Of a stretch of DNA of 64,000 nucleotides, positions 1-64,000 are shown one piece after another. Origin of the DNA: Bacteroidales bacterium. Lineage in GTDB: Bacteria; Bacteroidota; Bacteroidia; Bacteroidales; UBA932. Every line of letters starts with the position of its first letter. The stretch's first letter is position 1. Made by a program: the position numbers and the translations under genes. The stretch is from the NCBI GenBank assembly GCA_017617035.1, contig JAFZWV010000031.1:1-64000 (forward strand). Reading direction: 5' to 3'. The notes beneath the pieces are model-generated. The model was not told where the DNA came from and made no database searches. It saw only the letters and a list, made by a program, of their open reading frames with translations.

Positions 1-19
1 ACATCGTGAAATCAAGTAA
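1..19 (+). CDS. rpmG: Ribosomal protein bL33, C-terminal end (partial)
   Basis: Only the last five codons (H-R-E-I-K) and a TAA stop lie in the window. This ending matches the C-terminus of Bacteroidota bL33, and the gene that follows is DUF4295, which usually sits next to rpmB-rpmG in this phylum. The call rests on these few residues plus context. Confidence 0.6.
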
Positions 20-25
20 ATTTTC

Positions 26-31
26 AGGAGG
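26..31 (+). promoter_or_regulatory. Strong Shine-Dalgarno sequence before the DUF4295 gene
   Basis: AGGAGG ends 7 nt before the ATG at 39. Most start codons in this window have no such sequence, and Bacteroidota ribosomes are known to use the anti-SD poorly, so this perfect site stands out. It also fixes the start of the small gene. Confidence 0.7.
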
Positions 32-38
32 ATAAACT

Positions 39-197
39 ATGGCAAAGAAAGCCGTTGCAACATTCGCAGCTAAGGCCGGTGCCAAGAGCATGGTCAAATG
101 CATCCGCATGGAAAAGTCTCCCAAGACCGGTGCATACGTTTTCACCGAGCACCTCGTTGAGGAGTCCAAGGCGAAGGAGTACTTCGAGAAGAAGTAA
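39..197 (+). CDS. DUF4295 family small basic protein
   Basis: This 52-residue protein is lysine-rich, starts MAKKAVATFAAK and has the motif KSPKTGAY followed by a charged C-terminus. It matches the DUF4295 family, found in Bacteroidota directly after the bL28 and bL33 genes and presumed to be ribosome-associated; the exact role is unknown. The start is set by a perfect SD at 26-31. It lies 19 nt after rpmG, and a strong hairpin terminator follows, so it is probably the last gene of the ribosomal operon. Confidence 0.85.
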   Translation: MAKKAVATFAAKAGAKSMVKCIRMEKSPKTGAYVFTEHLVEESKAKEYFEKK

Positions 198-215
198 TTT
201 CCTTTCTCAAAATAG

Positions 216-246
216 AAAAATCCGACGCATTGGCGCCGGATTTTTT
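216..246 (+). terminator. Intrinsic terminator of the rpmG/DUF4295 operon
   Basis: A 13-bp stem (AAAAATCCGACGC against GCGCCGGATTTTT, one mismatch) encloses the loop ATTG and ends in a run of six T. It lies 19 nt after the DUF4295 stop and just before the ftsY promoter. Confidence 0.85.
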
Positions 247-247
247 G

Positions 248-255
248 TATATTTG
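248..255 (+). promoter_or_regulatory. -7 box TATATTTG of ftsY
   Basis: The box matches the Bacteroidota consensus TAnnTTTG. Its last base is 6 nt before the ftsY ATG, so transcription should begin at or next to the start codon, giving a leaderless mRNA. Confidence 0.65.
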
Positions 256-261
256 TAAGCT

Positions 262-1149
262 ATGGCAATGAGTTTCTTCCAGAAAATCGGCAGGGCGATT
301 GCAGGCCGCTCAAGAGTCGACGACGACACCCTCGACGCAATCGAGGAGGCCCTGATCGAATCGGACATGGGTGTGGATACTACCCTCAAGGTCATCGATG
401 CCCTCGAAGAAAGGGTGGCGAAGGATAAATACATGTCCAAGGAAGAGCTGACCCGGATGCTCCGCGAGGAAATCGCCGGCCTGATGGAAGGCGCTACAAA
501 AGAATTCGATCTGAATTCCGCAAAGCCCTATGTAATTCTGGTAGTGGGAGTTAACGGAGTAGGGAAGACAACTACGATTGGTAAACTTGCGCGCAAGTTC
601 GCCGCCGAGGGCCGCAAGGTCGTGCTCGGCGCCGCGGACACTTTCCGCGCGGCTGCAGTAGATCAGATAAGCGTTTGGGCTGAAAGGGCAAACGTCGATA
701 TAGTAAAGCAGCAGATGGGTTCCGACCCGGCGGCCGTAGCGTTCGATACGGTGAAGTCCGCTGCCGCAAAGGGCGCGGACGTCGTCCTTATCGATACGGC
801 GGGCCGCCTCCACAACCGCATCGATCTGATGAACGAGCTCACCAAAATCCGCAACTCCGTCAGGAAAGCAGTCCCTACTGCCCCCAACGAGGTCCTGCTC
901 GTCCTCGACGCCAGCACCGGCCAGAACGCATTCCAGCAGGCGAAAGAATTCGCCCGCGCGACAGACATCACCTCTCTGGCCCTCACCAAAATGGACGGAA
1001 CAGCGAAGGGCGGAGTCGCAGTGGGCCTCGTGGACCAGTTCGGCATTCCCATCCGCTTCCTCGGCGTAGGTGAAGGAATAGACGATATAAAAGATTTCGA
1101 CAGCGAACAATATGTCGCCGCATTGTTTGACGAAAATGAATTAAAATAA
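262..1149 (+). CDS. ftsY: Signal recognition particle receptor FtsY
   Basis: This SRP-family GTPase docks SRP-ribosome complexes at the inner membrane for co-translational insertion. The 295-residue protein is essentially the NG domain: a helical N domain (about 1-85), then the P-loop G96-T103 (GVNGVGKT), DTAGR at 178-182 and TKMDG at 242-246. The long acidic A domain of E. coli FtsY is absent, as in many Bacteroidota. ATG262 is followed by a second in-frame ATG at 268; either could be used, but the promoter box 6 nt upstream favours 262 on a leaderless transcript. A conserved-core hairpin follows the stop. Confidence 0.95.
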   Translation: MAMSFFQKIGRAIAGRSRVDDDTLDAIEEALIESDMGVDTTLKVIDALEERVAKDKYMSKEELTRMLREEIAGLMEGATKEFDLNSAKPYVILVVGVNGVGKTTTIGKLARKFAAEGRKVVLGAADTFRAAAVDQISVWAERANVDIVKQQMGSDPAAVAFDTVKSAAAKGADVVLIDTAGRLHNRIDLMNELTKIRNSVRKAVPTAPNEVLLVLDASTGQNAFQQAKEFARATDITSLALTKMDGTAKGGVAVGLVDQFGIPIRFLGVGEGIDDIKDFDSEQYVAALFDENELK

Positions 1150-1150
1150 T

Positions 1151-1232
1151 GAAAAGGTGAACTGTCCGGAAGCGCCCGTCGCTTCGCGACCCTAATCCGG
1201 GCAAAGGCCGCTTCCGGGCAGTTCACCTTTTC
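1151..1232 (-). repeat. Hairpin element copy A (short form, core reversed)
   Basis: Two 24-nt arms (1151-1174 and 1209-1232) are complementary except for one G-U pair. The 34-nt loop, read on the minus strand, holds TTTGCCCGGATTAGGGTCGC then GAAGCGA, the core seen in six other places in this window. It starts 1 nt after the ftsY stop and precedes pheT. It could end transcription, since the right arm finishes in CCTTTTC, but the loop is too conserved to be only that. Confidence 0.85.
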
Positions 1233-1247
1233 AAAGAAAAATATCAT

Positions 1248-3704
1248 ATGAAGCTAAGTTACAATTGGTTAAAGGATTATCTGAAGTGTGATCTTTCGGT
1301 GCAGCAGATTGCGGAGGCGATGACCTCCATCGGCATCGAAGTCGACGCGGTAGAAGAGACGGAAGTAATCGAAGGCGGCCTCAAGGGCGTCGTGGTGGCT
1401 AAGGTACTTACCTGCGAGCCCCATCCGGATTCCGACCATCTTCACATCACGACCGTCGACGACGGCGGCGCGGAGCCCGTGCAGGTCGTCTGCGGCGCGC
1501 CCAACGTGGCGGCCGGCCAGAAAGTCCTTTTCGCTCAGGTCGGCGCCGTTCTCCCCGGCGACTTCAAGATAAAGAAGTCCAAGATCCGCGGGGTCGAGAG
1601 CCTCGGAATGATCTGCGCCGAAGACGAACTTGGCCTCAGCGAAGACCATGGCGGTATCAAAGTCCTGCCCGAGGACGCCCTGGTCGGCACCCCCGCGAAG
1701 GAGTACCTTGGGATCGAGACCCAGGCCGTGATCGAGTACGAAATCACCGCCAACAGGGTGGACGCAGCGTCCCATTGGGGCGTCGCCCGCGACCTGTACG
1801 CATACCTCAAGCTCCGCGGGATTCCGTGCGAGCTGCATAAACCGGAGGTCGAGCAGGCTTTCGCCGCGCTTCCGCGCGAAAAGGGCGGACGTGGTCTCAA
1901 AGTCCAGGTCGTGGACCCGTCTGGAGCACCGCGCTACTGCGGCCTCACCATCCGCGGCCTCAAGGTCGGCCCGTCCCCGAAGTGGATGCAGGACCGTCTG
2001 ATCGCCATCGGCAGCCGCCCGATCAACAATATCGTCGACATCTCGAACTACGTCCTCTTCGAGCTCGGCCAGCCCCTCCATACCTTCGACGCCGACAAGG
2101 TCGCCGGGCAGACGGTAGTGGTCCGCCGTGCCGCCGAAGGCGAACCGATCAAGACGCTCGACGGCGTGGACCGCAAGCTGCGCGCGACCGACATGGTCAT
2201 AGCAAATCCCGAGGGCCCCATGTGTATCGCCGGTGTGTTCGGAGGCGAGGAGAGCGGAGTTACCGACGCGACCGTGAACCTGTTCATCGAGGGCGCGTAC
2301 TTCGATCCGGGCAGCATACGCAAGACCAGCAAGAGCCAGCAGCTTCAGACCGACGCGTCATTCCGCTATGAGCGCGGTGCAGACCCCGACATGGCTCTTT
2401 TCGGCCTTAAGAGGGCAGCCGTTCTCGCGGTGGAGCTGGCAGGCGGCCAGGTCTCCGGCGAGCTGTTCGAAAGCTATCCGAACCCGGTAGAACGCGCGAA
2501 GATCGAGCTTGACTACGACCGTATCCAGGCCTTCATCGGCAAGCAGATAGGCGCAGAGACGATAGATACCATCCTCGCTGCCCTGCAGTACGAATTCCTT
2601 TCACGCGAGGGCTCGAAGGTGACCGTGGCCGCGCCGCTTTACATGGTCGATGTCACCCGCGAGTGCGACGTCGTAGAGGAAATCCTCCGTATCTACGGCT
2701 ACGACAACATCGACCTGCCGAAGCACATGAAAATGTCGGTCAATGCGACTCCTTCGCCGGAGCCGGAAGCCGTCAGGAATTCCATCTCGAACTTCCTCGC
2801 AGCCAACGGTTTCGTCGAGACCATGAACAACTCCATCACCAAGAGCGACTACTATGAGGGCCTCCAGACCTTCCCGGCAGACCATACAGTAAGGATAGTC
2901 AATCCTCTGAGCCAGGACCTGAACGCCATGAGGCAGACCCTCATCTTGAATGCTCTGGAGGTTATAGCCTATAACGCCAACCGTCAGATGAGCTCCGTCA
3001 AGATTTTCGAGTATGGCTCTGTCTATCAGAGACTTCCCGAAAAGAGCGGAGAGACTCTCGAGGGTTATGAAGAGCATACCAACTTCTGCCTCGCCATCTC
3101 CGGAACTCCCGAGAAGTCGTGGAACCTCGCACCCAGAAAGAGCGATTTCTTCGCCCTGAAGGGTTATCTCGAGCTCCTTCTGGCCCGTTATGGTGTTGAC
3201 CTCTATCAGATGTGGACAGATGCCGCACCTTCCGATATCTTCTCGGAGGGCGTAATCTATAAACTTCCCGGCCAGGGCAAGCAGCTGGCTGTTCTCGGAA
3301 CGGTAAATCCCGCTCTAGCGAAAAAGTTCGGCGTGAAACAGCCCGTTTTCGTATGCGAAATCGATTGGCCGGCTTTCTTCACACTTATCAAGCGCGGAAA
3401 AGTTGCCTTCAAGGAACTTCCTAAATTCCCTGAGGTTCGCCGTGACCTGGCTCTTCTTCTCGACGAGTCGGTTTCCTACGCAGACCTGCGCGCTACCGCC
3501 TTCAAGCAGTCCAGGAAACTGCTCAAGTCGGTTTCGCTGTTCGACGTCTACAGGGGAGACAAGATTCCCGAGGGTAAGAAACAGTATGCGCTGGGATTCG
3601 TGCTTCAGGATCTGGAGAAGACCCTTACAGACCAGGATGTCGAGAGGGTGATGGATGGCATACTTAATGCATTCAAGAACAACTTCGGAGCCCAGTTGAG
3701 GTAG
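1248..3704 (+). CDS. pheT: Phenylalanine-tRNA ligase beta subunit
   Basis: The beta chain of the (alpha-beta)2 PheRS, which charges tRNA-Phe. At 818 residues it has the usual bacterial length. The order of parts is as expected: N-terminal MKLSYNWLKDYL, a tRNA-binding EMAP-like domain (about 40-150), the B3/B4 editing region, the B5 region with RYERGADP, the catalytic-like core, and a C-terminal anticodon-binding FDX-ACB domain containing KFPEVRRDLAL. pheS is not adjacent. The gene follows hairpin copy A, and the next gene begins 3 nt after its stop, which suggests co-transcription. Confidence 0.97.
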   Translation: MKLSYNWLKDYLKCDLSVQQIAEAMTSIGIEVDAVEETEVIEGGLKGVVVAKVLTCEPHPDSDHLHITTVDDGGAEPVQVVCGAPNVAAGQKVLFAQVGAVLPGDFKIKKSKIRGVESLGMICAEDELGLSEDHGGIKVLPEDALVGTPAKEYLGIETQAVIEYEITANRVDAASHWGVARDLYAYLKLRGIPCELHKPEVEQAFAALPREKGGRGLKVQVVDPSGAPRYCGLTIRGLKVGPSPKWMQDRLIAIGSRPINNIVDISNYVLFELGQPLHTFDADKVAGQTVVVRRAAEGEPIKTLDGVDRKLRATDMVIANPEGPMCIAGVFGGEESGVTDATVNLFIEGAYFDPGSIRKTSKSQQLQTDASFRYERGADPDMALFGLKRAAVLAVELAGGQVSGELFESYPNPVERAKIELDYDRIQAFIGKQIGAETIDTILAALQYEFLSREGSKVTVAAPLYMVDVTRECDVVEEILRIYGYDNIDLPKHMKMSVNATPSPEPEAVRNSISNFLAANGFVETMNNSITKSDYYEGLQTFPADHTVRIVNPLSQDLNAMRQTLILNALEVIAYNANRQMSSVKIFEYGSVYQRLPEKSGETLEGYEEHTNFCLAISGTPEKSWNLAPRKSDFFALKGYLELLLARYGVDLYQMWTDAAPSDIFSEGVIYKLPGQGKQLAVLGTVNPALAKKFGVKQPVFVCEIDWPAFFTLIKRGKVAFKELPKFPEVRRDLALLLDESVSYADLRATAFKQSRKLLKSVSLFDVYRGDKIPEGKKQYALGFVLQDLEKTLTDQDVERVMDGILNAFKNNFGAQLR

Positions 3705-3707
3705 TAT

Positions 3708-4457
3708 ATGAAGATTCGTCCGTTAGTCCTGCTCGTTCTTGTCCTTGCGATCGCATCGTGCGCGCGCAAGGCGCGAGTGATACCGGCCGCCACCATGTCG
3801 GACATTTATGCCGACATGTTCATGGCGGACCAGTGGCTCTCGCAGAACCCGCGCGCCCGACGAGTCGCCGACACCTCCAACTTCTACGCTCCAATCTTCG
3901 ATAAATACGGTTACACGGTCGAGGACTACGACGCTACCGTAAGGCATTACCTTCGCAAGCCTGACAAATATGCCAAGATACTTAAGGCGGCGGGCGCCAA
4001 ACTGAACAGGCAGGCAAAGCGGCTTCAGGCAATCGAGGATGCGGCCCAAAAGATAGTCAAGTTTTCGCCCTATCAGCCTTCGTATTTCCGCTACGACACC
4101 CTTCGCTTCAAGGACGATACCCTTGGCCTCTGGCCAAACGACTCGTCGTTTAAACCTGAGCCGCTTTTGGACAGCCTATTGCTCAAACTGGATTCGCTCC
4201 GTTTCCCTATAGACACCCTTAAGGCCGCTGCGGATACTATCGCTCCGAGCGCCCCTTCTGTCATACCGAGCGCCCCTTCTGTCATTCCGAGCGAAGCGAA
4301 GGAATCCCCAAAAGACACAACAATTAAAGAACAAAAATATGGACAAGAAAAGCATCCTAAAAAAGTGTTTCTCATTCATGGATCTGACGACGCTGCGCAT
4401 CGAAGACACTCCGACGTACGTGAAGTCCCTGGTGGACAAAGTGAACCTGCTCGTTAA
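3708..4457 (+). CDS. DUF4296 lipoprotein with repeat-derived C-terminus
   Basis: A 249-residue lipoprotein (signal peptide, cysteine in IASCARKA) with an N-terminal DUF4296 domain (about 25-115); the function of that family is unknown. From about residue 180 the sequence is low complexity, with SAPSVIP repeats made by a 21-bp duplication, then VIPSEAKES encoded by a dispersed repeat at 4280-4306. After that the frame runs 119 nt into deoC and gives a basic tail of unlikely function. I infer that the repeat inserted near the original stop and shifted reading into the next gene. The N-terminal part is well supported; the tail is not. Confidence 0.75.
   Translation: MKIRPLVLLVLVLAIASCARKARVIPAATMSDIYADMFMADQWLSQNPRARRVADTSNFYAPIFDKYGYTVEDYDATVRHYLRKPDKYAKILKAAGAKLNRQAKRLQAIEDAAQKIVKFSPYQPSYFRYDTLRFKDDTLGLWPNDSSFKPEPLLDSLLLKLDSLRFPIDTLKAAADTIAPSAPSVIPSAPSVIPSEAKESPKDTTIKEQKYGQEKHPKKVFLIHGSDDAAHRRHSDVREVPGGQSEPAR
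4245..4306 (+). repeat. 21-bp tandem duplication joined to a dispersed GAGCGAAGCGAAGGA repeat
   Basis: Two 21-bp units start at 4245 and 4266 (CCGAGCGCCCCTTC and so on); a third CCGAGCG at 4287 leads into the dispersed repeat (TGTCATTCCGAGC then GAAGCGAAGGAATC, 4280-4306). Because 21 is a multiple of three, the coding frame is kept. The same dispersed repeat occurs at 40524-40550 and, reversed, at 40839-40865. Confidence 0.85.
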
Positions 4458-5121
4458 GGAGTATCCGGATTACCCGCTTCCCGCATCTATCTGCGTCTAT
4501 CCCAATTTCGCTTCTGTAGTAAGGGACAACCGTCCTTCAAAGGACCTCCATGTCACCTGCGTGGCTGGATGCTTCCCGGCTTCCCAGAGTTTCCTCGAGG
4601 TGAAGGTCCGCGAGGTTGAGCTTGCAATCGAGAACGGAGCCGACGAAATCGATATCGTTCTTGCCCTCAACTCCTTCCTCGAAGGAGGCGATGCAGAAGA
4701 AGCCCGCCGCGAAATCCGCGAAATCCGCAAGGTCTGCAAAGGCGTAGTCCTCAAGGTCATCCTCGAGACCGGCGTTCTGAAGACCCCCGAACTCATCAAG
4801 AAGGCCTCCATGCTTGCCATGGAAGAAGGCGCAGACTTCATCAAGACCTCTACCGGAAAGGTGGCAGTCAACGCTACCCCCGAGGCCGCCGAAGTAATGT
4901 GCGAAGCCATCAAGGAGTTCTACGCGAAGACAGGCCGCAAGGTCGGTTTCAAGGCCGCCGGCGGAGTTTCTACCGCTGAAGAGGCTCTTCAGTACTATGA
5001 GATAGGTGAGCGCATACTCGGACCCGAGTGGATGAACAAAGACCTCTTCAGGTTCGGAGTCAGCCGTCTGGGCAACTCCCTGATGAGCGCCATCGAAGGT
5101 AAAGAAATCAAGTTCTTCTAG
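4339..5121 (+). CDS. deoC: Deoxyribose-phosphate aldolase
   Basis: The enzyme cleaves 2-deoxyribose 5-phosphate to glyceraldehyde 3-phosphate and acetaldehyde in deoxynucleoside catabolism. This 260-residue class I aldolase has the TIM-barrel signatures [10 protein letters not shown], the Schiff-base lysine in FIKTSTGK and the second lysine in VGFKAAGGV. The start MDKKSILKK lies inside the tail of the upstream DUF4296 frame (119-nt overlap), but it is the natural start for the family and should be trusted over that tail. The GH130 gene follows after 2 nt. Confidence 0.95.
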
Positions 5122-5123
5122 TT

Positions 5124-6089
5124 ATGAATATTCCTTGGGAAGACAGACCGGCCGGCTGTAAAGACACTCTGTGGCGTTACAGCGCAAATCCGGTAATTCC
5201 GCGCGACCTTCTGCCGGACAGCAACAGCATATTCAACTCCGCGGTCGTTCCTTACGGAAAGGGCTTCGCCGGAGTATTCCGTGTCGACGACAAAAACCGC
5301 AGGATGACACTCCATGTCGGTTTTTCGGCCGACGGCATCAAATGGGACATCAAGCCCGAGACCATCAAGTTCGAGGGCGCGGATCCCGAGATAGGGGAGT
5401 GGGTCTATGGTTACGACCCGCGCGTTGCCTGCATCGAAGGCCGGTATTATGTGACATGGTGCAACGGTTACCATGGCCCTACCATCGGCGTCGCATGGAC
5501 AGACGATTTCAAGACCTTCCACCAGCTCGAGAACGCATTCCTGCCCTATAACCGCAACGGCGTGCTCTTCCCCAGGAAGATAGGCGGCCGTTTCGCCATG
5601 CTCTCACGCCCGTCGGACACCGGCCACACCGCCTTCGGAGATATCTTCTACAGCGAGTCGCCGGACCTGGAGCTCTGGGGTCGTCACCGTCATGTCATGG
5701 CGCCGGCGCCGTTTGAGCAGAGTGCCTGGCAGTGCATGAAGATAGGCGCCGGCCCGGTGCCGATTGAGACCCCGGAAGGCTGGCTGCTTCTGTACCATGG
5801 CGTTCTCCGTTCCTGCAACGGCTACGTCTACGCCTTCGGCAGCGCCCTTCTCGACCTCGAGCAGCCCTGGAAGGTGCTCGCCCGCAGCGGCCAGTACCTC
5901 ATCAGCCCCCGCGAGATTTATGAGCTCACGGGCGATGTCCCGAATGTGACCTTCCCGTGCGCCGCGCTCCATGACCCCGATACCGGCCGCATCGCCGTCT
6001 ACTACGGCTGCGCCGACACCGTCACCGGCCTCGCCTTCGGATATATTCCCGAAATCGTGGAGTTCACGAAACGGACGAACATACTATAA
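5124..6089 (+). CDS. Glycoside hydrolase family 130 phosphorylase
   Basis: A 321-residue five-bladed beta-propeller enzyme of family GH130, whose members phosphorolyse beta-1,2- or beta-1,4-mannosides to mannose 1-phosphate. The catalytic-acid motif GYDPR (D98) is intact, along with [13 protein letters not shown] and a phosphate-site region rich in H and R (LYHGV about residue 223). There is no signal peptide, so the enzyme is cytoplasmic. It begins 2 nt after deoC and is probably in the same operon. Substrate specificity cannot be read from the sequence. Confidence 0.88.
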
Positions 6090-6111
6090 TAGTATATAAG
6101 AAAAAGGAAGT

Positions 6112-6144
6112 GCGAGATTTCGTCGCTGCGCTCCGACGTCTCGC
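6112..6144. repeat. REP-like hairpin after the GH130 gene
   Basis: GCGAGA and GTCG pair with CGAC and TCTCGC around the loop CTGCGCTC. The minus strand reads GGAGCGCAGCGACGAAATCT, which resembles in form, but is not identical to, the GAGCGAAGCGAAGGA repeat elsewhere in the window. Confidence 0.55.
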
Positions 6145-6171
6145 CTCTCCGCGAGCAATCAGCAGACTTTC

Positions 6172-6196
6172 GGGCGGCATTGCCGCCCTGTTTTTG
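6172..6196 (+). terminator. Terminator for the deoC-GH130 transcript
   Basis: A 7-bp GC stem (GGGCGGC, loop ATT, GCCGCCC) is followed by TGTTTTTG, about 80 nt after the GH130 stop. Confidence 0.65.
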
Positions 6197-6252
6197 TTGC
6201 TGAACATTCACAGGCGAGAGCTAGCTTTCGCCTGTGAACGCTCAACAACAAA
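6190..6252. repeat. Large imperfect palindrome centred on AGCTAGCT
   Basis: CACAGGCGAGAGCT pairs with AGCTTTCGCCTGTG, and the symmetry extends outward through TTGTTG and CAACAA with a few mismatches. It lies between the converging GH130 and tRNA-Ser genes. The role is unknown; it may be a two-way terminator. Confidence 0.6.
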
Positions 6253-6276
6253 AGCGCCGCACTATCGTGCGACGCT
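6250..6276 (-). terminator. Terminator of tRNA-Ser (minus strand)
   Basis: On the minus strand AGCGTCGCAC, loop GATA and GTGCGGCGCT form a 10-bp stem (one mismatch or wobble) followed by TTTTG. It lies about 20 nt after the tRNA 3' end. Confidence 0.7.
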
Positions 6277-6296
6277 TGTCTGCAGATTGCATTGCG

Positions 6297-6384
6297 CGGA
6301 GAGAGCGAGATTCGAACTCGCGATACCCTTTTGGGGTACACACGCTTTCCAGGCGTGCCTCTTCAGCCACTCGAGCATCTCTCC
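6297..6384 (-). tRNA. tRNA-Ser(GGA)
   Basis: An 88-nt class II tRNA. The acceptor GGAGAGA pairs with TCTCTCC, the discriminator is G, the anticodon loop is CTGGAAA with anticodon GGA, there is a long variable arm, and the T arm contains GTTCGAATC. No CCA is encoded. A -7 box lies 15 nt upstream on the minus strand. Confidence 0.95.
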
Positions 6385-6399
6385 ATGTGAAAAGGACTG

Positions 6400-6407
6400 C
6401 AAATATA
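6400..6407 (-). promoter_or_regulatory. -7 box TATATTTG of tRNA-Ser
   Basis: A perfect TAnnTTTG match on the minus strand, ending 15 nt before the tRNA 5' end. Confidence 0.65.
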
Positions 6408-6488
6408 AGACGATTTTTCAAGTATCCCAAAATAATTGCAACTATCTGGTATAAACGTGCATCTATAATAAGGTGTAAATTTTTTTAC

Positions 6489-6496
6489 TATCTTTG
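6489..6496 (+). promoter_or_regulatory. -7 box TATCTTTG of the lipoprotein gene at 6531
   Basis: A perfect TAnnTTTG match, 34 nt before the ATG, so this gene has a normal 5' leader. No clear -33 TTG is visible at the usual distance. Confidence 0.6.
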
Positions 6497-6530
6497 CGCC
6501 GGTTTTGAAACTTATAGTTCAATTTATATT

Positions 6531-7754
6531 ATGAAAAAGGTATTTATGCTTTTAGCTGCAGTGGCCTGCATAGCAGTGTCCTGCAAGAAGGAAGTTAAAG
6601 GACCCGTCCTTACTCCCGATCAGAACAAGACTACTCTTGACGAAACTATGTCTAAGGCTGTCGAGCTTCTCGAAGTTGAGAACTGGCAGGAAACAGCTGA
6701 CCTTATCACCGCATCTGCAGTCGCTCTCGAAAACGTAGAGCCTGACCAGAGCGTTAAAAGCTGGATTGAGGGTATTGAGGATTCTTGGATGAAGGAAGAA
6801 GGCGGCGTAACCGTTACTACCATCAACCTCGAAGACCTTAAGGGCGCCCTTACAGCAGGTGACTCTCTGAGCGTTGCTTCCGCTAACGATCTCAGCCTGA
6901 GCTACAATCTTGAAGATGGCAGCGCAGTCGTGGCTAAGATGAACGTCAAGAACTCCAAGACTACTCTCCTTACCGATGAGTACTATACCTACTATGATGC
7001 CGAAGGCAAGTATGTCGAAGAAGGTATCCTCAGGGATCAGACCTATCTTATCGTTCCCGCCCTTCTCGAGGCTAACGTTACTGCCGCTGGCAAGAAGGCC
7101 GCAAACGTAAAGATCACCACCGACCTCAGCATCGCAGGTGACGTACCCGCTATCACTGACAAGATGTCTGCAACTGCAACCGTCAGCGCCGGCAGCTACA
7201 CTTTCGCTGTTACCCGTGCTAAGTACTCCAACACCGAGGTTGCTCTCGACGCTTCCATCAAGTATGGTAAGACCACCGTCGTCGCTGCTAAGTTCGAGGC
7301 TAAGGGTAAGATCGAAGGCGAGGGTCAGGAAATCGATCCTTTTTCTTCTACCGGTAAAGTCAACGCATCATTCTCCGTCCTTGACAATGTCGTCCTTAAG
7401 GGTAGCCTCGATTGGACCGCTTACATGGAGCTCTCAAAACAGGAGTTTGAATCCACCGAGGAAGGAGTCAAGGCAGTTTGCGCCGCTCTCGAGAAGATCG
7501 TCAACCTTACTCTCTACATCCAGAACACCGCTCAGGCTAAGCTTGGTTTCGAGGCTATCGAGTACACCGACGTAGAGGAACCTTATTGGGCCTGGATCCC
7601 CGTCGTTCGCTTCGAGGATGGTTCGCAGTACGCTCTTCCTGAGGAGTTCTTCAACCCTGAAGGCTTCCCTAAGACCATGGAGGCTGTAGAGAAGGCCCTT
7701 GGTGAACTCCAGGCTTTCCTTGGTGGCCCTGAGGCTGAGGAGCTTGAGAAGTAA
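6531..7754 (+). CDS. Secreted lipoprotein of unknown function
   Basis: A 407-residue protein with a lipoprotein signal peptide (cysteine in AVSCKKE, about residue 18). The mature part starts with an acidic helical region, then long alternating stretches rich in S, T, V and A that suggest beta structure, and an acidic C-terminus. I do not recognise the family. ATG6531 is chosen over upstream in-frame starts because it gives the signal peptide and lies 34 nt after a promoter box; the upstream frame crosses the tRNA. The start of the TonB-dependent receptor overlaps its 3' end by 11 nt. Confidence 0.8.
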   Translation: MKKVFMLLAAVACIAVSCKKEVKGPVLTPDQNKTTLDETMSKAVELLEVENWQETADLITASAVALENVEPDQSVKSWIEGIEDSWMKEEGGVTVTTINLEDLKGALTAGDSLSVASANDLSLSYNLEDGSAVVAKMNVKNSKTTLLTDEYYTYYDAEGKYVEEGILRDQTYLIVPALLEANVTAAGKKAANVKITTDLSIAGDVPAITDKMSATATVSAGSYTFAVTRAKYSNTEVALDASIKYGKTTVVAAKFEAKGKIEGEGQEIDPFSSTGKVNASFSVLDNVVLKGSLDWTAYMELSKQEFESTEEGVKAVCAALEKIVNLTLYIQNTAQAKLGFEAIEYTDVEEPYWAWIPVVRFEDGSQYALPEEFFNPEGFPKTMEAVEKALGELQAFLGGPEAEELEK

Positions 7755-9732
7755 TTTAAGCATACTGTTAATCCAATCTGCGCTTCTGCTTTCGGTCTTC
7801 TGCACCGATGCGAAAGCGCAGATTGATTCTTTGCAGCTGGACAGTACCGTTCTGTCGGCAGCTGCGAAGCGCCAGTTGCTGGACTTGGGCAAGGCCGGGG
7901 TGGTGACCATGGACGTAGCGGAGCTCGCGCTCATGCCGTCCGTGCTCGGAAACTCCGACCCGCTTCATTTTGTTCAGATGCTTCCGAGCATGCAGACCAG
8001 CTCGGAAATCGACGCCGGCATCCATATCCAGGGCTGCGACCATCAGCATAATCTGGTCGCGCTCGACGGCGTCCCGGTCTATGGGGCTTCGCACCTCATG
8101 GGCCTTTTTTCGGTCTTTAATCCGACGCACTACCGCTCGATGTCGTACAGCACCGTCGCCAACGGCTCCAACCGCCTGGGCGGCGTCATCGACATGCACA
8201 CCCGTCGTTCGATTCCCGAGCGTGTCGGCGGCGAGGCTTCGGTAGGCCTTGTGAGTGCGCAGGGCACGGTCGAGGCTCCGCTGTCCTCTAAATCAGCGCT
8301 CATCCTTTCGGGCCGTGGCTCGCTGGTGGACCTGCTTTACGGGAATTATCTTCATATGGACGACGTCTCCCTGTCCTACGGCTTCTCGGACGTGAACGCG
8401 ACATGGCTGTGGACGCCCACGCGCAGCGACCGCATCTCCGCTGACTTTTACTATGGCTACGACCGTGTGGATACGGAGAAGGAGGGTGCCGACATCGCCA
8501 TAGACATGTTCTGGCACAACGCAATGGCCGCTGTTCACTGGGATCACGCTGCCCTCGAGCAGACGCTCTATTATTCTGGCTTCAAGCTCGATGTGGACGT
8601 GGCTGAGGAAGGGCGTCAGGCGATTCTCCCTTCGTCGATTTCGACAGTCGGATACAAGGGCGGATGGAGCAAGGGGCAGCTCAGCCTGATGCTGGATGCC
8701 GCCATGCACGAGGTGCTGCCTCAGAGTCCGCAGATCTCCGGCACGGGTGTGGGCTATGAGACGGAAGACCTGCAGCGCGCGTTCGAAAGTACTCTGTCGG
8801 CGGAGTGGAGCGGCACCATAGGCTTTAACTTCGACTATAGCGCCACTCTCGCGGCCGGATGGTACCTTTCGGCAGAGAAGAAGTCCTATTTCGGACTGTC
8901 TCCGCAATTGAGTGGCACTTTCAGGTTCGATAGCGGCGACAAACTGCGTCTCAGCGCAGGCATACACCGTCAGTACCTCTTCCAGACCGGCTTCTCCAAC
9001 CTCGGCCTGCCGTTTGAGTTCTGGCTGCCCGCCGGCAAGTACGGCGATCCGCAGTGGTCCGTGGGAACCTCGCTGGCGTGGGATAAGTCATTCGCGGGCG
9101 GTCTGGAGTTCAATGCGGAACTCTACTACCGATACCTGGCGAACCAGCTCGAATTCGTAAGCGGTTTCCAGGACATGTTGGACGGCACCTACTCGCTTGA
9201 GCGCTCGCTCCAGAAGGGCGACGGCTATGCCTATGGCCTTAACCTGCTGCTTCGCAAGACGCAGGGGCGGCTTACCGGTTGGGCCGGCCTTTCAGCTGGG
9301 CGCAGCATGCGCAGTTTCGACGGCGGGACGTGGCCATCTAACCACGAAAGGCTGGTCGAGTTCGACCTTGTGGCCGCATACAAGGTCGGTCGCTGGGATT
9401 TGGGGGGCACGGTCGTGGCCGCAGGCGGAACCCCGTTCACTAAGGTGAGGGAGTACTATCTGCTGTCGCATCAGATCGTGTCGGTGATGGGGCCGCACAA
9501 CGGGGCGAGGCTGGACCCGTATTTCAGGGTAGATCTCAACGCACGGCTTCATTTGAAAGACCATGGGCGTATGCAGCACGGACTGAACTTCTCCGTGTAC
9601 AATGCTACCGCGCGAAATCAGGAGATTTACCGCAAAGTGAAATCAAACCGCGAAGCGCTGACCGTCGAGTTCCAGAAGATGTATCTGGGGATTACGATAC
9701 TGCCTTCCGTGGGTTATTTCCTAAAGTTCTAA
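7744..9732 (+). CDS. TonB-dependent outer-membrane receptor
   Basis: A roughly 662-residue receptor that takes up a ligand across the outer membrane using TonB energy. After the signal peptide comes a plug-like region with the motif IHIQGCDHQHNLVALDGVPV (about 90-120), followed by a long stretch of aromatic-rich beta strands. The N-terminal carboxypeptidase-like domain of SusC proteins is absent. The start is probably TTG7744, which gives the signal peptide LRSNLSILLIQSALLL ending at AKA-Q; further in-frame starts exist at TTG7720 and TTG7699. The DUF4249 lipoprotein follows after 4 nt, a common pairing. Confidence 0.85.
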   Translation: MRSNLSILLIQSALLLSVFCTDAKAQIDSLQLDSTVLSAAAKRQLLDLGKAGVVTMDVAELALMPSVLGNSDPLHFVQMLPSMQTSSEIDAGIHIQGCDHQHNLVALDGVPVYGASHLMGLFSVFNPTHYRSMSYSTVANGSNRLGGVIDMHTRRSIPERVGGEASVGLVSAQGTVEAPLSSKSALILSGRGSLVDLLYGNYLHMDDVSLSYGFSDVNATWLWTPTRSDRISADFYYGYDRVDTEKEGADIAIDMFWHNAMAAVHWDHAALEQTLYYSGFKLDVDVAEEGRQAILPSSISTVGYKGGWSKGQLSLMLDAAMHEVLPQSPQISGTGVGYETEDLQRAFESTLSAEWSGTIGFNFDYSATLAAGWYLSAEKKSYFGLSPQLSGTFRFDSGDKLRLSAGIHRQYLFQTGFSNLGLPFEFWLPAGKYGDPQWSVGTSLAWDKSFAGGLEFNAELYYRYLANQLEFVSGFQDMLDGTYSLERSLQKGDGYAYGLNLLLRKTQGRLTGWAGLSAGRSMRSFDGGTWPSNHERLVEFDLVAAYKVGRWDLGGTVVAAGGTPFTKVREYYLLSHQIVSVMGPHNGARLDPYFRVDLNARLHLKDHGRMQHGLNFSVYNATARNQEIYRKVKSNREALTVEFQKMYLGITILPSVGYFLKF

Positions 9733-9736
9733 GACT

Positions 9737-10546
9737 ATGAAGAAGCTCCTTTTTATACTGTGCGCCATTTTGGCGGCGGCCTGTACCACGGATGAGATTG
9801 CAGAGCATCTGGTCGTGGACGGGTGGATCGAGGACGGCGGTTATCCTGTTGTGATACTGACTTCGTCTGTGGCCGTTGTCGAGGGCGAGATGGATTATGA
9901 CGACCTTCAGAGTCACGTGCTGAGAGGGGCAACTGTCTCCATCAGCGACGGAGACAACACATATAAGCTGATGGGCAAGAAGGACGACAACTATTTTCCT
10001 CCTTATATTTATACTTCTTATTCTTTCAAAGGGCAGGCCGGAAAGACTTATACTCTGAATGTTAAGTACGGCGAGACTGAAGCTTCGGCCGTGACGACGA
10101 TACCTGCGCCGCAGACCCTGACGAAGATAGAACCCAATATTACAGAGGACGGTGCCACCATCAAGGTCGGATTCACACCCAAGGAAGACAGCTATTATTT
10201 CTTTTTCACCAAAAGGGCCAAGAAGGACAGTTCCTATCTGCCGTGTATGTACACCCTCGTAGACGGCAGCGCGGTGTCCGGTGCGTATGAAGGGATAGTC
10301 TTTCCCGGTTTCGACATTCTGGGATCCGAGTACAAATGGCACTTCGAGTCGGGCGACCACGTATCCGTGCGCTTCTGTACTTTGGACCGTGAGACACACG
10401 CTTACTGGAAAGCGCTCGACGACCAGTGGACTTTCTCCCGCAGTCCTTTCTTCCCGGTCCACTCGGGTGCACCGTCGAATGTGTCGGGAGGTTATGGGTA
10501 CTGGGCTGGATACGGCTCGACCTTTTACGAGGTGGACATCCCTTAG
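9737..10546 (+). CDS. DUF4249 domain lipoprotein
   Basis: A 269-residue lipoprotein (cysteine in AAACTTDE). The mature sequence has the DUF4249 pattern: an N-terminal LVVDGWIEDGGYPVVILTSS strand pair, then immunoglobulin-like beta segments. In Bacteroidota such proteins are often encoded directly after a TonB-dependent receptor, as here (4 nt), and probably act with it at the cell surface. The ligand is unknown. A terminator follows. Confidence 0.85.
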   Translation: MKKLLFILCAILAAACTTDEIAEHLVVDGWIEDGGYPVVILTSSVAVVEGEMDYDDLQSHVLRGATVSISDGDNTYKLMGKKDDNYFPPYIYTSYSFKGQAGKTYTLNVKYGETEASAVTTIPAPQTLTKIEPNITEDGATIKVGFTPKEDSYYFFFTKRAKKDSSYLPCMYTLVDGSAVSGAYEGIVFPGFDILGSEYKWHFESGDHVSVRFCTLDRETHAYWKALDDQWTFSRSPFFPVHSGAPSNVSGGYGYWAGYGSTFYEVDIP

Positions 10547-10574
10547 GGGGCATCTGAAAATGTGACGAAATTAG

Positions 10575-10608
10575 CCGTGTAAACACGTTTTTACACGGTT
10601 TTTCTTTT
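10575..10608 (+). terminator. Terminator after the DUF4249 gene
   Basis: CCGTGTAAA and TTTACACGG form a perfect 9-bp stem with a short loop, followed by TTTTTCTTTT. Confidence 0.85.
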
Positions 10609-10609
10609 A

Positions 10610-10617
10610 TACTTTTG
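10610..10617 (+). promoter_or_regulatory. -7 box TACTTTTG of the HExxH lipoprotein gene
   Basis: A TAnnTTTG match directly after the preceding terminator and 23 nt before the ATG at 10641. Confidence 0.55.
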
Positions 10618-10640
10618 CCTCGACCAAACTTTTTTGCGTT

Positions 10641-12224
10641 ATGAAAAGACTTCAATTATTCATTTGTTTCGCGGCTCTTTTTGCTGCAATCTCCTGTTCC
10701 CATTCCGGTCTGGATGTAGACCCCTTTGTCCTGGACGACGGATATGGCGTTTCCCATGATCAAATTGTTTTGGGCGAGAAACTCGACGACCCTTATACTG
10801 TCGAGAATATGACTAAAGCCCTTTTTGCGGTTTATCCCACCAAGGCCAGCGTCGTTGAGCTTAAACCTTCGCATAATTATGTGCGTTTGTTGCCAGGAAA
10901 TGAAGAAGATCTTGCCCTGTTGGAAGAGATGGGTGTACAGATGCTAGATCACCCTCTGGATTATAAGATAGTTCAGGAAGGAGATTACTATCACGACGCT
11001 GAAATACCGGAGGAAGACATTACCTGGCAGTACGCCGTAGTGCCTCCGGACTTTGTCGCGCCGGATTGGATTGAATGCGAGTTGCTCGATGAATGCTTCA
11101 TTCCGGGAGAAACGACTACCAAGTCTGCGCCGGATTGGATAGATTGGGATTCTGTCGAGAGGGCGGCATTCGAATTGACCGGCAATGCCGATATGCTTTC
11201 TGCGGAAACCAAGGCCGATGCGAAGGCCTCGTACCCGGCCGGCAGGCTCACAATGGTCGATACGGACTACGACATCCATCCCGTAGGAATCAAGGGGGTG
11301 AAGGTCAGCTGCAATGTGTTCGTGAAGTTCGCGAGGGCCTTTACCGATTCGGAAGGCTATTATGAGATGGACAAGGGCTTTACATCAGATCCTCGCTATC
11401 GTATCGAATTTACCAACCGGAAGGGCTTCAGTCTGGGTATAAACCTGATTATGGTGAAGGGCTCCATCTCCACTCTGGGGAAACACAGCCCCAAGGGCTA
11501 CAGTATTTGCATTACGAAAAACTCGGAGTCGAAACTGTGGCACAGATCGATAATCAACAACGCCACCTACGATTACTACGAAAGTTGCGTGAGCAATGGT
11601 GTGAAGATAACCCTGCCGCCGGCTAATCTTCGTATCTGGTCGTGTTCGCTCATCGATGGCAGCGCAACACCTATGCTGCAGCAAGGACCCGTCTTCGATC
11701 TCGACGGAGTTCAGGCTCTGCTCGGAGAGTATACCCCTATCGTGAAGATGTTCATGCCTGATATCCTGCTAGGACTTAAGAATTTGAATTCGTATGCCGA
11801 TATATACCGTTTTACTGTCCACGAACTTGCCCACGCAAGCCATTTCATGAGAGTGGGGGATGATTATTGGAATAAGTTGATAAAACACATGCTTACTTCA
11901 TATGCCACTTCCGGCGGTATTACCTACGGAATAGGTACCGAAAAAGATGCCGGATACTGTGAAGTGACCGAAATGTGGGCTTACTATATAGAGAATCTGC
12001 TTTACCGTGAGCGTTATGGATATACAGACAAGTTCTACGGAAACAAGTATTGGTTTTGTCCTCAGATCTTCATGTATCTGGACGAACGCGGGATGAACCG
12101 CTTCAAGATATTCGTCGCCCTGACCTCAGATGTCCATTCGCGCGATGCCTTGAAATCGCGCCTACTAAGCCTTTACCCCGAGAGTAAGAGTATGATTAAC
12201 GAAGCCTTCAACAAATACCTATAG
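10641..12224 (+). CDS. Putative zinc metalloprotease lipoprotein (HExxH)
   Basis: A 527-residue lipoprotein (cysteine in AISCSHSG). The N-terminal half is acidic, with no recognised family. The C-terminal half contains HELAH at 394-398, a classical HExxH zinc motif, and E441 or E444 in EVTEMWAYYIE about 45 residues later as a possible third ligand. This spacing suggests a gluzincin-type peptidase. It would act at the cell surface or in the periplasm. It has its own promoter after a terminator; DUF3575 follows after 4 nt. The family is unrecognised and activity is an inference from the motif alone. Confidence 0.7.
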   Translation: MKRLQLFICFAALFAAISCSHSGLDVDPFVLDDGYGVSHDQIVLGEKLDDPYTVENMTKALFAVYPTKASVVELKPSHNYVRLLPGNEEDLALLEEMGVQMLDHPLDYKIVQEGDYYHDAEIPEEDITWQYAVVPPDFVAPDWIECELLDECFIPGETTTKSAPDWIDWDSVERAAFELTGNADMLSAETKADAKASYPAGRLTMVDTDYDIHPVGIKGVKVSCNVFVKFARAFTDSEGYYEMDKGFTSDPRYRIEFTNRKGFSLGINLIMVKGSISTLGKHSPKGYSICITKNSESKLWHRSIINNATYDYYESCVSNGVKITLPPANLRIWSCSLIDGSATPMLQQGPVFDLDGVQALLGEYTPIVKMFMPDILLGLKNLNSYADIYRFTVHELAHASHFMRVGDDYWNKLIKHMLTSYATSGGITYGIGTEKDAGYCEVTEMWAYYIENLLYRERYGYTDKFYGNKYWFCPQIFMYLDERGMNRFKIFVALTSDVHSRDALKSRLLSLYPESKSMINEAFNKYL

Positions 12225-12228
12225 CCCT

Positions 12229-12762
12229 ATGAGACGATTGATGCTTTCGTTGGTGCTGGGGTTGCTACTCTGCCTCGGCGCCTCAGGACAGGAATTCGCC
12301 CCCAAATATGCTTTGAGGACAAATTTGCTGGAGTTGACTAACGGCGCTACTCTAGACATGGAGGCGTCGGTGGGATTCTCGCGCCACTGGAGCGCCGACG
12401 CCGATGTGCGCTACAACCCGTGGTTCGACGCTCAGAAGCAGCGCTCGCTGGGCGTCGGCGCCCGCTGGTGGCCGTGGTATGTCTACTCCGGAGTGTGGCT
12501 TTCTGGTAAAGCCCGCTACCAGGAATACAGTATGATGTCTGCGTTCACTTCTGAAGGCGACCGCTATGGCGGAGCGCTAACCGCAGGGTACTCGCGCATG
12601 CTCGGCCGCCACCTCAACCTCGACTTCGGTCTCGGTCTTTGGGGCGGCTACGAGACCTATTCGGTCTACGCATGCGAGACCTGCGGCCGCATCCGCGAGC
12701 GCGGCGCCAAGTACTTTCTTCGCCCAGACGACTTCATTATCGCCCTAACTTTCGTGTTCTGA
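12229..12762 (+). CDS. DUF3575 outer-membrane-like protein
   Basis: A 177-residue protein with a cleavable signal peptide (ends LGASGQ). The mature part matches DUF3575 in its pattern: KYALRTNLLELTNGATLDMEA, then paired strands rich in W, Y and G, with a CETCG motif near the end. It is probably a small beta-barrel. DUF3575 proteins occur in fimbria-related and surface loci of Bacteroidota; the function here is unknown. It is likely co-transcribed with the HExxH lipoprotein. Confidence 0.8.
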   Translation: MRRLMLSLVLGLLLCLGASGQEFAPKYALRTNLLELTNGATLDMEASVGFSRHWSADADVRYNPWFDAQKQRSLGVGARWWPWYVYSGVWLSGKARYQEYSMMSAFTSEGDRYGGALTAGYSRMLGRHLNLDFGLGLWGGYETYSVYACETCGRIRERGAKYFLRPDDFIIALTFVF

Positions 12763-12802
12763 ATACGCCTGGTTTGAAGGATATCCTCCTTTATCTATGC
12801 CA

Positions 12803-13060
12803 GGTGTCCAATCTGTGTCCCACCAGGCGCGAGATGGTGGGTGAATCGTGTAAGGTGTCCCAATGTGTGCCCCACCTGTCACGAATTGGAGGCGGAATCA
12901 TGTCTGGTGTCCCACTGCATGTCCTACCAGGCGCAAAATGCGGCGGAAATCATGTCCGGTGTACCACGGTGCGTTCCACCAGACACGAAATGTGGAGGCA
13001 ACCGTGGCCGATATCCCGTTCATCGTTCCACCTGTCATGGGAAAAGAATTAAACAATGTA
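12803..13060 (+). repeat. Left 52-bp repeat array (five degenerate units)
   Basis: Units begin with GGTGTCC-like sequence and contain GTCCCACCTGTCACGA-like and GGCGGAATCATG-like parts. Spacing is 51, 52, 52 and 52 bp. Mutations are scattered, so this side looks older than the right array. It fills the gap between DUF3575 and the transposase gene; no gene of its own is supported there, although the plus-strand frames happen to be open. Confidence 0.85.
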
Positions 13061-13062
13061 AT

Positions 13063-13938
13063 ATGAATAAGAAAGAGTACTGGCTGATTTCAACGTCAGG
13101 AATGGAAAACAAGTTGTGGTTTAGAGATGATGAAGACTTTAAGGTAGGAATGAATTACATTCCAATTGTGGCCTCGCTGATAGATGTTATTATAATGGCC
13201 TTTATTCTGATGTCCAATCATGTGCATTTTGTGGTGTACTGCACTAAGCAGCAGGCATTGGCTTTTATTGAACGCTATAAGAAGCAATATTCACAATACT
13301 ACGGTCAGAAGTATGAGAAATGTCGGCTCCTTAAGAGAAATGGAGTACAAATAGATCTTCTTCCGGAAGATGAAGAGGCTCGCGAAAAGGCCATTGCTTA
13401 TGTCCTCATGAATAGTGTGGATGCCAATCTCTGTTTGAATTGCTATGACTACAAATGGGGAAGTGCAGCATGTTATTTTAGCAATGCGGATCTCGAGAAA
13501 GGACGAAGGATTGATTCTATGTCTCAAAATGAACAGCGTCGAATCACTCACAGTAAGATGCGTTTGTATCCACACTGGCGAGTGGGTGATGACGGATATA
13601 TTTTGCCTTCTTCTTATGTCGACTCTCAAACAGTGGAATCATTATTCAAGACGCCAAAGCGAATGAATTATTTCCTGACACATTCCTCAAAAGCCAAGAA
13701 AACATTGGCGTCGGAAGCATATGGCATTCCATCTTTCAGAGATCAAACAATAATTGCCAGTCTCCCAGACTTATGCCAGGCTGTTTTTGGGAAGGCGGAC
13801 ATGAAGAATATCTCAGAAAAAGAAACGAGAGAACTGGCAAGGCAAATACGTTTCCGTTTTTCTTCAGACGCCCATCAGATAGCGCGCGTCCTCAATAAAA
13901 AACTTGAAGAAGTTACCCTTCTTCTTGATTGCTATTAA
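13063..13938 (+). CDS. REP-associated (Y1/HUH) transposase-like protein
   Basis: A 291-residue protein with the HUH motif H53-V-H55 in MSNHVHFVV and a later helix with candidate catalytic tyrosines (YKKQYSQYY, 72-80), as in IS200/RAYT enzymes that cut single-stranded DNA. The C-terminus (about 245-291, EKETRELARQIRFRFSS...QIARVLNKK) resembles a DnaA-type helix-turn-helix for DNA binding. ATG13063 is chosen because the upstream frame only translates repeat units. The gene is lower in GC than its neighbours, consistent with transfer. It probably acts on the flanking 52-bp repeats (inference). Confidence 0.82.
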   Translation: MNKKEYWLISTSGMENKLWFRDDEDFKVGMNYIPIVASLIDVIIMAFILMSNHVHFVVYCTKQQALAFIERYKKQYSQYYGQKYEKCRLLKRNGVQIDLLPEDEEAREKAIAYVLMNSVDANLCLNCYDYKWGSAACYFSNADLEKGRRIDSMSQNEQRRITHSKMRLYPHWRVGDDGYILPSSYVDSQTVESLFKTPKRMNYFLTHSSKAKKTLASEAYGIPSFRDQTIIASLPDLCQAVFGKADMKNISEKETRELARQIRFRFSSDAHQIARVLNKKLEEVTLLLDCY

Positions 13939-13943
13939 TTCCT

Positions 13944-14405
13944 GGTGTCCCGCTGTGTGTCCCACCTGTCACGGTTTGAGGGCGGAATCATGACCAGTGT
14001 CCCGCTGTGTGTCCCACCTGTCACGATCTGGGAGCGGAATCATGACCGGTGTCCCGCTGTGTGTCCCACCTGTCACGATCTGGGGGCGGAATCATGACCG
14101 GTGTCCCGCTGTGTGTCCCACCTGTCACGGTTTGAGGGCGGAATCTTGACCGGTGTCCCACTATGTGTTCCACCTGTCACGATCTGGGGGCGGAATCATG
14201 ACCGGTGTCCCACTATGTGTCCCACCAGTCACGATCTGGGGGCGGAATCATGACCGGTGTCCCCCTCCGTGCCCCACCAGTCACGATCTGGGGGCGGAAT
14301 CATGACCGGTGTCCCACCATGCGTCCTACTAGGCACGAATATGGGGTGGAATTGCGCCAGGTGCTCCAATCTATGTCCTACCAGGAGCGTAAGGAGGGGG
14401 GGGAA
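13944..14405 (+). repeat. Right 52-bp repeat array (nine units)
   Basis: Units start at 13944, 13996, 14048, 14100, 14152, 14204, 14256, 14308 and 14360, exactly 52 bp apart. The consensus begins GGTGTCCCGCTGTGTGTCCC, continues ACCTGTCACGATCTGGGGG and ends CGGAATCATGACC. The last unit is degenerate and runs into a G-rich end. There are no unique spacers, so this is not a CRISPR. From 14406 to 14470 I see no feature. Confidence 0.92.
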
Positions 14406-14470
14406 TAGATTCGGAGAGAGAAGGGAAGTCGGTTTTTTAAAAGTGGGGAGCCAATTGTCCAAAAAATTAC

Positions 14471-14478
14471 TATATTTG
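14471..14478 (+). promoter_or_regulatory. -7 box TATATTTG of tRNA-Leu
   Basis: A perfect TAnnTTTG match ending 9 nt before the tRNA 5' end. Confidence 0.65.
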
Positions 14479-14487
14479 CAGTCCCAA

Positions 14488-14570
14488 GCGCGGGTGGCGA
14501 AATGGTAGACGCGCTAGTTTCAGGAGCTAGTGGGGTAAAACCTGTGTGAGTTCGAGTCTCATCTCGCGCA
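14488..14570 (+). tRNA. tRNA-Leu(CAG)
   Basis: An 83-nt class II tRNA. The acceptor GCGCGGG pairs with CTCGCGC (one G-U), the D arm contains TGGTAGACGC, the anticodon loop is TTCAGGA with anticodon CAG, and the T loop is TTCGAGT. No CCA is encoded. A strong terminator follows. Confidence 0.95.
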
Positions 14571-14571
14571 C

Positions 14572-14602
14572 AAGGGCGGCCAAATAGGCCGCCCTTTTTT
14601 GT
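14572..14602 (+). terminator. Terminator of tRNA-Leu
   Basis: AAGGGCGGCC and GGCCGCCCTT form a 10-bp stem around AAATA, followed by a T run. Confidence 0.85.
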
Positions 14603-14622
14603 GCGCTCGATGAGACTAATGT

Positions 14623-15450
14623 CTACATCCTTTTGGCGCCGGTCATGAGGTATTTTTCTTTCAGTAAGTCCACGACGGGGTTCATGGCTTTGGGGAAGAC
14701 CTTGCGGAGATCGATTTCGTCGCTTTCGGAGAGGACGGTCTTCAGGGCGCGCATGAAGTTGTCCTTGATTTCGGTGGCGAGGTTGACCTTCACGATACCG
14801 TTGGCGATAGCCTCGCGAACCTGGTCGTGGGGGATGCCGGAAGAGCCGTGGAGGACCAGGGCGACCGGCGTGGCGGCGTGGATCGCGGCGAGGCGCGGGA
14901 TATCGAGGTGCGGCGGGAGTTTGTAGAAACCGTGGGCCGAGCCTATCGAGACCGCCAGCGCGTCTACGCCGGTCGCTCCGACAAACTCCACGGCCTGCTC
15001 GGGAGTAGTGAATCCGCCGCCCTGCTCCTGACCGAGTTTCGCAACGTAACCCAATTCGGCCTCGACATTGGCCCCGTAGGGCTTGGCCATCTCAACCGCC
15101 TTGGCCGAAGTCTCAACGTTCTCCGCGAACGGCCTCTCGGAGGCGTCGATCATGACGGAGTCGAATCCTTCGTCGAGGCACCTCTGAACCAGTTCAAGCG
15201 AAGGACCATGGTCAAGGTGAATGTAACCCTGCAGACCATAATCCTCGATGACCTGGCGTCCCATCTTGTAGGCCGTATGAAGGCCCATGTAGTCGATAGA
15301 CGAGCGTGTGAGTTGCAGCATCACGGGCGCTCCGACGGCCTGGGCCGCACGTGCCACGCAGATAAGAGTTTCGTAATTATAGAAATTGGTAGCCAGAACT
15401 GCAGTCTTTTGCGCCTGGCATTCATACAAAACTTCGCGTATGGTTTTCAT
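14623..15450 (-). CDS. Class II fructose-bisphosphate/tagatose-type aldolase
   Basis: A 275-residue zinc-dependent aldolase that splits a ketose bisphosphate to DHAP and an aldehyde. Visible signatures are HLDHGPSLE (metal and catalytic region, about 78-86), EAELGYVAKLG (about 130) with a short active-site loop, IGSAHGFYK and HGSSGIP (metal histidine, about 199). Length and loop resemble the GatY/KbaY/short FbaA group, so the exact sugar cannot be fixed. It overlaps the stop of the upstream E2-like gene by 4 nt, so the two are translationally coupled. Confidence 0.88.
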   Translation of the reverse strand: MKTIREVLYECQAQKTAVLATNFYNYETLICVARAAQAVGAPVMLQLTRSSIDYMGLHTAYKMGRQVIEDYGLQGYIHLDHGPSLELVQRCLDEGFDSVMIDASERPFAENVETSAKAVEMAKPYGANVEAELGYVAKLGQEQGGGFTTPEQAVEFVGATGVDALAVSIGSAHGFYKLPPHLDIPRLAAIHAATPVALVLHGSSGIPHDQVREAIANGIVKVNLATEIKDNFMRALKTVLSESDEIDLRKVFPKAMNPVVDLLKEKYLMTGAKRM

Positions 15451-16328
15451 TTCTTATAGCTGTGTTTGTCGATAACCTTGGTGTCTTCGGTCAGATTCTC
15501 AAGCGGCTCGGCCATGCGTGACGGATCTGCAAGAAGGATACGTAACTGCTTAAGAGCGCTGACGAAGTAGAATCCGTCGCAGAAGCGCTCGTCGGTTACG
15601 ATCCAAAGCGGCAGGCGTTTGCCGATCACTATCTCTTTTCCCTTTACGACGGGGACCATGGACTCTTTACCCATAGAGAAGAACATTCCCGTGTTGCCGA
15701 AATCGTAGAGGTGGTGGTAGATGGATGGTCCCTTGATTGACTTCAAATTTGTCACGAAGCAGGTAGTATGGAAGGGGCTGACATTTATAACAGCCTTGGG
15801 CAGCAGGCCGTGCTTGTCCAACAGCTTAATAAGTCCCACCAGCGCTCCGATAACGATATTGGGGGTGAAGGTAATCAAGCGCGCCAACTTGTCGGTGCCG
15901 TTGTTGGCGTCCATGTTGCTGTTCTTAGCAATAGCTTCATCTATCATGTCGCGAACCTGCAAGATGCTTTCGTGGCCTGTGAAATCGAGCTTCACCGTAG
16001 TGTCAGGAGCCTCTGCGCTCAATCCCTTTTTCACGACGAACGATATCTGGATGGAGTTCCTCTTGTAGATGCGGCCGTTCATGATAAAGCGGTTCGTACG
16101 AGGGAAAAGAGCGATCAGCCTGACAAGCGACGCGATCAATACATGCATGTATGTATATCTTTCTCCCTTTTCCGCCTCGGCTTTGATGAATTCATCTATA
16201 GGTTCGCAGGGGCAATCATACTGAGTCATGTTTTGTGAATCGTGCCTGTGGCGCATTATATGCGGCATGATTCGCTGTATGGGATCGATATCCCGTACTT
16301 TTTTCCCGTCTGGTCTGAATCCGAACAT
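15447..16328 (-). CDS. E2-like acyltransferase-fold protein without lipoyl domain
   Basis: This 293-residue protein has the fold signatures of the catalytic domain of 2-oxoacid dehydrogenase E2/CAT enzymes (FHTTCFVTNLKSIKGPSIYHHLYDFG, then TDERFCDGFYF). There is no lipoyl or subunit-binding domain. The usual active-site HxxxDG reads E-R-F-C-D-G, so the catalytic histidine is replaced by glutamate. I recall similar orphan proteins in Clostridia and Bacteroidales, so this may be a family trait rather than damage. Its reaction is unknown. It forms an operon with the aldolase and is divergent from typA. Confidence 0.72.
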   Translation of the reverse strand: MFGFRPDGKKVRDIDPIQRIMPHIMRHRHDSQNMTQYDCPCEPIDEFIKAEAEKGERYTYMHVLIASLVRLIALFPRTNRFIMNGRIYKRNSIQISFVVKKGLSAEAPDTTVKLDFTGHESILQVRDMIDEAIAKNSNMDANNGTDKLARLITFTPNIVIGALVGLIKLLDKHGLLPKAVINVSPFHTTCFVTNLKSIKGPSIYHHLYDFGNTGMFFSMGKESMVPVVKGKEIVIGKRLPLWIVTDERFCDGFYFVSALKQLRILLADPSRMAEPLENLTEDTKVIDKHSYKK

Positions 16329-16352
16329 AAATCTTAAGGTATTAGTACTCTA

Positions 16353-16360
16353 CAAATATA
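16353..16360 (-). promoter_or_regulatory. -7 box TATATTTG of the E2-like gene
   Basis: A perfect match on the minus strand, 24 nt before the start codon. It sits 9 nt from the typA box on the other strand, so the two promoters are back to back. Confidence 0.6.
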
Positions 16361-16369
16361 ATAATTTGT

Positions 16370-16377
16370 TAAATTTG
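16370..16377 (+). promoter_or_regulatory. -7 box TAAATTTG of typA
   Basis: A TAnnTTTG match, 27 nt before the typA ATG at 16405. Confidence 0.6.
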
Positions 16378-16404
16378 CGCGGCTTTTCAGCAAAGTTGGT
16401 TAGA

Positions 16405-18210
16405 ATGACAGATATCAGAAACATAGCTATTATCGCCCATGTCGACCACGGTAAGACTACCTTGGTGGACAGGATGATCTACCAGGCAAACCTGGTGCGC
16501 CAGCCCGAGAATCTCGGCCAGTTGATTCTGGACAACAACGATCTCGAGCGTGAGCGCGGAATCACCATCCTAGCAAAGAACGTCTCCGTGACCTACAAGG
16601 GCGTCAAGATCAATATTATCGATACTCCCGGCCATAGCGATTTCGGCGGAGAAGTCGAGCGCGTGCTCAACATGTGCGACGGCGTTCTTCTGCTCGTGGA
16701 TGCGTTCGAAGGCTGCATGCCCCAGACGCGTTTCGTGCTCCAGAAGGCCCTCCAGCTCGGAAAGAAACCGGTGGTAGTTGTGAACAAGGTCGACAAGCAA
16801 AACTGCCGTCCGGACGAAGTCCAGGAGGAGGTTTTCGACCTGATGTTCAATCTGAACGCTACCGAGGAGCAGCTCGATTTCAAGACGGTTTTCGGTTCGG
16901 CTAAGCAGGGCTGGATGTCGCTTGACTGGCGCAAGCCCGGAACCGACATCACCCCGCTGCTGGACGTGATACTCGAAGAAATCCCGGCCCCTGAAGTTGT
17001 TGAGGGAACCCCTCAGATGCTTATTTCCTCGCTCGAATACAGTCCGTACGTGGGCCGTATTGCAGTGGGAAAGGTGACGCGCGGTTCGATCAAAGCCGGT
17101 CAGCAGATCACCCTCTGCAAGCGCTACGATGTTTTCCAGAAGCAGAAGATCAAACAGCTCATGGTCTTCGAGGGCCTTGGAAAGACCGAGACCCAGGAGG
17201 TTCACTGCGGAGATATTTGCGCCGTAGTCGGTATTGACGGTTTTGAGATCGGCGATACAATAGCCGATTACGAGAATCCCGAGGCCCTGCCGCCCATCGC
17301 GGTAGATGAGCCTACGATGAGCATGCTCTTTACGATCAACAACTCACCCTTCTTCGGCAAGGATGGCAAGTACGTCACCTCGCGCCACATCAAGGAGCGC
17401 CTTGACAAGGAGCTCGAGAAGAACCTGGCCCTTCGCGTAAAGCCCGGCCTGACTGCGGATTCGTTCGTGGTCTACGGCCGTGGCGTTCTGCATCTCTCGA
17501 TTCTTATTGAGACCATGCGTCGCGAGGGATTCGAGCTTCAGGTAGGCCAGCCCAAGGTCCTCGACAAGATGATCGGAGGCCAGAGGTGCGAGCCTATCGA
17601 GGAGCTTTCGGTCGAAGTTCCTGAGCAGTTCGTGGGTGCCGCTATTGAGATTGCAACCCGCCGCAAGGGAGCGCTGATCCACATGGAGCCGAGAGGCGAC
17701 AGGACCCTGCTCGAGTTCGAGATTCCGACCCGCGGTCTCATGGGCCTGCGCAGCAATATGCTTACAGCAACCCAGGGCGAGGCCGTAGTGGCCCATCGCT
17801 ACAAGGAGTATCAGCCGTTCAAGGGAGAGATCGAGCGCCGTAACAACGGTTCGCTCGTCTCGCTCGAGACCGGTCAGGCGATTGCATACTCGATCAACAA
17901 GCTGCTCGACCGCGGTCGCTTCTTCGTGGAGCCCGGCGAGGAGATTTATGGTGGTCAGGTAGTGGGCGAGCATACACGCGAGCGCGACCTGAACATCAAT
18001 ATATGCAAGACAAAGAAACTCACCAACGTCCGCGCTGCCGGCTCGGACGAAAAGATAATTCTCCCTCCGGCCATTAAGTTTACGCTTGAGGAGGCTCTCG
18101 AGTATATCCAGGAAGACGAATTGGTTGAAGTGACCCCTCACCACATGCGTCTGCGCAAGATTTTACTCGATCCGCTGGCCCGTAAGAGAAATAGCGACGA
18201 TGAGGATTGA
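16405..18210 (+). CDS. typA: Ribosome-associated GTPase TypA/BipA
   Basis: A 601-residue translational GTPase that binds the ribosome and assists large-subunit assembly and stress adaptation. Domains: GTPase with AHVDHGKTT (about 11-19), DTPGHSDF and NKVD; a beta-barrel domain 2; EF-G-like domains III and V; and the TypA-specific C-terminal domain with EEALEYIQEDELVEVTP. ATG16405 (MTDIRNIAIIAHVDHGKTT) is the family start; an upstream open frame from 16228 overlaps the divergent gene and promoter and is rejected. The DUF177 gene overlaps its stop. Confidence 0.97.
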   Translation: MTDIRNIAIIAHVDHGKTTLVDRMIYQANLVRQPENLGQLILDNNDLERERGITILAKNVSVTYKGVKINIIDTPGHSDFGGEVERVLNMCDGVLLLVDAFEGCMPQTRFVLQKALQLGKKPVVVVNKVDKQNCRPDEVQEEVFDLMFNLNATEEQLDFKTVFGSAKQGWMSLDWRKPGTDITPLLDVILEEIPAPEVVEGTPQMLISSLEYSPYVGRIAVGKVTRGSIKAGQQITLCKRYDVFQKQKIKQLMVFEGLGKTETQEVHCGDICAVVGIDGFEIGDTIADYENPEALPPIAVDEPTMSMLFTINNSPFFGKDGKYVTSRHIKERLDKELEKNLALRVKPGLTADSFVVYGRGVLHLSILIETMRREGFELQVGQPKVLDKMIGGQRCEPIEELSVEVPEQFVGAAIEIATRRKGALIHMEPRGDRTLLEFEIPTRGLMGLRSNMLTATQGEAVVAHRYKEYQPFKGEIERRNNGSLVSLETGQAIAYSINKLLDRGRFFVEPGEEIYGGQVVGEHTRERDLNINICKTKKLTNVRAAGSDEKIILPPAIKFTLEEALEYIQEDELVEVTPHHMRLRKILLDPLARKRNSDDED

Positions 18211-18620
18211 TTTATTCTAAAATTTTGTTAACTTTGCAGCCCTTTGTAGTAAATCTGAACGATCTGGGCCGAGGCGTCAGCCAGCTCAGTCAGAGTGCAG
18301 GAAGAGAGTTCTTTGAGAGCTTCGGGAATCAGGAGATTCTTGATGCGGACATCAAGGTTGAGGCTTCTATCCACAACCGCGGTGTGTCAGTAGACGTTGA
18401 GGCGCAGATCAGCGGTACCGTTACAGTGCTGTGTGACCGTTGCCTGGAGAGGTTGGACATCCCGGTTGAGACAGAGTTCGAAGAGACGTACACCCCGGAG
18501 GGTGCCGAGCTCGATTTCAGCCAGGAAGTCTACGACTTCGTATGCATCGCATTACCCCTCCAGAGGGTCCACGAAGCCGGTGAGTGCAATCCGGAAACTA
18601 CAAAGTATTTGAGCAAATAA
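18207..18620 (+). CDS. DUF177 (YceD-like) protein upstream of rpmF
   Basis: A protein of up to 137 residues matching DUF177/YceD, which is nearly always encoded next to rpmF and is linked to rRNA/bL32 biogenesis. CDRCLERLDIPV (about 72) is the usual cysteine pair region. The start is uncertain: TTG18207 overlaps the typA stop by 4 nt (TTGA), which favours coupling, whereas TTG18234 would begin just before QPFVVNLNDLG and lies inside a -7-like box. I prefer 18207. rpmF follows after 20 nt. Confidence 0.82.
   Translation: MIYSKILLTLQPFVVNLNDLGRGVSQLSQSAGREFFESFGNQEILDADIKVEASIHNRGVSVDVEAQISGTVTVLCDRCLERLDIPVETEFEETYTPEGAELDFSQEVYDFVCIALPLQRVHEAGECNPETTKYLSK
18229..18236 (+). promoter_or_regulatory. 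Possible internal -7 box TAACTTTG
   Basis: It matches TAnnTTTG at the start of the DUF177 gene and could drive DUF177-rpmF-tRNA-Arg separately from typA. It overlaps possible coding sequence, so confidence is low. Confidence 0.35.
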
Positions 18621-18640
18621 TAATTTAAAAAGTATAAGAA

Positions 18641-18823
18641 ATGGCACATCCGAAACACAAATTCTCCAAGCAGAGAACAGCAAAGAGGCGTACGCACGAC
18701 TTCGCTCCCGTACCTACCCTCGCAACTTGCCCTAACTGTGGCGCTACCGTCATTGCTCATCGCATTTGCCCTGAGTGCGGTTACTACCACGGACGTCAGA
18801 TTATCGAAAAGAGCGCTGAATAA
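18641..18823 (+). CDS. rpmF: Ribosomal protein bL32
   Basis: A 60-residue basic protein of the large ribosomal subunit. It has the typical start MAHPKHKFSKQRTAKRRTHD and the zinc-ribbon cysteines CPNCG and CPECGYY. Its stop lies within the loop of a small hairpin ending in a T run. The DUF177-rpmF pair is conserved across bacteria. Confidence 0.97.
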   Translation: MAHPKHKFSKQRTAKRRTHDFAPVPTLATCPNCGATVIAHRICPECGYYHGRQIIEKSAE

Positions 18824-18836
18824 TCGCTCTTTTTTA
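18808..18836 (+). terminator. Short hairpin at the rpmF stop codon
   Basis: AAAGAGCG and CGCTCTTT pair around CTGAATAAT, followed by T residues. The loop contains the rpmF stop. It may only partly stop transcription, since tRNA-Arg begins 6 nt later without an obvious own promoter. Confidence 0.6.
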
Positions 18837-18841
18837 GACGC

Positions 18842-18913
18842 GGCTCCTTAGTTCAACGGATAGAACGGAGGTTTCCTAAACCTTAAATAGTGGTTCGATT
18901 CCACTAGGGGCTA
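18842..18913 (+). tRNA. tRNA-Arg(CCT)
   Basis: A 72-nt tRNA. The acceptor GGCTCCT pairs with AGGGGCT through two G-U pairs, the D loop has GTTCAACGGAT, the anticodon loop contains CCT, and the T loop is TTCGATT. No CCA is encoded. A hairpin terminator follows. Confidence 0.92.
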
Positions 18914-18915
18914 CG

Positions 18916-18950
18916 ATAAAGCCTGCCAGAGATGGCGGGCTTTATTCTTT
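18916..18950. terminator. Bidirectional terminator between tRNA-Arg and pbpC
   Basis: ATAAAGCCTGCCA and TGGCGGGCTTTAT form a 13-bp stem (one G-U) with loop GAGA, then TCTTTT. It overlaps the pbpC stop codon on the other strand, so it may serve both converging transcripts. Confidence 0.75.
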
Positions 18951-21077
18951 TATGCTGAATCTTACAGAAACGGTCTCTCCATTGTCGTCGACGACCGTGA
19001 GGACATGGGGGCCGACTCCAGGGGAGAGGTGGAGCTGGTGTATGAAGCGCGTCTCGCCAACGAAACTACCGTCTAGGTGCCACCATAGAGTAGTCTGGGA
19101 GTCGCGGTGGGCGACCCTGAAGACGGCGCCTTCGATCTCGCCGGAAAGCTGGCGGGGGAGGGAAAGGGCCGCGCCGGGTGCAGGGTAGATAAACTCCATG
19201 ACTGCGGAAGATGTGCGCACATTAGTGGCATACTCCGGATGGTGGGGCTTATAGAACCATTCCATGGTCGGCGGGAGAGTGAAGTGGCCGCCGGAGTGGT
19301 AAGGACAAGCCTCGCTGTCGAGTCCGGCCTCGGGAAGCAGGACGGAAATGGTCTCAGGGCATTCCGGGCCGGCGAGATAGCCTGAGCGCGCGCAGACCTC
19401 GGCATAGACTCCGCCGGAGGGCTCTGCAAACCAGCCCGCGCTTTCGGGCAGCAGATTCAGGATATCGAACATTGCCGGGCCCGCTGCGCGCGCTCCAGTA
19501 AGCCCCGGAACTCCAGCGCCGTCGGCATTCCCGGCCCACACGCCTATCGTGTATTCGGGCGTCATGCCTATGGCCCAGGCGTCGCGGAAGCCGTAGCTCG
19601 TTCCCGTTTTCCATGCCGCCTTGCGAACGGAGCTGATCAGCCTCCAGTCCAGCTGGTCCGGCCGGTTCACCTCCTTCAGCGCCTCGAAGGTGTGCCAGAG
19701 CGCTACCGGTCGGTCGGCGGCATAGCTCCTGACCATGGCGCTATAAGCGGCCGTAATCTCGGACAGCCTGCCCTCCGCGCCGCCGAGAATCAGCGAAAGC
19801 CCGTAATGCTGCGAGGGCTGGCTCAGGGTCGTCAGCCCCATCGCGCGAAGGTCGTCGTAGAAGCGCTCAACACCGTACTTGCGAAGTAGGAAGACCGCCG
19901 GCACATTGAGCGAGCGGGCCAGCGCCTCTCCGGCCGGAACGGCGCCGTAAAACTGCCGGTCGAAGTTCTGGGGCGCGAAACCGCCCATGTTCACTGGTAC
20001 GTCGGGCAGAAGCGTCTGAGGCAGAATGGTCCCCGCTTCGAGCGCTCGCGCGTAAAGGAAAGGCTTCAGGATGCTGCCGGTGGAGCGTGGCGCCGACGCG
20101 ATGTCGACCTGGCGGCCATGGCGTTCGCGTTCGGGCGAAGAATTCCCGACATAAGCTACTACCGCCCCGGATTTATTGTCGATAATCACTGCCGCCATGT
20201 CGGCCACTCCGTCGGCGGCCAGAGCGTCGGAGCGTCTGCGGACGGCCTCTTCGACCGCACGCTGCAGGTCGAACCTGATGGTCGAGCGAGTCCTCACGCC
20301 CTTGGGCGCATTCTCAACGAAGTGCGACGCGTAAGAGGGAAGGGGCAGCGGCTCGCCGGGCAGCGGCTCTTCCACCGCCTCGGCGTATGTGTCGGCGTCG
20401 ATATCGCCATGGTCCATGAGCCTGGCCAGCAGGCGGTTGCGCTTGAGCCTCAGTCCTTCGTCGGACCGGCCGGGATGAATGGACGACGGGGCATTCGGTA
20501 GCACGGCCAGGGTCGCTGCCTCAGCCCACGAGAGTTCCTCTGGAGGGCGGCCGAAATAGCGCCATGCAGCAGCGTCCAGCCCCACGACATTGCCCCCGAA
20601 CGGGGCGTTCGACGCGTAGAGGGCGAGGATGGCCCGCTTCGAGCAGCGCAGCTCGAGCCTGGTAGCCATGAACGCCTCGACTATCTTTTGCCATACAGTC
20701 CTACGCTTGCCGCGGGAGAGCCTGATTACCTGCATGGTGATGGTGCTGCCGCCGCTGACGACTCTGCCTGAGCGGGAGTTGTCGCGGAGCGCGCGCACGA
20801 TGGCCGACGGGTCAACTCCGGGATGGCGGTAGAACCGCCGGTCCTCGAACTGGACCAGGGCAGTGGCGAACCTCTCCGGGACTGAGTCCCTCGGAGGGAA
20901 GCGCCACTGCCCGTCGGCCGCAATGCGCGCGCCCAGAAGCTCTCCCTCCGCACTCTCAACGACAGTGCTGTATGGAGTCCCGCGGAACAAGTCGCGCGGA
21001 AGACAGAATATCCACAAAAGCAGTAGCCCGGCCAGAATAGACCAGGCTACATACTTTATGCGGAACCGAAACTTCAT
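18942..21077 (-). CDS. pbpC: Penicillin-binding protein 1C
   Basis: A 711-residue bifunctional peptidoglycan synthase anchored by one N-terminal membrane helix. The GT51 transglycosylase has E78 in FEDRRFYRHPGVD and GGSTITMQ (109-116). The transpeptidase has S335xxK338 (SILK), S389-L-N391 and K490-T-G-T. The last 90 residues match the BiPBP_C domain. It overlaps the stop of the alpha-2-macroglobulin gene by 4 nt; this pbpC pairing is conserved from E. coli (yfhM) and suggests protection coupled to wall repair. Confidence 0.94.
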   Translation of the reverse strand: MKFRFRIKYVAWSILAGLLLLWIFCLPRDLFRGTPYSTVVESAEGELLGARIAADGQWRFPPRDSVPERFATALVQFEDRRFYRHPGVDPSAIVRALRDNSRSGRVVSGGSTITMQVIRLSRGKRRTVWQKIVEAFMATRLELRCSKRAILALYASNAPFGGNVVGLDAAAWRYFGRPPEELSWAEAATLAVLPNAPSSIHPGRSDEGLRLKRNRLLARLMDHGDIDADTYAEAVEEPLPGEPLPLPSYASHFVENAPKGVRTRSTIRFDLQRAVEEAVRRRSDALAADGVADMAAVIIDNKSGAVVAYVGNSSPERERHGRQVDIASAPRSTGSILKPFLYARALEAGTILPQTLLPDVPVNMGGFAPQNFDRQFYGAVPAGEALARSLNVPAVFLLRKYGVERFYDDLRAMGLTTLSQPSQHYGLSLILGGAEGRLSEITAAYSAMVRSYAADRPVALWHTFEALKEVNRPDQLDWRLISSVRKAAWKTGTSYGFRDAWAIGMTPEYTIGVWAGNADGAGVPGLTGARAAGPAMFDILNLLPESAGWFAEPSGGVYAEVCARSGYLAGPECPETISVLLPEAGLDSEACPYHSGGHFTLPPTMEWFYKPHHPEYATNVRTSSAVMEFIYPAPGAALSLPRQLSGEIEGAVFRVAHRDSQTTLWWHLDGSFVGETRFIHQLHLSPGVGPHVLTVVDDNGETVSVRFSIKE

Positions 21078-24000
21078 CGGGTCACGACTGCGGTGCCGGA
21101 GGCTGTGTTACCGTTTACGGTAGTGTCATACATGGCCGATACGACTGTAGCTGGCAGTGTATATGTACCCTCGTAGGCGGCGCGCAGCTGAACCGTAAAT
21201 GTCTTGGAGCGCTTGGAAGGAAGTCCGAAGAACCAGTCTACGCGCAGGTCGCGTATGTCTTTGTAGTCATAGCCTTCTTCTTCGCCGCCGATTATACGGT
21301 CGTTGACTATTTCCCAACCTGAAGGAATGGCGAAACTGAGCGCCAGGTTGTTGAAGGATCTTGCGCCGGCCTGGTTGGTAACCTTAATTACCGCACGGAA
21401 TCTGGTGCCCTGCTGGAGGGAAGCCGGATTGATTGCATTACCGTCTTCTCCAAGATACTGGACAGCTACTGCGAGTCCGTTGGAGACGGCGTTGGTGACG
21501 CTGTGGCGTGAGGTTAGAGATGTTGTAATATAGAGCGGGCCGTCGGAAAGGTTCTCAACTGCAGTATCTGCGCTGACGGGGACCTTCTCGAACGATGCCG
21601 CGCTGACTATCTCCTTGCCATGGATCTTGGCCTTGATGGTCTGGGTGGGCACTTTCTCAAAGAGATGACCATATGCAATCGCCGCAAATGCGCTTTCCTG
21701 GGTGGAGAGGCTGCGCTCGGGCAGGGACTCCTGCGCCAGTGTAAGAGCATCGCTGAGGCGGCCGGAAAGGGCAAGAGCGCTGAGGGCTATCATTCTGTCG
21801 CGGAAGGATCCGCCGAAGGTCAGTTCGTCGGTTTCGTAGTCGGGGAAGTTGCGGCCTATGCCATCGATGATGGTGCCGGCGACTTTCTGCTTACCTGCGA
21901 GCGAATAAGCTGCGGCAAGCATCCACGAAGCCCTGTCTCCAAGATTGGAGGCTTCGCGCAGCCTGTTCATGGCGGCGGAAGCGTCCACTCCGGCGACTAC
22001 CTGAGTGTATAGCCTGTAGGCCTGATCGAGGTTGCTGAAGTATTTATTGCCGACCAGACGGAAAGCGCGCGAGGTCTTGCTCTGGTAGCTCTTCCATGAA
22101 CTGAGAACGCCGGAATTGACCTCGAACCCGGCCTTCGACGCCTCGGTTAGGAACTGGCCTGCCATTGAGGAAACCCAGCTGTATGAAGAACCGCCGCTCC
22201 AATAGGCGAATCCACCGTCGGAGCATTGTCTGGCATACAGCGAGTTGATGATCTTCTCTATGATTTCCCTTGCTTCGGCGGCATCCTGTTCGCTCATCAG
22301 AGGCAGGAGATGGAGGAAGGTAAGACCCTTGGCCGAAAGCTGTTCGCTGCAGGAGTAAGGGTATTTCTTCATGTCTGCGAACATGGCGTGGACATCCAGG
22401 GCGGGGAAGACCGAAAGCTGGGCCATGCTTCCTGCTTCTACGGCTGCCGATTCGCCCTGCTGAAGAACGAAGCGTTTGACATCGGTGACTTCAGGGTTGG
22501 GGTTGGAAACCTGCAGAGAGATGGTTTCATGGGTTTTGTGGCCGCCGGCCTTGGCGTTGACGGTAATCTCGGCCGGGCCTTCTGCATCCTGGGCCTTGAG
22601 GCTGAAGTGGATCAGTTTGTCGCCAGTCGACTCGAACTTCACTTTCTGGCTCGAACCGCCTACTATCTTGACCGGTCCGGCTACCTTGAGCTCGACGTTC
22701 GCTTCCTTGAGACCATCTTCCATGGCGAAGACGTTCACAGGGACACTAACCTGCTCGCCCGATCCAAGGGCGCGGGGCAGGGTAGTGACGACCATAAGCG
22801 GGGACTGAACAGGGACGGTGGCGTCCGTAGCACCATAAGCGCCGTCATGGCCAGCTATGACCATGACCCTGACGCTGCCTACGTACATTGGAAGCTGGAG
22901 TTCGAGTTTGTCTGCGCCGCTCTTAACCGTTCTCGGGCCCTGATAGAGCACTACCGGATTGAAGCGGTTGTCTTTCCTGGCGCTGACAACGGCCTCTTCG
23001 TCGCCGCCGATAGAGGCCAGCGATGCGAATCTGCCGCTCCATGCGCCGACTACGTTGTCGAACATGTCCCAGGTCTTGACGCCCAAGGCTTCGGGCTTGT
23101 ACATGTGTGACCACGGATTCGGGGTCTTGAAGGCGGTGAGATCCAGCAGACCTTCGTCGACGATGGCGAGGGTGTAGGTCATGGGCTTACCGTTCTTTTC
23201 GGAAACGCTGACCGTGAACTTCTCCTCAGGCCTGATGACATCGGGCAGGGTTACCACGGGCTGCAGGTGCGACTCGGGGTCCTCCACCAATATGCGCTTG
23301 ATGCCGTACATCCTCAGAGGCAGGTCGTTGGAGCTGGCACCGTAAGGCTGGACGAGAGTGAGGTTGACGTAGAAGTTCGGAGCCATGTCGGAGGTGACGG
23401 TGAAACTGTAAGGAGTTTCGGCCTCGCTGGTCGGCACCCACTTCCTGTCGATGATTCCGGTAGAGTTCTCGAGCGAGACCAGAGCCTGGGCGTCTTTCGC
23501 CGCAGGGATGTAGATGGTCGCTTTTTCGCCTACTGCATACGAAGATTTATCCGTGCTGAAACTGAGCATGGTGATGGCTTCAGGGTCTTTCCTGTCCGCC
23601 CTGCCGCGGAACTCGGGCCAGTCGGCAGTGAAAGCAGCGGTACTTACGTGGCCGGAGACTTTATCCCTGACGAGGACCATGAAACGGCCCCAATCGGGAT
23701 AGTTCAGACGGAACTTAATATTGCCGTCCTGCTTGCCGGAAACGAAGGTTCCGCCAGAGACCTTCTCCACAGAAGATCCGCTGATCCATGTGTCGAGATC
23801 GGTGCCGGGGTTGTCCCACCACCAGTTCCAGCCGAGTTTGTAAACTGCGTATTCAATTTTGTGGTCTTTCACCCTGTCGCCGTCGGAATCGAGAACTGCA
23901 ACCTGAATGTTGTGGTCCTTATCTGTCTCGAGATACTCTCCGTCGGGGATTCGGATTCCCACATATGAACTGTATGGGGAGAATGGGAGAGTCACGGTAG

Positions 24001-26185
24001 TGAAACTCTCGTCTCCGCCGCTTTCCTGGACTGAAGTCACAACCAGAGCCTGAAGCATGCCGGGAGCATTTTTCGCCTCTGGAAGCTTGATGGTGGTAGT
24101 GAGTTCTCCAGCCGCCGAGAGCTTCTTTTCGTAAAGAACTGACTCCGAGGTCGAGAACTGGTTCGCACCGTTCGTAAAGACGTACTTTTCGAAACCCTTG
24201 AATGGTGCTCCTGAGAGTTTCTTCAGGGTCATGCGCGCGCTGGCCGGGCAGTTCCCTGCGACGCCGCCCGCGAGCCAGCGCGCCTGGGTACTGACGGTAA
24301 GATCCGTACCGGCCCTAAGCACCTGTTCTTCGTCGAGCGAGGTTGTTATCTTGAGCCTGTTGGGCTTGATAGTCTCGATATGGAGGGTTTTATGGAAGCT
24401 GCCGTTTCCTACCTTGAAATATGCATTCCAATAGCCGGTAGGATCGCTGTCTTTAGTCGGGATATCGAAGGAGAAGAAACCGTCCAGGCTCCTTCTGACC
24501 AACTTCGTATAGAACTGGCCTTCGGGTGTGTAAACCTCAAGAGTGGCGGGGTGTCCGTCTGGCAGGGCATGGCCCTTGTCCTGGACTATTGCTGCGACAT
24601 GGAGAGTATCACCAGGTCTCCACACGCCTCTTTCTCCGTAGATAAAGGCCTTGAGTCCTTCCTGAAGGACCTGACCACCTACGTCGAAGCGGCTGACGGA
24701 GCGCTCGCCAGATAACTTTAGATATGCGACGCTGCCGCCTGCTTTGGCTACTACCGCGAACGGTCTGTGAGACACTTTAACCTGGGCAAGTCCATCGCCG
24801 CCTGTCTTTACGGTAGCGAGAGTCTGAAGTTGATAGTCGACCACCTCGATAGACACACCGCCGAGCGGACGGGCAGTCATCAGGTCGGTTGCGGCAATCC
24901 AGAGGTCGTCGCCATCGGCATATCCGGCCATCAAGCCTATGTCGGATGCTAGGAGCATGACGCCAGGGAAGCGGTCGCCGTCCATGTAGTACGATGGCTT
25001 CTCGGGATTGTCGGCTTCTTTCCAGTCGTATTCGCTCCAATCGTAGTAGTTGTCCCAATACCATGGATTCTGTTTATCCCATTCAGCTTCGTCTGCCTTG
25101 GAAGGCTTTCCGTCAAGGGCGGCAGTGCTGCGCATGGGTTGCTTCCCGCCGTAGAGGCTCTGGTCCAGACGGAAACTCAGGCGTACGCTATAGATCGCTC
25201 CGGGTTCCTGCTTGAAAAGACCGCTGAGATCCAGGCCATGGTTGTTCCACTGGTGGAGATTCTCGGCCTCGAGAGGTATGTCTCCTCTGTAGACCAGGCG
25301 CCCGCTTCGACGCAGGTCGGAATGGCCGTTAAAATCATTATCCTGAAGGAACATAAGGACGTTGTTCTCATAAATCTTGATAATCCTGACCTCCACTGCG
25401 CTTAGGTTGACTGCCTTGAAGGGGAGTATGAGATTCTTTCCGGGGAGGATGTTTCCGCTGACAAGGAGTTCCACTGCAGGCTTTTCCCACTCCATTTTGT
25501 ATGTGCGAGAGAAATCCGCCCCAAGACTGTTTCCTGCGGCATCCTTTACTCCCTTATCGACCGTAAGGGTCATAGTTTCTTTCCTGCCTTCGAAATAAAC
25601 AGTGACCAGCGAATCCTGGACCTGAATATAGCTTCGTGTGACACCCTGAAGTTCTACCATACCCTTGTTGTTGGCGTTAACCGGCGGAGCACTGAAGATC
25701 AGGTCTATACGGCTGTCGGCGAGCTTCGCGCTTACGACACGGAATACATCCTTAGGCGCAGCGACTTCTTCCTCTTCGGCTGTCTCCACTATTGGCTTTC
25801 TTGCCGTAAAGCCGAAAGAGAAGGTCTGCGGTGCTCCGGGATGAGTGCTGCCCAGGACCTTTCCGAGTTGGAACTCAGCTTTGTAGGTCTGGCCGGCTAC
25901 CAGCGAGTCGGGTTTAAAGGTAACCAGGCTTCCGCTCTTCCAGATGGTTTTTCCGCTTATTTTCGGGCTGAAACTGAACAGCCCGTCTGTAGGTTGATAG
26001 GCTGCATCTTGAGCAAGCTCAACCATGATGGTTGCGCTCTGGTTGACAAGGCCGCCGGTATATGCATTTATGTACTCTGCATACTCGGCCGCTGCCGGTT
26101 CTGATACCTTTTGCTGCGGTTTGGGGTTGCAAGAAGCCACGATTGCAGCCATGATCATGATGGCGAGGAAAAGATTGTTGCGCAT
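21074..26185 (-). CDS. Alpha-2-macroglobulin family lipoprotein
   Basis: A 1703-residue lipoprotein (cysteine in IVASCNPKP) of the bacterial alpha-2-macroglobulin family (YfhM-like), thought to trap proteases that break into the periplasm. It contains several macroglobulin beta domains (MG1-MG7), the A2M region GPRTVKSGADKLELQLP, the thioester motif C1279-S-E-Q intact, and an alpha/alpha-toroid TED domain after it. An intact thioester puts it with covalent-trapping members. It is encoded directly before pbpC with a 4-nt overlap. Confidence 0.93.
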   Translation of the reverse strand: MRNNLFLAIMIMAAIVASCNPKPQQKVSEPAAAEYAEYINAYTGGLVNQSATIMVELAQDAAYQPTDGLFSFSPKISGKTIWKSGSLVTFKPDSLVAGQTYKAEFQLGKVLGSTHPGAPQTFSFGFTARKPIVETAEEEEVAAPKDVFRVVSAKLADSRIDLIFSAPPVNANNKGMVELQGVTRSYIQVQDSLVTVYFEGRKETMTLTVDKGVKDAAGNSLGADFSRTYKMEWEKPAVELLVSGNILPGKNLILPFKAVNLSAVEVRIIKIYENNVLMFLQDNDFNGHSDLRRSGRLVYRGDIPLEAENLHQWNNHGLDLSGLFKQEPGAIYSVRLSFRLDQSLYGGKQPMRSTAALDGKPSKADEAEWDKQNPWYWDNYYDWSEYDWKEADNPEKPSYYMDGDRFPGVMLLASDIGLMAGYADGDDLWIAATDLMTARPLGGVSIEVVDYQLQTLATVKTGGDGLAQVKVSHRPFAVVAKAGGSVAYLKLSGERSVSRFDVGGQVLQEGLKAFIYGERGVWRPGDTLHVAAIVQDKGHALPDGHPATLEVYTPEGQFYTKLVRRSLDGFFSFDIPTKDSDPTGYWNAYFKVGNGSFHKTLHIETIKPNRLKITTSLDEEQVLRAGTDLTVSTQARWLAGGVAGNCPASARMTLKKLSGAPFKGFEKYVFTNGANQFSTSESVLYEKKLSAAGELTTTIKLPEAKNAPGMLQALVVTSVQESGGDESFTTVTLPFSPYSSYVGIRIPDGEYLETDKDHNIQVAVLDSDGDRVKDHKIEYAVYKLGWNWWWDNPGTDLDTWISGSSVEKVSGGTFVSGKQDGNIKFRLNYPDWGRFMVLVRDKVSGHVSTAAFTADWPEFRGRADRKDPEAITMLSFSTDKSSYAVGEKATIYIPAAKDAQALVSLENSTGIIDRKWVPTSEAETPYSFTVTSDMAPNFYVNLTLVQPYGASSNDLPLRMYGIKRILVEDPESHLQPVVTLPDVIRPEEKFTVSVSEKNGKPMTYTLAIVDEGLLDLTAFKTPNPWSHMYKPEALGVKTWDMFDNVVGAWSGRFASLASIGGDEEAVVSARKDNRFNPVVLYQGPRTVKSGADKLELQLPMYVGSVRVMVIAGHDGAYGATDATVPVQSPLMVVTTLPRALGSGEQVSVPVNVFAMEDGLKEANVELKVAGPVKIVGGSSQKVKFESTGDKLIHFSLKAQDAEGPAEITVNAKAGGHKTHETISLQVSNPNPEVTDVKRFVLQQGESAAVEAGSMAQLSVFPALDVHAMFADMKKYPYSCSEQLSAKGLTFLHLLPLMSEQDAAEAREIIEKIINSLYARQCSDGGFAYWSGGSSYSWVSSMAGQFLTEASKAGFEVNSGVLSSWKSYQSKTSRAFRLVGNKYFSNLDQAYRLYTQVVAGVDASAAMNRLREASNLGDRASWMLAAAYSLAGKQKVAGTIIDGIGRNFPDYETDELTFGGSFRDRMIALSALALSGRLSDALTLAQESLPERSLSTQESAFAAIAYGHLFEKVPTQTIKAKIHGKEIVSAASFEKVPVSADTAVENLSDGPLYITTSLTSRHSVTNAVSNGLAVAVQYLGEDGNAINPASLQQGTRFRAVIKVTNQAGARSFNNLALSFAIPSGWEIVNDRIIGGEEEGYDYKDIRDLRVDWFFGLPSKRSKTFTVQLRAAYEGTYTLPATVVSAMYDTTVNGNTASGTAVVTR

Positions 26186-26224
26186 AGTCCTTAGTGTTTA
26201 TTCCTCTAAATTAGCAATAAAAAA

Positions 26225-26256
26225 TAAAAAGACCCGCCTTGAGGCGAGTCTTTTTA
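26225..26256. terminator. Terminator of the SusE/F-like lipoprotein gene
   Basis: AAAAAGACCCGCC and GGCGAGTCTTTTT pair (one G-U) around TTGA, with A and T tracts on both sides. It lies downstream of the minus-strand gene ending at 26275. Confidence 0.8.
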
Positions 26257-26274
26257 AAGAATGAGCGTTTCGGA

Positions 26275-27273
26275 TTAGTTGAGAGTGATCTCAGTCCTTC
26301 CGAGAACGTACCATGACATGGAAGCGTCAACGGCAATCTTGCCTGCTGCGGTAGCGCCGATAGCCTCCCTGGGGATACGAACTTCTTCGAAGCACCAGTC
26401 GCCGTCAATCTTACCAGCAACGTAAGGAGATGCTACACTCTCACCGGAGATAGGGCACTTGATCCAGCCGTTGCCCTCTTCGCCGATGACACACTCGGGA
26501 GCCTCTTTGGTGCCTCTCCAAGGGAAGATGCAGACCTGAGCCTCGCAGCCATTCATGGTGCCGCCGCCACCGCCTGCGCCAGTTCCTTCGTTGTTGTCGG
26601 TATCAAGGCCGATGTAGATGTACGGATCCCAGTCGAGGGTCTCGCTGCTGCCCTTGATCTTGGTCTTGTCGATCTTGTAGAGGAAATAGAGGTACTTCTC
26701 ATCGGAGGTGTACTTCCACTCCCTGATACGAGTGTTGGAGTCGGGACCTGCAATGCCCTCAATGTCTGCCCAATCTGCGAAATCTGCATCGATCTCGATA
26801 GCAGGAACGAAAGAGGGCTCTGCCCATGCGGGAGCTGCATCCTTCTCGCAAACTGCCATCTGCTCGAGGGAAGGGTTGTAGTAAACATCGTAGATACCGT
26901 CGAGTTCAGGCTTGATGTTGGCGCCACCATTGGTAACTTCGAAACCTGCACCAAGTTCTGCGAAGTCACCACCGCGGTTGTTAGTCCAATCCTTGTTCTC
27001 ACGGATCTTGAACTCATTGCCTGCTGCGAGTTTGAGGTTCTTCAGAACGAAGATACCGTCAGCCTCTGCGAGGACATAATCAGTATCCCAGCTGGTTTCA
27101 AGGACGGTACCGATAACGGACCATGCGCTGGTGCCCTGCTCGGGACCAGTGTACTCGGGTTCGGGTTCAGGACCGGGGCCAGGGGTAGGTTCGTCAGCGG
27201 GTTTGTCCTTGCAGGAAACTGCAACTGCTGCTGCCATAAAAGCAACAAGAGCGAATTTGAAAACTTTCTTCAT
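26275..27273 (-). CDS. SusE/SusF-like surface lipoprotein
   Basis: A 332-residue lipoprotein (cysteine in AVAVSCKDKP). A proline-glutamate linker is followed by a starch-binding-like module (about 45-130, WSVIGTVLETSWDTDYVL then EFKIRENKDWTNNRGGDF) of the SusE/SusF type. The C-terminal half is a separate beta domain with an aspartate-rich DTDNNEGTGAGGGG segment that may bind calcium. It probably binds glycan at the cell surface, but no susC/susD genes are nearby. ATG27273 gives the signal peptide; a promoter box lies 48 nt upstream. Confidence 0.82.
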   Translation of the reverse strand: MKKVFKFALVAFMAAAVAVSCKDKPADEPTPGPGPEPEPEYTGPEQGTSAWSVIGTVLETSWDTDYVLAEADGIFVLKNLKLAAGNEFKIRENKDWTNNRGGDFAELGAGFEVTNGGANIKPELDGIYDVYYNPSLEQMAVCEKDAAPAWAEPSFVPAIEIDADFADWADIEGIAGPDSNTRIREWKYTSDEKYLYFLYKIDKTKIKGSSETLDWDPYIYIGLDTDNNEGTGAGGGGGTMNGCEAQVCIFPWRGTKEAPECVIGEEGNGWIKCPISGESVASPYVAGKIDGDWCFEEVRIPREAIGATAAGKIAVDASMSWYVLGRTEITLN

Positions 27274-27321
27274 TGTTTTGAAAATTTGGTTATTGTGTTG
27301 AGTTAATGTTTCAAATCTCCG

Positions 27322-27329
27322 CAAAGATA
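27322..27329 (-). promoter_or_regulatory. -7 box TATCTTTG of the SusE/F-like gene
   Basis: A perfect match on the minus strand with a 48-nt leader to the start codon. Confidence 0.6.
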
Positions 27330-27433
27330 TAAAATCATATCAATATAGTGTTTCGTTCTGATCATTTTGTGTTTCATATGGTTTCGTTTTGATCGCTCCG
27401 TGGCGCGCCTTTTGAAGAAGGCTCTTTATTATA

Positions 27434-27441
27434 TATATTTG
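27434..27441 (+). promoter_or_regulatory. -7 box TATATTTG of sppA
   Basis: A perfect match ending only 4 nt before the sppA ATG, which predicts a leaderless transcript. Confidence 0.65.
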
Positions 27442-27445
27442 TAAT

Positions 27446-29104
27446 ATGAAAAAGTACATCCTGACCCTGGCCCTTCTGGCCTTCGCTTTCGCCGGCGCCT
27501 GGGGCGCCGAAGAAGGCTTTCTCAAAGGAAAGATTCTCAAAATCGACAAAGACGTCATCATCACTGAGCGTGGCGGTAATTCCCTTACCCTTACTCTCAA
27601 CGGACTGAACCGCGAGTCTTCAATTGCCCTTATCGATGTCCTAAGGGCCCTCGACAAGGCGGCATCCGACGATGCCATTGCGATGGTCTACCTCAATTAC
27701 GACCATTTCTCCGCAAGCCAGACTTCGATGGAAGAAATACGCGAGAGGCTGCTTAAACTCAGCGCCCTCGGAAAGCCGGTGATTGCTTACGGCGCTTCGC
27801 TCGGCAATGGCTCCTATTATATCGCCTCCGCAGCAGACAGGGTGTTCCTTAATCCCAAGGGAGGCGGAGCTCTCACAGGACTTGCAAGCACCCAGTTCTT
27901 CCTTAAAGACCTCCTGGATACTCTTGGCGTAGGCGTTCAGCTCATCCGCCACGGCAAGTTCAAATCTGCCGGAGAGATGTATATCCGCAACGACATCAGC
28001 CCCGAGAACCGTCTGCAGTATGAAGAGCTGCTCGGCTCCGTTTGGAATGCTATGGTTGCAGATATCGCCGCATCCCGTGGGACTACCCCCGAGGCCATCA
28101 ACGCGATTACGGATAAACTCGAGACCGGTACCGCGCAGGCATGGCTTGAGGCTGGCCTTGTCGACGGCTTGAAATATCGCGATGAGATGGAGGATTATCT
28201 CTGCCACCTCTTTGGTACCGACGATCCCAAATCCATACAGACTGTAAGTCTTAAGGACTACGCATCCAAGCTTAAGAAAGGCCCTGCAAGTAAGAAGATT
28301 GCCATAATCTACGCCGAAGGCGAGATCGCGCGCAGCGGTTCGGACCTGGTCGGCGAGAAACTTGCCGCCCAAATTGAAAAGGTACGCAAGGACGAATCGG
28401 TCAAGGCCGTAGTCTTCCGCGTGAATTCTCCCGGAGGAGAGGTTGTGGCGGCCGATATCATCAGGCGCGAGATAGAGCTCCTCGGGAAAGAGAAGCCCGT
28501 GGTGGCCAGCTATGGCTCCTATGCCGCTTCCGGCGGATACCTCATTTCAGCGGGATGTGAGCATATCTTCACCGATGCTACAACCCTCACAGGATCCATA
28601 GGAGTATTTGGAATGATTCCGAACCTGGGGAAGGCTATACGCAAGAACCTGAAAATCACTCCGGTTAACATCGGAACCAATGATCACAGTTCGATGGGCA
28701 GCGGAATGGAACCGCTCTCTGCCGAAGAGGAGGCCTGGTATCAGGCTGAGATAGAGGGTATCTACGACGACTTTGTAGGAGTCGTAGCTGCCGGCAGGAA
28801 CATGACTGCCGAACAGGTTGACTCCATCGCCCAGGGGCGTGTATGGGCAGGCAATGATGCCATCGAAATCGGTCTCTGCGACGAAAAGGGAGGCTTGATG
28901 GATGCCATACGCTATGCTGCGGCAAAGGCTGGCCTTCTCAACTATCGCATAGTCGCTATTCCGGAAAAGGAGAAGACCTCCCTTCGCTCGCTTACCAAAG
29001 GTAATAAAGACGACAAAGACGATCCTCTCGTGTCGCTTCGCGAGATGTTGGAGACTCCTGGCTTCAACGCCTACTACCTGATGCCTTACATTATTCTTAA
29101 CTAG
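27446..29104 (+). CDS. sppA: Signal peptide peptidase SppA, 67K type
   Basis: A 552-residue serine-lysine protease of the S49 family that degrades cleaved signal peptides in the membrane. It has the tandem two-domain form: the N-terminal half gives the base K173 (in GKFKSAGE) and the C-terminal half gives the nucleophile S362 (in YAASGGYLIS). The N-terminal hydrophobic segment acts as signal or anchor. The start codon is 4 nt after the -7 box, so the mRNA is probably leaderless. A small barrel gene follows after 6 nt. Confidence 0.94.
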   Translation: MKKYILTLALLAFAFAGAWGAEEGFLKGKILKIDKDVIITERGGNSLTLTLNGLNRESSIALIDVLRALDKAASDDAIAMVYLNYDHFSASQTSMEEIRERLLKLSALGKPVIAYGASLGNGSYYIASAADRVFLNPKGGGALTGLASTQFFLKDLLDTLGVGVQLIRHGKFKSAGEMYIRNDISPENRLQYEELLGSVWNAMVADIAASRGTTPEAINAITDKLETGTAQAWLEAGLVDGLKYRDEMEDYLCHLFGTDDPKSIQTVSLKDYASKLKKGPASKKIAIIYAEGEIARSGSDLVGEKLAAQIEKVRKDESVKAVVFRVNSPGGEVVAADIIRREIELLGKEKPVVASYGSYAASGGYLISAGCEHIFTDATTLTGSIGVFGMIPNLGKAIRKNLKITPVNIGTNDHSSMGSGMEPLSAEEEAWYQAEIEGIYDDFVGVVAAGRNMTAEQVDSIAQGRVWAGNDAIEIGLCDEKGGLMDAIRYAAAKAGLLNYRIVAIPEKEKTSLRSLTKGNKDDKDDPLVSLREMLETPGFNAYYLMPYIILN

Positions 29105-29110
29105 TATCTC

Positions 29111-29872
29111 ATGAAGAAAATCATATTAGCAGCAGCGGCTGTGTTATTCGCGTTTGAGGCTATTGCCGCCCCGGCCCAGTCCGATTCTACGTCGCGCGCT
29201 TCCAAGCGGCTCGATGAAATCGAGAAAATGGAAATAGGTAAACCTGCCAAGGGACATTCTTCCAGGGACGTTGACTTATTCGAGTTGGGCGCTTTCTCCC
29301 GCTACCAGTGGGGCTGGAGCCATCTTGGCGCTCCGGATTTCGCCGATTCTTTCGGCCCTTCAGGAGAGTTCCTCTTCAACTTTGTAGAACTGCGTTTGAA
29401 CCCTCTTGATTGGCTTTCGGTCAATCTCGGCTTTGATCTCAGGTGGGAAAACTTCCGTCTGCGTTCAAGCAAACTCTACGATGTCGACGCATTCGGTGAT
29501 GTGACTATCGTCCCCAATCCCGGCTATACTTCCGCAGTCTCAACTGTCGCGCCGGTTGACTGTGCTCTCAGTTTCCCCCTTTTCCTGGGCTTACATTGGG
29601 ACTTGATTGGTTTCAGACTCGGAGCAGAGATGACATGCAATCCGAATAATGAAATCACAAGCACGTATATCGACGGCCCTTCCACCTATAAGGTGACGAC
29701 CACCGTAGAGGCGAAGCCTGTCAATATCTTTACATACAGTTTCTTCGGATCCGTTCTCTTCGGCGACGGACTTGGAATATATGCGCGTTACTCGTCGGGT
29801 GAACATTTCCCCTATGCGTGTACAAGCGCAGCCGATTACTGGACTCTTGGAATAATAATGGACTTCAGATAA
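29111..29872 (+). CDS. Small outer-membrane beta-barrel protein
   Basis: A 253-residue protein with a cleavable signal peptide (ends AIAAPAQ). After a charged linker come alternating amphipathic strands (FLFNFVELRLNPLDWLSVNLGFDLRW), ending in a terminal aromatic-type strand LGIIMDFR typical of barrels. No specific family is recognised. It is probably co-transcribed with sppA (6 nt), and its stop overlaps the next start by 1 nt (TAATG). Confidence 0.75.
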   Translation: MKKIILAAAAVLFAFEAIAAPAQSDSTSRASKRLDEIEKMEIGKPAKGHSSRDVDLFELGAFSRYQWGWSHLGAPDFADSFGPSGEFLFNFVELRLNPLDWLSVNLGFDLRWENFRLRSSKLYDVDAFGDVTIVPNPGYTSAVSTVAPVDCALSFPLFLGLHWDLIGFRLGAEMTCNPNNEITSTYIDGPSTYKVTTTVEAKPVNIFTYSFFGSVLFGDGLGIYARYSSGEHFPYACTSAADYWTLGIIMDFR

Positions 29873-30810
29873 TGAAACGTATAGCCGTTCTGCTTATATT
29901 TGCCATGACTGCATGTGCGCAGCCACCCAAGGATGAGCCGCTGGCCTCTCCTTCCGGGCTTGAAGTGACGAATCTGACCGAGACTACTGTCTCTCTATCA
30001 TGGTCTGCCGTCCCCGGAGATATCAAATATCGCTGGGCCCTCATAGCAGACGGTTATGTCGAGCGAGGAATCATCGCTGAAAACGCCCTTAGCGTAGAGA
30101 ACATTCCGGACGGCAAAGACTTCGTATTCAGCGTTCGCTGCGAAAGCGGGGAAAAGGTGTCCGAATGGGCTGAGATTAAGTTCTCGACCCCCGAGTTACC
30201 CCCGCCTCCAGTAGTCCACAGTATTCCGGCGGTATTCATCGGCGACAGCATCACCGAAATCTGGCCGACTAAAGACCCCTCATATTTCAGTTCCCACGGT
30301 TATCTTGGCAAGGGCAAAAGCGGTCAGACCTCGAAGACTATTGCGGCCCGTTTCAAAAAGGATGTTGTGAATAACGACCCTTACGTAGTCCATATTCTCT
30401 GCGGTGGCAACGACATTGCAGAAAACGATGGTTCGTATGTAGAGAGCAGCGCTATTCTCGCCAATATCGAGATGATGGCCGACATGGCCGATGAGGCTAA
30501 GATAAAAGTAGTAGTAGGAGCAATTCTTCCAGTTACCAAGTTCTGGTGGTGGGCCGACGACTGGAAGCCCTCGAAGGAGGGTGTCACCATCGAATCCCAC
30601 ATCCTGGAAGCCAACGCCCTTATCAAGGCCTGGTGTGAGCAGCGCGGCTATCCTTATGTAGATTACTATAACCTTCTGGTCGGGCCCAACGGCAGTTTCC
30701 CCGGCCCGGACTCTTACGACGGAGTTCACCCGGATACCCCTGGTTTCCAGAAGATGGACGCGCTCGTCCAGCCAGTAATGGAAGAACTGTTGAAAGACGC
30801 AAAGTTATGA
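29872..30810 (+). CDS. SGNH/GDSL esterase lipoprotein with fibronectin III-like domain
   Basis: A 312-residue lipoprotein (cysteine in AMTACAQPP). A fibronectin type III-like module (about 26-110) precedes an SGNH hydrolase domain with GDSIT (nucleophile serine), a central glycine block, GGNDIAE and DGVHP (catalytic aspartate and histidine). Such enzymes deacylate lipids or acetylated carbohydrates; the neighbour galM suggests carbohydrate work, but this is inference. It starts at TAATG with the upstream gene and overlaps galM by 4 nt. Confidence 0.87.
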   Translation: MKRIAVLLIFAMTACAQPPKDEPLASPSGLEVTNLTETTVSLSWSAVPGDIKYRWALIADGYVERGIIAENALSVENIPDGKDFVFSVRCESGEKVSEWAEIKFSTPELPPPPVVHSIPAVFIGDSITEIWPTKDPSYFSSHGYLGKGKSGQTSKTIAARFKKDVVNNDPYVVHILCGGNDIAENDGSYVESSAILANIEMMADMADEAKIKVVVGAILPVTKFWWWADDWKPSKEGVTIESHILEANALIKAWCEQRGYPYVDYYNLLVGPNGSFPGPDSYDGVHPDTPGFQKMDALVQPVMEELLKDAKL

Positions 30811-31847
30811 AACGCATCCTCTTATTGACGGCCCTGCTGGCGCTGGCGGCCTGCCAGAAGGCCCCGAAGGTCTATACCCTTGCGGCGGGCGATATCTCGA
30901 TGACCGTTACCGATTTCGGCGCGAGGGTTATCTCGCTCAAGACCCCCGACCGGGAGGGCAAGCTCGCAAACATAGTCATCGGCCATGAGACCGCGCAGGA
31001 ATACGTCAATCCTGAGGGGGAGCGTTTTCTCGGCGCTTGCGTCGGACCGGTGGCGAACAGGATAGGCGGCGCCCGCTTCGAAGTCGACGGGGTCGAGTAC
31101 CGTACGCCGGAAAATGACCATGGCCATAACACCCTGCATGGCGGCTTTACGGGCGTGGACAACCTCTACTGGGACGTCGTTTCCCGCAACGACACGTCCA
31201 TAGTCTTCCACCTGCTCCATCCCGACGGAATGGAAGGTTACCCGGGCAACCTCGATATCAAGATGACCTACTCACTGAGTTCGCTTGGCGAGTTCAAGAT
31301 CACCTACATGGCTACTACCGACAAGCCCACTCCGGTGAACCTGACCCACCACCCGTTCTTCTGCCTTCGCGGCGACGGCAAAGGACGAGTCGAGCAGTAC
31401 GTCATGCGCATCAAGGCTTCGCGCTATATACCCATCGATGAGGAGAGCATCCCTACGGGGGAGATAGCCAACGTTGAGGGGACTCCATTCGATTTCCGCG
31501 AGCCTCACCTCATAGGCGAACGAATCTCTCAGGACAATGAGCAGCTTCGCAACGGCCGCGGATATGACCACAACTGGTGTATAGACAAGGTCGATCCTTT
31601 CGGAGTGGAATTCGTTTGCAGCGTTTATGATCCCGAAAGCGGCCGCTATATCGAAGTGTTTTCAGACCAGCCCGGTCTGCAGTTCTACAGCGGCAATTTC
31701 TTTACCGGAGACCAGTATCGCGCTTCTCTGGCGCTCGAGACCCAGGAGTGGCCCGATGCGGTCAATAACCCCCTTTTCGGCGATATTATACTCCGTCCGG
31801 GCGGACTATATAAGCAGACCTGTATCTACAGATTCAGCGCTTTTTAG
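30807..31847 (+). CDS. galM: Aldose 1-epimerase (lipoprotein form)
   Basis: A 346-residue galactose mutarotase, interconverting alpha and beta sugar anomers. Unlike cytoplasmic GalM it carries a lipoprotein signal (cysteine in LAACQKAP), so it acts outside the inner membrane. Family motifs include NRIGGARFEVDG, NDHGHNTLHGG (catalytic histidine region), NLTHHPFFCL and GYDHNWC, with LALETQEWPDAVNNP near the C-terminus. It overlaps the SGNH gene by 4 nt. Confidence 0.92.
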   Translation: MKRILLLTALLALAACQKAPKVYTLAAGDISMTVTDFGARVISLKTPDREGKLANIVIGHETAQEYVNPEGERFLGACVGPVANRIGGARFEVDGVEYRTPENDHGHNTLHGGFTGVDNLYWDVVSRNDTSIVFHLLHPDGMEGYPGNLDIKMTYSLSSLGEFKITYMATTDKPTPVNLTHHPFFCLRGDGKGRVEQYVMRIKASRYIPIDEESIPTGEIANVEGTPFDFREPHLIGERISQDNEQLRNGRGYDHNWCIDKVDPFGVEFVCSVYDPESGRYIEVFSDQPGLQFYSGNFFTGDQYRASLALETQEWPDAVNNPLFGDIILRPGGLYKQTCIYRFSAF

Positions 31848-31877
31848 CGAAAATCCTGCAATTTTTTGAGAAAAGTA

Positions 31878-31907
31878 TTGCAGAATTGAAAAATCGTCGT
31901 ACCTTTG
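31878..31907 (+). promoter_or_regulatory. Promoter TTG-N19-TACCTTTG of the ABC/GntR/GIN operon
   Basis: TTG at 31878-31880 is spaced 19 nt from TACCTTTG at 31900-31907, the best complete -33/-7 match in the window. The leader to the ATG at 31942 is about 28 nt. Confidence 0.75.
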
Positions 31908-31941
31908 CAGTGTACTATTAAACTAATACACCTAACAAGAT

Positions 31942-32772
31942 ATGATCGAAATTAAGAATCTGGCTTTCAGCTACGGTCCCAAAAACGTACTGAATAACAT
32001 CTCGATGAGCCTTGAGCCGGGGAAGATCTATGGTCTTCTCGGAGAGAACGGAGTGGGCAAGACAACGCTCCTGACTCTCCTTTGCGGGCTCAAGAAACCT
32101 CAGGAGGGAAGCATCACTACCGACGGAATCAATCCGTACGACAGACTGCCTTCTTTCCTTGAGAATCTGTATTATCTGCCCGATGAGGTCGCGCCCCTCA
32201 ATACTACCGCTGAGAGGTGGGCCCGCAGTTGCGGAAAATTCTGGCCGGCTTTCAACTTCGACACCTTTAATACTATAATGGCGGAATTCGAGACTGATCC
32301 TGCCCAGAAGATGAACGCCATGTCCTCCGGTCAGCTGAAGAAGACCTATATCGCCTTCGCTCTTGCGGCAGGAACTCCCTTTATCCTGATGGATGAGCCG
32401 ACCAACGGCCTGGATATTCCCTCAAAGGCCCAGTTCCGCGCCGCCATCATGAAGTACACCCGTGAAGACTCCACCATCGTGATCAGCACCCATCAGGTGC
32501 GCGATCTCGAGAACGTGATAGACCCTATTGTCATCCTCGACACGTGCGATGTCCTTCTCAACGCTTCGATAGCCGAGATCAGCGAGAAACTCTATTTCGA
32601 CTATGGAACCGAGCTCAAGCCCGGAAATCTCTATGCGGAACAGCTCCCTGGCGGATTCATCCAGGTTTATCCTAACACTACCGGAAAGGAGAGCAAGGTC
32701 AATATCGAGGCCCTGTTCAACGCCGTCCACAAAAACAAAGAACTCGTAAAAGGAATTTTCAGCCATGAATAA
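31942..32772 (+). CDS. ABC transporter ATP-binding protein
   Basis: A 276-residue ATPase with Walker A GENGVGKTT (about 36-44), signature MSSGQLKKTY, Walker B FILMDEPTNGLD and the H-loop STHQ. It resembles BcrA/YtrB-type drug or envelope-stress exporters. It forms a four-gene operon with a membrane partner (8-nt overlap), a GntR/YtrA regulator and a head-GIN lipoprotein. Confidence 0.9.
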   Translation: MIEIKNLAFSYGPKNVLNNISMSLEPGKIYGLLGENGVGKTTLLTLLCGLKKPQEGSITTDGINPYDRLPSFLENLYYLPDEVAPLNTTAERWARSCGKFWPAFNFDTFNTIMAEFETDPAQKMNAMSSGQLKKTYIAFALAAGTPFILMDEPTNGLDIPSKAQFRAAIMKYTREDSTIVISTHQVRDLENVIDPIVILDTCDVLLNASIAEISEKLYFDYGTELKPGNLYAEQLPGGFIQVYPNTTGKESKVNIEALFNAVHKNKELVKGIFSHE

Positions 32773-33586
32773 TGTATTCTCACCCAAAAGGTTCGGAAAG
32801 TATTTCCTCTACGACCTCGAAAATGCAAAGAATAACTTTGGACTGACCCTGCTCATTCTCGGCCTGATGCCGATGATACTGTATGCAGTATTCCAGCTTA
32901 TCAATCTCATCTTCAACAGAACGTTGATTATTAATGCAGACGGTTTCATTCCTGCCCGTATATCTTCCGGAATAATCTGTGTCGCAGTAGCTACTTTCGC
33001 TTTTGGCACTAAAGTCTACGGATCAATCACCGACAAGCGCGCCGGCTCGTCTTTCCTGATGCTGCCTGCCTCCACTTTCGAAAAATGGCTGTCGATGGTA
33101 CTCATGGGCTGTGTGGTAGCTCCAATCTGCCTTAGCATACTCTACGTTGGATCCGATACTATCATGGGACTGCTTTTCCCCAATTCGTTCGGAACCCCTA
33201 TCGTCAAGATGCCGTTCTACGATATTCTTGCTGAAACCGAGATTCCCGTCGATATTAAAATCAATTATACTGGAATCGCATGGGGGAACTGGTGTTGGTA
33301 CATGTTGTTTTTCACTCTCGGCGGTATTTATTTCAAGAAGGGTAAGGTAGGTAAGTCGATTCTGGTTATGTTCTTTCTCACGATTCTGACCTCGCTGCTG
33401 TTCGCCGCAATCGTGGGTCATTTTGAGACAGACTGGGTAAACGATGCTTTACTCCTGAATACTATCGATGAGGATCCCGAAGTAGCGATACGCAAGATAA
33501 TAGGTCTCGGAAAGGCGTTGCTGTATGCTCAGCTGGTAATCTTGCTTGGCCTTAGTTACCTGCGCCTTCGCACCATCAAACACTAG
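32765..33586 (+). CDS. ABC transporter permease-like membrane protein
   Basis: A 273-residue integral membrane protein with about six hydrophobic helices; no specific family is recognised beyond ABC-2-like transporters. It overlaps the ATPase gene by 8 nt and precedes the GntR regulator by 6 nt, so it is almost certainly the membrane half of this transporter. The substrate is unknown. Confidence 0.8.
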   Translation: MNNVFSPKRFGKYFLYDLENAKNNFGLTLLILGLMPMILYAVFQLINLIFNRTLIINADGFIPARISSGIICVAVATFAFGTKVYGSITDKRAGSSFLMLPASTFEKWLSMVLMGCVVAPICLSILYVGSDTIMGLLFPNSFGTPIVKMPFYDILAETEIPVDIKINYTGIAWGNWCWYMLFFTLGGIYFKKGKVGKSILVMFFLTILTSLLFAAIVGHFETDWVNDALLLNTIDEDPEVAIRKIIGLGKALLYAQLVILLGLSYLRLRTIKH

Positions 33587-33592
33587 ACGCTT

Positions 33593-33928
33593 ATGGAATT
33601 CAACGAAAACAAACCGATCTATATCCAGATCGCCGACGGAATCTGCGAGCAGATCCTATCGGGAAAACTGGAACCGGGAGGCCGTATCCCGTCCGTTAGG
33701 GAATGGGGCGCCACCATCGGCGTCAACCCCAACACGGTAGCCCGGTCCTACGATGAACTGACCGACATGGGCGTGATCTTCCAGAAAAGGGGCATAGGCT
33801 TCTTTGTCGCCGAAGACGCAAAGGATGCTATCCTTAAGACAGAAAAAAAGAAGTTCATCACTGAAGAATTACCCGAATTTGTAAAACGCGCCAACCTGCT
33901 TGGCATTAACCTCAAAGAATTGATATGA
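33593..33928 (+). CDS. GntR-family (YtrA-type) transcriptional regulator
   Basis: A 111-residue protein with an N-terminal winged helix: PIYIQIADGICEQILSGKLEPGGRIPSVREWGA, then NPNTVARSYDELTDMG and the wing KRGIGFFV. The effector domain is only a short helical tail, as in the YtrA subgroup, which usually represses its own ABC operon. It is encoded inside that operon, overlapping the next gene by 4 nt, so autoregulation is likely. Confidence 0.9.
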   Translation: MEFNENKPIYIQIADGICEQILSGKLEPGGRIPSVREWGATIGVNPNTVARSYDELTDMGVIFQKRGIGFFVAEDAKDAILKTEKKKFITEELPEFVKRANLLGINLKELI

Positions 33929-34617
33929 AAAGTTTAGTATTAGCCATAGCCATTTCCCTGGCCTCAGTTACTGCTTGTAATTTCACTATAACCGGTTCCG
34001 GGAACAACAACGAAACCGAGATCGTCGGCTCGTCCGCTGAGCAGACCCGCTCTTTCGAGCTTTCAGCATTCGACGACCTTACAATCAGCATCCCTTGCGA
34101 TGTCGTCTACGAGAGCGGCGCTCCGAAGGTAGTTGTCGTAGCAAGTGAGAAGTACATGGAGCATATCCTCGTAGAGCAGAATTCCGACGGCTCTGTCATC
34201 ATCAAGTCAGACGGCAGCAAGATTCGCTCGTTCAAGAACACCAGGATTTACGTCACCTCCGATCGCCTTTCAGCCCTCACAGTCAACGGTGCAGTAGATA
34301 TGGAGTGCAAACACGGAATACGCTCGGCCGGCAATTTTGACCTTACGCTCAACGGAGCCGGTGACCTCGAGATCAAAGGCCTCGATGCAGACAACATTGA
34401 CATCCGCTGCAACGGAGCTGCCGACATCGAAATCCTCGATATCTGCGCTGCCAGTGTCAATGTGACCATCAACGGAGCCGGCGATGCCACCCTTTCCGGT
34501 GATGTCGATGAGGCTGCTCTTACCATCAACGGAGCAGGAGATATCAATGCCCGCGGCTTGAACGCCCGCAGCATCCGTCCTTCGGTCAGAGGTATTGGAT
34601 CGATTGTAACCAGGTAA
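33925..34617 (+). CDS. Head-GIN domain (DUF2807) lipoprotein
   Basis: A 230-residue lipoprotein (cysteine in SVTACNFTI). The body is a right-handed beta helix with repeated NGAGD/NGAAD turns (LTLNGAGDLEIKGL, IRCNGAADIEI, VTINGAGDATLSG, LTINGAGDINARG), typical of DUF2807. It is the last gene of the ABC/GntR operon; such proteins are often linked to envelope stress systems. Hairpin copy B starts 4 nt after the stop. Confidence 0.88.
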   Translation: MKSLVLAIAISLASVTACNFTITGSGNNNETEIVGSSAEQTRSFELSAFDDLTISIPCDVVYESGAPKVVVVASEKYMEHILVEQNSDGSVIIKSDGSKIRSFKNTRIYVTSDRLSALTVNGAVDMECKHGIRSAGNFDLTLNGAGDLEIKGLDADNIDIRCNGAADIEILDICAASVNVTINGAGDATLSGDVDEAALTINGAGDINARGLNARSIRPSVRGIGSIVTR

Positions 34618-34620
34618 TAG

Positions 34621-34740
34621 TAATTAGCAGAAGCAAACTGCACCCCTGAGCCGCTTTTTGCCCGGACTAGGGTCGCCGTCAGACGCGGAGCGTCCTAAGG
34701 CGATAGCGGTATCAGGGGTGCAGTTTGTTCTGCTAAATTA
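34621..34740 (+). repeat. Hairpin element copy B (long form)
   Basis: Arms 34621-34655 and 34705-34740 are complementary over about 33 bp with small bulges. The core holds TTTTGCCCGGACTAGGGTCG and an inner stem GACGC/GCGTC, then GCGATAG. It fills the gap between two converging genes and contains the stop codon of the LytTR gene. Part of its arm (CTGCACCCCTGAGCCGCT) is shared with copy F. Confidence 0.92.
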
Positions 34741-35559
34741 CAGAAGTGCTGCTAACGAATCGTAGTAGGTCTTGCTGACAGGAATCGGAGGAGTACCAGG
34801 CGTATCGAGGTCGGCGAAGACGAAGCCTGCACTGTCTTTGCGAAGGACAGTGATGTGCGCCGGATTCACGAAGAAAGCGCGCTGGCAGCGCTGAAGGCCC
34901 TGCTTGTGGAGCATTTCCTCCAGGCGCTTCATCGAGGAGCGCAGCTGATACTTCTTCACGCTTTCGCCGTCGAGATAAACGATGTTCACATAGTTCTCAT
35001 TGGCCTCGACATACAGCAGCGACGATGCGGCTACGGCAAGCTTGAGTTTCTGATTCGAATCCTTGAAGCGGATAAGATTGTCGTCGCCGACGGGCTCTTC
35101 GACTGCGCGGTTGAGCGCATAGATCATGGTTCCCATCTCGATCAGGAGGTAAGGAAGCACGAGAACGCCGAAAAAGTCGATGAGGCAGCGGGGAAGGGCC
35201 CAGAAGAAACTGTACTGCTCGCGGCCTAAAGTAATGAGGGCCATGTACATCGCGCCGAATGCGGCGAAAATGAATACTTCAGCCAGACACCAGCCCGCAT
35301 ATGAGAGGAGCGAGGGCTCCATTTTATTGCGGAGAAAATAGAAGGCGAGTCGGGTGCCGACCAGCACCAGCAGAAGTATAGTGGCCAGAATAGTCACGTT
35401 AAACTCCAGATATACGCCGCCTGCGTCTAGGAACTCCATGATGCCGGCCGGTCTGAAGACCAGCAGGAAGAGCAGGAAGAATACCGGCAGGCCTACAAAA
35501 TGGACGATTTGTGTCGGGAATCTGAAGAAAGCTTTAGGAATACCTGTGTTCTTTTGCAT
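34738..35559 (-). CDS. Membrane-bound LytTR-family regulator
   Basis: A 273-residue protein with four hydrophobic helices (about 20-165) and a C-terminal LytTR DNA-binding domain (about 180-270, LLYVEANENYVNIVYLDG, then SMKRLEEML and FFVNPAHI). It senses or responds at the membrane and binds DNA directly; no separate sensor kinase is nearby. ATG35559 is 6 nt after a -7 box, so the mRNA is probably leaderless; longer frames upstream overlap the divergent gene. Confidence 0.87.
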   Translation of the reverse strand: MQKNTGIPKAFFRFPTQIVHFVGLPVFFLLFLLVFRPAGIMEFLDAGGVYLEFNVTILATILLLVLVGTRLAFYFLRNKMEPSLLSYAGWCLAEVFIFAAFGAMYMALITLGREQYSFFWALPRCLIDFFGVLVLPYLLIEMGTMIYALNRAVEEPVGDDNLIRFKDSNQKLKLAVAASSLLYVEANENYVNIVYLDGESVKKYQLRSSMKRLEEMLHKQGLQRCQRAFFVNPAHITVLRKDSAGFVFADLDTPGTPPIPVSKTYYDSLAALL

Positions 35560-35565
35560 AACGCA

Positions 35566-35573
35566 CAAAGATA
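35566..35573 (-). promoter_or_regulatory. -7 box TATCTTTG of the LytTR gene
   Basis: A perfect match ending 6 nt before the minus-strand ATG. It forms a back-to-back pair with the plus-strand box at 35586. Confidence 0.65.
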
Positions 35574-35585
35574 AATATATATTGT

Positions 35586-35593
35586 TATCTTTG
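35586..35593 (+). promoter_or_regulatory. -7 box TATCTTTG of the lipoprotein gene at 35600
   Basis: A perfect match ending 6 nt before ATG35600. The two divergent start codons are only 40 nt apart. Confidence 0.65.
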
Positions 35594-35599
35594 CAAAGT

Positions 35600-36925
35600 A
35601 TGTCTAAAACCTGGATCAAGACACTCGCCGCCCTTGCGGTATCTATCCTTCTAAGTTCCTGCCAATGGTTCGGCGGGCGCGACTCCGGAGATTCGGTTCC
35701 CGAAGTCAAGGGTTTCGAACTCCTCAGTTATGTCCCTTCGGATGCATGCGGAGTAATAGTGTGTGAGAAAGTAGTTGCCGGCCTCGAGACTCTCTTCGAT
35801 TCAGGCAGCGTATTCCGTGAATTATCCTATGGCCGTCTTGCCGACAGCAAGATGGTCATTTCATATCATTTTGTGGGTAGCCTTACCCCTATGATAGCCG
35901 TCGATGCCGGCAAATCGCAGGCAGATGCAAAGCAGGCGGCGGAGATCATAGAATCTGCCGCAGCCCATGACCTGCATGCCCGTATAGTCCAGAAGGCTTC
36001 TAAATATGGACGCAGGAGCGTGCTGCTCATCAGCCCGTCCGACCCCATCCTGGATGCCGCCGAAAGGCATATGGAGGCCCACACTTCCGTCCTTGAGGTA
36101 GAAGGTCTGACTGACGCCCTTGAGAAGGCTCCGGCCAGGGGCGATGTCGTTATCTTCCGTAACGATGCAATCTCCAACCTCCTCCCTAAGGATTTCCTCT
36201 CAAAGTACATCACCCGCAAGCAGATACTCGCCTTCATCAAGGGCTATTCAGACTGGACCGTCATGCACCTTACCGGTTCGGAACCGGCCGGAAAGGGCGT
36301 GTACCTGAGCTTTGATGTCAGGACAGTCCACCCCGACGACTACTCCAAGTCAGCCCAGGTCTTCGAAACTCAGGGCTATGGAGAGAGCAAGGTAGCTAAC
36401 ATGCTGCCTCAGGGCACGACATACGTAATTGACCAGCCGATAAGTTCCATAGAGAATCTTATCGAAGCCCGTAAGAAGAACCTCGACGCGGGCGGGGCCC
36501 TAAATAAGTGGAACAATGCCTGCGCCCAGCTTAAAAAGACAACGGGCGAAGATCCTCTCAAATGGGCCGAAGAGACCGATATCAAGGAGGTCGCAAAGGT
36601 GAACTGGAAGGGCGAGGAGGTAGTCCTCATACGCCCGGCCAAACCGCTGGTCGCGCATAACGTGCGCCCCAACGCCCACCGCGGCTTCGTGACCGCCCTG
36701 TTTGGCCAGGGCTATGCTATCTCCGACGAGTCATATTCCGCCTGCATAGGCAACTGGCTTATTATGGGCAGCGAAGACGCCGTGAAACATTTCCTCGCAT
36801 CGGAAGTCCGCCATAAGCTGCACTACTGGCCGACTAAGAGTGTAAAGGCTGTAGTGCTGGCCGACGACTGCCAGCTCAGCTGGACAAGGAGCGAACTTCG
36901 CTTCGACGTGTATAGAACCTATTAG
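35600..36925 (+). CDS. Lipoprotein of unknown function
   Basis: A 441-residue lipoprotein (cysteine in LLSSCQWFG). The sequence alternates helical and beta segments (ELLSYVPSDACGVIVCEKVVAGLETLF). I do not recognise a family, though the general pattern resembles DUF3352-type periplasmic proteins. The start is fixed by the signal peptide and the promoter box 6 nt before it. The acyl-CoA synthetase gene follows after 3 nt. Confidence 0.75.
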   Translation: MSKTWIKTLAALAVSILLSSCQWFGGRDSGDSVPEVKGFELLSYVPSDACGVIVCEKVVAGLETLFDSGSVFRELSYGRLADSKMVISYHFVGSLTPMIAVDAGKSQADAKQAAEIIESAAAHDLHARIVQKASKYGRRSVLLISPSDPILDAAERHMEAHTSVLEVEGLTDALEKAPARGDVVIFRNDAISNLLPKDFLSKYITRKQILAFIKGYSDWTVMHLTGSEPAGKGVYLSFDVRTVHPDDYSKSAQVFETQGYGESKVANMLPQGTTYVIDQPISSIENLIEARKKNLDAGGALNKWNNACAQLKKTTGEDPLKWAEETDIKEVAKVNWKGEEVVLIRPAKPLVAHNVRPNAHRGFVTALFGQGYAISDESYSACIGNWLIMGSEDAVKHFLASEVRHKLHYWPTKSVKAVVLADDCQLSWTRSELRFDVYRTY

Positions 36926-36928
36926 ACA

Positions 36929-38590
36929 ATGCTTAAGATAAAGTCTTTAAACAAGCAGCTCGAACGCAGCTTCCGTAAGAATTGGTGGAGGCCGGCTCTG
37001 TCCAACTACAAGGGCGAGACGATGAACTACGCCATGCTCGCCGAGCGCATAGCGATTATCCATGCCAATTTCGCGCAATTCGGCGTGAAACCTGGCGACA
37101 AAATCGCCATCTGCGGCCGCAACCAGGCCAACTGGGGCGTCGCATTCCTCGCGGCCATGACCTATGGTGCCGTGCCTGTGCCGCTGCTCCACGACTTCAA
37201 CCCCGCCAACATAGTCGACCTGATCAACCATGCCGAGGCGAGGGCCTTCTTCGTAGACGAAGCGATCTGGGACAAGCTGGACCATTCCAAGCTTCCGGAC
37301 AGCCTGCTGGGCTCGCTTAATCTCGCAAACTTCAGGGTGCTTGGCTCCATTATCCCCGATCTTGCCGCTGAGCGCTCCAGAATAATCTCGGAGTTCCATA
37401 CGAAGTATGCCTCCGGTCTTCGCCCCGAAGATCTTGACTACTACAAAGACAGACCCGACGATCTCGCGCTGATAAACTATACTTCCGGCACCTCCGGATT
37501 CTCCAAGGGCGTGATGATACCCTACAGGGCCCTTATCGCCAATATCGAGTTCGCCGCCAACGAGGCTGAGCCCCAGATGGACTACACCTCCGACATGGTC
37601 GCGATGCTCCCCAGCGCCCACATGTACGGCCTCATGTTCGAGTTCCTCTTCGAGATGTGCATCGGCGCACACACCCACTTCCTTACGAAGACCCCGAGCC
37701 CCAAGGTCATCATGACCGCATTCCAGGAAATCCATCCGGCAACCATCATCAGCGTCCCGCTCATTATCGAGAAGGTCTACAAGAACCAGATCAAGCCCAT
37801 GATCAGGCGTCTGCGTTTCTTCTACGACATCCCGTTCGTCGGAAGCTTACTGCGTAGGAGCGTGCGCAAGAGGGTAAAGGCCGCCTTTGGAGGCTCCTTC
37901 GAAGAGGTGATTCTCGGCGGCGCTGCCGTCAACCCCGAAGTGGAGAAGTTCTTCCACAAGATGAGTTTCCCCTTCACGGTCGGCTACGGCATGACCGAGT
38001 GCGCACCAATCATAACTTACTCCCACTGGAATCGCAGCAAGGTCGGCTCGTCCGGCAAGGCTGTCGCGGGCTGCAAGATACGCATTGACTCCAAGGATCC
38101 GGAGAAGATTCCGGGAGAGATCCAGGTCAAAGGCCCCAACGTATTTCTGGGGTACTACCGCAACGAGGAGGCCACCGCCGCAGCGTTCACCGAAGACGGA
38201 TGGTTCCGCACCGGCGATATGGGCATCATCAAGAAAGGCTACCTCTATCTGAAGGGCCGTCTTAAGTGCATGATTCTTTCCGCCAACGGCCAGAACATCT
38301 ACCCTGAAGAGCTGGAGGCCGTGATCAACAGCGTCCAGTATGTAGTCGAATCGCTGGTGGTCGAGGAGAAGGGTGGTCTTACGGCCATAGTCTATCCCGA
38401 CTATGTCACCGCCGCTATCGACGGCATCGAAGCCGAGGAACTCGAGGGTAAGCTCCTGAGCTGCATCCCCGAGATCAACGAGCAGCTTCCGAATTATGCC
38501 CACATCCGCAAAATAGAATTCCTCAAGGAAGACTTCGAGCGTACACCCAAGAGAAGTATTAAACGTTATCTATACCTGAAAAATGAATAA
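36929..38590 (+). CDS. AMP-binding acyl-CoA synthetase
   Basis: A 553-residue adenylate-forming enzyme that activates a carboxylic acid, probably a long-chain fatty acid, with ATP and CoA. It has the phosphate-binding loop TSGTSGFSKG (about 185-194), the adenine-site motif GYGMTECAP, the hinge region GDMGIIKKGYLYLKGRLK and a C-terminal catalytic lysine region ERTPKRSIKRYLY. There are no membrane helices. It overlaps the deaminase gene by 8 nt. Confidence 0.9.
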   Translation: MLKIKSLNKQLERSFRKNWWRPALSNYKGETMNYAMLAERIAIIHANFAQFGVKPGDKIAICGRNQANWGVAFLAAMTYGAVPVPLLHDFNPANIVDLINHAEARAFFVDEAIWDKLDHSKLPDSLLGSLNLANFRVLGSIIPDLAAERSRIISEFHTKYASGLRPEDLDYYKDRPDDLALINYTSGTSGFSKGVMIPYRALIANIEFAANEAEPQMDYTSDMVAMLPSAHMYGLMFEFLFEMCIGAHTHFLTKTPSPKVIMTAFQEIHPATIISVPLIIEKVYKNQIKPMIRRLRFFYDIPFVGSLLRRSVRKRVKAAFGGSFEEVILGGAAVNPEVEKFFHKMSFPFTVGYGMTECAPIITYSHWNRSKVGSSGKAVAGCKIRIDSKDPEKIPGEIQVKGPNVFLGYYRNEEATAAAFTEDGWFRTGDMGIIKKGYLYLKGRLKCMILSANGQNIYPEELEAVINSVQYVVESLVVEEKGGLTAIVYPDYVTAAIDGIEAEELEGKLLSCIPEINEQLPNYAHIRKIEFLKEDFERTPKRSIKRYLYLKNE

Positions 38591-39005
38591 GTTCGACGAA
38601 AGATATCTCGAGATGGCCGAGGTTTGGGCCAAGAATTCGTACTGCAAGCGCCGCCAGGTAGGCGCCCTGCTCGTAAAGGACCGCATGATTATTTCCGATG
38701 GTTATAACGGAACTCCTGCGGGCTTCGAGAACCAGTGCGAAGACGAAAACGACGTCACTAAACCTTACGTCCTCCACGCCGAGGCAAATGCAATTACCAA
38801 GGTCGCTAAATCGGGCAACAGTTCCGAGGGCGCTACCCTCTATGTAACCGCCTCGCCCTGCATGGAATGCGCAAAGCTTATCATCCAGTCGGGCATCAAG
38901 AGAGTAGTCTACAAAGACCTCTACCGCATTACAGACGGCATCGACCTGCTGAAGAGCGCAAATATCGAATGCGAGCAGCTCGACACAAACAAGAATGAAA
39001 AGTAG
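38583..39005 (+). CDS. dCMP deaminase family protein
   Basis: A 140-residue zinc-dependent deaminase converting dCMP to dUMP on the route to dTTP. The catalytic site is intact: HAEANAI (metal histidine and proton-shuttle glutamate) and SPCMECAKLI (two cysteines). Family residues KDRMIISDGYNGTPAG are present near the N-terminus. It overlaps the synthetase by 8 nt and ctpA by 11 nt. Confidence 0.92.
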   Translation: MNKFDERYLEMAEVWAKNSYCKRRQVGALLVKDRMIISDGYNGTPAGFENQCEDENDVTKPYVLHAEANAITKVAKSGNSSEGATLYVTASPCMECAKLIIQSGIKRVVYKDLYRITDGIDLLKSANIECEQLDTNKNEK

Positions 39006-40563
39006 CAACTTCACCTCAATAGCCATCGCACTCTCGGGCATAGTCCTGGGGGCGTTGGCCGTGCTCACTTTTCAAGATGTTTTCAATCAAAAGAAGGAGC
39101 TTCGCACCCAATATCAAGACTGGCGCAAGCTCAATCTCATACTCCAGAAGATAGACGAGAACTACGTCGATCCTGTCGACAGACAGAAGATCACCGACGC
39201 GGCGGTAGTCGCCGCCCTGGCTGAGCTGGATCCCCACTCGGTCTACCTCCCCCCGGAGGATCTCGAAGAAGCGGAAACCAGCCTTGCCGGCGGATTCGAC
39301 GGAATCGGCATCCAGTTCAACGTCCCCAACGATACGGCTGTCGTCATCGAGGTCATCCCCGGCGGCCCGTCCGAGAAAGTGGGCTTGATGCCGGGAGACC
39401 GCCTGCTCAAGGTCGATTCGCTCGAGATCGCAGGCCGTAAGTACCCTCAGGACAGCATGGTACGCCATATGCGCGGCCCTGCCGGCACCAAGGTCATGGT
39501 CACGGTTAAGCGCGGAAGCGAAGTCATCCCGTTCGAAATCACCCGCGACAAGATCCCTACCCACAGCGTCGATGCCGCGTTCATGGTCGGCGATACAACC
39601 GGCTACATAAGGCTCTCAAAGTTCGCGCGCACTACCTTCAAGGAGTTTAACGACGCCTCGAAGGACCTTCGGAAGCAGGGCATGAAAGAGCTCATCTTCG
39701 ACCTGCGCGACAACTCTGGCGGCTACCTCGACCAGGCGCTTCAGCTCGCCAACGCCTTCCTCGAGAAGGGCGATACGGTCGTCTACATCGAAGGCCTCCA
39801 CCGCAAGCGCGAGGACTACCTTGCCGACGGCAGGGGAGCGCTCAAGGACATGAAACTGAAGGTGCTCATCAACGACGGCTCGGCTTCTTCGAGCGAGATC
39901 TTCGCCGGCGCCATCCAGGACAACCACCGTGGGCTTATCTACGGTCGCCGTTCGTTCGGCAAGGGCCTCGTCCAGGAGCCGGTCTTCTTCACCGACGGCA
40001 GCGGCATACGCCTCACGGTCGCCCGTTTCTACACACCCAGCGGACGTTGCATCCAGAAGCCATATTCGAAGGACTACGCATGGGAGGTCTACAAGCGCTA
40101 CGATGAAGGCGAGATGGTCGATGCCGACAGCATGAACGTATCGAAGGGCGGTATCATTCCCGACGTGTTCGTGCCGGTAGACACTACCCGTGCAAGCGAT
40201 TTCTATATCAAGTGTAACCGCAAGGCCACTACGATGCGCTTCTCGTCGGCATACTTCGATGCCCATAAGAGCGAGCTTGGCGCCATCTCTGACTACGACG
40301 AATTGCTGAAGTATCTCGACAGGGCCAGACTAGACAAACAGTTCCTGGCTTATGCGCGCGAAAAAGACGGCCTGGTGCCCAAGCCGGGGGAGTGGGAAGA
40401 GTCGAAGAGTTATATGATGACCCAGATTAAGGCTCTGGTCGGCCGCTATTCGAAACTCGGCGACAACGCCTTCTACCATCTCTATCTCCAGATCGACGAC
40501 GTCTTCGCCGCCGCTCGTTCCTCTGTCATTCCGAGCGAAGCGAAGGAATCTATTGGGCGATAA
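38995..40563 (+). CDS. ctpA: C-terminal processing peptidase (S41 family)
   Basis: A 522-residue periplasmic protease anchored by an N-terminal hydrophobic segment. It has a PDZ domain (about 85-170, GIGIQFNVPNDTAVVIEVIPGGPSEKVGLMPGD) and the S41 core with the serine in GSASSSEIFAGA and the lysine in FGKGLVQ. The last nine or so residues (VIPSEAKES plus IGR) come from the dispersed repeat at 40524-40550. The end overlaps the convergent TonB-like gene by 14 nt. Confidence 0.92.
   Translation: MKSSNFTSIAIALSGIVLGALAVLTFQDVFNQKKELRTQYQDWRKLNLILQKIDENYVDPVDRQKITDAAVVAALAELDPHSVYLPPEDLEEAETSLAGGFDGIGIQFNVPNDTAVVIEVIPGGPSEKVGLMPGDRLLKVDSLEIAGRKYPQDSMVRHMRGPAGTKVMVTVKRGSEVIPFEITRDKIPTHSVDAAFMVGDTTGYIRLSKFARTTFKEFNDASKDLRKQGMKELIFDLRDNSGGYLDQALQLANAFLEKGDTVVYIEGLHRKREDYLADGRGALKDMKLKVLINDGSASSSEIFAGAIQDNHRGLIYGRRSFGKGLVQEPVFFTDGSGIRLTVARFYTPSGRCIQKPYSKDYAWEVYKRYDEGEMVDADSMNVSKGGIIPDVFVPVDTTRASDFYIKCNRKATTMRFSSAYFDAHKSELGAISDYDELLKYLDRARLDKQFLAYAREKDGLVPKPGEWEESKSYMMTQIKALVGRYSKLGDNAFYHLYLQIDDVFAAARSSVIPSEAKESIGR
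40524..40550 (+). repeat. Dispersed GAGCGAAGCGAAGGA repeat in the ctpA 3' end
   Basis: The unit runs TGTCATTCCGAGC then GAAGCGAAGGAATC, identical to 4280-4306. It is translated as VIPSEAKES at the CtpA C-terminus. Confidence 0.9.
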
Positions 40564-41266
40564 AACTATAGACTATATTTCCGACTTCGCGCGCGGCTCC
40601 TGTCTTGCTGCGCGAAAAGCGGCTGCGCAGTGCCGCGCCCAGTGCGTAATCCCGCAGACATTTATCTGAGGAAGATACTCCCTCCTGTATCTTTGCGTCC
40701 ACGACATCGCCAGCGGCGTTGACCGTGATTATTACCGTCACCTCGCCTGCCCCTATGCACTTGTAGGCCGGTATGGGAAGGTAGCTGCCCTTCCTCTCTC
40801 CCAGCGAGTAGGAGAGGACAGAGGGACCTTGGTAAGTAGACTCCTTCGCTTCGCTCGGAGTGACATTTTTGTCATCCCGAGGAGCAACAGCGACGTAGGG
40901 ATCTTTTTCCTGCTTACGGTTGATATTCTCGCGCGCCTGCTGCTCGATGCGCTTCGCATCGCGGTAGAGTTTTTCGGCGTCGGTACCGCGGTCGTCCTTG
41001 AGCTTGCTGCGGTCCACAGCCACATTGCGCGGCGCGTCCTGTCCGACACCGGCCTCGCGGAGCATGCGCTCCACACGCTCGTTGGCCGCTTTCTGCCGCG
41101 CAATCTCCTTTTCCAACTTCTCTATCTTATCCTGCTTCGAGAAGTCGAACATGATTGATTGGCGCTGCTTTTCTATGTTGGGATGGACAACCGTCAGGAG
41201 TAAAATCAGAATCACCGCGAGGTGTATGCTCACGGTGACCAGAATTCCTATGAGGTTATCACGCAA
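40550..41266 (-). CDS. TonB-like energy-transducer protein
   Basis: A 238-residue protein with one N-terminal membrane helix (about 6-26), a charged coiled-coil-like segment (KIEKLEKEIARQKAANERVERML), a linker, and a C-terminal TonB-like domain (about 160-238, GEVTVIITVNAAGDVVDAKIQEG). It may carry proton-motive force to outer-membrane receptors, with ExbB/ExbD encoded 3 kb away. About 22 linker residues (DPYVAVAPRDD then KNVTPSEAKES) come from a dispersed repeat. The start is TTG41266, directly at the udk stop. Confidence 0.83.
   Translation of the reverse strand: MRDNLIGILVTVSIHLAVILILLLTVVHPNIEKQRQSIMFDFSKQDKIEKLEKEIARQKAANERVERMLREAGVGQDAPRNVAVDRSKLKDDRGTDAEKLYRDAKRIEQQARENINRKQEKDPYVAVAPRDDKNVTPSEAKESTYQGPSVLSYSLGERKGSYLPIPAYKCIGAGEVTVIITVNAAGDVVDAKIQEGVSSSDKCLRDYALGAALRSRFSRSKTGAAREVGNIVYSFIAQ
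40839..40912 (-). repeat. Dispersed repeat inside the TonB-like linker
   Basis: On the minus strand TGTCACTCCGAGC then GAAGCGAAGGAGTC (40839-40865) is preceded by an opposed half, GATCCCTACGTCGC through CTCCTCGGGATGAC (40866-40912). The pair could fold as a double hairpin. Both halves stay in frame with the gene. Confidence 0.85.
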
Positions 41267-41887
41267 TTATTTTTGTGCCCTTAATTCCTTGCGGATGGTA
41301 TTGTTGATAACGTCGATGGCGACCTTGTTATGACCGCCCTGAGGGATGATAATATCGGCGTAGCGCTTGCTGGGCTCGATGAACTGCAGGTACATCGGCT
41401 TAACAGTCTTCGAGTAACGCTCGATAACCCAGCGGACATCCTTGCCGCGCTCGACTATGTCGCGTGTCATAACGCGCATCAGACGGTCGTCGTCATCTGC
41501 ATCCACGAAAATCTTGATATCCATCTGGTCGCGCAGCTCCGGGCATGTAAACACCAGAATACCCTCGATGATAATAACATCTGCCGGATCGACATGAACA
41601 GTCTCAGTCTTGCTGCGGCTACACGATATGTATGAGTAAATAGGCTGCTCGATGCTCTTGCCGGACTTCAGCTCTGAAAGCTGCTGACAAATCAGCTCCC
41701 AGTCGATTGCATCGGGGTGATCGAAGTTGTGGTTGCGCTTCTCCTCGTCGGTCAGATCGCTCGAATCCTTATAATACGAATCGAGGGGAATCGTAACGAC
41801 GCTCTCGCCCTTCAGGGTCTCAGTAATAGCTCTAACTACCGTGGTCTTTCCACTGCCGGAACCTCCGGCGATACCGATTACTAACAT
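41267..41887 (-). CDS. udk: Uridine kinase
   Basis: A 206-residue kinase that phosphorylates uridine and cytidine to UMP and CMP in pyrimidine salvage. It has the P-loop GIAGGSGSGKTT (5-16), the nucleoside-site motif PLDSYYKD and NFDHPDAIDW. The TonB-like gene begins right at its stop, so they are probably co-transcribed. Hairpin copy C lies between it and asnS. Confidence 0.95.
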   Translation of the reverse strand: MLVIGIAGGSGSGKTTVVRAITETLKGESVVTIPLDSYYKDSSDLTDEEKRNHNFDHPDAIDWELICQQLSELKSGKSIEQPIYSYISCSRSKTETVHVDPADVIIIEGILVFTCPELRDQMDIKIFVDADDDDRLMRVMTRDIVERGKDVRWVIERYSKTVKPMYLQFIEPSKRYADIIIPQGGHNKVAIDVINNTIRKELRAQK

Positions 41888-41900
41888 ATTCTATTATTTG

Positions 41901-42011
41901 TTAGTATTTCGATTAGCTGTTTTGACCCGCCTTTGCCCGGACTAGGGTCGCTCCCAGACGCGAAGCGTCGATGAGCGATGGCGGGTCAAAACAGCTAACC
42001 GAAATATATTA
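41901..42011 (+). repeat. Hairpin element copy C (long form)
   Basis: Arms 41901-41931 and 41980-42011 share 19 perfect pairs (TTAGCTGTTTTGACCCGCC) plus outer partial pairing. The core is TTTGCCCGGACTAGGGTCGC, inner stem GACGC/GCGTC, and GAGCGATGG. The right arm includes the asnS stop codon. Confidence 0.92.
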
Positions 42012-43418
42012 AAACTCAGCATTTTTAGGTGTTCTAGGGAATGGGATAACGTCCCTGATGTTTTGCATGCCAGTCACGAAGAGCAGCAGACGCTCGAAGC
42101 CAAGGCCAAAGCCGGAGTGAGGGCAGCTGCCGAAGCGGCGGGTATCGAGATACCATTCGAGGTTGTCGCGCTTCATATGGAGCTCGTCGATGCGTCCCTC
42201 CAGTTTCTTGAGATCGGCTTCACGCTCGGATCCTCCTATAATCTCTCCGATCTTCGGGAAGAGAACGTCCATCGCGCGGACGGTCTTTCCGTCGTCGTTC
42301 TGCTTCATGTAGAAGGCCTTGATATCCTTCGGGTAGTCGGTCAGGATAACAGGCTTCTTGAAATGCTCTTCTACCAGATATCTTTCGTGTTCGCTCTGGA
42401 GATCGGTTCCCCAGTCGACAGGGTATTCAAATTGGTGGCCATGGGCAATCGCATCCTTGAGGATGTTGATACCCTCGGTGTAGGGCAGGCGTACGAACTC
42501 GGTGTCGATAACGCCTTCAAGACGCGCTATAAGTGTATCGTCATAGCGGTCGTTAAGGAACTGGATGTCGTCGCGGCAATTGTCAAGGGCGTATTTGACA
42601 AGGCTCTTGATAAAGTCCTCGGCGAGGTCCATATTGTCTTTGATGTCGTAGAACGCCATCTCCGGCTCTATCATCCAGAACTCCGCGAGGTGGCGCGGGG
42701 TGTTGGAGTTCTCGGCGCGGAAGGTCGGACCGAAGGTGTAGATTTCGCCAACGGCAGTAGCGCCGAGCTCGCCTTCGAGCTGGCCGCTGACCGTAAGGCT
42801 CGTCATCTTTCCGAAGAAGTCCTTCGAGTAGTCCGGCAGACCCTTCTTGTTCTTAGGAACATTGTTGAGGTCAAGGGTAGTGACCTGGAACATCTGGCCG
42901 GCGCCCTCGGCGTCCGACTCAGTGATCAGAGGGGTGTTGAGGTAGACAAAGCCCCTGCTGTGGAAATACTCATGGATGGCGAAGGCCATCTGGCTGCGCA
43001 GACGGTAGATGGCGCCGAAGGTGTTGGTCCTCGGGCGCATGTGGGCTACAGTACGCAGATACTCGAACGAAGTGTCCTTTTTCTGGAGAGGGTAGCGCAT
43101 AGGATCGCTCTCGCCGTAGATCTCGATCTCATTAGCCTTGATTTCGACTGCCTGGCCGCTGCCTATGGACTCTACGAGGGATCCTTTGACTGCGATGCAG
43201 GCGCCGGTGCTGATCCTGGCGAGTATCGGTTCGGTCTCGGGGGTCTTGTCGACTACTATCTGGATATTCTTGATAGTAGAGCCGTCGTTGAGGGCGATGA
43301 ACGCGATTTCCTTATTTCCTCTCTTAGTCCTTACCCAACCTTTGGCAAGAACGTCCTGGCCTGCGGACATAGCCAGCAGGTCCTTCACTTTCGTACGAAT
43401 TATTTCCTTTTGACTCAT
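42009..43418 (-). CDS. asnS: Asparagine-tRNA ligase
   Basis: A 469-residue class IIb aminoacyl-tRNA synthetase that charges tRNA-Asn. It has an N-terminal OB-fold anticodon-binding domain (about 18-105), motif 2 ([24 protein letters not shown]) and motif 3 ([15 protein letters not shown]). No promoter box is visible upstream, where an exbD terminator lies. Its stop codon falls inside the right arm of hairpin copy C. Confidence 0.96.
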
Positions 43419-43437
43419 TTGTTTGTTTTTGATAAAA

Positions 43438-43463
43438 GAGCAGCCCCAAAGGCGGGGCTGCTC
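43438..43463. terminator. Terminator between the exbD genes and asnS
   Basis: GAGCAGCCCC and GGGGCTGCTC form a perfect 10-bp stem with loop AAAGGC; on the minus strand TTTTATC follows. It ends the ExbB/ExbD transcript before asnS. Confidence 0.8.
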
Positions 43464-43481
43464 ATATTCGGTAGTCTGAGC

Positions 43482-43949
43482 TTACTCAGACGGTTTCCTT
43501 GCGGAATACATGATCTTAAGCGCGGAGCAGCGGCGCAGCTCCTGCTTGACGTCGGTAATGATACCCATTCGAACATCCTGGTCGGCCCTGATACAGACTG
43601 TCATGAGAGGACGATCCTCCTCTTTCATGGCCTCGCGCTCAGAAGCGACGAAGTCGCGGATGTCTTCCTTGCTCTTGAAGGAGTCGTTGAGCTGGATACG
43701 TGCGTCGGTACCGTACTGAGCCTGGAGAGACTTGATAGGAGTACCGATGTTGATATAAGACGAAAGGTCTTTGCGTTCCAGTTTTGTGACTTCCGAAGCC
43801 TCGGGAACTTTCACCTGAACTTTGTTTTCGGTCTCACGCATCTGCGTAGTAACCATGAAGAAGAACAGGAGCATGAACACGATATCGGAGAGGGATCCTG
43901 AAGAGATTCCGGGAACTTCTTTCTTGTTGTTTCCACCAAACATTGACAT
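43482..43949 (-). CDS. exbD: ExbD-type proton channel subunit (second copy)
   Basis: A 155-residue protein with one N-terminal membrane helix (about 18-38, GSLSDIVFMLLFFFMVTTQM) carrying the essential aspartate of ExbD/TolR, and a periplasmic domain. With ExbB it forms the motor that energises TonB. The start MSMFGGN is set by a strong SD. It lies 15 nt after the first exbD gene. Confidence 0.9.
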   Translation of the reverse strand: MSMFGGNNKKEVPGISSGSLSDIVFMLLFFFMVTTQMRETENKVQVKVPEASEVTKLERKDLSSYINIGTPIKSLQAQYGTDARIQLNDSFKSKEDIRDFVASEREAMKEEDRPLMTVCIRADQDVRMGIITDVKQELRRCSALKIMYSARKPSE

Positions 43950-43957
43950 AGCTTAGT

Positions 43958-43963
43958 CCTCCT
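43958..43963 (-). promoter_or_regulatory. Strong Shine-Dalgarno before the second exbD
   Basis: On the minus strand AGGAGG is 8 nt before the ATG. It is one of only two perfect sites seen in the window. Confidence 0.65.
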
Positions 43964-43964
43964 C

Positions 43965-44549
43965 TTATCTTGTTGATGCGTTAACATCCTTAGGCTCTGC
44001 CTCGGAAATGTTCTGAGGGACGGCTTTCTTTACCCATCCCTGCTCCTCTTCCGAGAGGCGGCCGTAAGGCTTTCCGAAATTGGCCATCGAGAATTCGTCA
44101 CGGAGTTCGTTGACTGCCTTCACGAGTTCGTTCTGTACGGCGATGTACTTCGCGTAACTCGTACCACGGTCGTTCTGAAGGGAGATAACGCCCTTGGAGA
44201 CCGGAACAGCCTTGAAACCCTCGATCTCCTTTACTTCCTTCTCGGGAAGGTTGGGATCGTTGTTCGGGTTATCGAGGAACTCCTTGATTTTATCCTTCAG
44301 GAAAGCGAGCTCGATTCCTTCACTACCGGCAAGTACCTTGTCTGCGGAGTTGATACGCACCACGATGATGTTGCGCCTGTTGATCTTCTGATCCTCTACC
44401 TGCTGCTTTGAGTCAGGAATAGGGGGAAGACGGCGCGACAGACCTGTCTGGCTTCCCATGGTAGTAGTCATAAGGAAGTAGCAGAGCAGGAGGAATGCGA
44501 TATCCGCTGTTGAACTGGTATTTAAACCCGGAGTTTTTTTCTTGCTCAT
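43965..44549 (-). CDS. exbD: ExbD-type proton channel subunit (first copy)
   Basis: A 194-residue ExbD homologue. The single membrane helix (about 10-30, LNTSSTADIAFLLLCYFLMTTTM) holds the conserved aspartate; the periplasmic part is longer than in the second copy, with an insertion rich in N, D and P around residue 100. MSKKKTPG (44549) is chosen as the start; upstream codons would run into the 4-TM gene. Two different ExbD subunits in tandem are common in Bacteroidota. Confidence 0.88.
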   Translation of the reverse strand: MSKKKTPGLNTSSTADIAFLLLCYFLMTTTMGSQTGLSRRLPPIPDSKQQVEDQKINRRNIIVVRINSADKVLAGSEGIELAFLKDKIKEFLDNPNNDPNLPEKEVKEIEGFKAVPVSKGVISLQNDRGTSYAKYIAVQNELVKAVNELRDEFSMANFGKPYGRLSEEEQGWVKKAVPQNISEAEPKDVNASTR

Positions 44550-44556
44550 AGTCTTT

Positions 44557-45003
44557 TTACTTTGCCTGTTTCTTGTTGCGGACACCGGCTACAATCTCGC
44601 CGACGATGATGGAGAGAATGGTAAGGCCGCCCACAAGGTAGGTCAGATTAAGAATTGTATCAGTGAGCTTAAGGGTCGATTTCGAGGGCTGCTCGAGAAT
44701 TCCGATAGCCTCAGAACCCGGCGACAGGAAGTACACTGCCAGGACAACGACAGCGGCACCGCCCAGCACGGCAAGAAGCTTCCAGAGGAATTTCTTGTCG
44801 TTCTTCACCCCGATCCATCCGCCTATGCAGATGATGCTGATGAGGGCGAGGCCGACCATCGCATAAGTCCAGTAGAAGAGCACATCGACGGCGATGGCGT
44901 CGTTCTTCTTGAAGCCATAAATCCAGGCTCCGACGAAGATTCCGACACTGAGCACGAGGAGCGCCAGCAGGACCCATTTGATGATTTTACTGTAGTTTTT
45001 CAT
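44557..45003 (-). CDS. Four-helix membrane protein of the exbB-exbD operon
   Basis: A 148-residue protein with four hydrophobic segments (about 10-30, 42-62, 73-93, 117-138) and a lysine-rich C-terminus (VRNKKQAK). No enzymatic motif is seen. Its position between exbB and exbD is typical of Bacteroidota energy-transduction operons, so it may be an accessory part of that complex; this is inference from context. Confidence 0.78.
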   Translation of the reverse strand: MKNYSKIIKWVLLALLVLSVGIFVGAWIYGFKKNDAIAVDVLFYWTYAMVGLALISIICIGGWIGVKNDKKFLWKLLAVLGGAAVVVLAVYFLSPGSEAIGILEQPSKSTLKLTDTILNLTYLVGGLTILSIIVGEIVAGVRNKKQAK

Positions 45004-45012
45004 GATCCGGAA

Positions 45013-45807
45013 TTATTTTGCCTTGTAAGCTGTAAGGACATCTACGAGGTCGATCGAAGCCTCTTCCATATCGATGGTGATAGAGTCGATCTTAGCGAGG
45101 ATGTAGTTGTAGAACACCTGGAGGATCATAGCTACGATAAGACCCGCAACAGTTGTAATAAGAGCGACCTTCATACCGCCAGCAACAACGTTAGGGGAGA
45201 TATCACCTGCAGCCTGGATAGCATCGAATGCCTGGATCATACCGATAACGGTTCCGAGGAATCCGAGGGACGGGGCGATAGCGATGAAGAGAGAAATCCA
45301 GGAAAGACCGTTCTCGAGCATGCTCATCTGAATCGAGCCCGAAGAAACAACGTTCTTCTCAACTACGTCGAGACCCTGATCATAGCGGTCGAGTCCGTCG
45401 TAGAAGATCTTGGCGACAGGGCCGCGGGTATTGCGGCAAACATCCTTAGCTGCCTCGATTCCGCCTTCTGCAAGGGCTTTCTCTACCTTCTCAACGAGAG
45501 CCTTGGCATTTGTCCTCGAGAACGAGAGATAAAGGATACGCTCGATCGAGAGAGCCATACCGAGGATAAGGCAGATGATAACGAGTGACATGAAGCCTGC
45601 ACCACCCTCGATGAACTTGGTCTTGAGGGCCTGGTGGAGAGGAATCTCACTCTGAGTGTTGAACGGGTCAACCTCAGCATCTTCTGCAGCGGGTGCAGCT
45701 ACCTCAGTAGCCTCCGGTGCAGCCTGCTCAGATTCCTGTGCCGATGCGATGTTGGCGGAGAAGACCAGGATGGCCGCTGCTGCCAAAAACATGGAAATCT
45801 TTTTCAT
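45013..45807 (-). CDS. exbB: ExbB/TolQ-type proton channel protein
   Basis: A 264-residue MotA/TolQ/ExbB family protein. A signal-like N-terminal segment and an alanine-glutamate linker precede three membrane helices; the family core GLSWISLFIAIAPSLGFLGTVIGMIQAF is at about 165-192. It forms the proton channel with ExbD, encoded next in the operon. The 5' leader is about 70 nt, rich in CAA/AAC, without a clear promoter box. Confidence 0.93.
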   Translation of the reverse strand: MKKISMFLAAAAILVFSANIASAQESEQAAPEATEVAAPAAEDAEVDPFNTQSEIPLHQALKTKFIEGGAGFMSLVIICLILGMALSIERILYLSFSRTNAKALVEKVEKALAEGGIEAAKDVCRNTRGPVAKIFYDGLDRYDQGLDVVEKNVVSSGSIQMSMLENGLSWISLFIAIAPSLGFLGTVIGMIQAFDAIQAAGDISPNVVAGGMKVALITTVAGLIVAMILQVFYNYILAKIDSITIDMEEASIDLVDVLTAYKAK

Positions 45808-45902
45808 AACTGTTTTTGATTGTAGTTTTTAATTGTTGTTATTGATTTGTTGTTTATCTCAATTCACAAATTCGATGCAATATAGTAATAATTCTTCAAT
45901 GT

Positions 45903-46009
45903 TGGAACGTCCGGACAGACTTTTCAGGCGCATTTGCCCGGACTAGGGTCGCTCCCAGACGCATAGCGTCGATGAGCGATAGCGCCTGAAAAGTCTGCCC
46001 GGACGTCCA
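45903..46009 (+). repeat. Hairpin element copy D (long form)
   Basis: Arms 45903-45931 and 45982-46009 pair over about 28 bp with one bulge and one mismatch; the arm reads ACTTTTCAGGCGC at its inner end. The core is TTTGCCCGGACTAGGGTCGC, inner stem GACGC/GCGTC and GAGCGATAG. It ends 2 nt before the tatD stop codon. Confidence 0.92.
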
Positions 46010-46011
46010 TA

Positions 46012-46791
46012 TTATGAGGCCAGCCCAAACAACTTCTCAGCGTTGGCTGTGGTCGTGTCCGCGACCTGTTCGATGCTTATTCCTTTTAACTCAGCGAGTT
46101 TCGCGGCGATGAGCGGAATATACGAACTCTCATTTCGAGTTCCGCGAAGCGGAGTCGGCGCGAGGTAAGGAGCGTCGGTCTCCAGAAGAATCATTTCAAG
46201 AGGTATGTCTTTCACCGCTTCGGCGATTCCCGCCTTCCTGAAGGTTAGGACTCCGCCTATGCCAACGCTCCAGTCGCCGTATTTCCGTATGCGTGCCGCG
46301 GTTTCGGCGCTGCCGCTAAAGGCGTGGAGGTTGCCGCGCAGCCCCAGGCCGCGGCAGCTGTCGAGCACGGCGAAAAAGTCGTCCGTAGCATCGCGTAAGT
46401 GAATGTTCACCGGAAGGTTCAGCTTCGCGGCCAGCTCCAGCTGTGCTTTCAGCGCCTCCTTCTGCTGCTCCTTGAACTCGGTCGAGAAGTGGTAGTCCAG
46501 ACCGATTTCGCCTATGGCTACAAACCGCGAAGGATCCTTCGCGTGCTCGAAGACCATATCGAGTTCGTTCTTCCAGTTCTCAGCGACCGCGCCAGGGTAG
46601 AGGCCGAGCATGGGGAACACCACGCCTGGGTGACGCGCCACGAGCGCCAGCATACGCGGGCGGTCGTGGCTGTCGACATCGGCGTGGAGCATTCTCGTCA
46701 CTCCGGCCTCTACAGCCCGCGCGATCACCACGTCCTGCTCGCCCTCATACGCCTCATCACTCGGATGGCAATGTGTATCGATAAAAATCAT
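46012..46791 (-). CDS. tatD: TatD-family metal-dependent nuclease
   Basis: A 259-residue TIM-barrel hydrolase; TatD proteins are 3'-5' DNA exonucleases linked to DNA repair. Metal-site motifs are intact: DTHCHPSDE at the N-terminus, GEIGLDYH (about 96), HLRDA and ETDAPYLAP (about 205). ATG46791 is chosen over TTG46794 directly before it. The -7 box ends 5 nt before the ATG, so the mRNA is probably leaderless. Hairpin copies D and E flank the gene. Confidence 0.93.
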   Translation of the reverse strand: MIFIDTHCHPSDEAYEGEQDVVIARAVEAGVTRMLHADVDSHDRPRMLALVARHPGVVFPMLGLYPGAVAENWKNELDMVFEHAKDPSRFVAIGEIGLDYHFSTEFKEQQKEALKAQLELAAKLNLPVNIHLRDATDDFFAVLDSCRGLGLRGNLHAFSGSAETAARIRKYGDWSVGIGGVLTFRKAGIAEAVKDIPLEMILLETDAPYLAPTPLRGTRNESSYIPLIAAKLAELKGISIEQVADTTTANAEKLFGLAS

Positions 46792-46796
46792 CAATA

Positions 46797-46804
46797 CAAA
46801 TTTA
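46797..46804 (-). promoter_or_regulatory. -7 box TAAATTTG of tatD
   Basis: A TAnnTTTG match ending 5 nt before the tatD ATG. It lies between tatD and hairpin copy E. Confidence 0.6.
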
Positions 46805-46815
46805 ATAAAAAAAAG

Positions 46816-46920
46816 TAGAAGCAGACAGGTATTTAAAGCCCCATTTGCCCGGACTAGGGTCGCTCCCAGACGCGTAGCGTCGATGAGCGATAGGGGCTGT
46901 AAGTACCTGTCTGCTTCTAA
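46816..46920 (+). repeat. Hairpin element copy E (long form)
   Basis: Arms 46816-46842 and 46893-46920 pair over about 26 bp (TAGAAGCAGACAGGT then GCCCC). The core is TTTGCCCGGACTAGGGTCGC, inner stem GACGC/GCGTC and GAGCGATAG. The right arm includes the dprA stop. On the minus strand a run of eight T follows, so this copy could end dprA transcription. Confidence 0.93.
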
Positions 46921-48086
46921 TATTTACGAACTAAAATGGAGCAACGTTGAAGTAGATCGGTGACGATGAAGCCCCCGGTTTCGAGCGTGCCGACAAGGGT
47001 GACGGTCTGGACGTAGTCGAGGTTGAGTTGATGGGCGATTTCTTCGGCGCAGATTCCGCGGTTGAGTTTGATGCAGACTGCGATGCGGCAGAGTTTTTCG
47101 AGTGTGTCTGGATCCATGCTCTTAGCATAGCGTTCGCGCACCTCCTCTTCGAGCTCGGCCTTGCGACGGCGGTTGTAGGTCCCGAGACCGAGAGCGTCCG
47201 GAAGGGCCTCGACGTCCGCGATGGGCTCCGCGACATTCTCGCGAAGCAGAATGTTGCAGCCCTCCGAGCGGACATCGTCTATCCTGCCGGGCAACGCCCA
47301 CACATCGCGCCCGTAGTCGAACGCGGCATGAGCCGTGATCAAACTCCCGCCCCTGCGCTTCGATTCCACGACGACCGTGGCCGACGAAAGCCCCGCGATG
47401 ATGCGATTGCGCCTCAGGAAGGTCGCAGCCTGCGCGCTCGTACCGGGAGGGAAGTCGGTCACCAGCGCGCAGCCGGGCGTCGATGCAATCTGCTCCGCCC
47501 AACGCCTGTGGCCGCTCGGATAAATCTCCTCCGGCCCGGTCGGAATCACGGCGATCGTGCGCAGTCCCGCCTCCAGCGCAGCGCGGTGGGCCATGATATC
47601 GACGCCATACGCTAACCCACTGACTATAACGGGCTTAACCTGCGCCTGCGCGAGCGTGAAGACTATGCGGCGCGTCCATTCCTGACCGTAGAGGGAGATA
47701 TCGCGCGTCCCCACTATAGAGATGAAAACGCCTTCGGCGAAAAGGTCGGCGGCGGTGGAAGCGCTGCGGATGTACATGCCTGCGGGAGCGTCCGGACACT
47801 CGGCTAGTGCTTTGGGGTACGCCGGTTCACCGAGCGCGACGAACTCTATGCCTTTTGCCGCCATGTCTTCGAGTTCTTTCTCGCTCTTGGCAAGTTCCGC
47901 GTCGGACAATGCGCCCTCAAAACGCGAAAAGGGACCGAGCAATTCGTCCCTTTTGCGTTCGCTCAGGCTAAATAATTCGGCTATAGAGCCGCTTTCTTCG
48001 ATAAGTCTGTGCGACACCTTCGGATTATACCCGAAGGCTCGGTTGAGCGTACAAGCGCCCACCTTTGTAAGTTTTGAAGTTTCCAT
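46917..48086 (-). CDS. dprA: DNA-processing protein DprA
   Basis: A 389-residue protein that loads RecA on incoming single-stranded DNA during natural transformation. It has an N-terminal helical domain, the Rossmann-like core with SGLAYGVDIMAHRAAL, SGHRRWAEQI and GGSLITAHAA, and a C-terminal winged helix (about 330-385, RGICAEEIAHQLNLDYVQTVTLVGTLETGG). The stop lies inside hairpin copy E. queA is upstream by 15 nt. Confidence 0.94.
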   Translation of the reverse strand: METSKLTKVGACTLNRAFGYNPKVSHRLIEESGSIAELFSLSERKRDELLGPFSRFEGALSDAELAKSEKELEDMAAKGIEFVALGEPAYPKALAECPDAPAGMYIRSASTAADLFAEGVFISIVGTRDISLYGQEWTRRIVFTLAQAQVKPVIVSGLAYGVDIMAHRAALEAGLRTIAVIPTGPEEIYPSGHRRWAEQIASTPGCALVTDFPPGTSAQAATFLRRNRIIAGLSSATVVVESKRRGGSLITAHAAFDYGRDVWALPGRIDDVRSEGCNILLRENVAEPIADVEALPDALGLGTYNRRRKAELEEEVRERYAKSMDPDTLEKLCRIAVCIKLNRGICAEEIAHQLNLDYVQTVTLVGTLETGGFIVTDLLQRCSILVRKY

Positions 48087-48101
48087 AGTTTGTATATTGT
48101 T

Positions 48102-49151
48102 TTAAATGATCAGCATCGCATCTCCGTATGGTCCAAACCTGTATCCTTCTTCCAGTGCGACTCTGTAGGCGTTCATCACTTTCGTGTATCCTCCGAACGC
48201 CGCTACGGTCATCAGCATAGTCGACTGCGGGAGGTGGAAGTTGCTCACTATCGCATCCGGAATCGAGAACTCGTAAGGAGGGAAGATGAACTTGTTGGTC
48301 CAAAGATCGTTGTCCTTAATCTCTTTATTGGTAGTTACATAAGTCTCCAGGGCACGAATCACTGTAACGCCGCAGGCGACGACCTTATGGCCGGCGCGCT
48401 TAGTAGCGTTGATCTTGTCGGCCGCCTCGCGGGAGATAATCATCCTCTCTCCGTCCATCTTGTGCTTCGACAGGTCTTCCACATCGACCGAGCGGAAGTA
48501 GCCCATGCCCATATGAACGGTAATGAAGGTCTTGTCTATGTCCTTGAGAATCATGCGGTTGAAGAGCTCGCGGCTGAAGTGCAGACCTGCTGCCGGGGCG
48601 CTCACTGCGCCTTCGTTGGCAGCGAATATGGTCTGATAGTTCTCCACGTCGGACTCATCTGTCTCTTCCTTTACCCACTCGGGAACCGGGGTGTGGCCCA
48701 GAGCGTAAAGCGCCTGCTTGAACTCCTCGTACGGTCCATCGTAGAGGAAGCGCAGGGTACGACCGCGCGAAGTAGTATTGTCGATAACTTCCGCCACCAT
48801 CGAATCATCCTCACCGAAGTAGAGTTTATTGCCGATACGAATCTTGCGGGCCGGCTCCACGATAACGTCCCAGAGCCTTTGCTCCTTGCTGAGTTCCCTC
48901 AGAAGGAAAACCACAATGTCGGCCTCGGTCTTCTCTTTCTTTCCGTAAAGCTTTGCGGGAATGACTTTAGTATCATTAAGAACGAAGTTGTCGCCCTTTC
49001 CGAAATAGTCGATTATGTTTTTGAACTGTCTGTGCTCAATCTCGCCGCTATCCTTATGAAGAACCATAAGTTTGCATTCATCCCTCCATCTGGTGGGTTC
49101 TGTTGCGATTTTCTCCTGCGGGAGTTCGAAGTTGAATTGCGAAAGTTTCAT
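48102..49151 (-). CDS. queA: tRNA preQ1(34) S-adenosylmethionine ribosyltransferase-isomerase
   Basis: A 349-residue enzyme of queuosine synthesis that converts preQ1 at tRNA position 34 to epoxyqueuosine. Family signatures are MKLSQFNFELPQEKIATEPT, VAAPAAGLHFS-like SAPAAGLHFSRELF and HMGMGYFRSVDVEDLSKHKMDGE. The length is standard. It is followed after 15 nt by dprA and preceded by hairpin copy F. Confidence 0.96.
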   Translation of the reverse strand: MKLSQFNFELPQEKIATEPTRWRDECKLMVLHKDSGEIEHRQFKNIIDYFGKGDNFVLNDTKVIPAKLYGKKEKTEADIVVFLLRELSKEQRLWDVIVEPARKIRIGNKLYFGEDDSMVAEVIDNTTSRGRTLRFLYDGPYEEFKQALYALGHTPVPEWVKEETDESDVENYQTIFAANEGAVSAPAAGLHFSRELFNRMILKDIDKTFITVHMGMGYFRSVDVEDLSKHKMDGERMIISREAADKINATKRAGHKVVACGVTVIRALETYVTTNKEIKDNDLWTNKFIFPPYEFSIPDAIVSNFHLPQSTMLMTVAAFGGYTKVMNAYRVALEEGYRFGPYGDAMLII

Positions 49152-49208
49152 TGGTCGATATTAGATATAGTATTCTATATACGGCCAATACATGCAAAAA
49201 GTTTCATG

Positions 49209-49320
49209 TAGCATAAGGGCACTGCACCCCTGAGCCGCTTTTTTCCCGGACTAGGGTCGCTCCCAGACGCATAGCGTCATTGAGCGATAGCGGTATCAGG
49301 GGTGCAGTGCCTTATGCTGC
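49209..49320 (+). repeat. Hairpin element copy F (long form)
   Basis: Arms 49209-49239 and 49289-49320 pair over about 28 bp. The inner arm CTGCACCCCTGAGCCGCT is shared with copy B. The core is TTTTCCCGGACTAGGGTCGC, inner stem GACGC/GCGTC and GAGCGATAG. It overlaps the last codons of the NUDIX gene. Confidence 0.92.
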
Positions 49321-49920
49321 TCGAAAAACTTCCAGTATGGAAGGATAGGTATTTTTCAGGAACGGAGGCAGGGAAGACTTAGCCACCCACACGGCCTTGG
49401 AGATATCTTCTTCTCGCTGGGGAATCAGCTCGACAGGCTTAGTATAGAGCATTCTGAACCACCAGGTGTGTTTCAGGTGCCAGATTCCGTTTCTCAAATA
49501 ACAGTGGTCCGTGATGCAGATAAGATCCTGAAGCTCCAGTTCGTCGACTCCCGTCTCCTCCTGAACTTCGCGAATCGCAGTCACCTCGATATCTTCTCCC
49601 TCCTCGCGGTGGCCTTTCGGCAGGTCCCAAAGCCCATTGCGGCTAATCAGAAGAAAATCGTCTCGCCTGTTGACGACCAGTCCGCCTGCCGCATCGACAT
49701 TTTTAAACTGAGCACAGAGATCGGCGTATGCTGCGTCGGTATCTTCAGTAGGAATATAAATGCGCGCGATGGAATCGGTCTGCTCGAACATACGCACAAG
49801 AGTGCCGATATCGATCCTGATGCCCGGATGGAAAATGACGGCATTCGGATCCGACAGCGAATCGTCTGTCGGAGGACAGATGATTATACAGCGCTTCTCG
49901 AAATAGATTTTATGAGTCAT
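49312..49920 (-). CDS. NUDIX hydrolase
   Basis: A 202-residue pyrophosphohydrolase. The Nudix box is complete (GHREEGEDIEVTAIREVQEETGV, about 99-121). An N-terminal segment of about 75 residues precedes the box and is not a known domain. The substrate is unknown. MTHKIYF (49920) is the chosen start; its promoter overlaps that of the divergent SRPBCC gene. Its 3' end lies inside hairpin copy F. Confidence 0.9.
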   Translation of the reverse strand: MTHKIYFEKRCIIICPPTDDSLSDPNAVIFHPGIRIDIGTLVRMFEQTDSIARIYIPTEDTDAAYADLCAQFKNVDAAGGLVVNRRDDFLLISRNGLWDLPKGHREEGEDIEVTAIREVQEETGVDELELQDLICITDHCYLRNGIWHLKHTWWFRMLYTKPVELIPQREEDISKAVWVAKSSLPPFLKNTYPSILEVFRAA

Positions 49921-49925
49921 TTTCC

Positions 49926-49933
49926 TATCTTTG
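49926..49933 (+). promoter_or_regulatory. -7 box TATCTTTG of the SRPBCC gene
   Basis: A perfect match, 21 nt before ATG49955. The expected start point falls inside the -7 box of the opposite gene at 49939-49946. Confidence 0.6.
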
Positions 49934-49938
49934 CAGAG

Positions 49939-49946
49939 CAAATATA
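49939..49946 (-). promoter_or_regulatory. -7 box TATATTTG of the NUDIX gene
   Basis: A perfect match on the minus strand, 18 nt before ATG49920. Together with 49926-49933 it forms a crossed pair, each box lying over the other's start point. Confidence 0.6.
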
Positions 49947-49954
49947 ATGAAAAT

Positions 49955-50362
49955 ATGGCAGAGCACTATACAAGTAAACACGGAATCGTCGGAAGGTCGC
50001 CCATGGAATTGTACATGGTTTTCACAGACCTCAGGCTCTTCAAGCAGATGGTTCCGCCCGACAAACAGGTCGACATCGAAGCCGACTTCGACACCCTCAC
50101 GGCAACCGCCCAGGGCATGTCGATAACTGTCAGAGTCGCCGAGCGTCACCCCTACGACCTCATCGTCCTAGAAGACCAGAACGCCCCATTCCACTTCAGC
50201 GTAAAGATCCACTTCGACGATGGCGGCGCCGCAAAGACCGACTTCTGGCTCGAAGCCGACGTAGAGCTCAATGGCATAATGAAACTCATGATCGGCGGCA
50301 AAATCCGCGAAGCCCTCGACAAAATCGTCGATGGCCTCGTCGACGCCTCCGCACATATATAA
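49955..50362 (+). CDS. SRPBCC-fold (START-like) protein
   Basis: A 135-residue protein with the START/SRPBCC pattern: HGIVGRSPMELYMVFTDLRLFKQMVP, a central beta stretch ending VRVAERHPYDLIVLED, and a C-terminal helix IREALDKIVDGLVDASAHI. Such proteins bind hydrophobic ligands or act as chaperones; no specific function can be given. ATG49955 is chosen over ATG49947 because it gives the MAEHYT start. Hairpin copy G begins at its last base. Confidence 0.82.
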   Translation: MAEHYTSKHGIVGRSPMELYMVFTDLRLFKQMVPPDKQVDIEADFDTLTATAQGMSITVRVAERHPYDLIVLEDQNAPFHFSVKIHFDDGGAAKTDFWLEADVELNGIMKLMIGGKIREALDKIVDGLVDASAHI

Positions 50363-50415
50363 CTTTCAGCCTCATTTTCCCGGACTAGGGTCGCGAAGCG
50401 ATAGAGGCTGAAAGT
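50362..50415 (+). repeat. Hairpin element copy G (short form)
   Basis: Arms 50362-50373 (ACTTTCAGCCTC) and 50404-50415 are perfectly complementary over 12 bp. The loop has TTTTCCCGGACTAGGGTCGC followed directly by GAAGCGATA, without the inner stem of the long form. It begins at the SRPBCC stop codon. Confidence 0.92.
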
Positions 50416-50443
50416 GCCTCTCCGTTCGCCAATAGAAGAATAA

Positions 50444-51574
50444 ATGATTAGTACAGCGATCAGACTGAATCCATTTAAGGGTTGCGCGGGACCGGAGGGC
50501 ACTCCGGTGCCATGGAGCCCGTATGGGCGCATTCTCTCTGAGCGCCCGGTGTTTACGCTGGACCCGCGCTTCCATGCCGGATGCTACTATGTCCAGGATT
50601 CATCTGCAATGTACGTTGGCCATATCTTCCGCAAAGCTCTCGACAAAATCGGCGCCCCGGGCATCCGTGTTCTTGATCTCTGCGCTGCTCCGGGCGGAAA
50701 GTCGACCGACCTGGCGGCGAGCCTGCGCGAACGCTATGGCGAGCAGTTCCTGCTCGTCGCAAACGAAGTGATGCGCGACCGCAGCCGCATTCTCAGCGAC
50801 AACATCGCGATCTGGGGCGACCCCAACGTCATGGTCACATCCGTCGACCCCGCCGCCTTCGCCCAGTTCGCAGGCGCGTTCGATATCATCGTCGCCGATG
50901 TCCCGTGCTCCGGCGAGGGCATGTTCCGTAAGGACCCTGTCGCGGTCGAGCAGTGGAGCGAGCAGAACGTCCAGCTATGCGCCGCCCGCCAAAAACGTAT
51001 TCTGGCCGATGTCTGGCCGGCCCTGCGCCATGGCGGCATCCTCGTCTACTCGACCTGCACCTACGAAGACGCCGAAAACGACGACAACCTCGAATGGGCG
51101 GCCTCCGAGCTCGGCGGCGAAATCCTCCCGCCCGCGGACGAGTTCCCCCAGCACGGCGTGCGCCTAACCCGCTATGGCAACTTGCTGAAAGCGGGGGAGG
51201 TGCCTGGTGAAGGACAATGGGTCGGCGCGCTGCAAAAAACGGCCGACTCTGCCGTTTGCCGCAAGCCCGACTTCGACCGCCTCCGGCCCCTGCGCTATGG
51301 TGTTCCCGCCGGCGTCGAGAAAGGCGGCAAGCTCATCCCCGATCCCGACTATGCCCTCAGCCTTGGCTATAAGGGCGAATATCCTATAATTGAGTTATCG
51401 CTTCAGCAGGCCCTGGAGTACTTGCATCATGATCCGTTGGTTTTTCCTGACGCACCGCGTGGCTTCAATCTTGTAGCTTTCGAGGGACATCCGCTCGGAT
51501 TCATTAACAATCTGGGTAACAGGTGCAACAGTCTTCACCCGCTCGCGCGACGCATACATATGAATATAAAATGA
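50444..51574 (+). CDS. RsmF/NOL1-type RNA m5C methyltransferase, short N-terminus
   Basis: A 376-residue SAM-dependent cytosine-C5 methylase of rRNA. SAM motifs: LDLCAAPGGKST (about 77), VADVPCSGEGMFRKDP (catalytic region), VYSTCTYEDAEND (second cysteine). The C-terminal RsmF-specific domain is present. The first residues ISTAIRLNPFKG correspond to the end of the usual N-terminal domain, so about 60-90 residues seem to be missing; only 80 nt separate it from the previous gene, which hairpin G partly fills. It overlaps the TPR gene by 4 nt. Confidence 0.87.
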   Translation: MISTAIRLNPFKGCAGPEGTPVPWSPYGRILSERPVFTLDPRFHAGCYYVQDSSAMYVGHIFRKALDKIGAPGIRVLDLCAAPGGKSTDLAASLRERYGEQFLLVANEVMRDRSRILSDNIAIWGDPNVMVTSVDPAAFAQFAGAFDIIVADVPCSGEGMFRKDPVAVEQWSEQNVQLCAARQKRILADVWPALRHGGILVYSTCTYEDAENDDNLEWAASELGGEILPPADEFPQHGVRLTRYGNLLKAGEVPGEGQWVGALQKTADSAVCRKPDFDRLRPLRYGVPAGVEKGGKLIPDPDYALSLGYKGEYPIIELSLQQALEYLHHDPLVFPDAPRGFNLVAFEGHPLGFINNLGNRCNSLHPLARRIHMNIK

Positions 51575-52398
51575 AAAGAGTCCTCATAACGCTTCTGGCG
51601 CTGACCTTCGGCTTTGCCGCTTTTGCCCAGACCACCGCAGAAGAATTCAACGAAAAGTACACGCGTCTCGCAGCGCGCCTCGGTTACGCCGGCGTCGGGA
51701 TCGAAACCTATCTCGATAAGTGGGAGGCCGCTTTTCCCGACGACGGCCGCCTCCTCGAGGCGCGCTGTAACTACTGCCTCGCTAAGGGTATGACTACCCA
51801 TGCCGTCCCGAAGGACCAGGCAAAATATCTCGGCAACAAGCCCATCCTTTCCGTTCCCGACTCCACCGGAAAGAAAATCAACTACTTTGAAGAAACAGTC
51901 TACGACGATGAACTCTTCGGTCAGGCCATGACCTGGCTCGACAAAGCCGTTGAACTTTATCCTCTTGATCTTGTCTATCGTGCCGACAAAATAACTTGTT
52001 TCCTCTCCTACGAAAAAGAATCCCCCGACATGGCGGTTGCGGAGATGGAAAAACTCGTCGAGATGGAAAAGAAATCGCACCCTGCATGGGTCGTGTACGG
52101 TGAACCGACAGTAGAAGGAGACTTTTCCGAACTCATGTCGGGATACTGCCTGCGCCTTTGGAATATCGCAACCCCTCCGGCTTACGAAGCTTTCTTCAAA
52201 CTCTCAACAAAACTCTCGAAACTCTATCCGAAAAACTCCAACTATCTGGATAATATCGGATCTTACTGGCTCGTCGCAAAGGACAACCCCAAAAAGGCGA
52301 CCACTTACTACAAAAAGGCGTTGAAACTCAATCCCTCCGACGAAGTCGCCACCGCCAACCTCAAACTCATCGAACGCCGCAAAGCCGCCAAAAAGTAA
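51571..52398 (+). CDS. Secreted TPR-containing protein
   Basis: A 275-residue protein with a cleavable signal peptide (ends FAAFAQ). The mature part is helical, with TPR-like stretches at the C-terminus (SNYLDNIGSYWLVAKDNPKKATTYYKKALKLNPSDEVA). No specific partner can be named. It starts at ATGA with the methylase stop, so translation is coupled. A terminator follows. Confidence 0.82.
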   Translation: MKRVLITLLALTFGFAAFAQTTAEEFNEKYTRLAARLGYAGVGIETYLDKWEAAFPDDGRLLEARCNYCLAKGMTTHAVPKDQAKYLGNKPILSVPDSTGKKINYFEETVYDDELFGQAMTWLDKAVELYPLDLVYRADKITCFLSYEKESPDMAVAEMEKLVEMEKKSHPAWVVYGEPTVEGDFSELMSGYCLRLWNIATPPAYEAFFKLSTKLSKLYPKNSNYLDNIGSYWLVAKDNPKKATTYYKKALKLNPSDEVATANLKLIERRKAAKK

Positions 52399-52399
52399 A

Positions 52400-52440
52400 A
52401 ATTGGACTACTCCCCGTAAAAAGGGGGGGAGAAGTCCAAA
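52400..52440. terminator. Bidirectional terminator between converging genes
   Basis: TTGGACTACTCCCC and GGGGGGAGAAGTCCAA pair (small mismatches) around GTAAAAA, with A tracts on both sides. It separates the TPR gene from the FtsX-like permease gene. Confidence 0.8.
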
Positions 52441-52442
52441 AA

Positions 52443-53558
52443 CTACAGCGTTTCTCCTTTGACGGATTGGGCGGGGTCGATGCGGGAGATCTGGAGGGAG
52501 GGGATCAGCAACAAGAGCATGATTACGCACCAGGCGAGGACGTCGGTCAAGAGAATGGCCCAGACGTCCACGCTGACGGGAACGTACGCGACGAAGTAGT
52601 TGGAGGGATTCAACCTGATTAAATGCGTCGTGCCCTGAATCAGGCAGAATAGCAGCGCGGCGGCATTGCCCGCGAGGAGGCCGAGCAGCGTGGAGCGTGA
52701 GGCGACACGCAGGAACGTGCGGGCAATGCCGCGGTTCCCCATGCCCAATGCCTTTAGTGTTCCGATGGTCGGAGTACTGCGCATAATCATGATCAGCAGT
52801 CCTGAAATCATGTTGAATGCGGCGACGAGAGCCATCAACAGCAATATCGCTACGACATTCATGTCGATAAGTTGCATCCAGTCGAAAAGGTTTGCGTATT
52901 TGTAGGACGATGCCGCAGACCGCAGGCCGGTCGCATACCCAATCTCGCCGGCCTTCCATATCATACCGTCGCGCGTGCGGAAATCGTCGGTCAGGCGGAT
53001 TTCGAGCGCCCCGGCCGCGTCAGAAGGGTAGCCGAGTAGGCGTTGCATATCGCTCAGGGGGCAGTAGACTATCAGCGCTTCGTCGAGTTCCACGGACGGT
53101 TTGTAGATTTCCGCGACCGTGAACTTGCGTAGTTTGACCTTGTCGCCCACGAAGTACGACAGCATCGCGTCGCCCTCGGACAGCCCGACTTTGCGTGCGA
53201 GCTTTTCGGGGATGCGCACCTGCAGCGGCGAGGTGAGCGACGGGACTCCCTTAAAGACAACGCCCTCCAGCACCTCGCCGCTGCGCACTATCCCCGCCTC
53301 AATCACGACGGGCTGCCAGCCGGCGACGCCCTGGACCTGCGAGAGCTGCTCTTCGAGTGCTGGGGTGATGCGGATGGCGGCAGTGTCGGTGAGCACGACG
53401 TCCGAGACTATGTCGCTGATCGCATCGCGCAGGGCCTTGCGGTATCCGGACGCGACGCTCACCGACACTATCATGATAAATGCGGAAATCGCGGTCGCCC
53501 ATACGGAGACCTTGCCCTTGAACCTTATTTTAGAGGCTATGAAGCTGTCGGCCCTCAT
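52443..53558 (-). CDS. FtsX/LolE-like ABC transporter permease
   Basis: A 371-residue MacB/FtsX-type permease: an N-terminal helix (about 18-40), a periplasmic domain (about 45-235) and three C-terminal helices, ending with the family signature LQISRIDPAQSVKGETL. It may take part in lipoprotein release or cell-envelope export; the ATPase is not adjacent. It overlaps the porin gene by 4 nt. Confidence 0.87.
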   Translation of the reverse strand: MRADSFIASKIRFKGKVSVWATAISAFIMIVSVSVASGYRKALRDAISDIVSDVVLTDTAAIRITPALEEQLSQVQGVAGWQPVVIEAGIVRSGEVLEGVVFKGVPSLTSPLQVRIPEKLARKVGLSEGDAMLSYFVGDKVKLRKFTVAEIYKPSVELDEALIVYCPLSDMQRLLGYPSDAAGALEIRLTDDFRTRDGMIWKAGEIGYATGLRSAASSYKYANLFDWMQLIDMNVVAILLLMALVAAFNMISGLLIMIMRSTPTIGTLKALGMGNRGIARTFLRVASRSTLLGLLAGNAAALLFCLIQGTTHLIRLNPSNYFVAYVPVSVDVWAILLTDVLAWCVIMLLLLIPSLQISRIDPAQSVKGETL

Positions 53559-56281
53559 TTGCTAAGCTTCCTGTTCTCGGTGGGGGAGAGGTAGAACGGC
53601 CACCAGATGCCTATCTTCAGGCCGGAGCCGCCGCCGTCGGTGATGATGTGTCTGTGGGCGCTGAAGACGTCGGGCTCATCCATAGGCCAGCCGCCGCCGG
53701 CATTCTGGAGCTTGATAAATACGGTAACCTGCTTCCACTGCATGTTGATGAACGCGTCGAAGTAAGGACCGTTGTTGTAGGCGAACTCTTTCTGGTTGTT
53801 GAAGGTGCCGGTGATGAAGTTCCACTCGGGCGAGTACCACTTCGTATTCCACCATGCGTTGACACCTATCTGCATATCCATGACTCCCTTCTGGACGGGG
53901 AACTGGATGAAATATCTCAAGTTGAGGGCGAGCGCCGGCAGGGGCAGCACCTCCTGGTTGGATGAGAACTGCGCCAGGATACGGTTGTCCATGTGGAGGA
54001 AGTCCGCGATGACGAACTCCTTGCGCAGATAGCCGGATATCACGCTGATAACGCCGTCGGTATGCTGCTTCACGACGCCGAGCGTATCATAATAGATATA
54101 GTTGCCAACCAAGGCATATCCGCCCTTAGCCTCGAGCTTCCAGTGCGGGATGCGCAGCGAGCCTTCGACCTTGGTGATCGAGGTCTTATCGAAGTTGTTG
54201 TCCCACTGCATCAGCGGGTTCATGGTCGAGTAGAGGTGGCGCTGATAATAGGTCGCACCGGTCAGGCTCTGGCTGAAGCTTGCGGTCAGGGCCACGGGCG
54301 AGCGGCGTGCCTTGCGGAACGGGTAGAACTCCATTCCGAGGTTGGCGTTGATGTCCATGTTGCCGGCGTCAGCACCCGCGAACACGAGGTGGGCCTTGGC
54401 GTCCCAGCGGGCATTGTCGGTGAACTGGCCGCGCGCTCCGGCATAGGTGTAGAGGGAGTTTTCGTAGGCGCGCGAGGTGTCGGCTGCGGTGACCTTGTGG
54501 TAGCTATGGACATAGTCGCCCACGCCCACGTCGAGCTTCGAGATCAGACCGTCGGATGACCATGGCTGCAGGCGCAGGTATATCTTGTTATCGAAGCGCG
54601 TCTGGCCGAGCGAGTCCGCGCCCAGCGTTCCGTTCACCAGCTCGCGCTGGTACTTCGAATACTCGACGGCATGGCCAAGGAAGGCTGTAGTCACGTCGGC
54701 GGTCGAATCCGGCACGAAGGTCGTATCGCGTTTCGCCTTCCATGTGTTGATGAAGTCGAACGGGATGCGCAGCTGCTGGTCGGCGAAGACGGTGAATTTT
54801 TTGGTGGTCGACGCAGCCTGGGTCATGGCCACTTTAACCTCGCGGACCTCGATCGTAGTATCCCTGATCTCGGCGAGGTCGGTGAGTCCGCCGTTTTCGC
54901 CCATCTCCACCTTGTTGTGGATGAGGCCGACATTGGCCTGGTATCGATTGCCTATGTAGTTCAGTCCCGCGGCGGCTGTCTTGTTCTTGACCTTTTCGTT
55001 GACGAGCATACCGCCGCCGCCCCATTTGTCGTAAAGAAGGCTGAAGTTAAGGGCCGGGGTGATGTTCTGGGTCGTGAAGATGTGGATGTTGTCGGATTCC
55101 TTTTCGTCTCCGGCAAACAGGGTTCCGTAATAGGCCAGCTCGGTATGCGGAGTCTTCGTATTGTACTGGACGAAGGTCTCCGGGTTGAAGGTCCATGCCT
55201 CGTAGGGCTCGTAGAAGCTCACGCCCGTCTTCTTTCGCTCCAGGAAGTTATAGTTCTGGACCGGGGAGCCGGCTACGCCCAGCCATGTCGCGTTGACGTC
55301 TTCCTGCAGGAAGCGGTAGTCGTTGAAATGGAAGTTGTAGCTGGTGTCGGGAACGTAAGGGCGGAGTTGTCCGAAGTCACGGTCTTCCGTCCATGCGACT
55401 ATGCGCTTGAAGTGTAGCGAGTCGGGCAGGGAATAGGTATCGAGGATACGCGGGGTGTTCTCGCGAATGGAATCCTTGACGGCCTGTTTATCGGCCTTGA
55501 TGCGGTCGAGGCTATCCCTGATTGCCTTCTTTCGGAGCTCCTTCTGCTCGAAATCGTATTTCTTACGCTCTTCCTTCGAGAGGGAATTGTACCATGCCAG
55601 GAAGGCCGCCCTCACGCGGGCGGTAGAGTCGGCATAGTAAGTCGAATCCAGTTTGTGGCGCTCGTTGAAGTTAAACTCGGCGTGGGTGGAATCGTCCAGC
55701 GCACGGAGGAAACCATCTTCGAGTTCCGCCCGGACTTCTGCTATCGATTCGTCTTCAGTGTACTCGCGATTCTCGCTTTCGGCTTGTTCGCGCGCCATCT
55801 GTTCGTGGCGGTCTACAGATTCCAGGACCTGAGTCAGGGAGTCCTTACAGGCTATGTATACCTCTTTAAGCGAGTCTCCTTCGTGTTGGAGGGAGTCGGC
55901 GACTTCGTGGTGGGTCAGGGAATCGAGCAGGGCTACGTAGTATTTGTAGCGCCATGGGTCAATCTCCTTCAAAGAATCGGGGGCCTTGAGGGTATCGCGG
56001 GCGGTGAGGTGGGGGAGAGTGTCGATGAACTCTTCTTCCTCGAAGACGAGGGTGTCGGGGCCGCCGAGCAACGAGTCCGCAATCTCTACCTTCTCGAAGT
56101 TGCCCTTACGGCGGGCTTTGTAGTTGCTGACCGGGTACACTACCGTATCGGGAGCCGGGTCCATGGCGGGTTCCATGGCCCCGAGCTGGCTCGGACCGGC
56201 CATCATTTCAGAGGCAACCGCGATGCAGATGCTTCCGAAAAGTGCGACGGGGAATATGTACCGTTTCAGACCTGAATTCAT
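53555..56281 (-). CDS. Putative porin (Porin_10 family)
   Basis: A 908-residue outer-membrane protein with a signal segment (FPVALFGSICIAVASE). Residues about 40-300 are very charged (many D, E, K repeats, coiled-coil-like), followed by a long beta-barrel domain (about 310-905) ending with a strand plus PFYLSPTENRKLSK. The barrel matches the Bacteroidota putative-porin family. The acidic N-terminal region may reach into the periplasm. It overlaps the permease by 4 nt; ftsB lies 30 nt upstream. Confidence 0.87.
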   Translation of the reverse strand: MNSGLKRYIFPVALFGSICIAVASEMMAGPSQLGAMEPAMDPAPDTVVYPVSNYKARRKGNFEKVEIADSLLGGPDTLVFEEEEFIDTLPHLTARDTLKAPDSLKEIDPWRYKYYVALLDSLTHHEVADSLQHEGDSLKEVYIACKDSLTQVLESVDRHEQMAREQAESENREYTEDESIAEVRAELEDGFLRALDDSTHAEFNFNERHKLDSTYYADSTARVRAAFLAWYNSLSKEERKKYDFEQKELRKKAIRDSLDRIKADKQAVKDSIRENTPRILDTYSLPDSLHFKRIVAWTEDRDFGQLRPYVPDTSYNFHFNDYRFLQEDVNATWLGVAGSPVQNYNFLERKKTGVSFYEPYEAWTFNPETFVQYNTKTPHTELAYYGTLFAGDEKESDNIHIFTTQNITPALNFSLLYDKWGGGGMLVNEKVKNKTAAAGLNYIGNRYQANVGLIHNKVEMGENGGLTDLAEIRDTTIEVREVKVAMTQAASTTKKFTVFADQQLRIPFDFINTWKAKRDTTFVPDSTADVTTAFLGHAVEYSKYQRELVNGTLGADSLGQTRFDNKIYLRLQPWSSDGLISKLDVGVGDYVHSYHKVTAADTSRAYENSLYTYAGARGQFTDNARWDAKAHLVFAGADAGNMDINANLGMEFYPFRKARRSPVALTASFSQSLTGATYYQRHLYSTMNPLMQWDNNFDKTSITKVEGSLRIPHWKLEAKGGYALVGNYIYYDTLGVVKQHTDGVISVISGYLRKEFVIADFLHMDNRILAQFSSNQEVLPLPALALNLRYFIQFPVQKGVMDMQIGVNAWWNTKWYSPEWNFITGTFNNQKEFAYNNGPYFDAFINMQWKQVTVFIKLQNAGGGWPMDEPDVFSAHRHIITDGGGSGLKIGIWWPFYLSPTENRKLSK

Positions 56282-56311
56282 TCGTTATATCCTGCAACCA
56301 CTTTCGTGCCA

Positions 56312-56638
56312 CTATTTGTCGGGAATGAGATAAACGTCATCGCCGTGTTCCGCGAAGTTCCATGTTTCGCGGGCGAACTTCTCGAGGGAGTCGCGGTTGC
56401 CAGTCAGGGCGTCAATCTTGGCGTCCAGGGCCTTGATCTTAGCTTCGTTGGCTTTTATCTCCTTGTTCTGACGGGCGATAGTGAATCCGCCCTGGACCCA
56501 CCTGATAATATTGTCTTTCTTGACAAAGAGGAAGATGAGTGCCAGGCCGGTAGCGACTATTGCGACACGAAGCAGGGAACGCTGTTCCTTACGGTTGCCG
56601 TCCTTGCTTTTGTCCCAAATATCTTTCATGTAGCCCAT
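56312..56638 (-). CDS. ftsB: FtsB/DivIC-like septum formation protein
   Basis: A 108-residue bitopic membrane protein: one helix (about 24-44, RVAIVATGLALIFLFV), then a coiled coil (ARQNKEIKANEAKIKALDAKIDALTGNRDSLEKFARE). This is the architecture of FtsB/DivIC, which joins FtsL and FtsQ in the divisome. MGYMKDIW (56638) is chosen because the -7 box ends 6 nt before it, giving a leaderless mRNA. The divergent promoter is only 2 nt away. Confidence 0.85.
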   Translation of the reverse strand: MGYMKDIWDKSKDGNRKEQRSLLRVAIVATGLALIFLFVKKDNIIRWVQGGFTIARQNKEIKANEAKIKALDAKIDALTGNRDSLEKFARETWNFAEHGDDVYLIPDK

Positions 56639-56644
56639 ATTCCG

Positions 56645-56652
56645 CAAATTTA
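56645..56652 (-). promoter_or_regulatory. -7 box TAAATTTG of ftsB
   Basis: A perfect match ending 6 nt before ATG56638. It is separated by 2 nt from the plus-strand box, so the two promoters cannot easily be used at once. Confidence 0.65.
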
Positions 56653-56654
56653 AC

Positions 56655-56662
56655 TAAATTTG
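56655..56662 (+). promoter_or_regulatory. -7 box TAAATTTG of the nucleotidyltransferase gene
   Basis: A perfect match 22 nt before ATG56685. The two boxes form the inverted pair CAAATTTAACTAAATTTG. Confidence 0.65.
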
Positions 56663-56684
56663 CAGAACTATAAAACTAGCCAGT

Positions 56685-57617
56685 ATGAAACCTACACTTC
56701 TTGTTCTTGCTGCCGGTATGGGCAGCCGTTATGGCGGACTCAAGCAAATGGACGGCCTTGGCCCTTCCGGAGAGACCATCATAGATTATTCTATTTACGA
56801 TGCGGTCAAGTTCGGCTTCGGCCGTGTAGTCTACATCGTCCGCGAGTATTTCCTCAAGGATATGGAGGAACATGTCCGTCAGAAGTATGCAGGAGTTAAA
56901 TGCCAGGACGGGACACCCCTGGAGTTCGCTTTCGTGACCCAGGAGCTGAATAAGATCCCTGATGGTTTTGTTCTGAATCCCGAGAGGCAGAAGCCGTGGG
57001 GAACAGCCCACGCTATGCTGATGGCAGCAGATGTCATCAATACTCCGTTCGTGGTCATCAACGGTGACGACTACTACGGAAAAGAGTCATTCCATATCGC
57101 AGCCGAGTGGTGCAAGGCCCATGAGAATACGAAGGGCGTTTACGCCATTATCGGTTTCGAGGTCGACAATACCCTCAGTGAGAGCGGCGGCGTTTCGCGC
57201 GGAATCTGCAGTTACGACGCTCAGAAGCATCTTACCGATGTCGTCGAGCATCACAATGTAATGTTCGAGGAAGACGGCAAGCTCCGCGGAGACAACTCCG
57301 TAACCGGAGAGCGCGTCGAACTTAAGCCGAAGGATCTCTGCTCGATGAACATGTGGTGCTTCACCCCCGATTATTTTGAGGCCAGCCGCGATATCTTCGT
57401 CGAGTTCCTTAAGGCCAATATCAACGAACTTAAGAAGGAGTTCTACATCCCGTTCGTGGTCGACAATCTCATCAAGAAGGGCGCTGCATCCTGCGACGTT
57501 CTCGGAACTCCCGACCGCTGGTTCGGCGTCACCTTCAAGGAAGACCGTCCTGCAGTAGTCGCCAAGTTCGCCGAGCTCGTAGAGAAGGGCGTGTATCCGA
57601 CTCCTTTGTACAAGTAG
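56685..57617 (+). CDS. Sugar-phosphate nucleotidyltransferase-like protein
   Basis: A 310-residue NTP transferase with the fold motif LVLAAGMGSRYGGLKQMDGLGPSGE (5-29), the product-binding region GTAHAMLMA and the aspartate pair INGDDYYG. It transfers a nucleotidyl group to a sugar phosphate; the specific sugar is unknown. The CPBP gene follows after 1 nt. Confidence 0.88.
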   Translation: MKPTLLVLAAGMGSRYGGLKQMDGLGPSGETIIDYSIYDAVKFGFGRVVYIVREYFLKDMEEHVRQKYAGVKCQDGTPLEFAFVTQELNKIPDGFVLNPERQKPWGTAHAMLMAADVINTPFVVINGDDYYGKESFHIAAEWCKAHENTKGVYAIIGFEVDNTLSESGGVSRGICSYDAQKHLTDVVEHHNVMFEEDGKLRGDNSVTGERVELKPKDLCSMNMWCFTPDYFEASRDIFVEFLKANINELKKEFYIPFVVDNLIKKGAASCDVLGTPDRWFGVTFKEDRPAVVAKFAELVEKGVYPTPLYK

Positions 57618-57618
57618 T

Positions 57619-58497
57619 ATGGCCAAGCGTAGAGGCAATTTCAATTTCTTTCAGACCTTCGAATACTTCAGCCCCAAGTGGCGCGGTATTCTGGGCTTGA
57701 TTTTTTGGTTCCTGGTAGGTACACTGCTGGGCATGGGCGTGACGCTGATTGTCACGTCGATGATGGGGCAAGAGGCTGCCATGGACTATGGAATGCTGCT
57801 CTCGTACCCTGTCATGTTCATCCCTCCGATGATCTTCGCCGCGGTGCGCAGCCGCCGCAAGGAGATGGAGATCGAGTCGGTGCCCTCGCCGCTGGATAAC
57901 GGCCATTTCGCTCCGCTCGGCGGCTGGCTGTGCGCATTGCTGGTAATGGTCGTGACCCTGGCCGCCGGTATCGTGTCGGATGGCATCACCTCCGTTCTTC
58001 CCAAGATGCCCGAATGGCTTGAGGAGGCGTTGAAGGGCCTGACTAGCGGTACGCTCTGGATCAACTTCGTGTGCGTGTCTTTGTTCGCCCCGTTCTTCGA
58101 GGAGTGGCTCTGCAGGGGTATGGTCCTGCGCGGCCTGCTGGATCGTGGAGTGAAGCCCGTCTGGGCGATTCTTTTCTCGGCGGTGTTCTTCGGACTCATC
58201 CACATGAACATCTGGCAGATGGTTCCGGCTATCCTGCTCGGATTGATCTTCGGCTATGTCTACTATAAGACCCGTTCGCTGAAGCTCACGATGCTGATGC
58301 ACTTCGCCAACAATACCTTCGCGCTGATCCTGAGCCATATCGACTCTTTGAAGGACGCCGAAGGCTGGATGCAGGTGCTCGGCTCCTGGTACTGGCCCGC
58401 CTTCGCCGCCTGCCTGCTGCTTGTTGCGCTGTTCTTCGTGACTTTCCGCCGGATTGCGGCTGGTTCTTCCTCCGATGCCGCCGATGCTGCTGCGTGA
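57619..58497 (+). CDS. CPBP intramembrane metalloprotease
   Basis: A 292-residue membrane protein with about eight helices. The CPBP (Rce1-like) catalytic motifs are present: FFEEWLCRGMVLRG (EExxxR, about 158) and FFGLIHMN (FxxxH, about 193), then a third histidine in LMHFANN. Such proteins cut membrane-anchored substrates. The stop codon belongs to the first unit of a 28-bp triple repeat that follows. Confidence 0.9.
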   Translation: MAKRRGNFNFFQTFEYFSPKWRGILGLIFWFLVGTLLGMGVTLIVTSMMGQEAAMDYGMLLSYPVMFIPPMIFAAVRSRRKEMEIESVPSPLDNGHFAPLGGWLCALLVMVVTLAAGIVSDGITSVLPKMPEWLEEALKGLTSGTLWINFVCVSLFAPFFEEWLCRGMVLRGLLDRGVKPVWAILFSAVFFGLIHMNIWQMVPAILLGLIFGYVYYKTRSLKLTMLMHFANNTFALILSHIDSLKDAEGWMQVLGSWYWPAFAACLLLVALFFVTFRRIAAGSSSDAADAAA

Positions 58498-58576
58498 AGT
58501 GTTAACCAGCGGATAATGCCGCGTGAAGTGTAACCTGCGGATAATGCCGCGTGAAGTGTAACCCGCTGATAATTAA
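58492..58576 (+). repeat. Three tandem 28-29 bp repeats at the CPBP stop
   Basis: Units start at 58492, 58521 and 58549, each beginning GCGTGAAGTGT and ending GATAATGCC or GATAATTAA. The first contains the TGA stop. The unit encodes in-frame stops, so a longer read-through would be blocked. Confidence 0.85.
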
Positions 58577-58577
58577 T

Positions 58578-58629
58578 CACTTATCGAAAATCGCCCGCCT
58601 GGTTTCAGGTGGGCGATTTTCGATAAGTG
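58578..58629. terminator. 24-bp hairpin terminator
   Basis: CACTTATCGAAAATCGCC and its complement form a 24-bp stem (one G-U) around GTTT. It separates the CPBP gene from the minus-strand lipoprotein and lacks a long T run on either side. Between 58630 and 58671 I see nothing. Confidence 0.7.
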
Positions 58630-58671
58630 TCTGATATTCAGAGAATTGTATTTTACGGCCTACGGGGAAGG

Positions 58672-59196
58672 TTATTCAACAGGGAGAGATTTGTTGTTAA
58701 ATACAAAGTCGCTTCGATCCTGCAGCTTGCCGTTCAGCTTCCAGGAGCGGTCGCATTTGGGTGAAGGCCACTCGCGGTGATTTCCGCAGTGGTAGTGAAT
58801 CGTGTCGGTACTGCCGTCGGGCCAGTTCAGGACTAGATCTTCGTCCATGTCTGCAGCACCGTCGATTTCGCCAAAATGTAGAATATACCCTACGATTTCT
58901 CCCTGATCTCCTTGAACGGGTCGGGCGACGAGACCGTAGAAAAAAGCAGGAAGGGCCTTGGTCTGCATCTCGCCTACAGAAGGATTTGTTCCATCCTTCA
59001 CCGTATAGGTTTCCCCCTTGAAGGTAAGGGTCATGCCCGGCATTTCCGGAGAGATGATGGAATTGCCTTCGGCATCATATGCCTCGATAGTGAGTTCTAC
59101 CGGCGCCCAGTCCACGATAATATCCCAAGGAGCGCTTATCTCCTCGCAAGAAACCAGCCCCACAAGGGCCAGCATCACATAAAACAGCTTTTTCAT
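58672..59196 (-). CDS. Small lipoprotein of unknown function
   Basis: A 174-residue lipoprotein (cysteine in GLVSCEEIS). The mature part is predicted to be mostly beta strands (VELTIEAYDAEGNSI, then TLTFKGETYTV) with a C-terminal CGNH/KCDRSW cysteine pair that might form a disulfide. No family is recognised. MKKLFYV (59196) is the start; a near-consensus -7 box lies 4 nt before it. Confidence 0.78.
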   Translation of the reverse strand: MKKLFYVMLALVGLVSCEEISAPWDIIVDWAPVELTIEAYDAEGNSIISPEMPGMTLTFKGETYTVKDGTNPSVGEMQTKALPAFFYGLVARPVQGDQGEIVGYILHFGEIDGAADMDEDLVLNWPDGSTDTIHYHCGNHREWPSPKCDRSWKLNGKLQDRSDFVFNNKSLPVE

Positions 59197-59200
59197 ACTA

Positions 59201-59208
59201 CAAAGATG
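59201..59208 (-). promoter_or_regulatory. Near-consensus -7 box CATCTTTG
   Basis: It differs from TAnnTTTG at the first base and ends 4 nt before ATG59196. Confidence 0.4.
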
Positions 59209-59257
59209 CCTAATCCCGCCTCCGCGTTGCAACATAACATGCGGGAAAAAGTATGTT

Positions 59258-59737
59258 TTAATACTTATTCTTTTTTAAAGCCTTTTCCCGAATGCGATCG
59301 TTATCGTTCATGTAACATATCTCTCTATTGACAACTCGGTTTATTTTTTCCGACAGTTCCTCAAAATGCCATCCGAATACACCATCAGAGTAGTGGTTAG
59401 CTAAATCTATCTCGTGGTGTTCATTATTCTTTGTAATAACTACAAGGCATGGGAAACCGGCGCGAGCACCATATCTTACGGCAAGGTAACAGTGCTCGAT
59501 TTGATACCAATAAAACTGCAACTCATCGTTGATCCAAATACCATTATCATTGAAAACGATGACGGTTTTTCTATACTTTATCGCTTTAACAAGAGAAGTG
59601 ACCATGCATAACAGACCCAGAATTAAAGCAAACCATGATTTCCTATCACCGGAGATAAGTACAAGAGCCAGTCCCATTATGGTTAGAATAATACTAATCC
59701 AAAGTGGAACTAAATTATATTTGAGCCGTACCTCCAT
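59258..59737 (-). CDS. Membrane protein, PH-like C-terminus
   Basis: A 159-residue protein with two N-terminal hydrophobic helices (about 10-50) and a soluble part with strands (TVIVFNDNGIWINDELQFYWYQIEHCYL) resembling bacterial PH-like domains. Its base composition is more AT-rich than its neighbours. With the upstream ankyrin gene (8 nt away) it looks like an acquired pair, possibly an immunity or accessory cassette; this is inference. Confidence 0.65.
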   Translation of the reverse strand: MEVRLKYNLVPLWISIILTIMGLALVLISGDRKSWFALILGLLCMVTSLVKAIKYRKTVIVFNDNGIWINDELQFYWYQIEHCYLAVRYGARAGFPCLVVITKNNEHHEIDLANHYSDGVFGWHFEELSEKINRVVNREICYMNDNDRIREKALKKNKY

Positions 59738-59745
59738 ATGACAAA

Positions 59746-60399
59746 TTAACTGATTAGGATCTCATCAAGGAGACTTTTAACTGCGCCTTTTGTGTACCAG
59801 TCCATCACGGAAGCGTTCAAATCCCGACGAACATAATTGAAATCAGCGCCTGAAGATTTCAGTAACGACAGAATTCTCAACAAGTCGTGGTGTACTTCAT
59901 CAGAGAATAGATATGACTTATCATTATCGTCCTTGGGGAGAATCTGATCTGCAGACAAGCAAAAACGCCATACTGCGTTATTGCCAATCGAATCAGGTAG
60001 ATTAACATTTCCTCCTAGCTGAATCATTCGTTCTAGAACACTGTATGCCCTGTCTGTATCTTCCGTCTTTGACATAACTTCATATTCATGAGTAAACGGG
60101 TGAAGATTACACCACCGCGATTCCATCACCGCCGCCATAACTGCGTCATGTAAAGCCGGGGTCCTCCAGTTATTAACACAATCCTCGGACTCCATAAAAT
60201 TTGGATCAGCTCCCATATCGAGAAGATAATCCGCCATGTCGAAGCGTCCTGTCTTTAAAGCTACTTGCAGAGGGGATTGCCCGTCGTCTTTCTTCGGAGG
60301 TTGTTTCGCAGTACAACGTACTAAGTCCGGATCATTGCTAATCAATTCCTTAACCAGCTGCAAATCGTTTTGCCTAATAGCGACGAATAATTTTTTCAT
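59746..60399 (-). CDS. Ankyrin-repeat protein
   Basis: A 217-residue protein of ankyrin type: DGQSPLQVALKTGRFDMADYLLDMGADPNF (about 40-70) is a clear unit, with further degenerate units (ERMIQLGGNVNLPD). No signal peptide is present. It is AT-rich and begins 6 nt after a folP frame that ends early. Ankyrin proteins of this size are often immunity proteins of polymorphic toxins; no toxin is seen in the window. Confidence 0.75.
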   Translation of the reverse strand: MKKLFVAIRQNDLQLVKELISNDPDLVRCTAKQPPKKDDGQSPLQVALKTGRFDMADYLLDMGADPNFMESEDCVNNWRTPALHDAVMAAVMESRWCNLHPFTHEYEVMSKTEDTDRAYSVLERMIQLGGNVNLPDSIGNNAVWRFCLSADQILPKDDNDKSYLFSDEVHHDLLRILSLLKSSGADFNYVRRDLNASVMDWYTKGAVKSLLDEILIS

Positions 60400-60405
60400 G
60401 TTATT

Positions 60406-61086
60406 CTAGTGAATTCGAAGTATATCTGCGCCGTGGGCGGCCGCGAGGTTCTCGTAGCGGGCGGAGTCGCCGTGCGTGAAACGCTTGTCGGCGACGCCCA
60501 CGAGAATAGGGCGGCCGAACACTTTCAGTTCTTCGAGGCGCTCGATAATCTCGATGTTTTGCTGCTCGGTTTTGGCGAAGCCGAGGCCCGGATCGAGTAT
60601 CCAGTCTTCGATTCCGGCGATCCGGGCCGAGCGCTCGAAGTCGCGGAAATATTCGACCAGCTGCTGAATGATATCGGTCGTGGGGTCGGCGAGGGAGTCC
60701 ATGGTGCGGGGGTTGCCGCGTTTGTGCATGGCCACGAACGGGAGCCCGAGCCGACCGACCGTCGGAAGCATTTGGGGGTCGTCGTGCCCGGCGCTGATGT
60801 CGTTGACTATAAACGAACCGACCATGGCGTAGGCTCGGCGGACAATCTCGGCGCGCGTCGTGTCGATCGAGAGCTGCTTCCCCCGCGGGCGCTCTTTCCA
60901 CATTTCCAGGAACATCTCCAGCCGCCTCCACTCCTCCTCGAGATCGACATCCGGCGCGCCGGGTCTTGTCGACACGGCACCGATATCAATTATTTCAACA
61001 TCCTCGCGATTAAGCATCGCATAGTTGTAGCGGCTCGGTGCATAGAACGAGTCCGGCGTGAGGTTGATGACTCCCATCAGTTTCAT
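60406..61086 (-). CDS. folP: Dihydropteroate synthase, short C-terminus
   Basis: A 226-residue enzyme joining 6-hydroxymethyldihydropterin pyrophosphate and p-aminobenzoate in folate synthesis. Motifs: MGVINLTPDSF, GAVSTRPGA (normally GGESTRPG), NDISAG, DPGLGFAK, VADKRF in place of the usual SRKRF, and ILRIH at the end. The usual 20 or so C-terminal residues after RVHD are missing and the ankyrin gene starts at once. The start is 4 nt after a -7 box. Activity is likely but not certain. Confidence 0.85.
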   Translation of the reverse strand: MKLMGVINLTPDSFYAPSRYNYAMLNREDVEIIDIGAVSTRPGAPDVDLEEEWRRLEMFLEMWKERPRGKQLSIDTTRAEIVRRAYAMVGSFIVNDISAGHDDPQMLPTVGRLGLPFVAMHKRGNPRTMDSLADPTTDIIQQLVEYFRDFERSARIAGIEDWILDPGLGFAKTEQQNIEIIERLEELKVFGRPILVGVADKRFTHGDSARYENLAAAHGADILRIH

Positions 61087-61090
61087 ACCA

Positions 61091-61098
61091 CAAAATTA
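61091..61098 (-). promoter_or_regulatory. -7 box TAATTTTG of folP
   Basis: A TAnnTTTG match ending 4 nt before the folP ATG; a leaderless transcript is likely. Confidence 0.6.
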
Positions 61099-61136
61099 CC
61101 AAAAACTCTCGAATTGGATATCTCCCATCTTTTGGT

Positions 61137-61144
61137 TAATTTTG
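61137..61144 (+). promoter_or_regulatory. -7 box TAATTTTG of the gene at 61148
   Basis: A match ending 3 nt before ATG61148, divergent from folP. Confidence 0.55.
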
Positions 61145-61147
61145 AGC

Positions 61148-62020
61148 ATGAAACGTATATTCTTTGCGGCATTTGCCCTTCTTATCGGACTGTCTCTGTC
61201 CGGGCAGGAGTACTGGCTGCCATCCCAGGAACTGATTGAGAAGGCGCGCCAGGAACCTATCATCAAAAAGCATATCGAGAAATGTTTCGCCAGAAAAGAC
61301 GTGTTTGGTGGAAACATCACCGAAACATGGACTATCAAGGGCGACGAATTGCGCATAACCCACGTAGTGAAATTACGAGGGCGCGATATGTACGAATCCG
61401 GCCAGTATCTATATGTAGAAGGTAACGCATCGTATACCCCAGATGTCTGGGCGGCACAAGCAAAAGATAGCGAAACCGCGTTGATGCTGAATCGAAGCGA
61501 GGGCGTCTATTCCGCATATCGGACATTGTGCGACCCCTGGCTTACCTGGCTGTTCTACATAGCGGGATACACGATGGTCGACGATTGGAAATTCAAACTC
61601 TATAAAAAGGCCAACGAAGTAATTACAACACGTCCGAAGGACCTTGCCGATACCGCCATCAAGTTTTATCATCTTCCGGATTGGAGCCGTGAGAGCCAGA
61701 TAGCGCTGCTGGCCAAAAATAAGGCCAGTAGGACTAAGACTTCCTGGGGCTTACAGGCACATATGGCGTCCTCCAGCAAGTATACAGATGTCAAGTCAAT
61801 GTCGGCAGAGGGCATCGAAGTCTGCGCCGGAGTCCTAGACGCGGCGCAGTATGATCAGATGGCTCTTGATCCCGCAAGCGCGGTGGCCTACATCTACGCC
61901 GACAACCCTCTTATCGTCATTGCAGCGCGAACACTGGAGATTCCGCTGCTCATCCGACTTTACGACATAACCCGACTGGGAACTAAAACTTCAATCCTCA
62001 TTAACCCTGAAAGCTTATGA
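61148..62020 (+). CDS. Secreted protein of unknown function
   Basis: A 290-residue protein with a cleavable signal peptide (ends LSLSGQE). The mature part has helices and a central aromatic region (CDPWLTWLFYIAGYTMVDDWKF). No family is recognised. The start follows the promoter by 3 nt; an upstream in-frame start would cross the divergent promoter. It overlaps the next gene by 4 nt, so the two probably act together. Confidence 0.78.
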   Translation: MKRIFFAAFALLIGLSLSGQEYWLPSQELIEKARQEPIIKKHIEKCFARKDVFGGNITETWTIKGDELRITHVVKLRGRDMYESGQYLYVEGNASYTPDVWAAQAKDSETALMLNRSEGVYSAYRTLCDPWLTWLFYIAGYTMVDDWKFKLYKKANEVITTRPKDLADTAIKFYHLPDWSRESQIALLAKNKASRTKTSWGLQAHMASSSKYTDVKSMSAEGIEVCAGVLDAAQYDQMALDPASAVAYIYADNPLIVIAARTLEIPLLIRLYDITRLGTKTSILINPESL

Positions 62021-62529
62021 AACGCCTGATATTCATTTTACTTCTTTTAATCCCGCTGGCAGCAAAGGCTCAGGGACCGGTGAAGGAGCTTCCCGCCGAT
62101 ATCCTGGATTACATAGACCGTGTCCAGGCGCAGACCGAACTGGAGAGCCAGTATTATGTCGATGACATCAAAGACCTTACGGAAAGGATTCAGAACTGGT
62201 TCAAAAACGTGAAAAGAGCAAAACCCTCTACTCACACTACAGTATTATACGATGAGAGAAAACCCGAGGAGGGCGTTCTGGTAAAACTGGTCGCCACTTC
62301 GTGGTATGATCTTATCGACGGAGTGAATATGCCGACCGGTGAGGATATAATGGCGGAATTCGCTGCCGACGGTCAGCCCCGTGGGATAGCCTTCGCGGCA
62401 GCCTGCGCCCTTTGGCGCGCATGCCCGCTGACAATTACTCTTTCGGCGGACCGTTTTGCCGAAAATGGCCTTTACATTTCGCTCCAACTCTCATTCGAAG
62501 ACCTTTTGCAAATCTGTTCGCAGTTATAA
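62017..62529 (+). CDS. Small secreted protein of unknown function
   Basis: A 170-residue protein with a cleavable signal peptide (ends AAKAQG). It is predicted helical at the start (PADILDYIDRVQAQTELESQYYVDDIKDLTERIQNWF) and more beta-like later. No family is recognised. Overlap of 4 nt with the previous gene suggests a shared role. Confidence 0.72.
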   Translation: MKRLIFILLLLIPLAAKAQGPVKELPADILDYIDRVQAQTELESQYYVDDIKDLTERIQNWFKNVKRAKPSTHTTVLYDERKPEEGVLVKLVATSWYDLIDGVNMPTGEDIMAEFAADGQPRGIAFAAACALWRACPLTITLSADRFAENGLYISLQLSFEDLLQICSQL

Positions 62530-62542
62530 GGGTGAGAATTGT

Positions 62543-62550
62543 TATCTTTG
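62543..62550 (+). promoter_or_regulatory. -7 box TATCTTTG of tmk
   Basis: A perfect match ending 6 nt before ATG62557. Confidence 0.65.
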
Positions 62551-62556
62551 CATGCT

Positions 62557-63231
62557 ATGCTGATTGTATTGGAAGGACTGGACGGAGCTGGTAAATCGAC
62601 TCAGGTCCGCAAACTCAAAGAATACCTCGAGAGCAAGGGCGATCTCGAATATATCCATTTCCCGCGCTATGACGCTCCCGTCTACGGAGAGCTTATTTCC
62701 GCTTTCCTTCGCGGTGATTTCGGGACTAACGAGACGGTTCATCCGCAGCTCGTGGCCTTGATTTATGCGGAGGACCGCCATGGCGCAGCGCCTGAGATCA
62801 AGCAGTCGCTCGCTAAGGGGCGTAACGTCCTTTTCGACCGCTATGTCTATTCCAATATAGCATATCAGTGTGCGAAACTCAACGATCCGGAGAAGATAGA
62901 GGCCCTTCGCAAATGGATCATCGACACTGAATTCGGCTATTTCGGTGAGCCGAAGCCCGACCTCAATATCTTCCTCGACGTCCCTCTAAGTTTTGTCGAG
63001 AGCAATCTCAAATCCCAGCGAGAGGGTTCCGACCGTGATTATCTCGGCGGCGGAAAAGACATCCACGAATCCAGCATCGCTTTTCAGGCGCGTGTACGCG
63101 ATATGTATTTGATGCAGGCGCAGAAAGACCCGAACCTCAAGGTGGTCGACTGTTCCGACAAGAATGGCAACATGCTCCCCGAAGACGATATCTTCGCAAA
63201 GATCAAGGCTTTAGTAGATGAGCGCATCTGA
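62557..63231 (+). CDS. tmk: Thymidylate kinase
   Basis: A 224-residue kinase that converts dTMP to dTDP. It has the P-loop GLDGAGKST (7-15), the DRY-type motif FDRYVYSNIAYQ (about 94) and a LID-like region with SDRDYLGGG. ATG62557 (MLIVLEGLDG) is the family start and follows the -7 box by 6 nt; an in-frame start at 62539 would include the promoter. It overlaps the next gene by 14 nt. Confidence 0.94.
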   Translation: MLIVLEGLDGAGKSTQVRKLKEYLESKGDLEYIHFPRYDAPVYGELISAFLRGDFGTNETVHPQLVALIYAEDRHGAAPEIKQSLAKGRNVLFDRYVYSNIAYQCAKLNDPEKIEALRKWIIDTEFGYFGEPKPDLNIFLDVPLSFVESNLKSQREGSDRDYLGGGKDIHESSIAFQARVRDMYLMQAQKDPNLKVVDCSDKNGNMLPEDDIFAKIKALVDERI

Positions 63232-64000
63232 GTTTTTCCGCAGGCTGGCGGCGATTCTTTTCGGTATAGTGCTGTTTCTGGGCGGCATCCTTAAACTGAT
63301 GGATCCGGTCGGTTCGCAGCTCGTTATCGAGTCGTATCTCAACTGGACTCACCTGGGATTCCTTCGCGGCATTTCTATGCCCATAGCGTTCTTCTTCAAC
63401 CTGCTGGAGTGCTTTGTCGGCGCAGCGCTGATTGCGGGGGCATGGACCAGCTGGATACGCTGGGTCTCGCTCGGACTGATGAGCTTCTTTACCATGCTCA
63501 CACTCCTGATGCTCATCTTCAATCCCTCAATGGACTGCGGATGCTTCGGCGAAATCGTGCATCTGACGCATCTGCAGAGCTTCTTGAAGAACGTGGTGCT
63601 GCTACTGCTCTGGGTTGTGGCATTCGTGCCCACGAACCGGGTACGCCGGCAGCATGTCCGCAGGCCGATCCTGGTTGCACTCACGATGGCCATTTTGGTC
63701 GCTTTTGCGACCTGGAACTTCCGCCACCTCCCGATGCTGGACCTCACCGACCTGCGCGCTGGGACCGAACTCGAGGAGGGGAGCGTGTCGCTGCTGGGCG
63801 CGGACGGCGAGTACCACGACGAGCTGGCGCTGGAGGGCGGTGTGATGCTGATTTCGGTCTACGAGCCGGCCGCGCTCACCCGTCGCGACCGCGAGCGCAT
63901 TGCCCGCACCATGCTGCTTGCCCATGACTACGGCCTCATGCCCATAGTCGCTGCCGCCATGCCCGCGAAGCCGGAGGACGCCCTCGAAGGCGCGTTCATC
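63218..64000 (+). CDS. DoxX/MauE-like membrane protein (partial)
   Basis: Open to the window end: 261 codons without a stop. Four hydrophobic helices (about 8-160) enclose the motif DCGCFGE, typical of MauE/DoxX-like quinone-linked redox proteins; a soluble domain follows (MLISVYEPAALTRRDRERIARTM), possibly thioredoxin-like. It probably works in disulfide or electron transfer at the membrane. The start overlaps tmk by 14 nt. Confidence 0.8.
   Translation, partial: MSASEFFRRLAAILFGIVLFLGGILKLMDPVGSQLVIESYLNWTHLGFLRGISMPIAFFFNLLECFVGAALIAGAWTSWIRWVSLGLMSFFTMLTLLMLIFNPSMDCGCFGEIVHLTHLQSFLKNVVLLLLWVVAFVPTNRVRRQHVRRPILVALTMAILVAFATWNFRHLPMLDLTDLRAGTELEEGSVSLLGADGEYHDELALEGGVMLISVYEPAALTRRDRERIARTMLLAHDYGLMPIVAAAMPAKPEDALEGAFI

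Follow-up and report, generated by a model that had tools for sequence, protein, structure and literature searches.

A predicted family of mobile palindromic elements in Bacteroidales, with arms likely kept complementary and a core likely inverted by replication template switching

We describe a predicted family of mobile palindromic elements of about 80-120 bp in a Bacteroidales genome and in relatives of the same genus, in which the arms of each hairpin are probably kept complementary, and the core probably inverted, by template switching during replication. This process is inferred from the products that it would leave, arm homogenisation together with core inversion, and both signatures were seen when orthologous copies were compared. 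From 5' to 3', the element consists of a 5' arm, a bulge (e.g. ATTTT or CTTTG), a CCC-GGAYTA-GGG hairpin, a TCGC...GCGA stem in which an inner hairpin is optional, a TA dinucleotide and the 3' arm. In three loci of the source genome (L024, L037 and L040), the 5' part of the element is present as partial tandem units.

Seven copies with the exact core CCCGGAYTAGGGTCGC are found in the window (the whole stretch of 64 kb of DNA that was analysed), all where the sequence-only reading had placed them (Table 1). Dinucleotide shuffles of the window gave a mean of 1.26 core matches at up to 3 mismatches, and none of 100 shuffles reached seven. The copies starting at 1151 and 50362 represent a short form of the element without the inner hairpin.

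Table 1. Copies of the palindromic element in the 64-kb window, their neighbouring genes and the orthologous sites in the close relative G289
Copy	Form	Position	Strand	Core	Neighbouring genes	Site in G289
1	short	1151-1232	-	1186-1201	flanked by matches to FtsY (262-1149 +) and PheT (1248-3704 +)	
2	long	34621-34740	+	34661-34676	separates two convergent reading frames	present, same orientation
3	long	41901-42011	+	41936-41951	between matches to uridine kinase (41267-41887 -) and AsnS (42009-43418 -)	present, same orientation
4	long	45903-46009	+	45937-45952	abuts stop codon of TatD-family gene (46012-46794 -)	present, core inverted between same arms
5	long	46816-46920	+	46848-46863	at stop codon of DprA match (46917-48086 -)	present, same orientation; 5 complementary double changes in arms
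6	long	49209-49320	+	49245-49260	at stop codon of Nudix-like reading frame (49312-49941 -)	other DNA of similar length
7	short, 12-bp arms	50362-50415	+	50379-50394	upstream of RsmF-like gene (50444-51574 +)	empty

A covariance-model search of the whole genome and of relatives had been proposed from the sequence alone, with the absence of further genomic copies named as grounds for giving up the family. We ran this search on the draft genome (1.64 Mb in 33 contigs, 80% complete) and on relatives, and further copies were found. The exact core occurs 45 times in the draft genome, compared with 0 occurrences of a reversed control pattern. Using a covariance model built from an alignment of 39 own copies, a total of 46 full-length elements were detected at E values up to 0.1, along with 3 partial copies and 4 weak hits that echo, on the opposite strand, elements included in the count. 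Two contigs (C17 and C30) start in or at a copy, so longer copies could hide in assembly gaps.

Of 300 genomes sampled from the same genus, 44 contain the core pattern. A sample of 149 genomes across the family yielded it in the source genome and in one other member of that genus, and the 138 sampled genomes from other genera gave no match. The covariance model matched 12 of 101 relatives, the source genome counted. The only match outside the genus (G094, same order but another family, 25.6 bits) has no core by inspection and was set aside as probably due to chance. Among public contigs, at least 109 stretches carry the pattern. Of 80 listed stretches, 77 bear a Bacteroidales or Bacteroidia title, with many coming from ruminants; these 80 stretches contain 83 copies, and removal of three from other phyla as chance matches (L103, L106 and L112) left 80 copies at 77 loci. 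No core-pattern match was obtained in viral contigs, and plasmids and phages gave no match to the one window copy that was searched. Rfam 15 identified three tRNAs and nothing else in the window, gave no match for eight loci of relatives and, at a relaxed threshold, returned for five own loci just unrelated families far below the gathering score. A literature search over titles and abstracts, in which few subscription papers were covered, yielded no paper describing this hairpin family. The initial impression that it is not a described family agrees with the lack of an Rfam match and, for REP families, with a comparison against published descriptions.

The arms are almost perfectly paired within each copy, as had been noticed from the window. 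Copies with weak arms (own L024 and relatives' L098, L100, L109, L131 and L153) were excluded, as were four own copies that are partial or truncated. The median number of opposed arm positions is 28 for 39 own copies, with 1028 of 1093 positions Watson-Crick, and 23 for 75 copies of relatives (1671 of 1811). The accompanying view that arm sequences differ from copy to copy does not hold throughout, since the arms of the copies at 34621 and 49209 are alike in their inner part; by eye, one arm family is common to about 10 own copies, these two included. In the alignment of the 39 own copies, 88.6% of cells are paired compared with 69.6% in shuffles, sliding the partner by 1-3 columns lowers pairing to 33.5-49.4%, and cells changed on both sides number 237 vs 79 in shuffles; the pairing structure was derived from this same alignment, which favours true over slid pairing.

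Comparison of orthologous loci, also suggested at the outset, was carried out against G289, a close relative with 83% identity in the largest block, of which about 250 kb were taken, and it revealed sites both with and without the element. Both flanks were present in G289 for 13 of 44 own copy rows, corresponding to twelve sites: nine are filled in both genomes, whereas G289 is empty at two (window copy 7, with its core at 50379, and the L037 tandem pair) and carries other DNA at one (window copy 6, core at 49245). A clear target duplication, which a MITE would be expected to leave, was not visible by eye at the two empty sites. At the nine shared sites, 193 arm pairs are unchanged, 17 carry double changes that are Watson-Crick in both genomes, 11 carry single changes and 6 are gaps. 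Independent change at 17% divergence would predict about 62 single and about 2 complementary double changes for 221 pairs. Ten in-gene pairs gave a similar picture, with 150 unchanged pairs, 29 complementary double changes, 13 single changes, 7 gaps and 6 double changes that do not pair in both.

At three of the nine shared sites the core is inverted between the source genome and G289. For MetG, window copy 4 (core at 45937), L001 and L035, the two members of the pair can be aligned along both arms and flanks, and the reversal is limited to the middle. The 16-nt core is changed at two of the nine shared sites, by one base each, whereas flanks differ by about 17%; half of this constancy is by choice, as own copies were selected for the exact core and G289 copies were not. 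Two changes over nine sites are not expected of a purely neutral resident. For the wider core, the distance to the orthologue is 0 to 12 edits, yet at seven of nine sites another copy in the same genome is closer, which is true of both genomes. The mean wider-core distance is 8.7 and 8.4 within the genomes and 9.4 between them; since the nearest of many copies is compared here with a single orthologue, exchange between copies is only weakly favoured.

Position relative to genes differs between the source genome and its relatives. By simple reading-frame calls, none of 40 full own copies lies within a reading frame of at least 100 codons, and for 28 of 40 a stop codon lies no more than 15 nt from one end of the copy (35 of the 40 were scored, the other five having no stop within 15 nt). 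In relatives, 47 of 80 copies, among the matches listed, are situated in a stop-free frame through the core (more than 70 codons before it and more than 45 after), and in 40 of these 47 the frame is one of just two among the six possible (p = 3e-13), encoding GAFARTGSRSDA-like or SASLRDPVRANA-like peptides. Short cores containing GTACAGGG or GGACAGGG are stop-free in all six frames and the GGATAGGG form in five; the long form of the source genome has stops in three. Host genes matched by NCBIfam above the curated cut-off are RsmH, MetG, prephenate dehydrogenase, DnaX, DnaG and YgiQ; matches for the hosts of L139, L145, L104 and L091 fell short of their respective cut-offs.

Examination of these hosts demonstrates that occupancy and orientation vary among species. 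Among 30 RsmH loci, the core is present in two (L200 and L201), and two others (L227 and L228) have no insert at all, which adds a case of filled versus absent sites to the two that are empty in G289. For MetG, 30 loci were taken and a motif located the region in 13, of which four carry the core, two in each orientation. Five of nine gene sets picked by eye contain both core orientations, although in two of the five one copy has degraded arms (L098 or L109). Opposite orientations could in principle reflect independent insertions at hot spots instead of inversion of one resident copy. In agreement with this, varied palindromes are seen by eye in the RsmH loop (in several other loci of the 30) and in the C-terminal part of MetG across species, and the RsmH arms of L200 and L201 have little in common. 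It is nevertheless very unlikely, because the pairs with reversed middles described above retain both their arms and their flanks.

Paired arms with compensatory changes would ordinarily point to RNA. A structured RNA at mRNA 3' ends, serving as stabiliser, attenuator or bidirectional terminator with pairing selected at each locus, is consistent with the strong covariation among own copies, with their placement next to stop codons and outside long reading frames, and with conservation of the core at orthologous sites. Pairing maintained in mRNA would be expected to leave G-U mismatches in the arms in preference to A-C. However, on the mRNA strand of in-gene copies the two kinds number 23 and 22, and own copies that abut a single stop codon give 11 and 13 on the strand of the gene concerned. 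On the core strand, the counts are 67 vs 43 for all copies (p = 0.03) and, for own copies together with those of relatives that use neither of the two common in-gene frames, which are mostly intergenic, G-T mismatches reach 44 vs 21 (p = 0.006). All of these tests have low power. The latter excess suggests some strand-specific constraint and runs counter to rejecting an RNA function. On the other side, both core orientations at the same sites (the three inverted cores among the nine shared sites included) argue against a strand-specific RNA, relatives carry the same core in frame within genes, and Rfam returned no match. We consider a 3'-end RNA unlikely on balance. The sequence-only reading had named selection for structure or an inverted copying process as the cause of the pairing, and a mobile palindrome or a structured 3'-UTR RNA as the nature of the element; a mobile palindrome and inverted copying are favoured by the empty sites, the core inversions and the complementary double changes, whereas the absence of a G-U preference on the mRNA strand, the occurrence of both core orientations at the same sites and the many in-frame copies of relatives speak against an RNA function.

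The element might also be the DNA target or substrate of a protein, such as a hairpin-binding transposase, that maintains both core and arms, inversion being a by-product. Conservation of the core sequence in either orientation fits such a role, as does the arm family common to about 10 own copies, which recent spread would give; known REPs are linked to tyrosine transposases in excerpted text of PMC3733652. A Y1 transposase as a required partner found no support: of the genomes with the element, 37 of 44 have a Y1_Tnp match, as do 182 of the 256 without it, and seven element-bearing genomes, incomplete as they are, have no match, including G179, G205 and G291 with 5-10 copies by pattern. A role as protein target seems improbable, somewhat more so than the 3'-end RNA. 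The Y1_Tnp search tied no insertion enzyme to the element, and no autonomous copy was found; contig C20, read between an inverted pair of copies, contains ordinary-looking genes and no autonomous copy.

The reading that we favour, with modest confidence, is a mobile hairpin maintained by template switching. An insertion event would place the hairpin where it is tolerated, e.g. at a gene end or in a variable protein loop, after which it would require no function at its locus. Fold-back of the nascent strand could copy a mutation from one arm into the other, and a complete fold-back copy would invert the core. Exchange between copies could account for alike cores despite differing arms. In the available excerpts of two studies, template switching between inverted repeats is described as homogenising arms and inverting spacers (PMC8604942) and as creating and maintaining hairpins (PMC8794818). 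Selection for pairing combined with a separate inversion process would yield the same pattern. With hardly any stops in any frame of the short core, an in-gene inversion would replace a GAFARTGSRSDA-like peptide with one that resembles SASLRDPVRANA.

Several known systems resemble the element in part, as far as extracts of the cited papers describe them. Rickettsia palindromic elements (RPEs) are likewise short many-copy palindromes, some of which lie in frame in unrelated genes and are translated (PMC10969869). Both features are found here, the in-frame copies being in relatives and not in the source genome, and, likened by description rather than by RPE sequence, the element may work as an RPE-type in-frame palindromic element. 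RPEs are about 150 bp long and form ten families (PMC10969869), carry CGTC at one end (PMC3733652) and have arms that lose identity over time (PMC6649704), whereas here the arms stay complementary and the core inverts. REP (GTAG/CGTC) sequences are small palindromes as well, found mostly between genes and downstream of them, with some inside replication and repair genes and with stems that vary in a complementary fashion (PMC3733652). Their stems are mostly 6-9 bp with a conserved outer tetranucleotide in the same source; in contrast, the element has arms of 12 to 35 bp, variable outer ends and a conserved middle. Membership among REPs was rejected upon inspection of the 39 aligned own copies, in which the outer arm ends vary and no GTAG or CGTC is conserved at the outer stem end. 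Coding palindromes of nematomorph mitochondria are in-gene inverted repeats whose arms are actively kept matched, for which repeat conversion by template switching has been proposed (PMC6649704); as portrayed in those extracts, they encode conserved protein regions and are not dispersed copies built around one shared core, and inversion of a core between species is not mentioned. In yeast genes, inverted repeats show arm homogenisation and spacer inversion within coding DNA (PMC8604942), but are described there as resident short repeats and not as a repeated element family.

Double changes that preserve pairing commonly count as proof that an RNA is functional, and this element warns against that inference, because such changes occur here together with in-frame copies in both orientations, core inversion and no G-U preference on the mRNA strand. 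The family would add a Bacteroidales case to the in-frame palindromic elements, and it lends itself to testing directly whether dispersed hairpins can be maintained as a family by nothing more than template switching. We tentatively raise a further possibility, with less confidence than the maintenance mechanism: that it is a selfish hairpin, without function at its locus, with arms repaired by replication and an inverting core that is readable in nearly all frames, residing even inside essential genes. If this were true, template switching would be what maintains this mobile element, and the element would act as a lasting source of change in proteins, each in-gene inversion exchanging one inserted peptide for another.

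A second palindromic repeat, consisting of TTTTTGGACTACTCCCCGTAA and its inverted arm, was found at 18 places in the window's own draft genome, G000 (with at most 2 mismatches allowed), and immediately adjoins several copies of the element there (for example, at loci L003, L012, L025, L026, and L033). At three loci, the 5' half of the element is present as tandem partial units adjoining a full copy, with steps of 67 and 78 bp. These units are perhaps the product of replication slippage.

Two contigs of G000, C17 and C30, start inside or at a copy of the element. The assembly may thus be interrupted by the element and may lack longer copies. In the close relative G289, approximately 330 bp of additional repeat-like DNA lie beside the orthologue of the copy at window position 34621.

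Coordinates of partial units and other repeat-like stretches
Feature	Locus	Sequence	Position
Tandem partial units	L024	G000	
Tandem partial units	L037	G000	2969-3036
Tandem partial units	L040	G000	3340-3496
Additional repeat-like DNA	L231	G289 contig C16	about 20570-20900
Repeat-like stretch with small hairpin		window	40840-40900

The reverse frames of the hairpin-bearing stretch in the window read VTPSEAKE and CHSERSEG, which are similar to peptides at the MetG site of relatives. Inspection by eye showed that other species have different peptides, palindromic or repeated, at the places where the element lies in some relatives: in the RsmH loop (L202-L207, L225, and L229) and in the C-terminal region of MetG (L236, L239, L248, L260, and L261). 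Examples are DSRNKSGNDG-, VISSEASSVISS-, and CHSERGEES-like peptides. It therefore seems that these spots in the two housekeeping genes are common to several in-frame repeat families.
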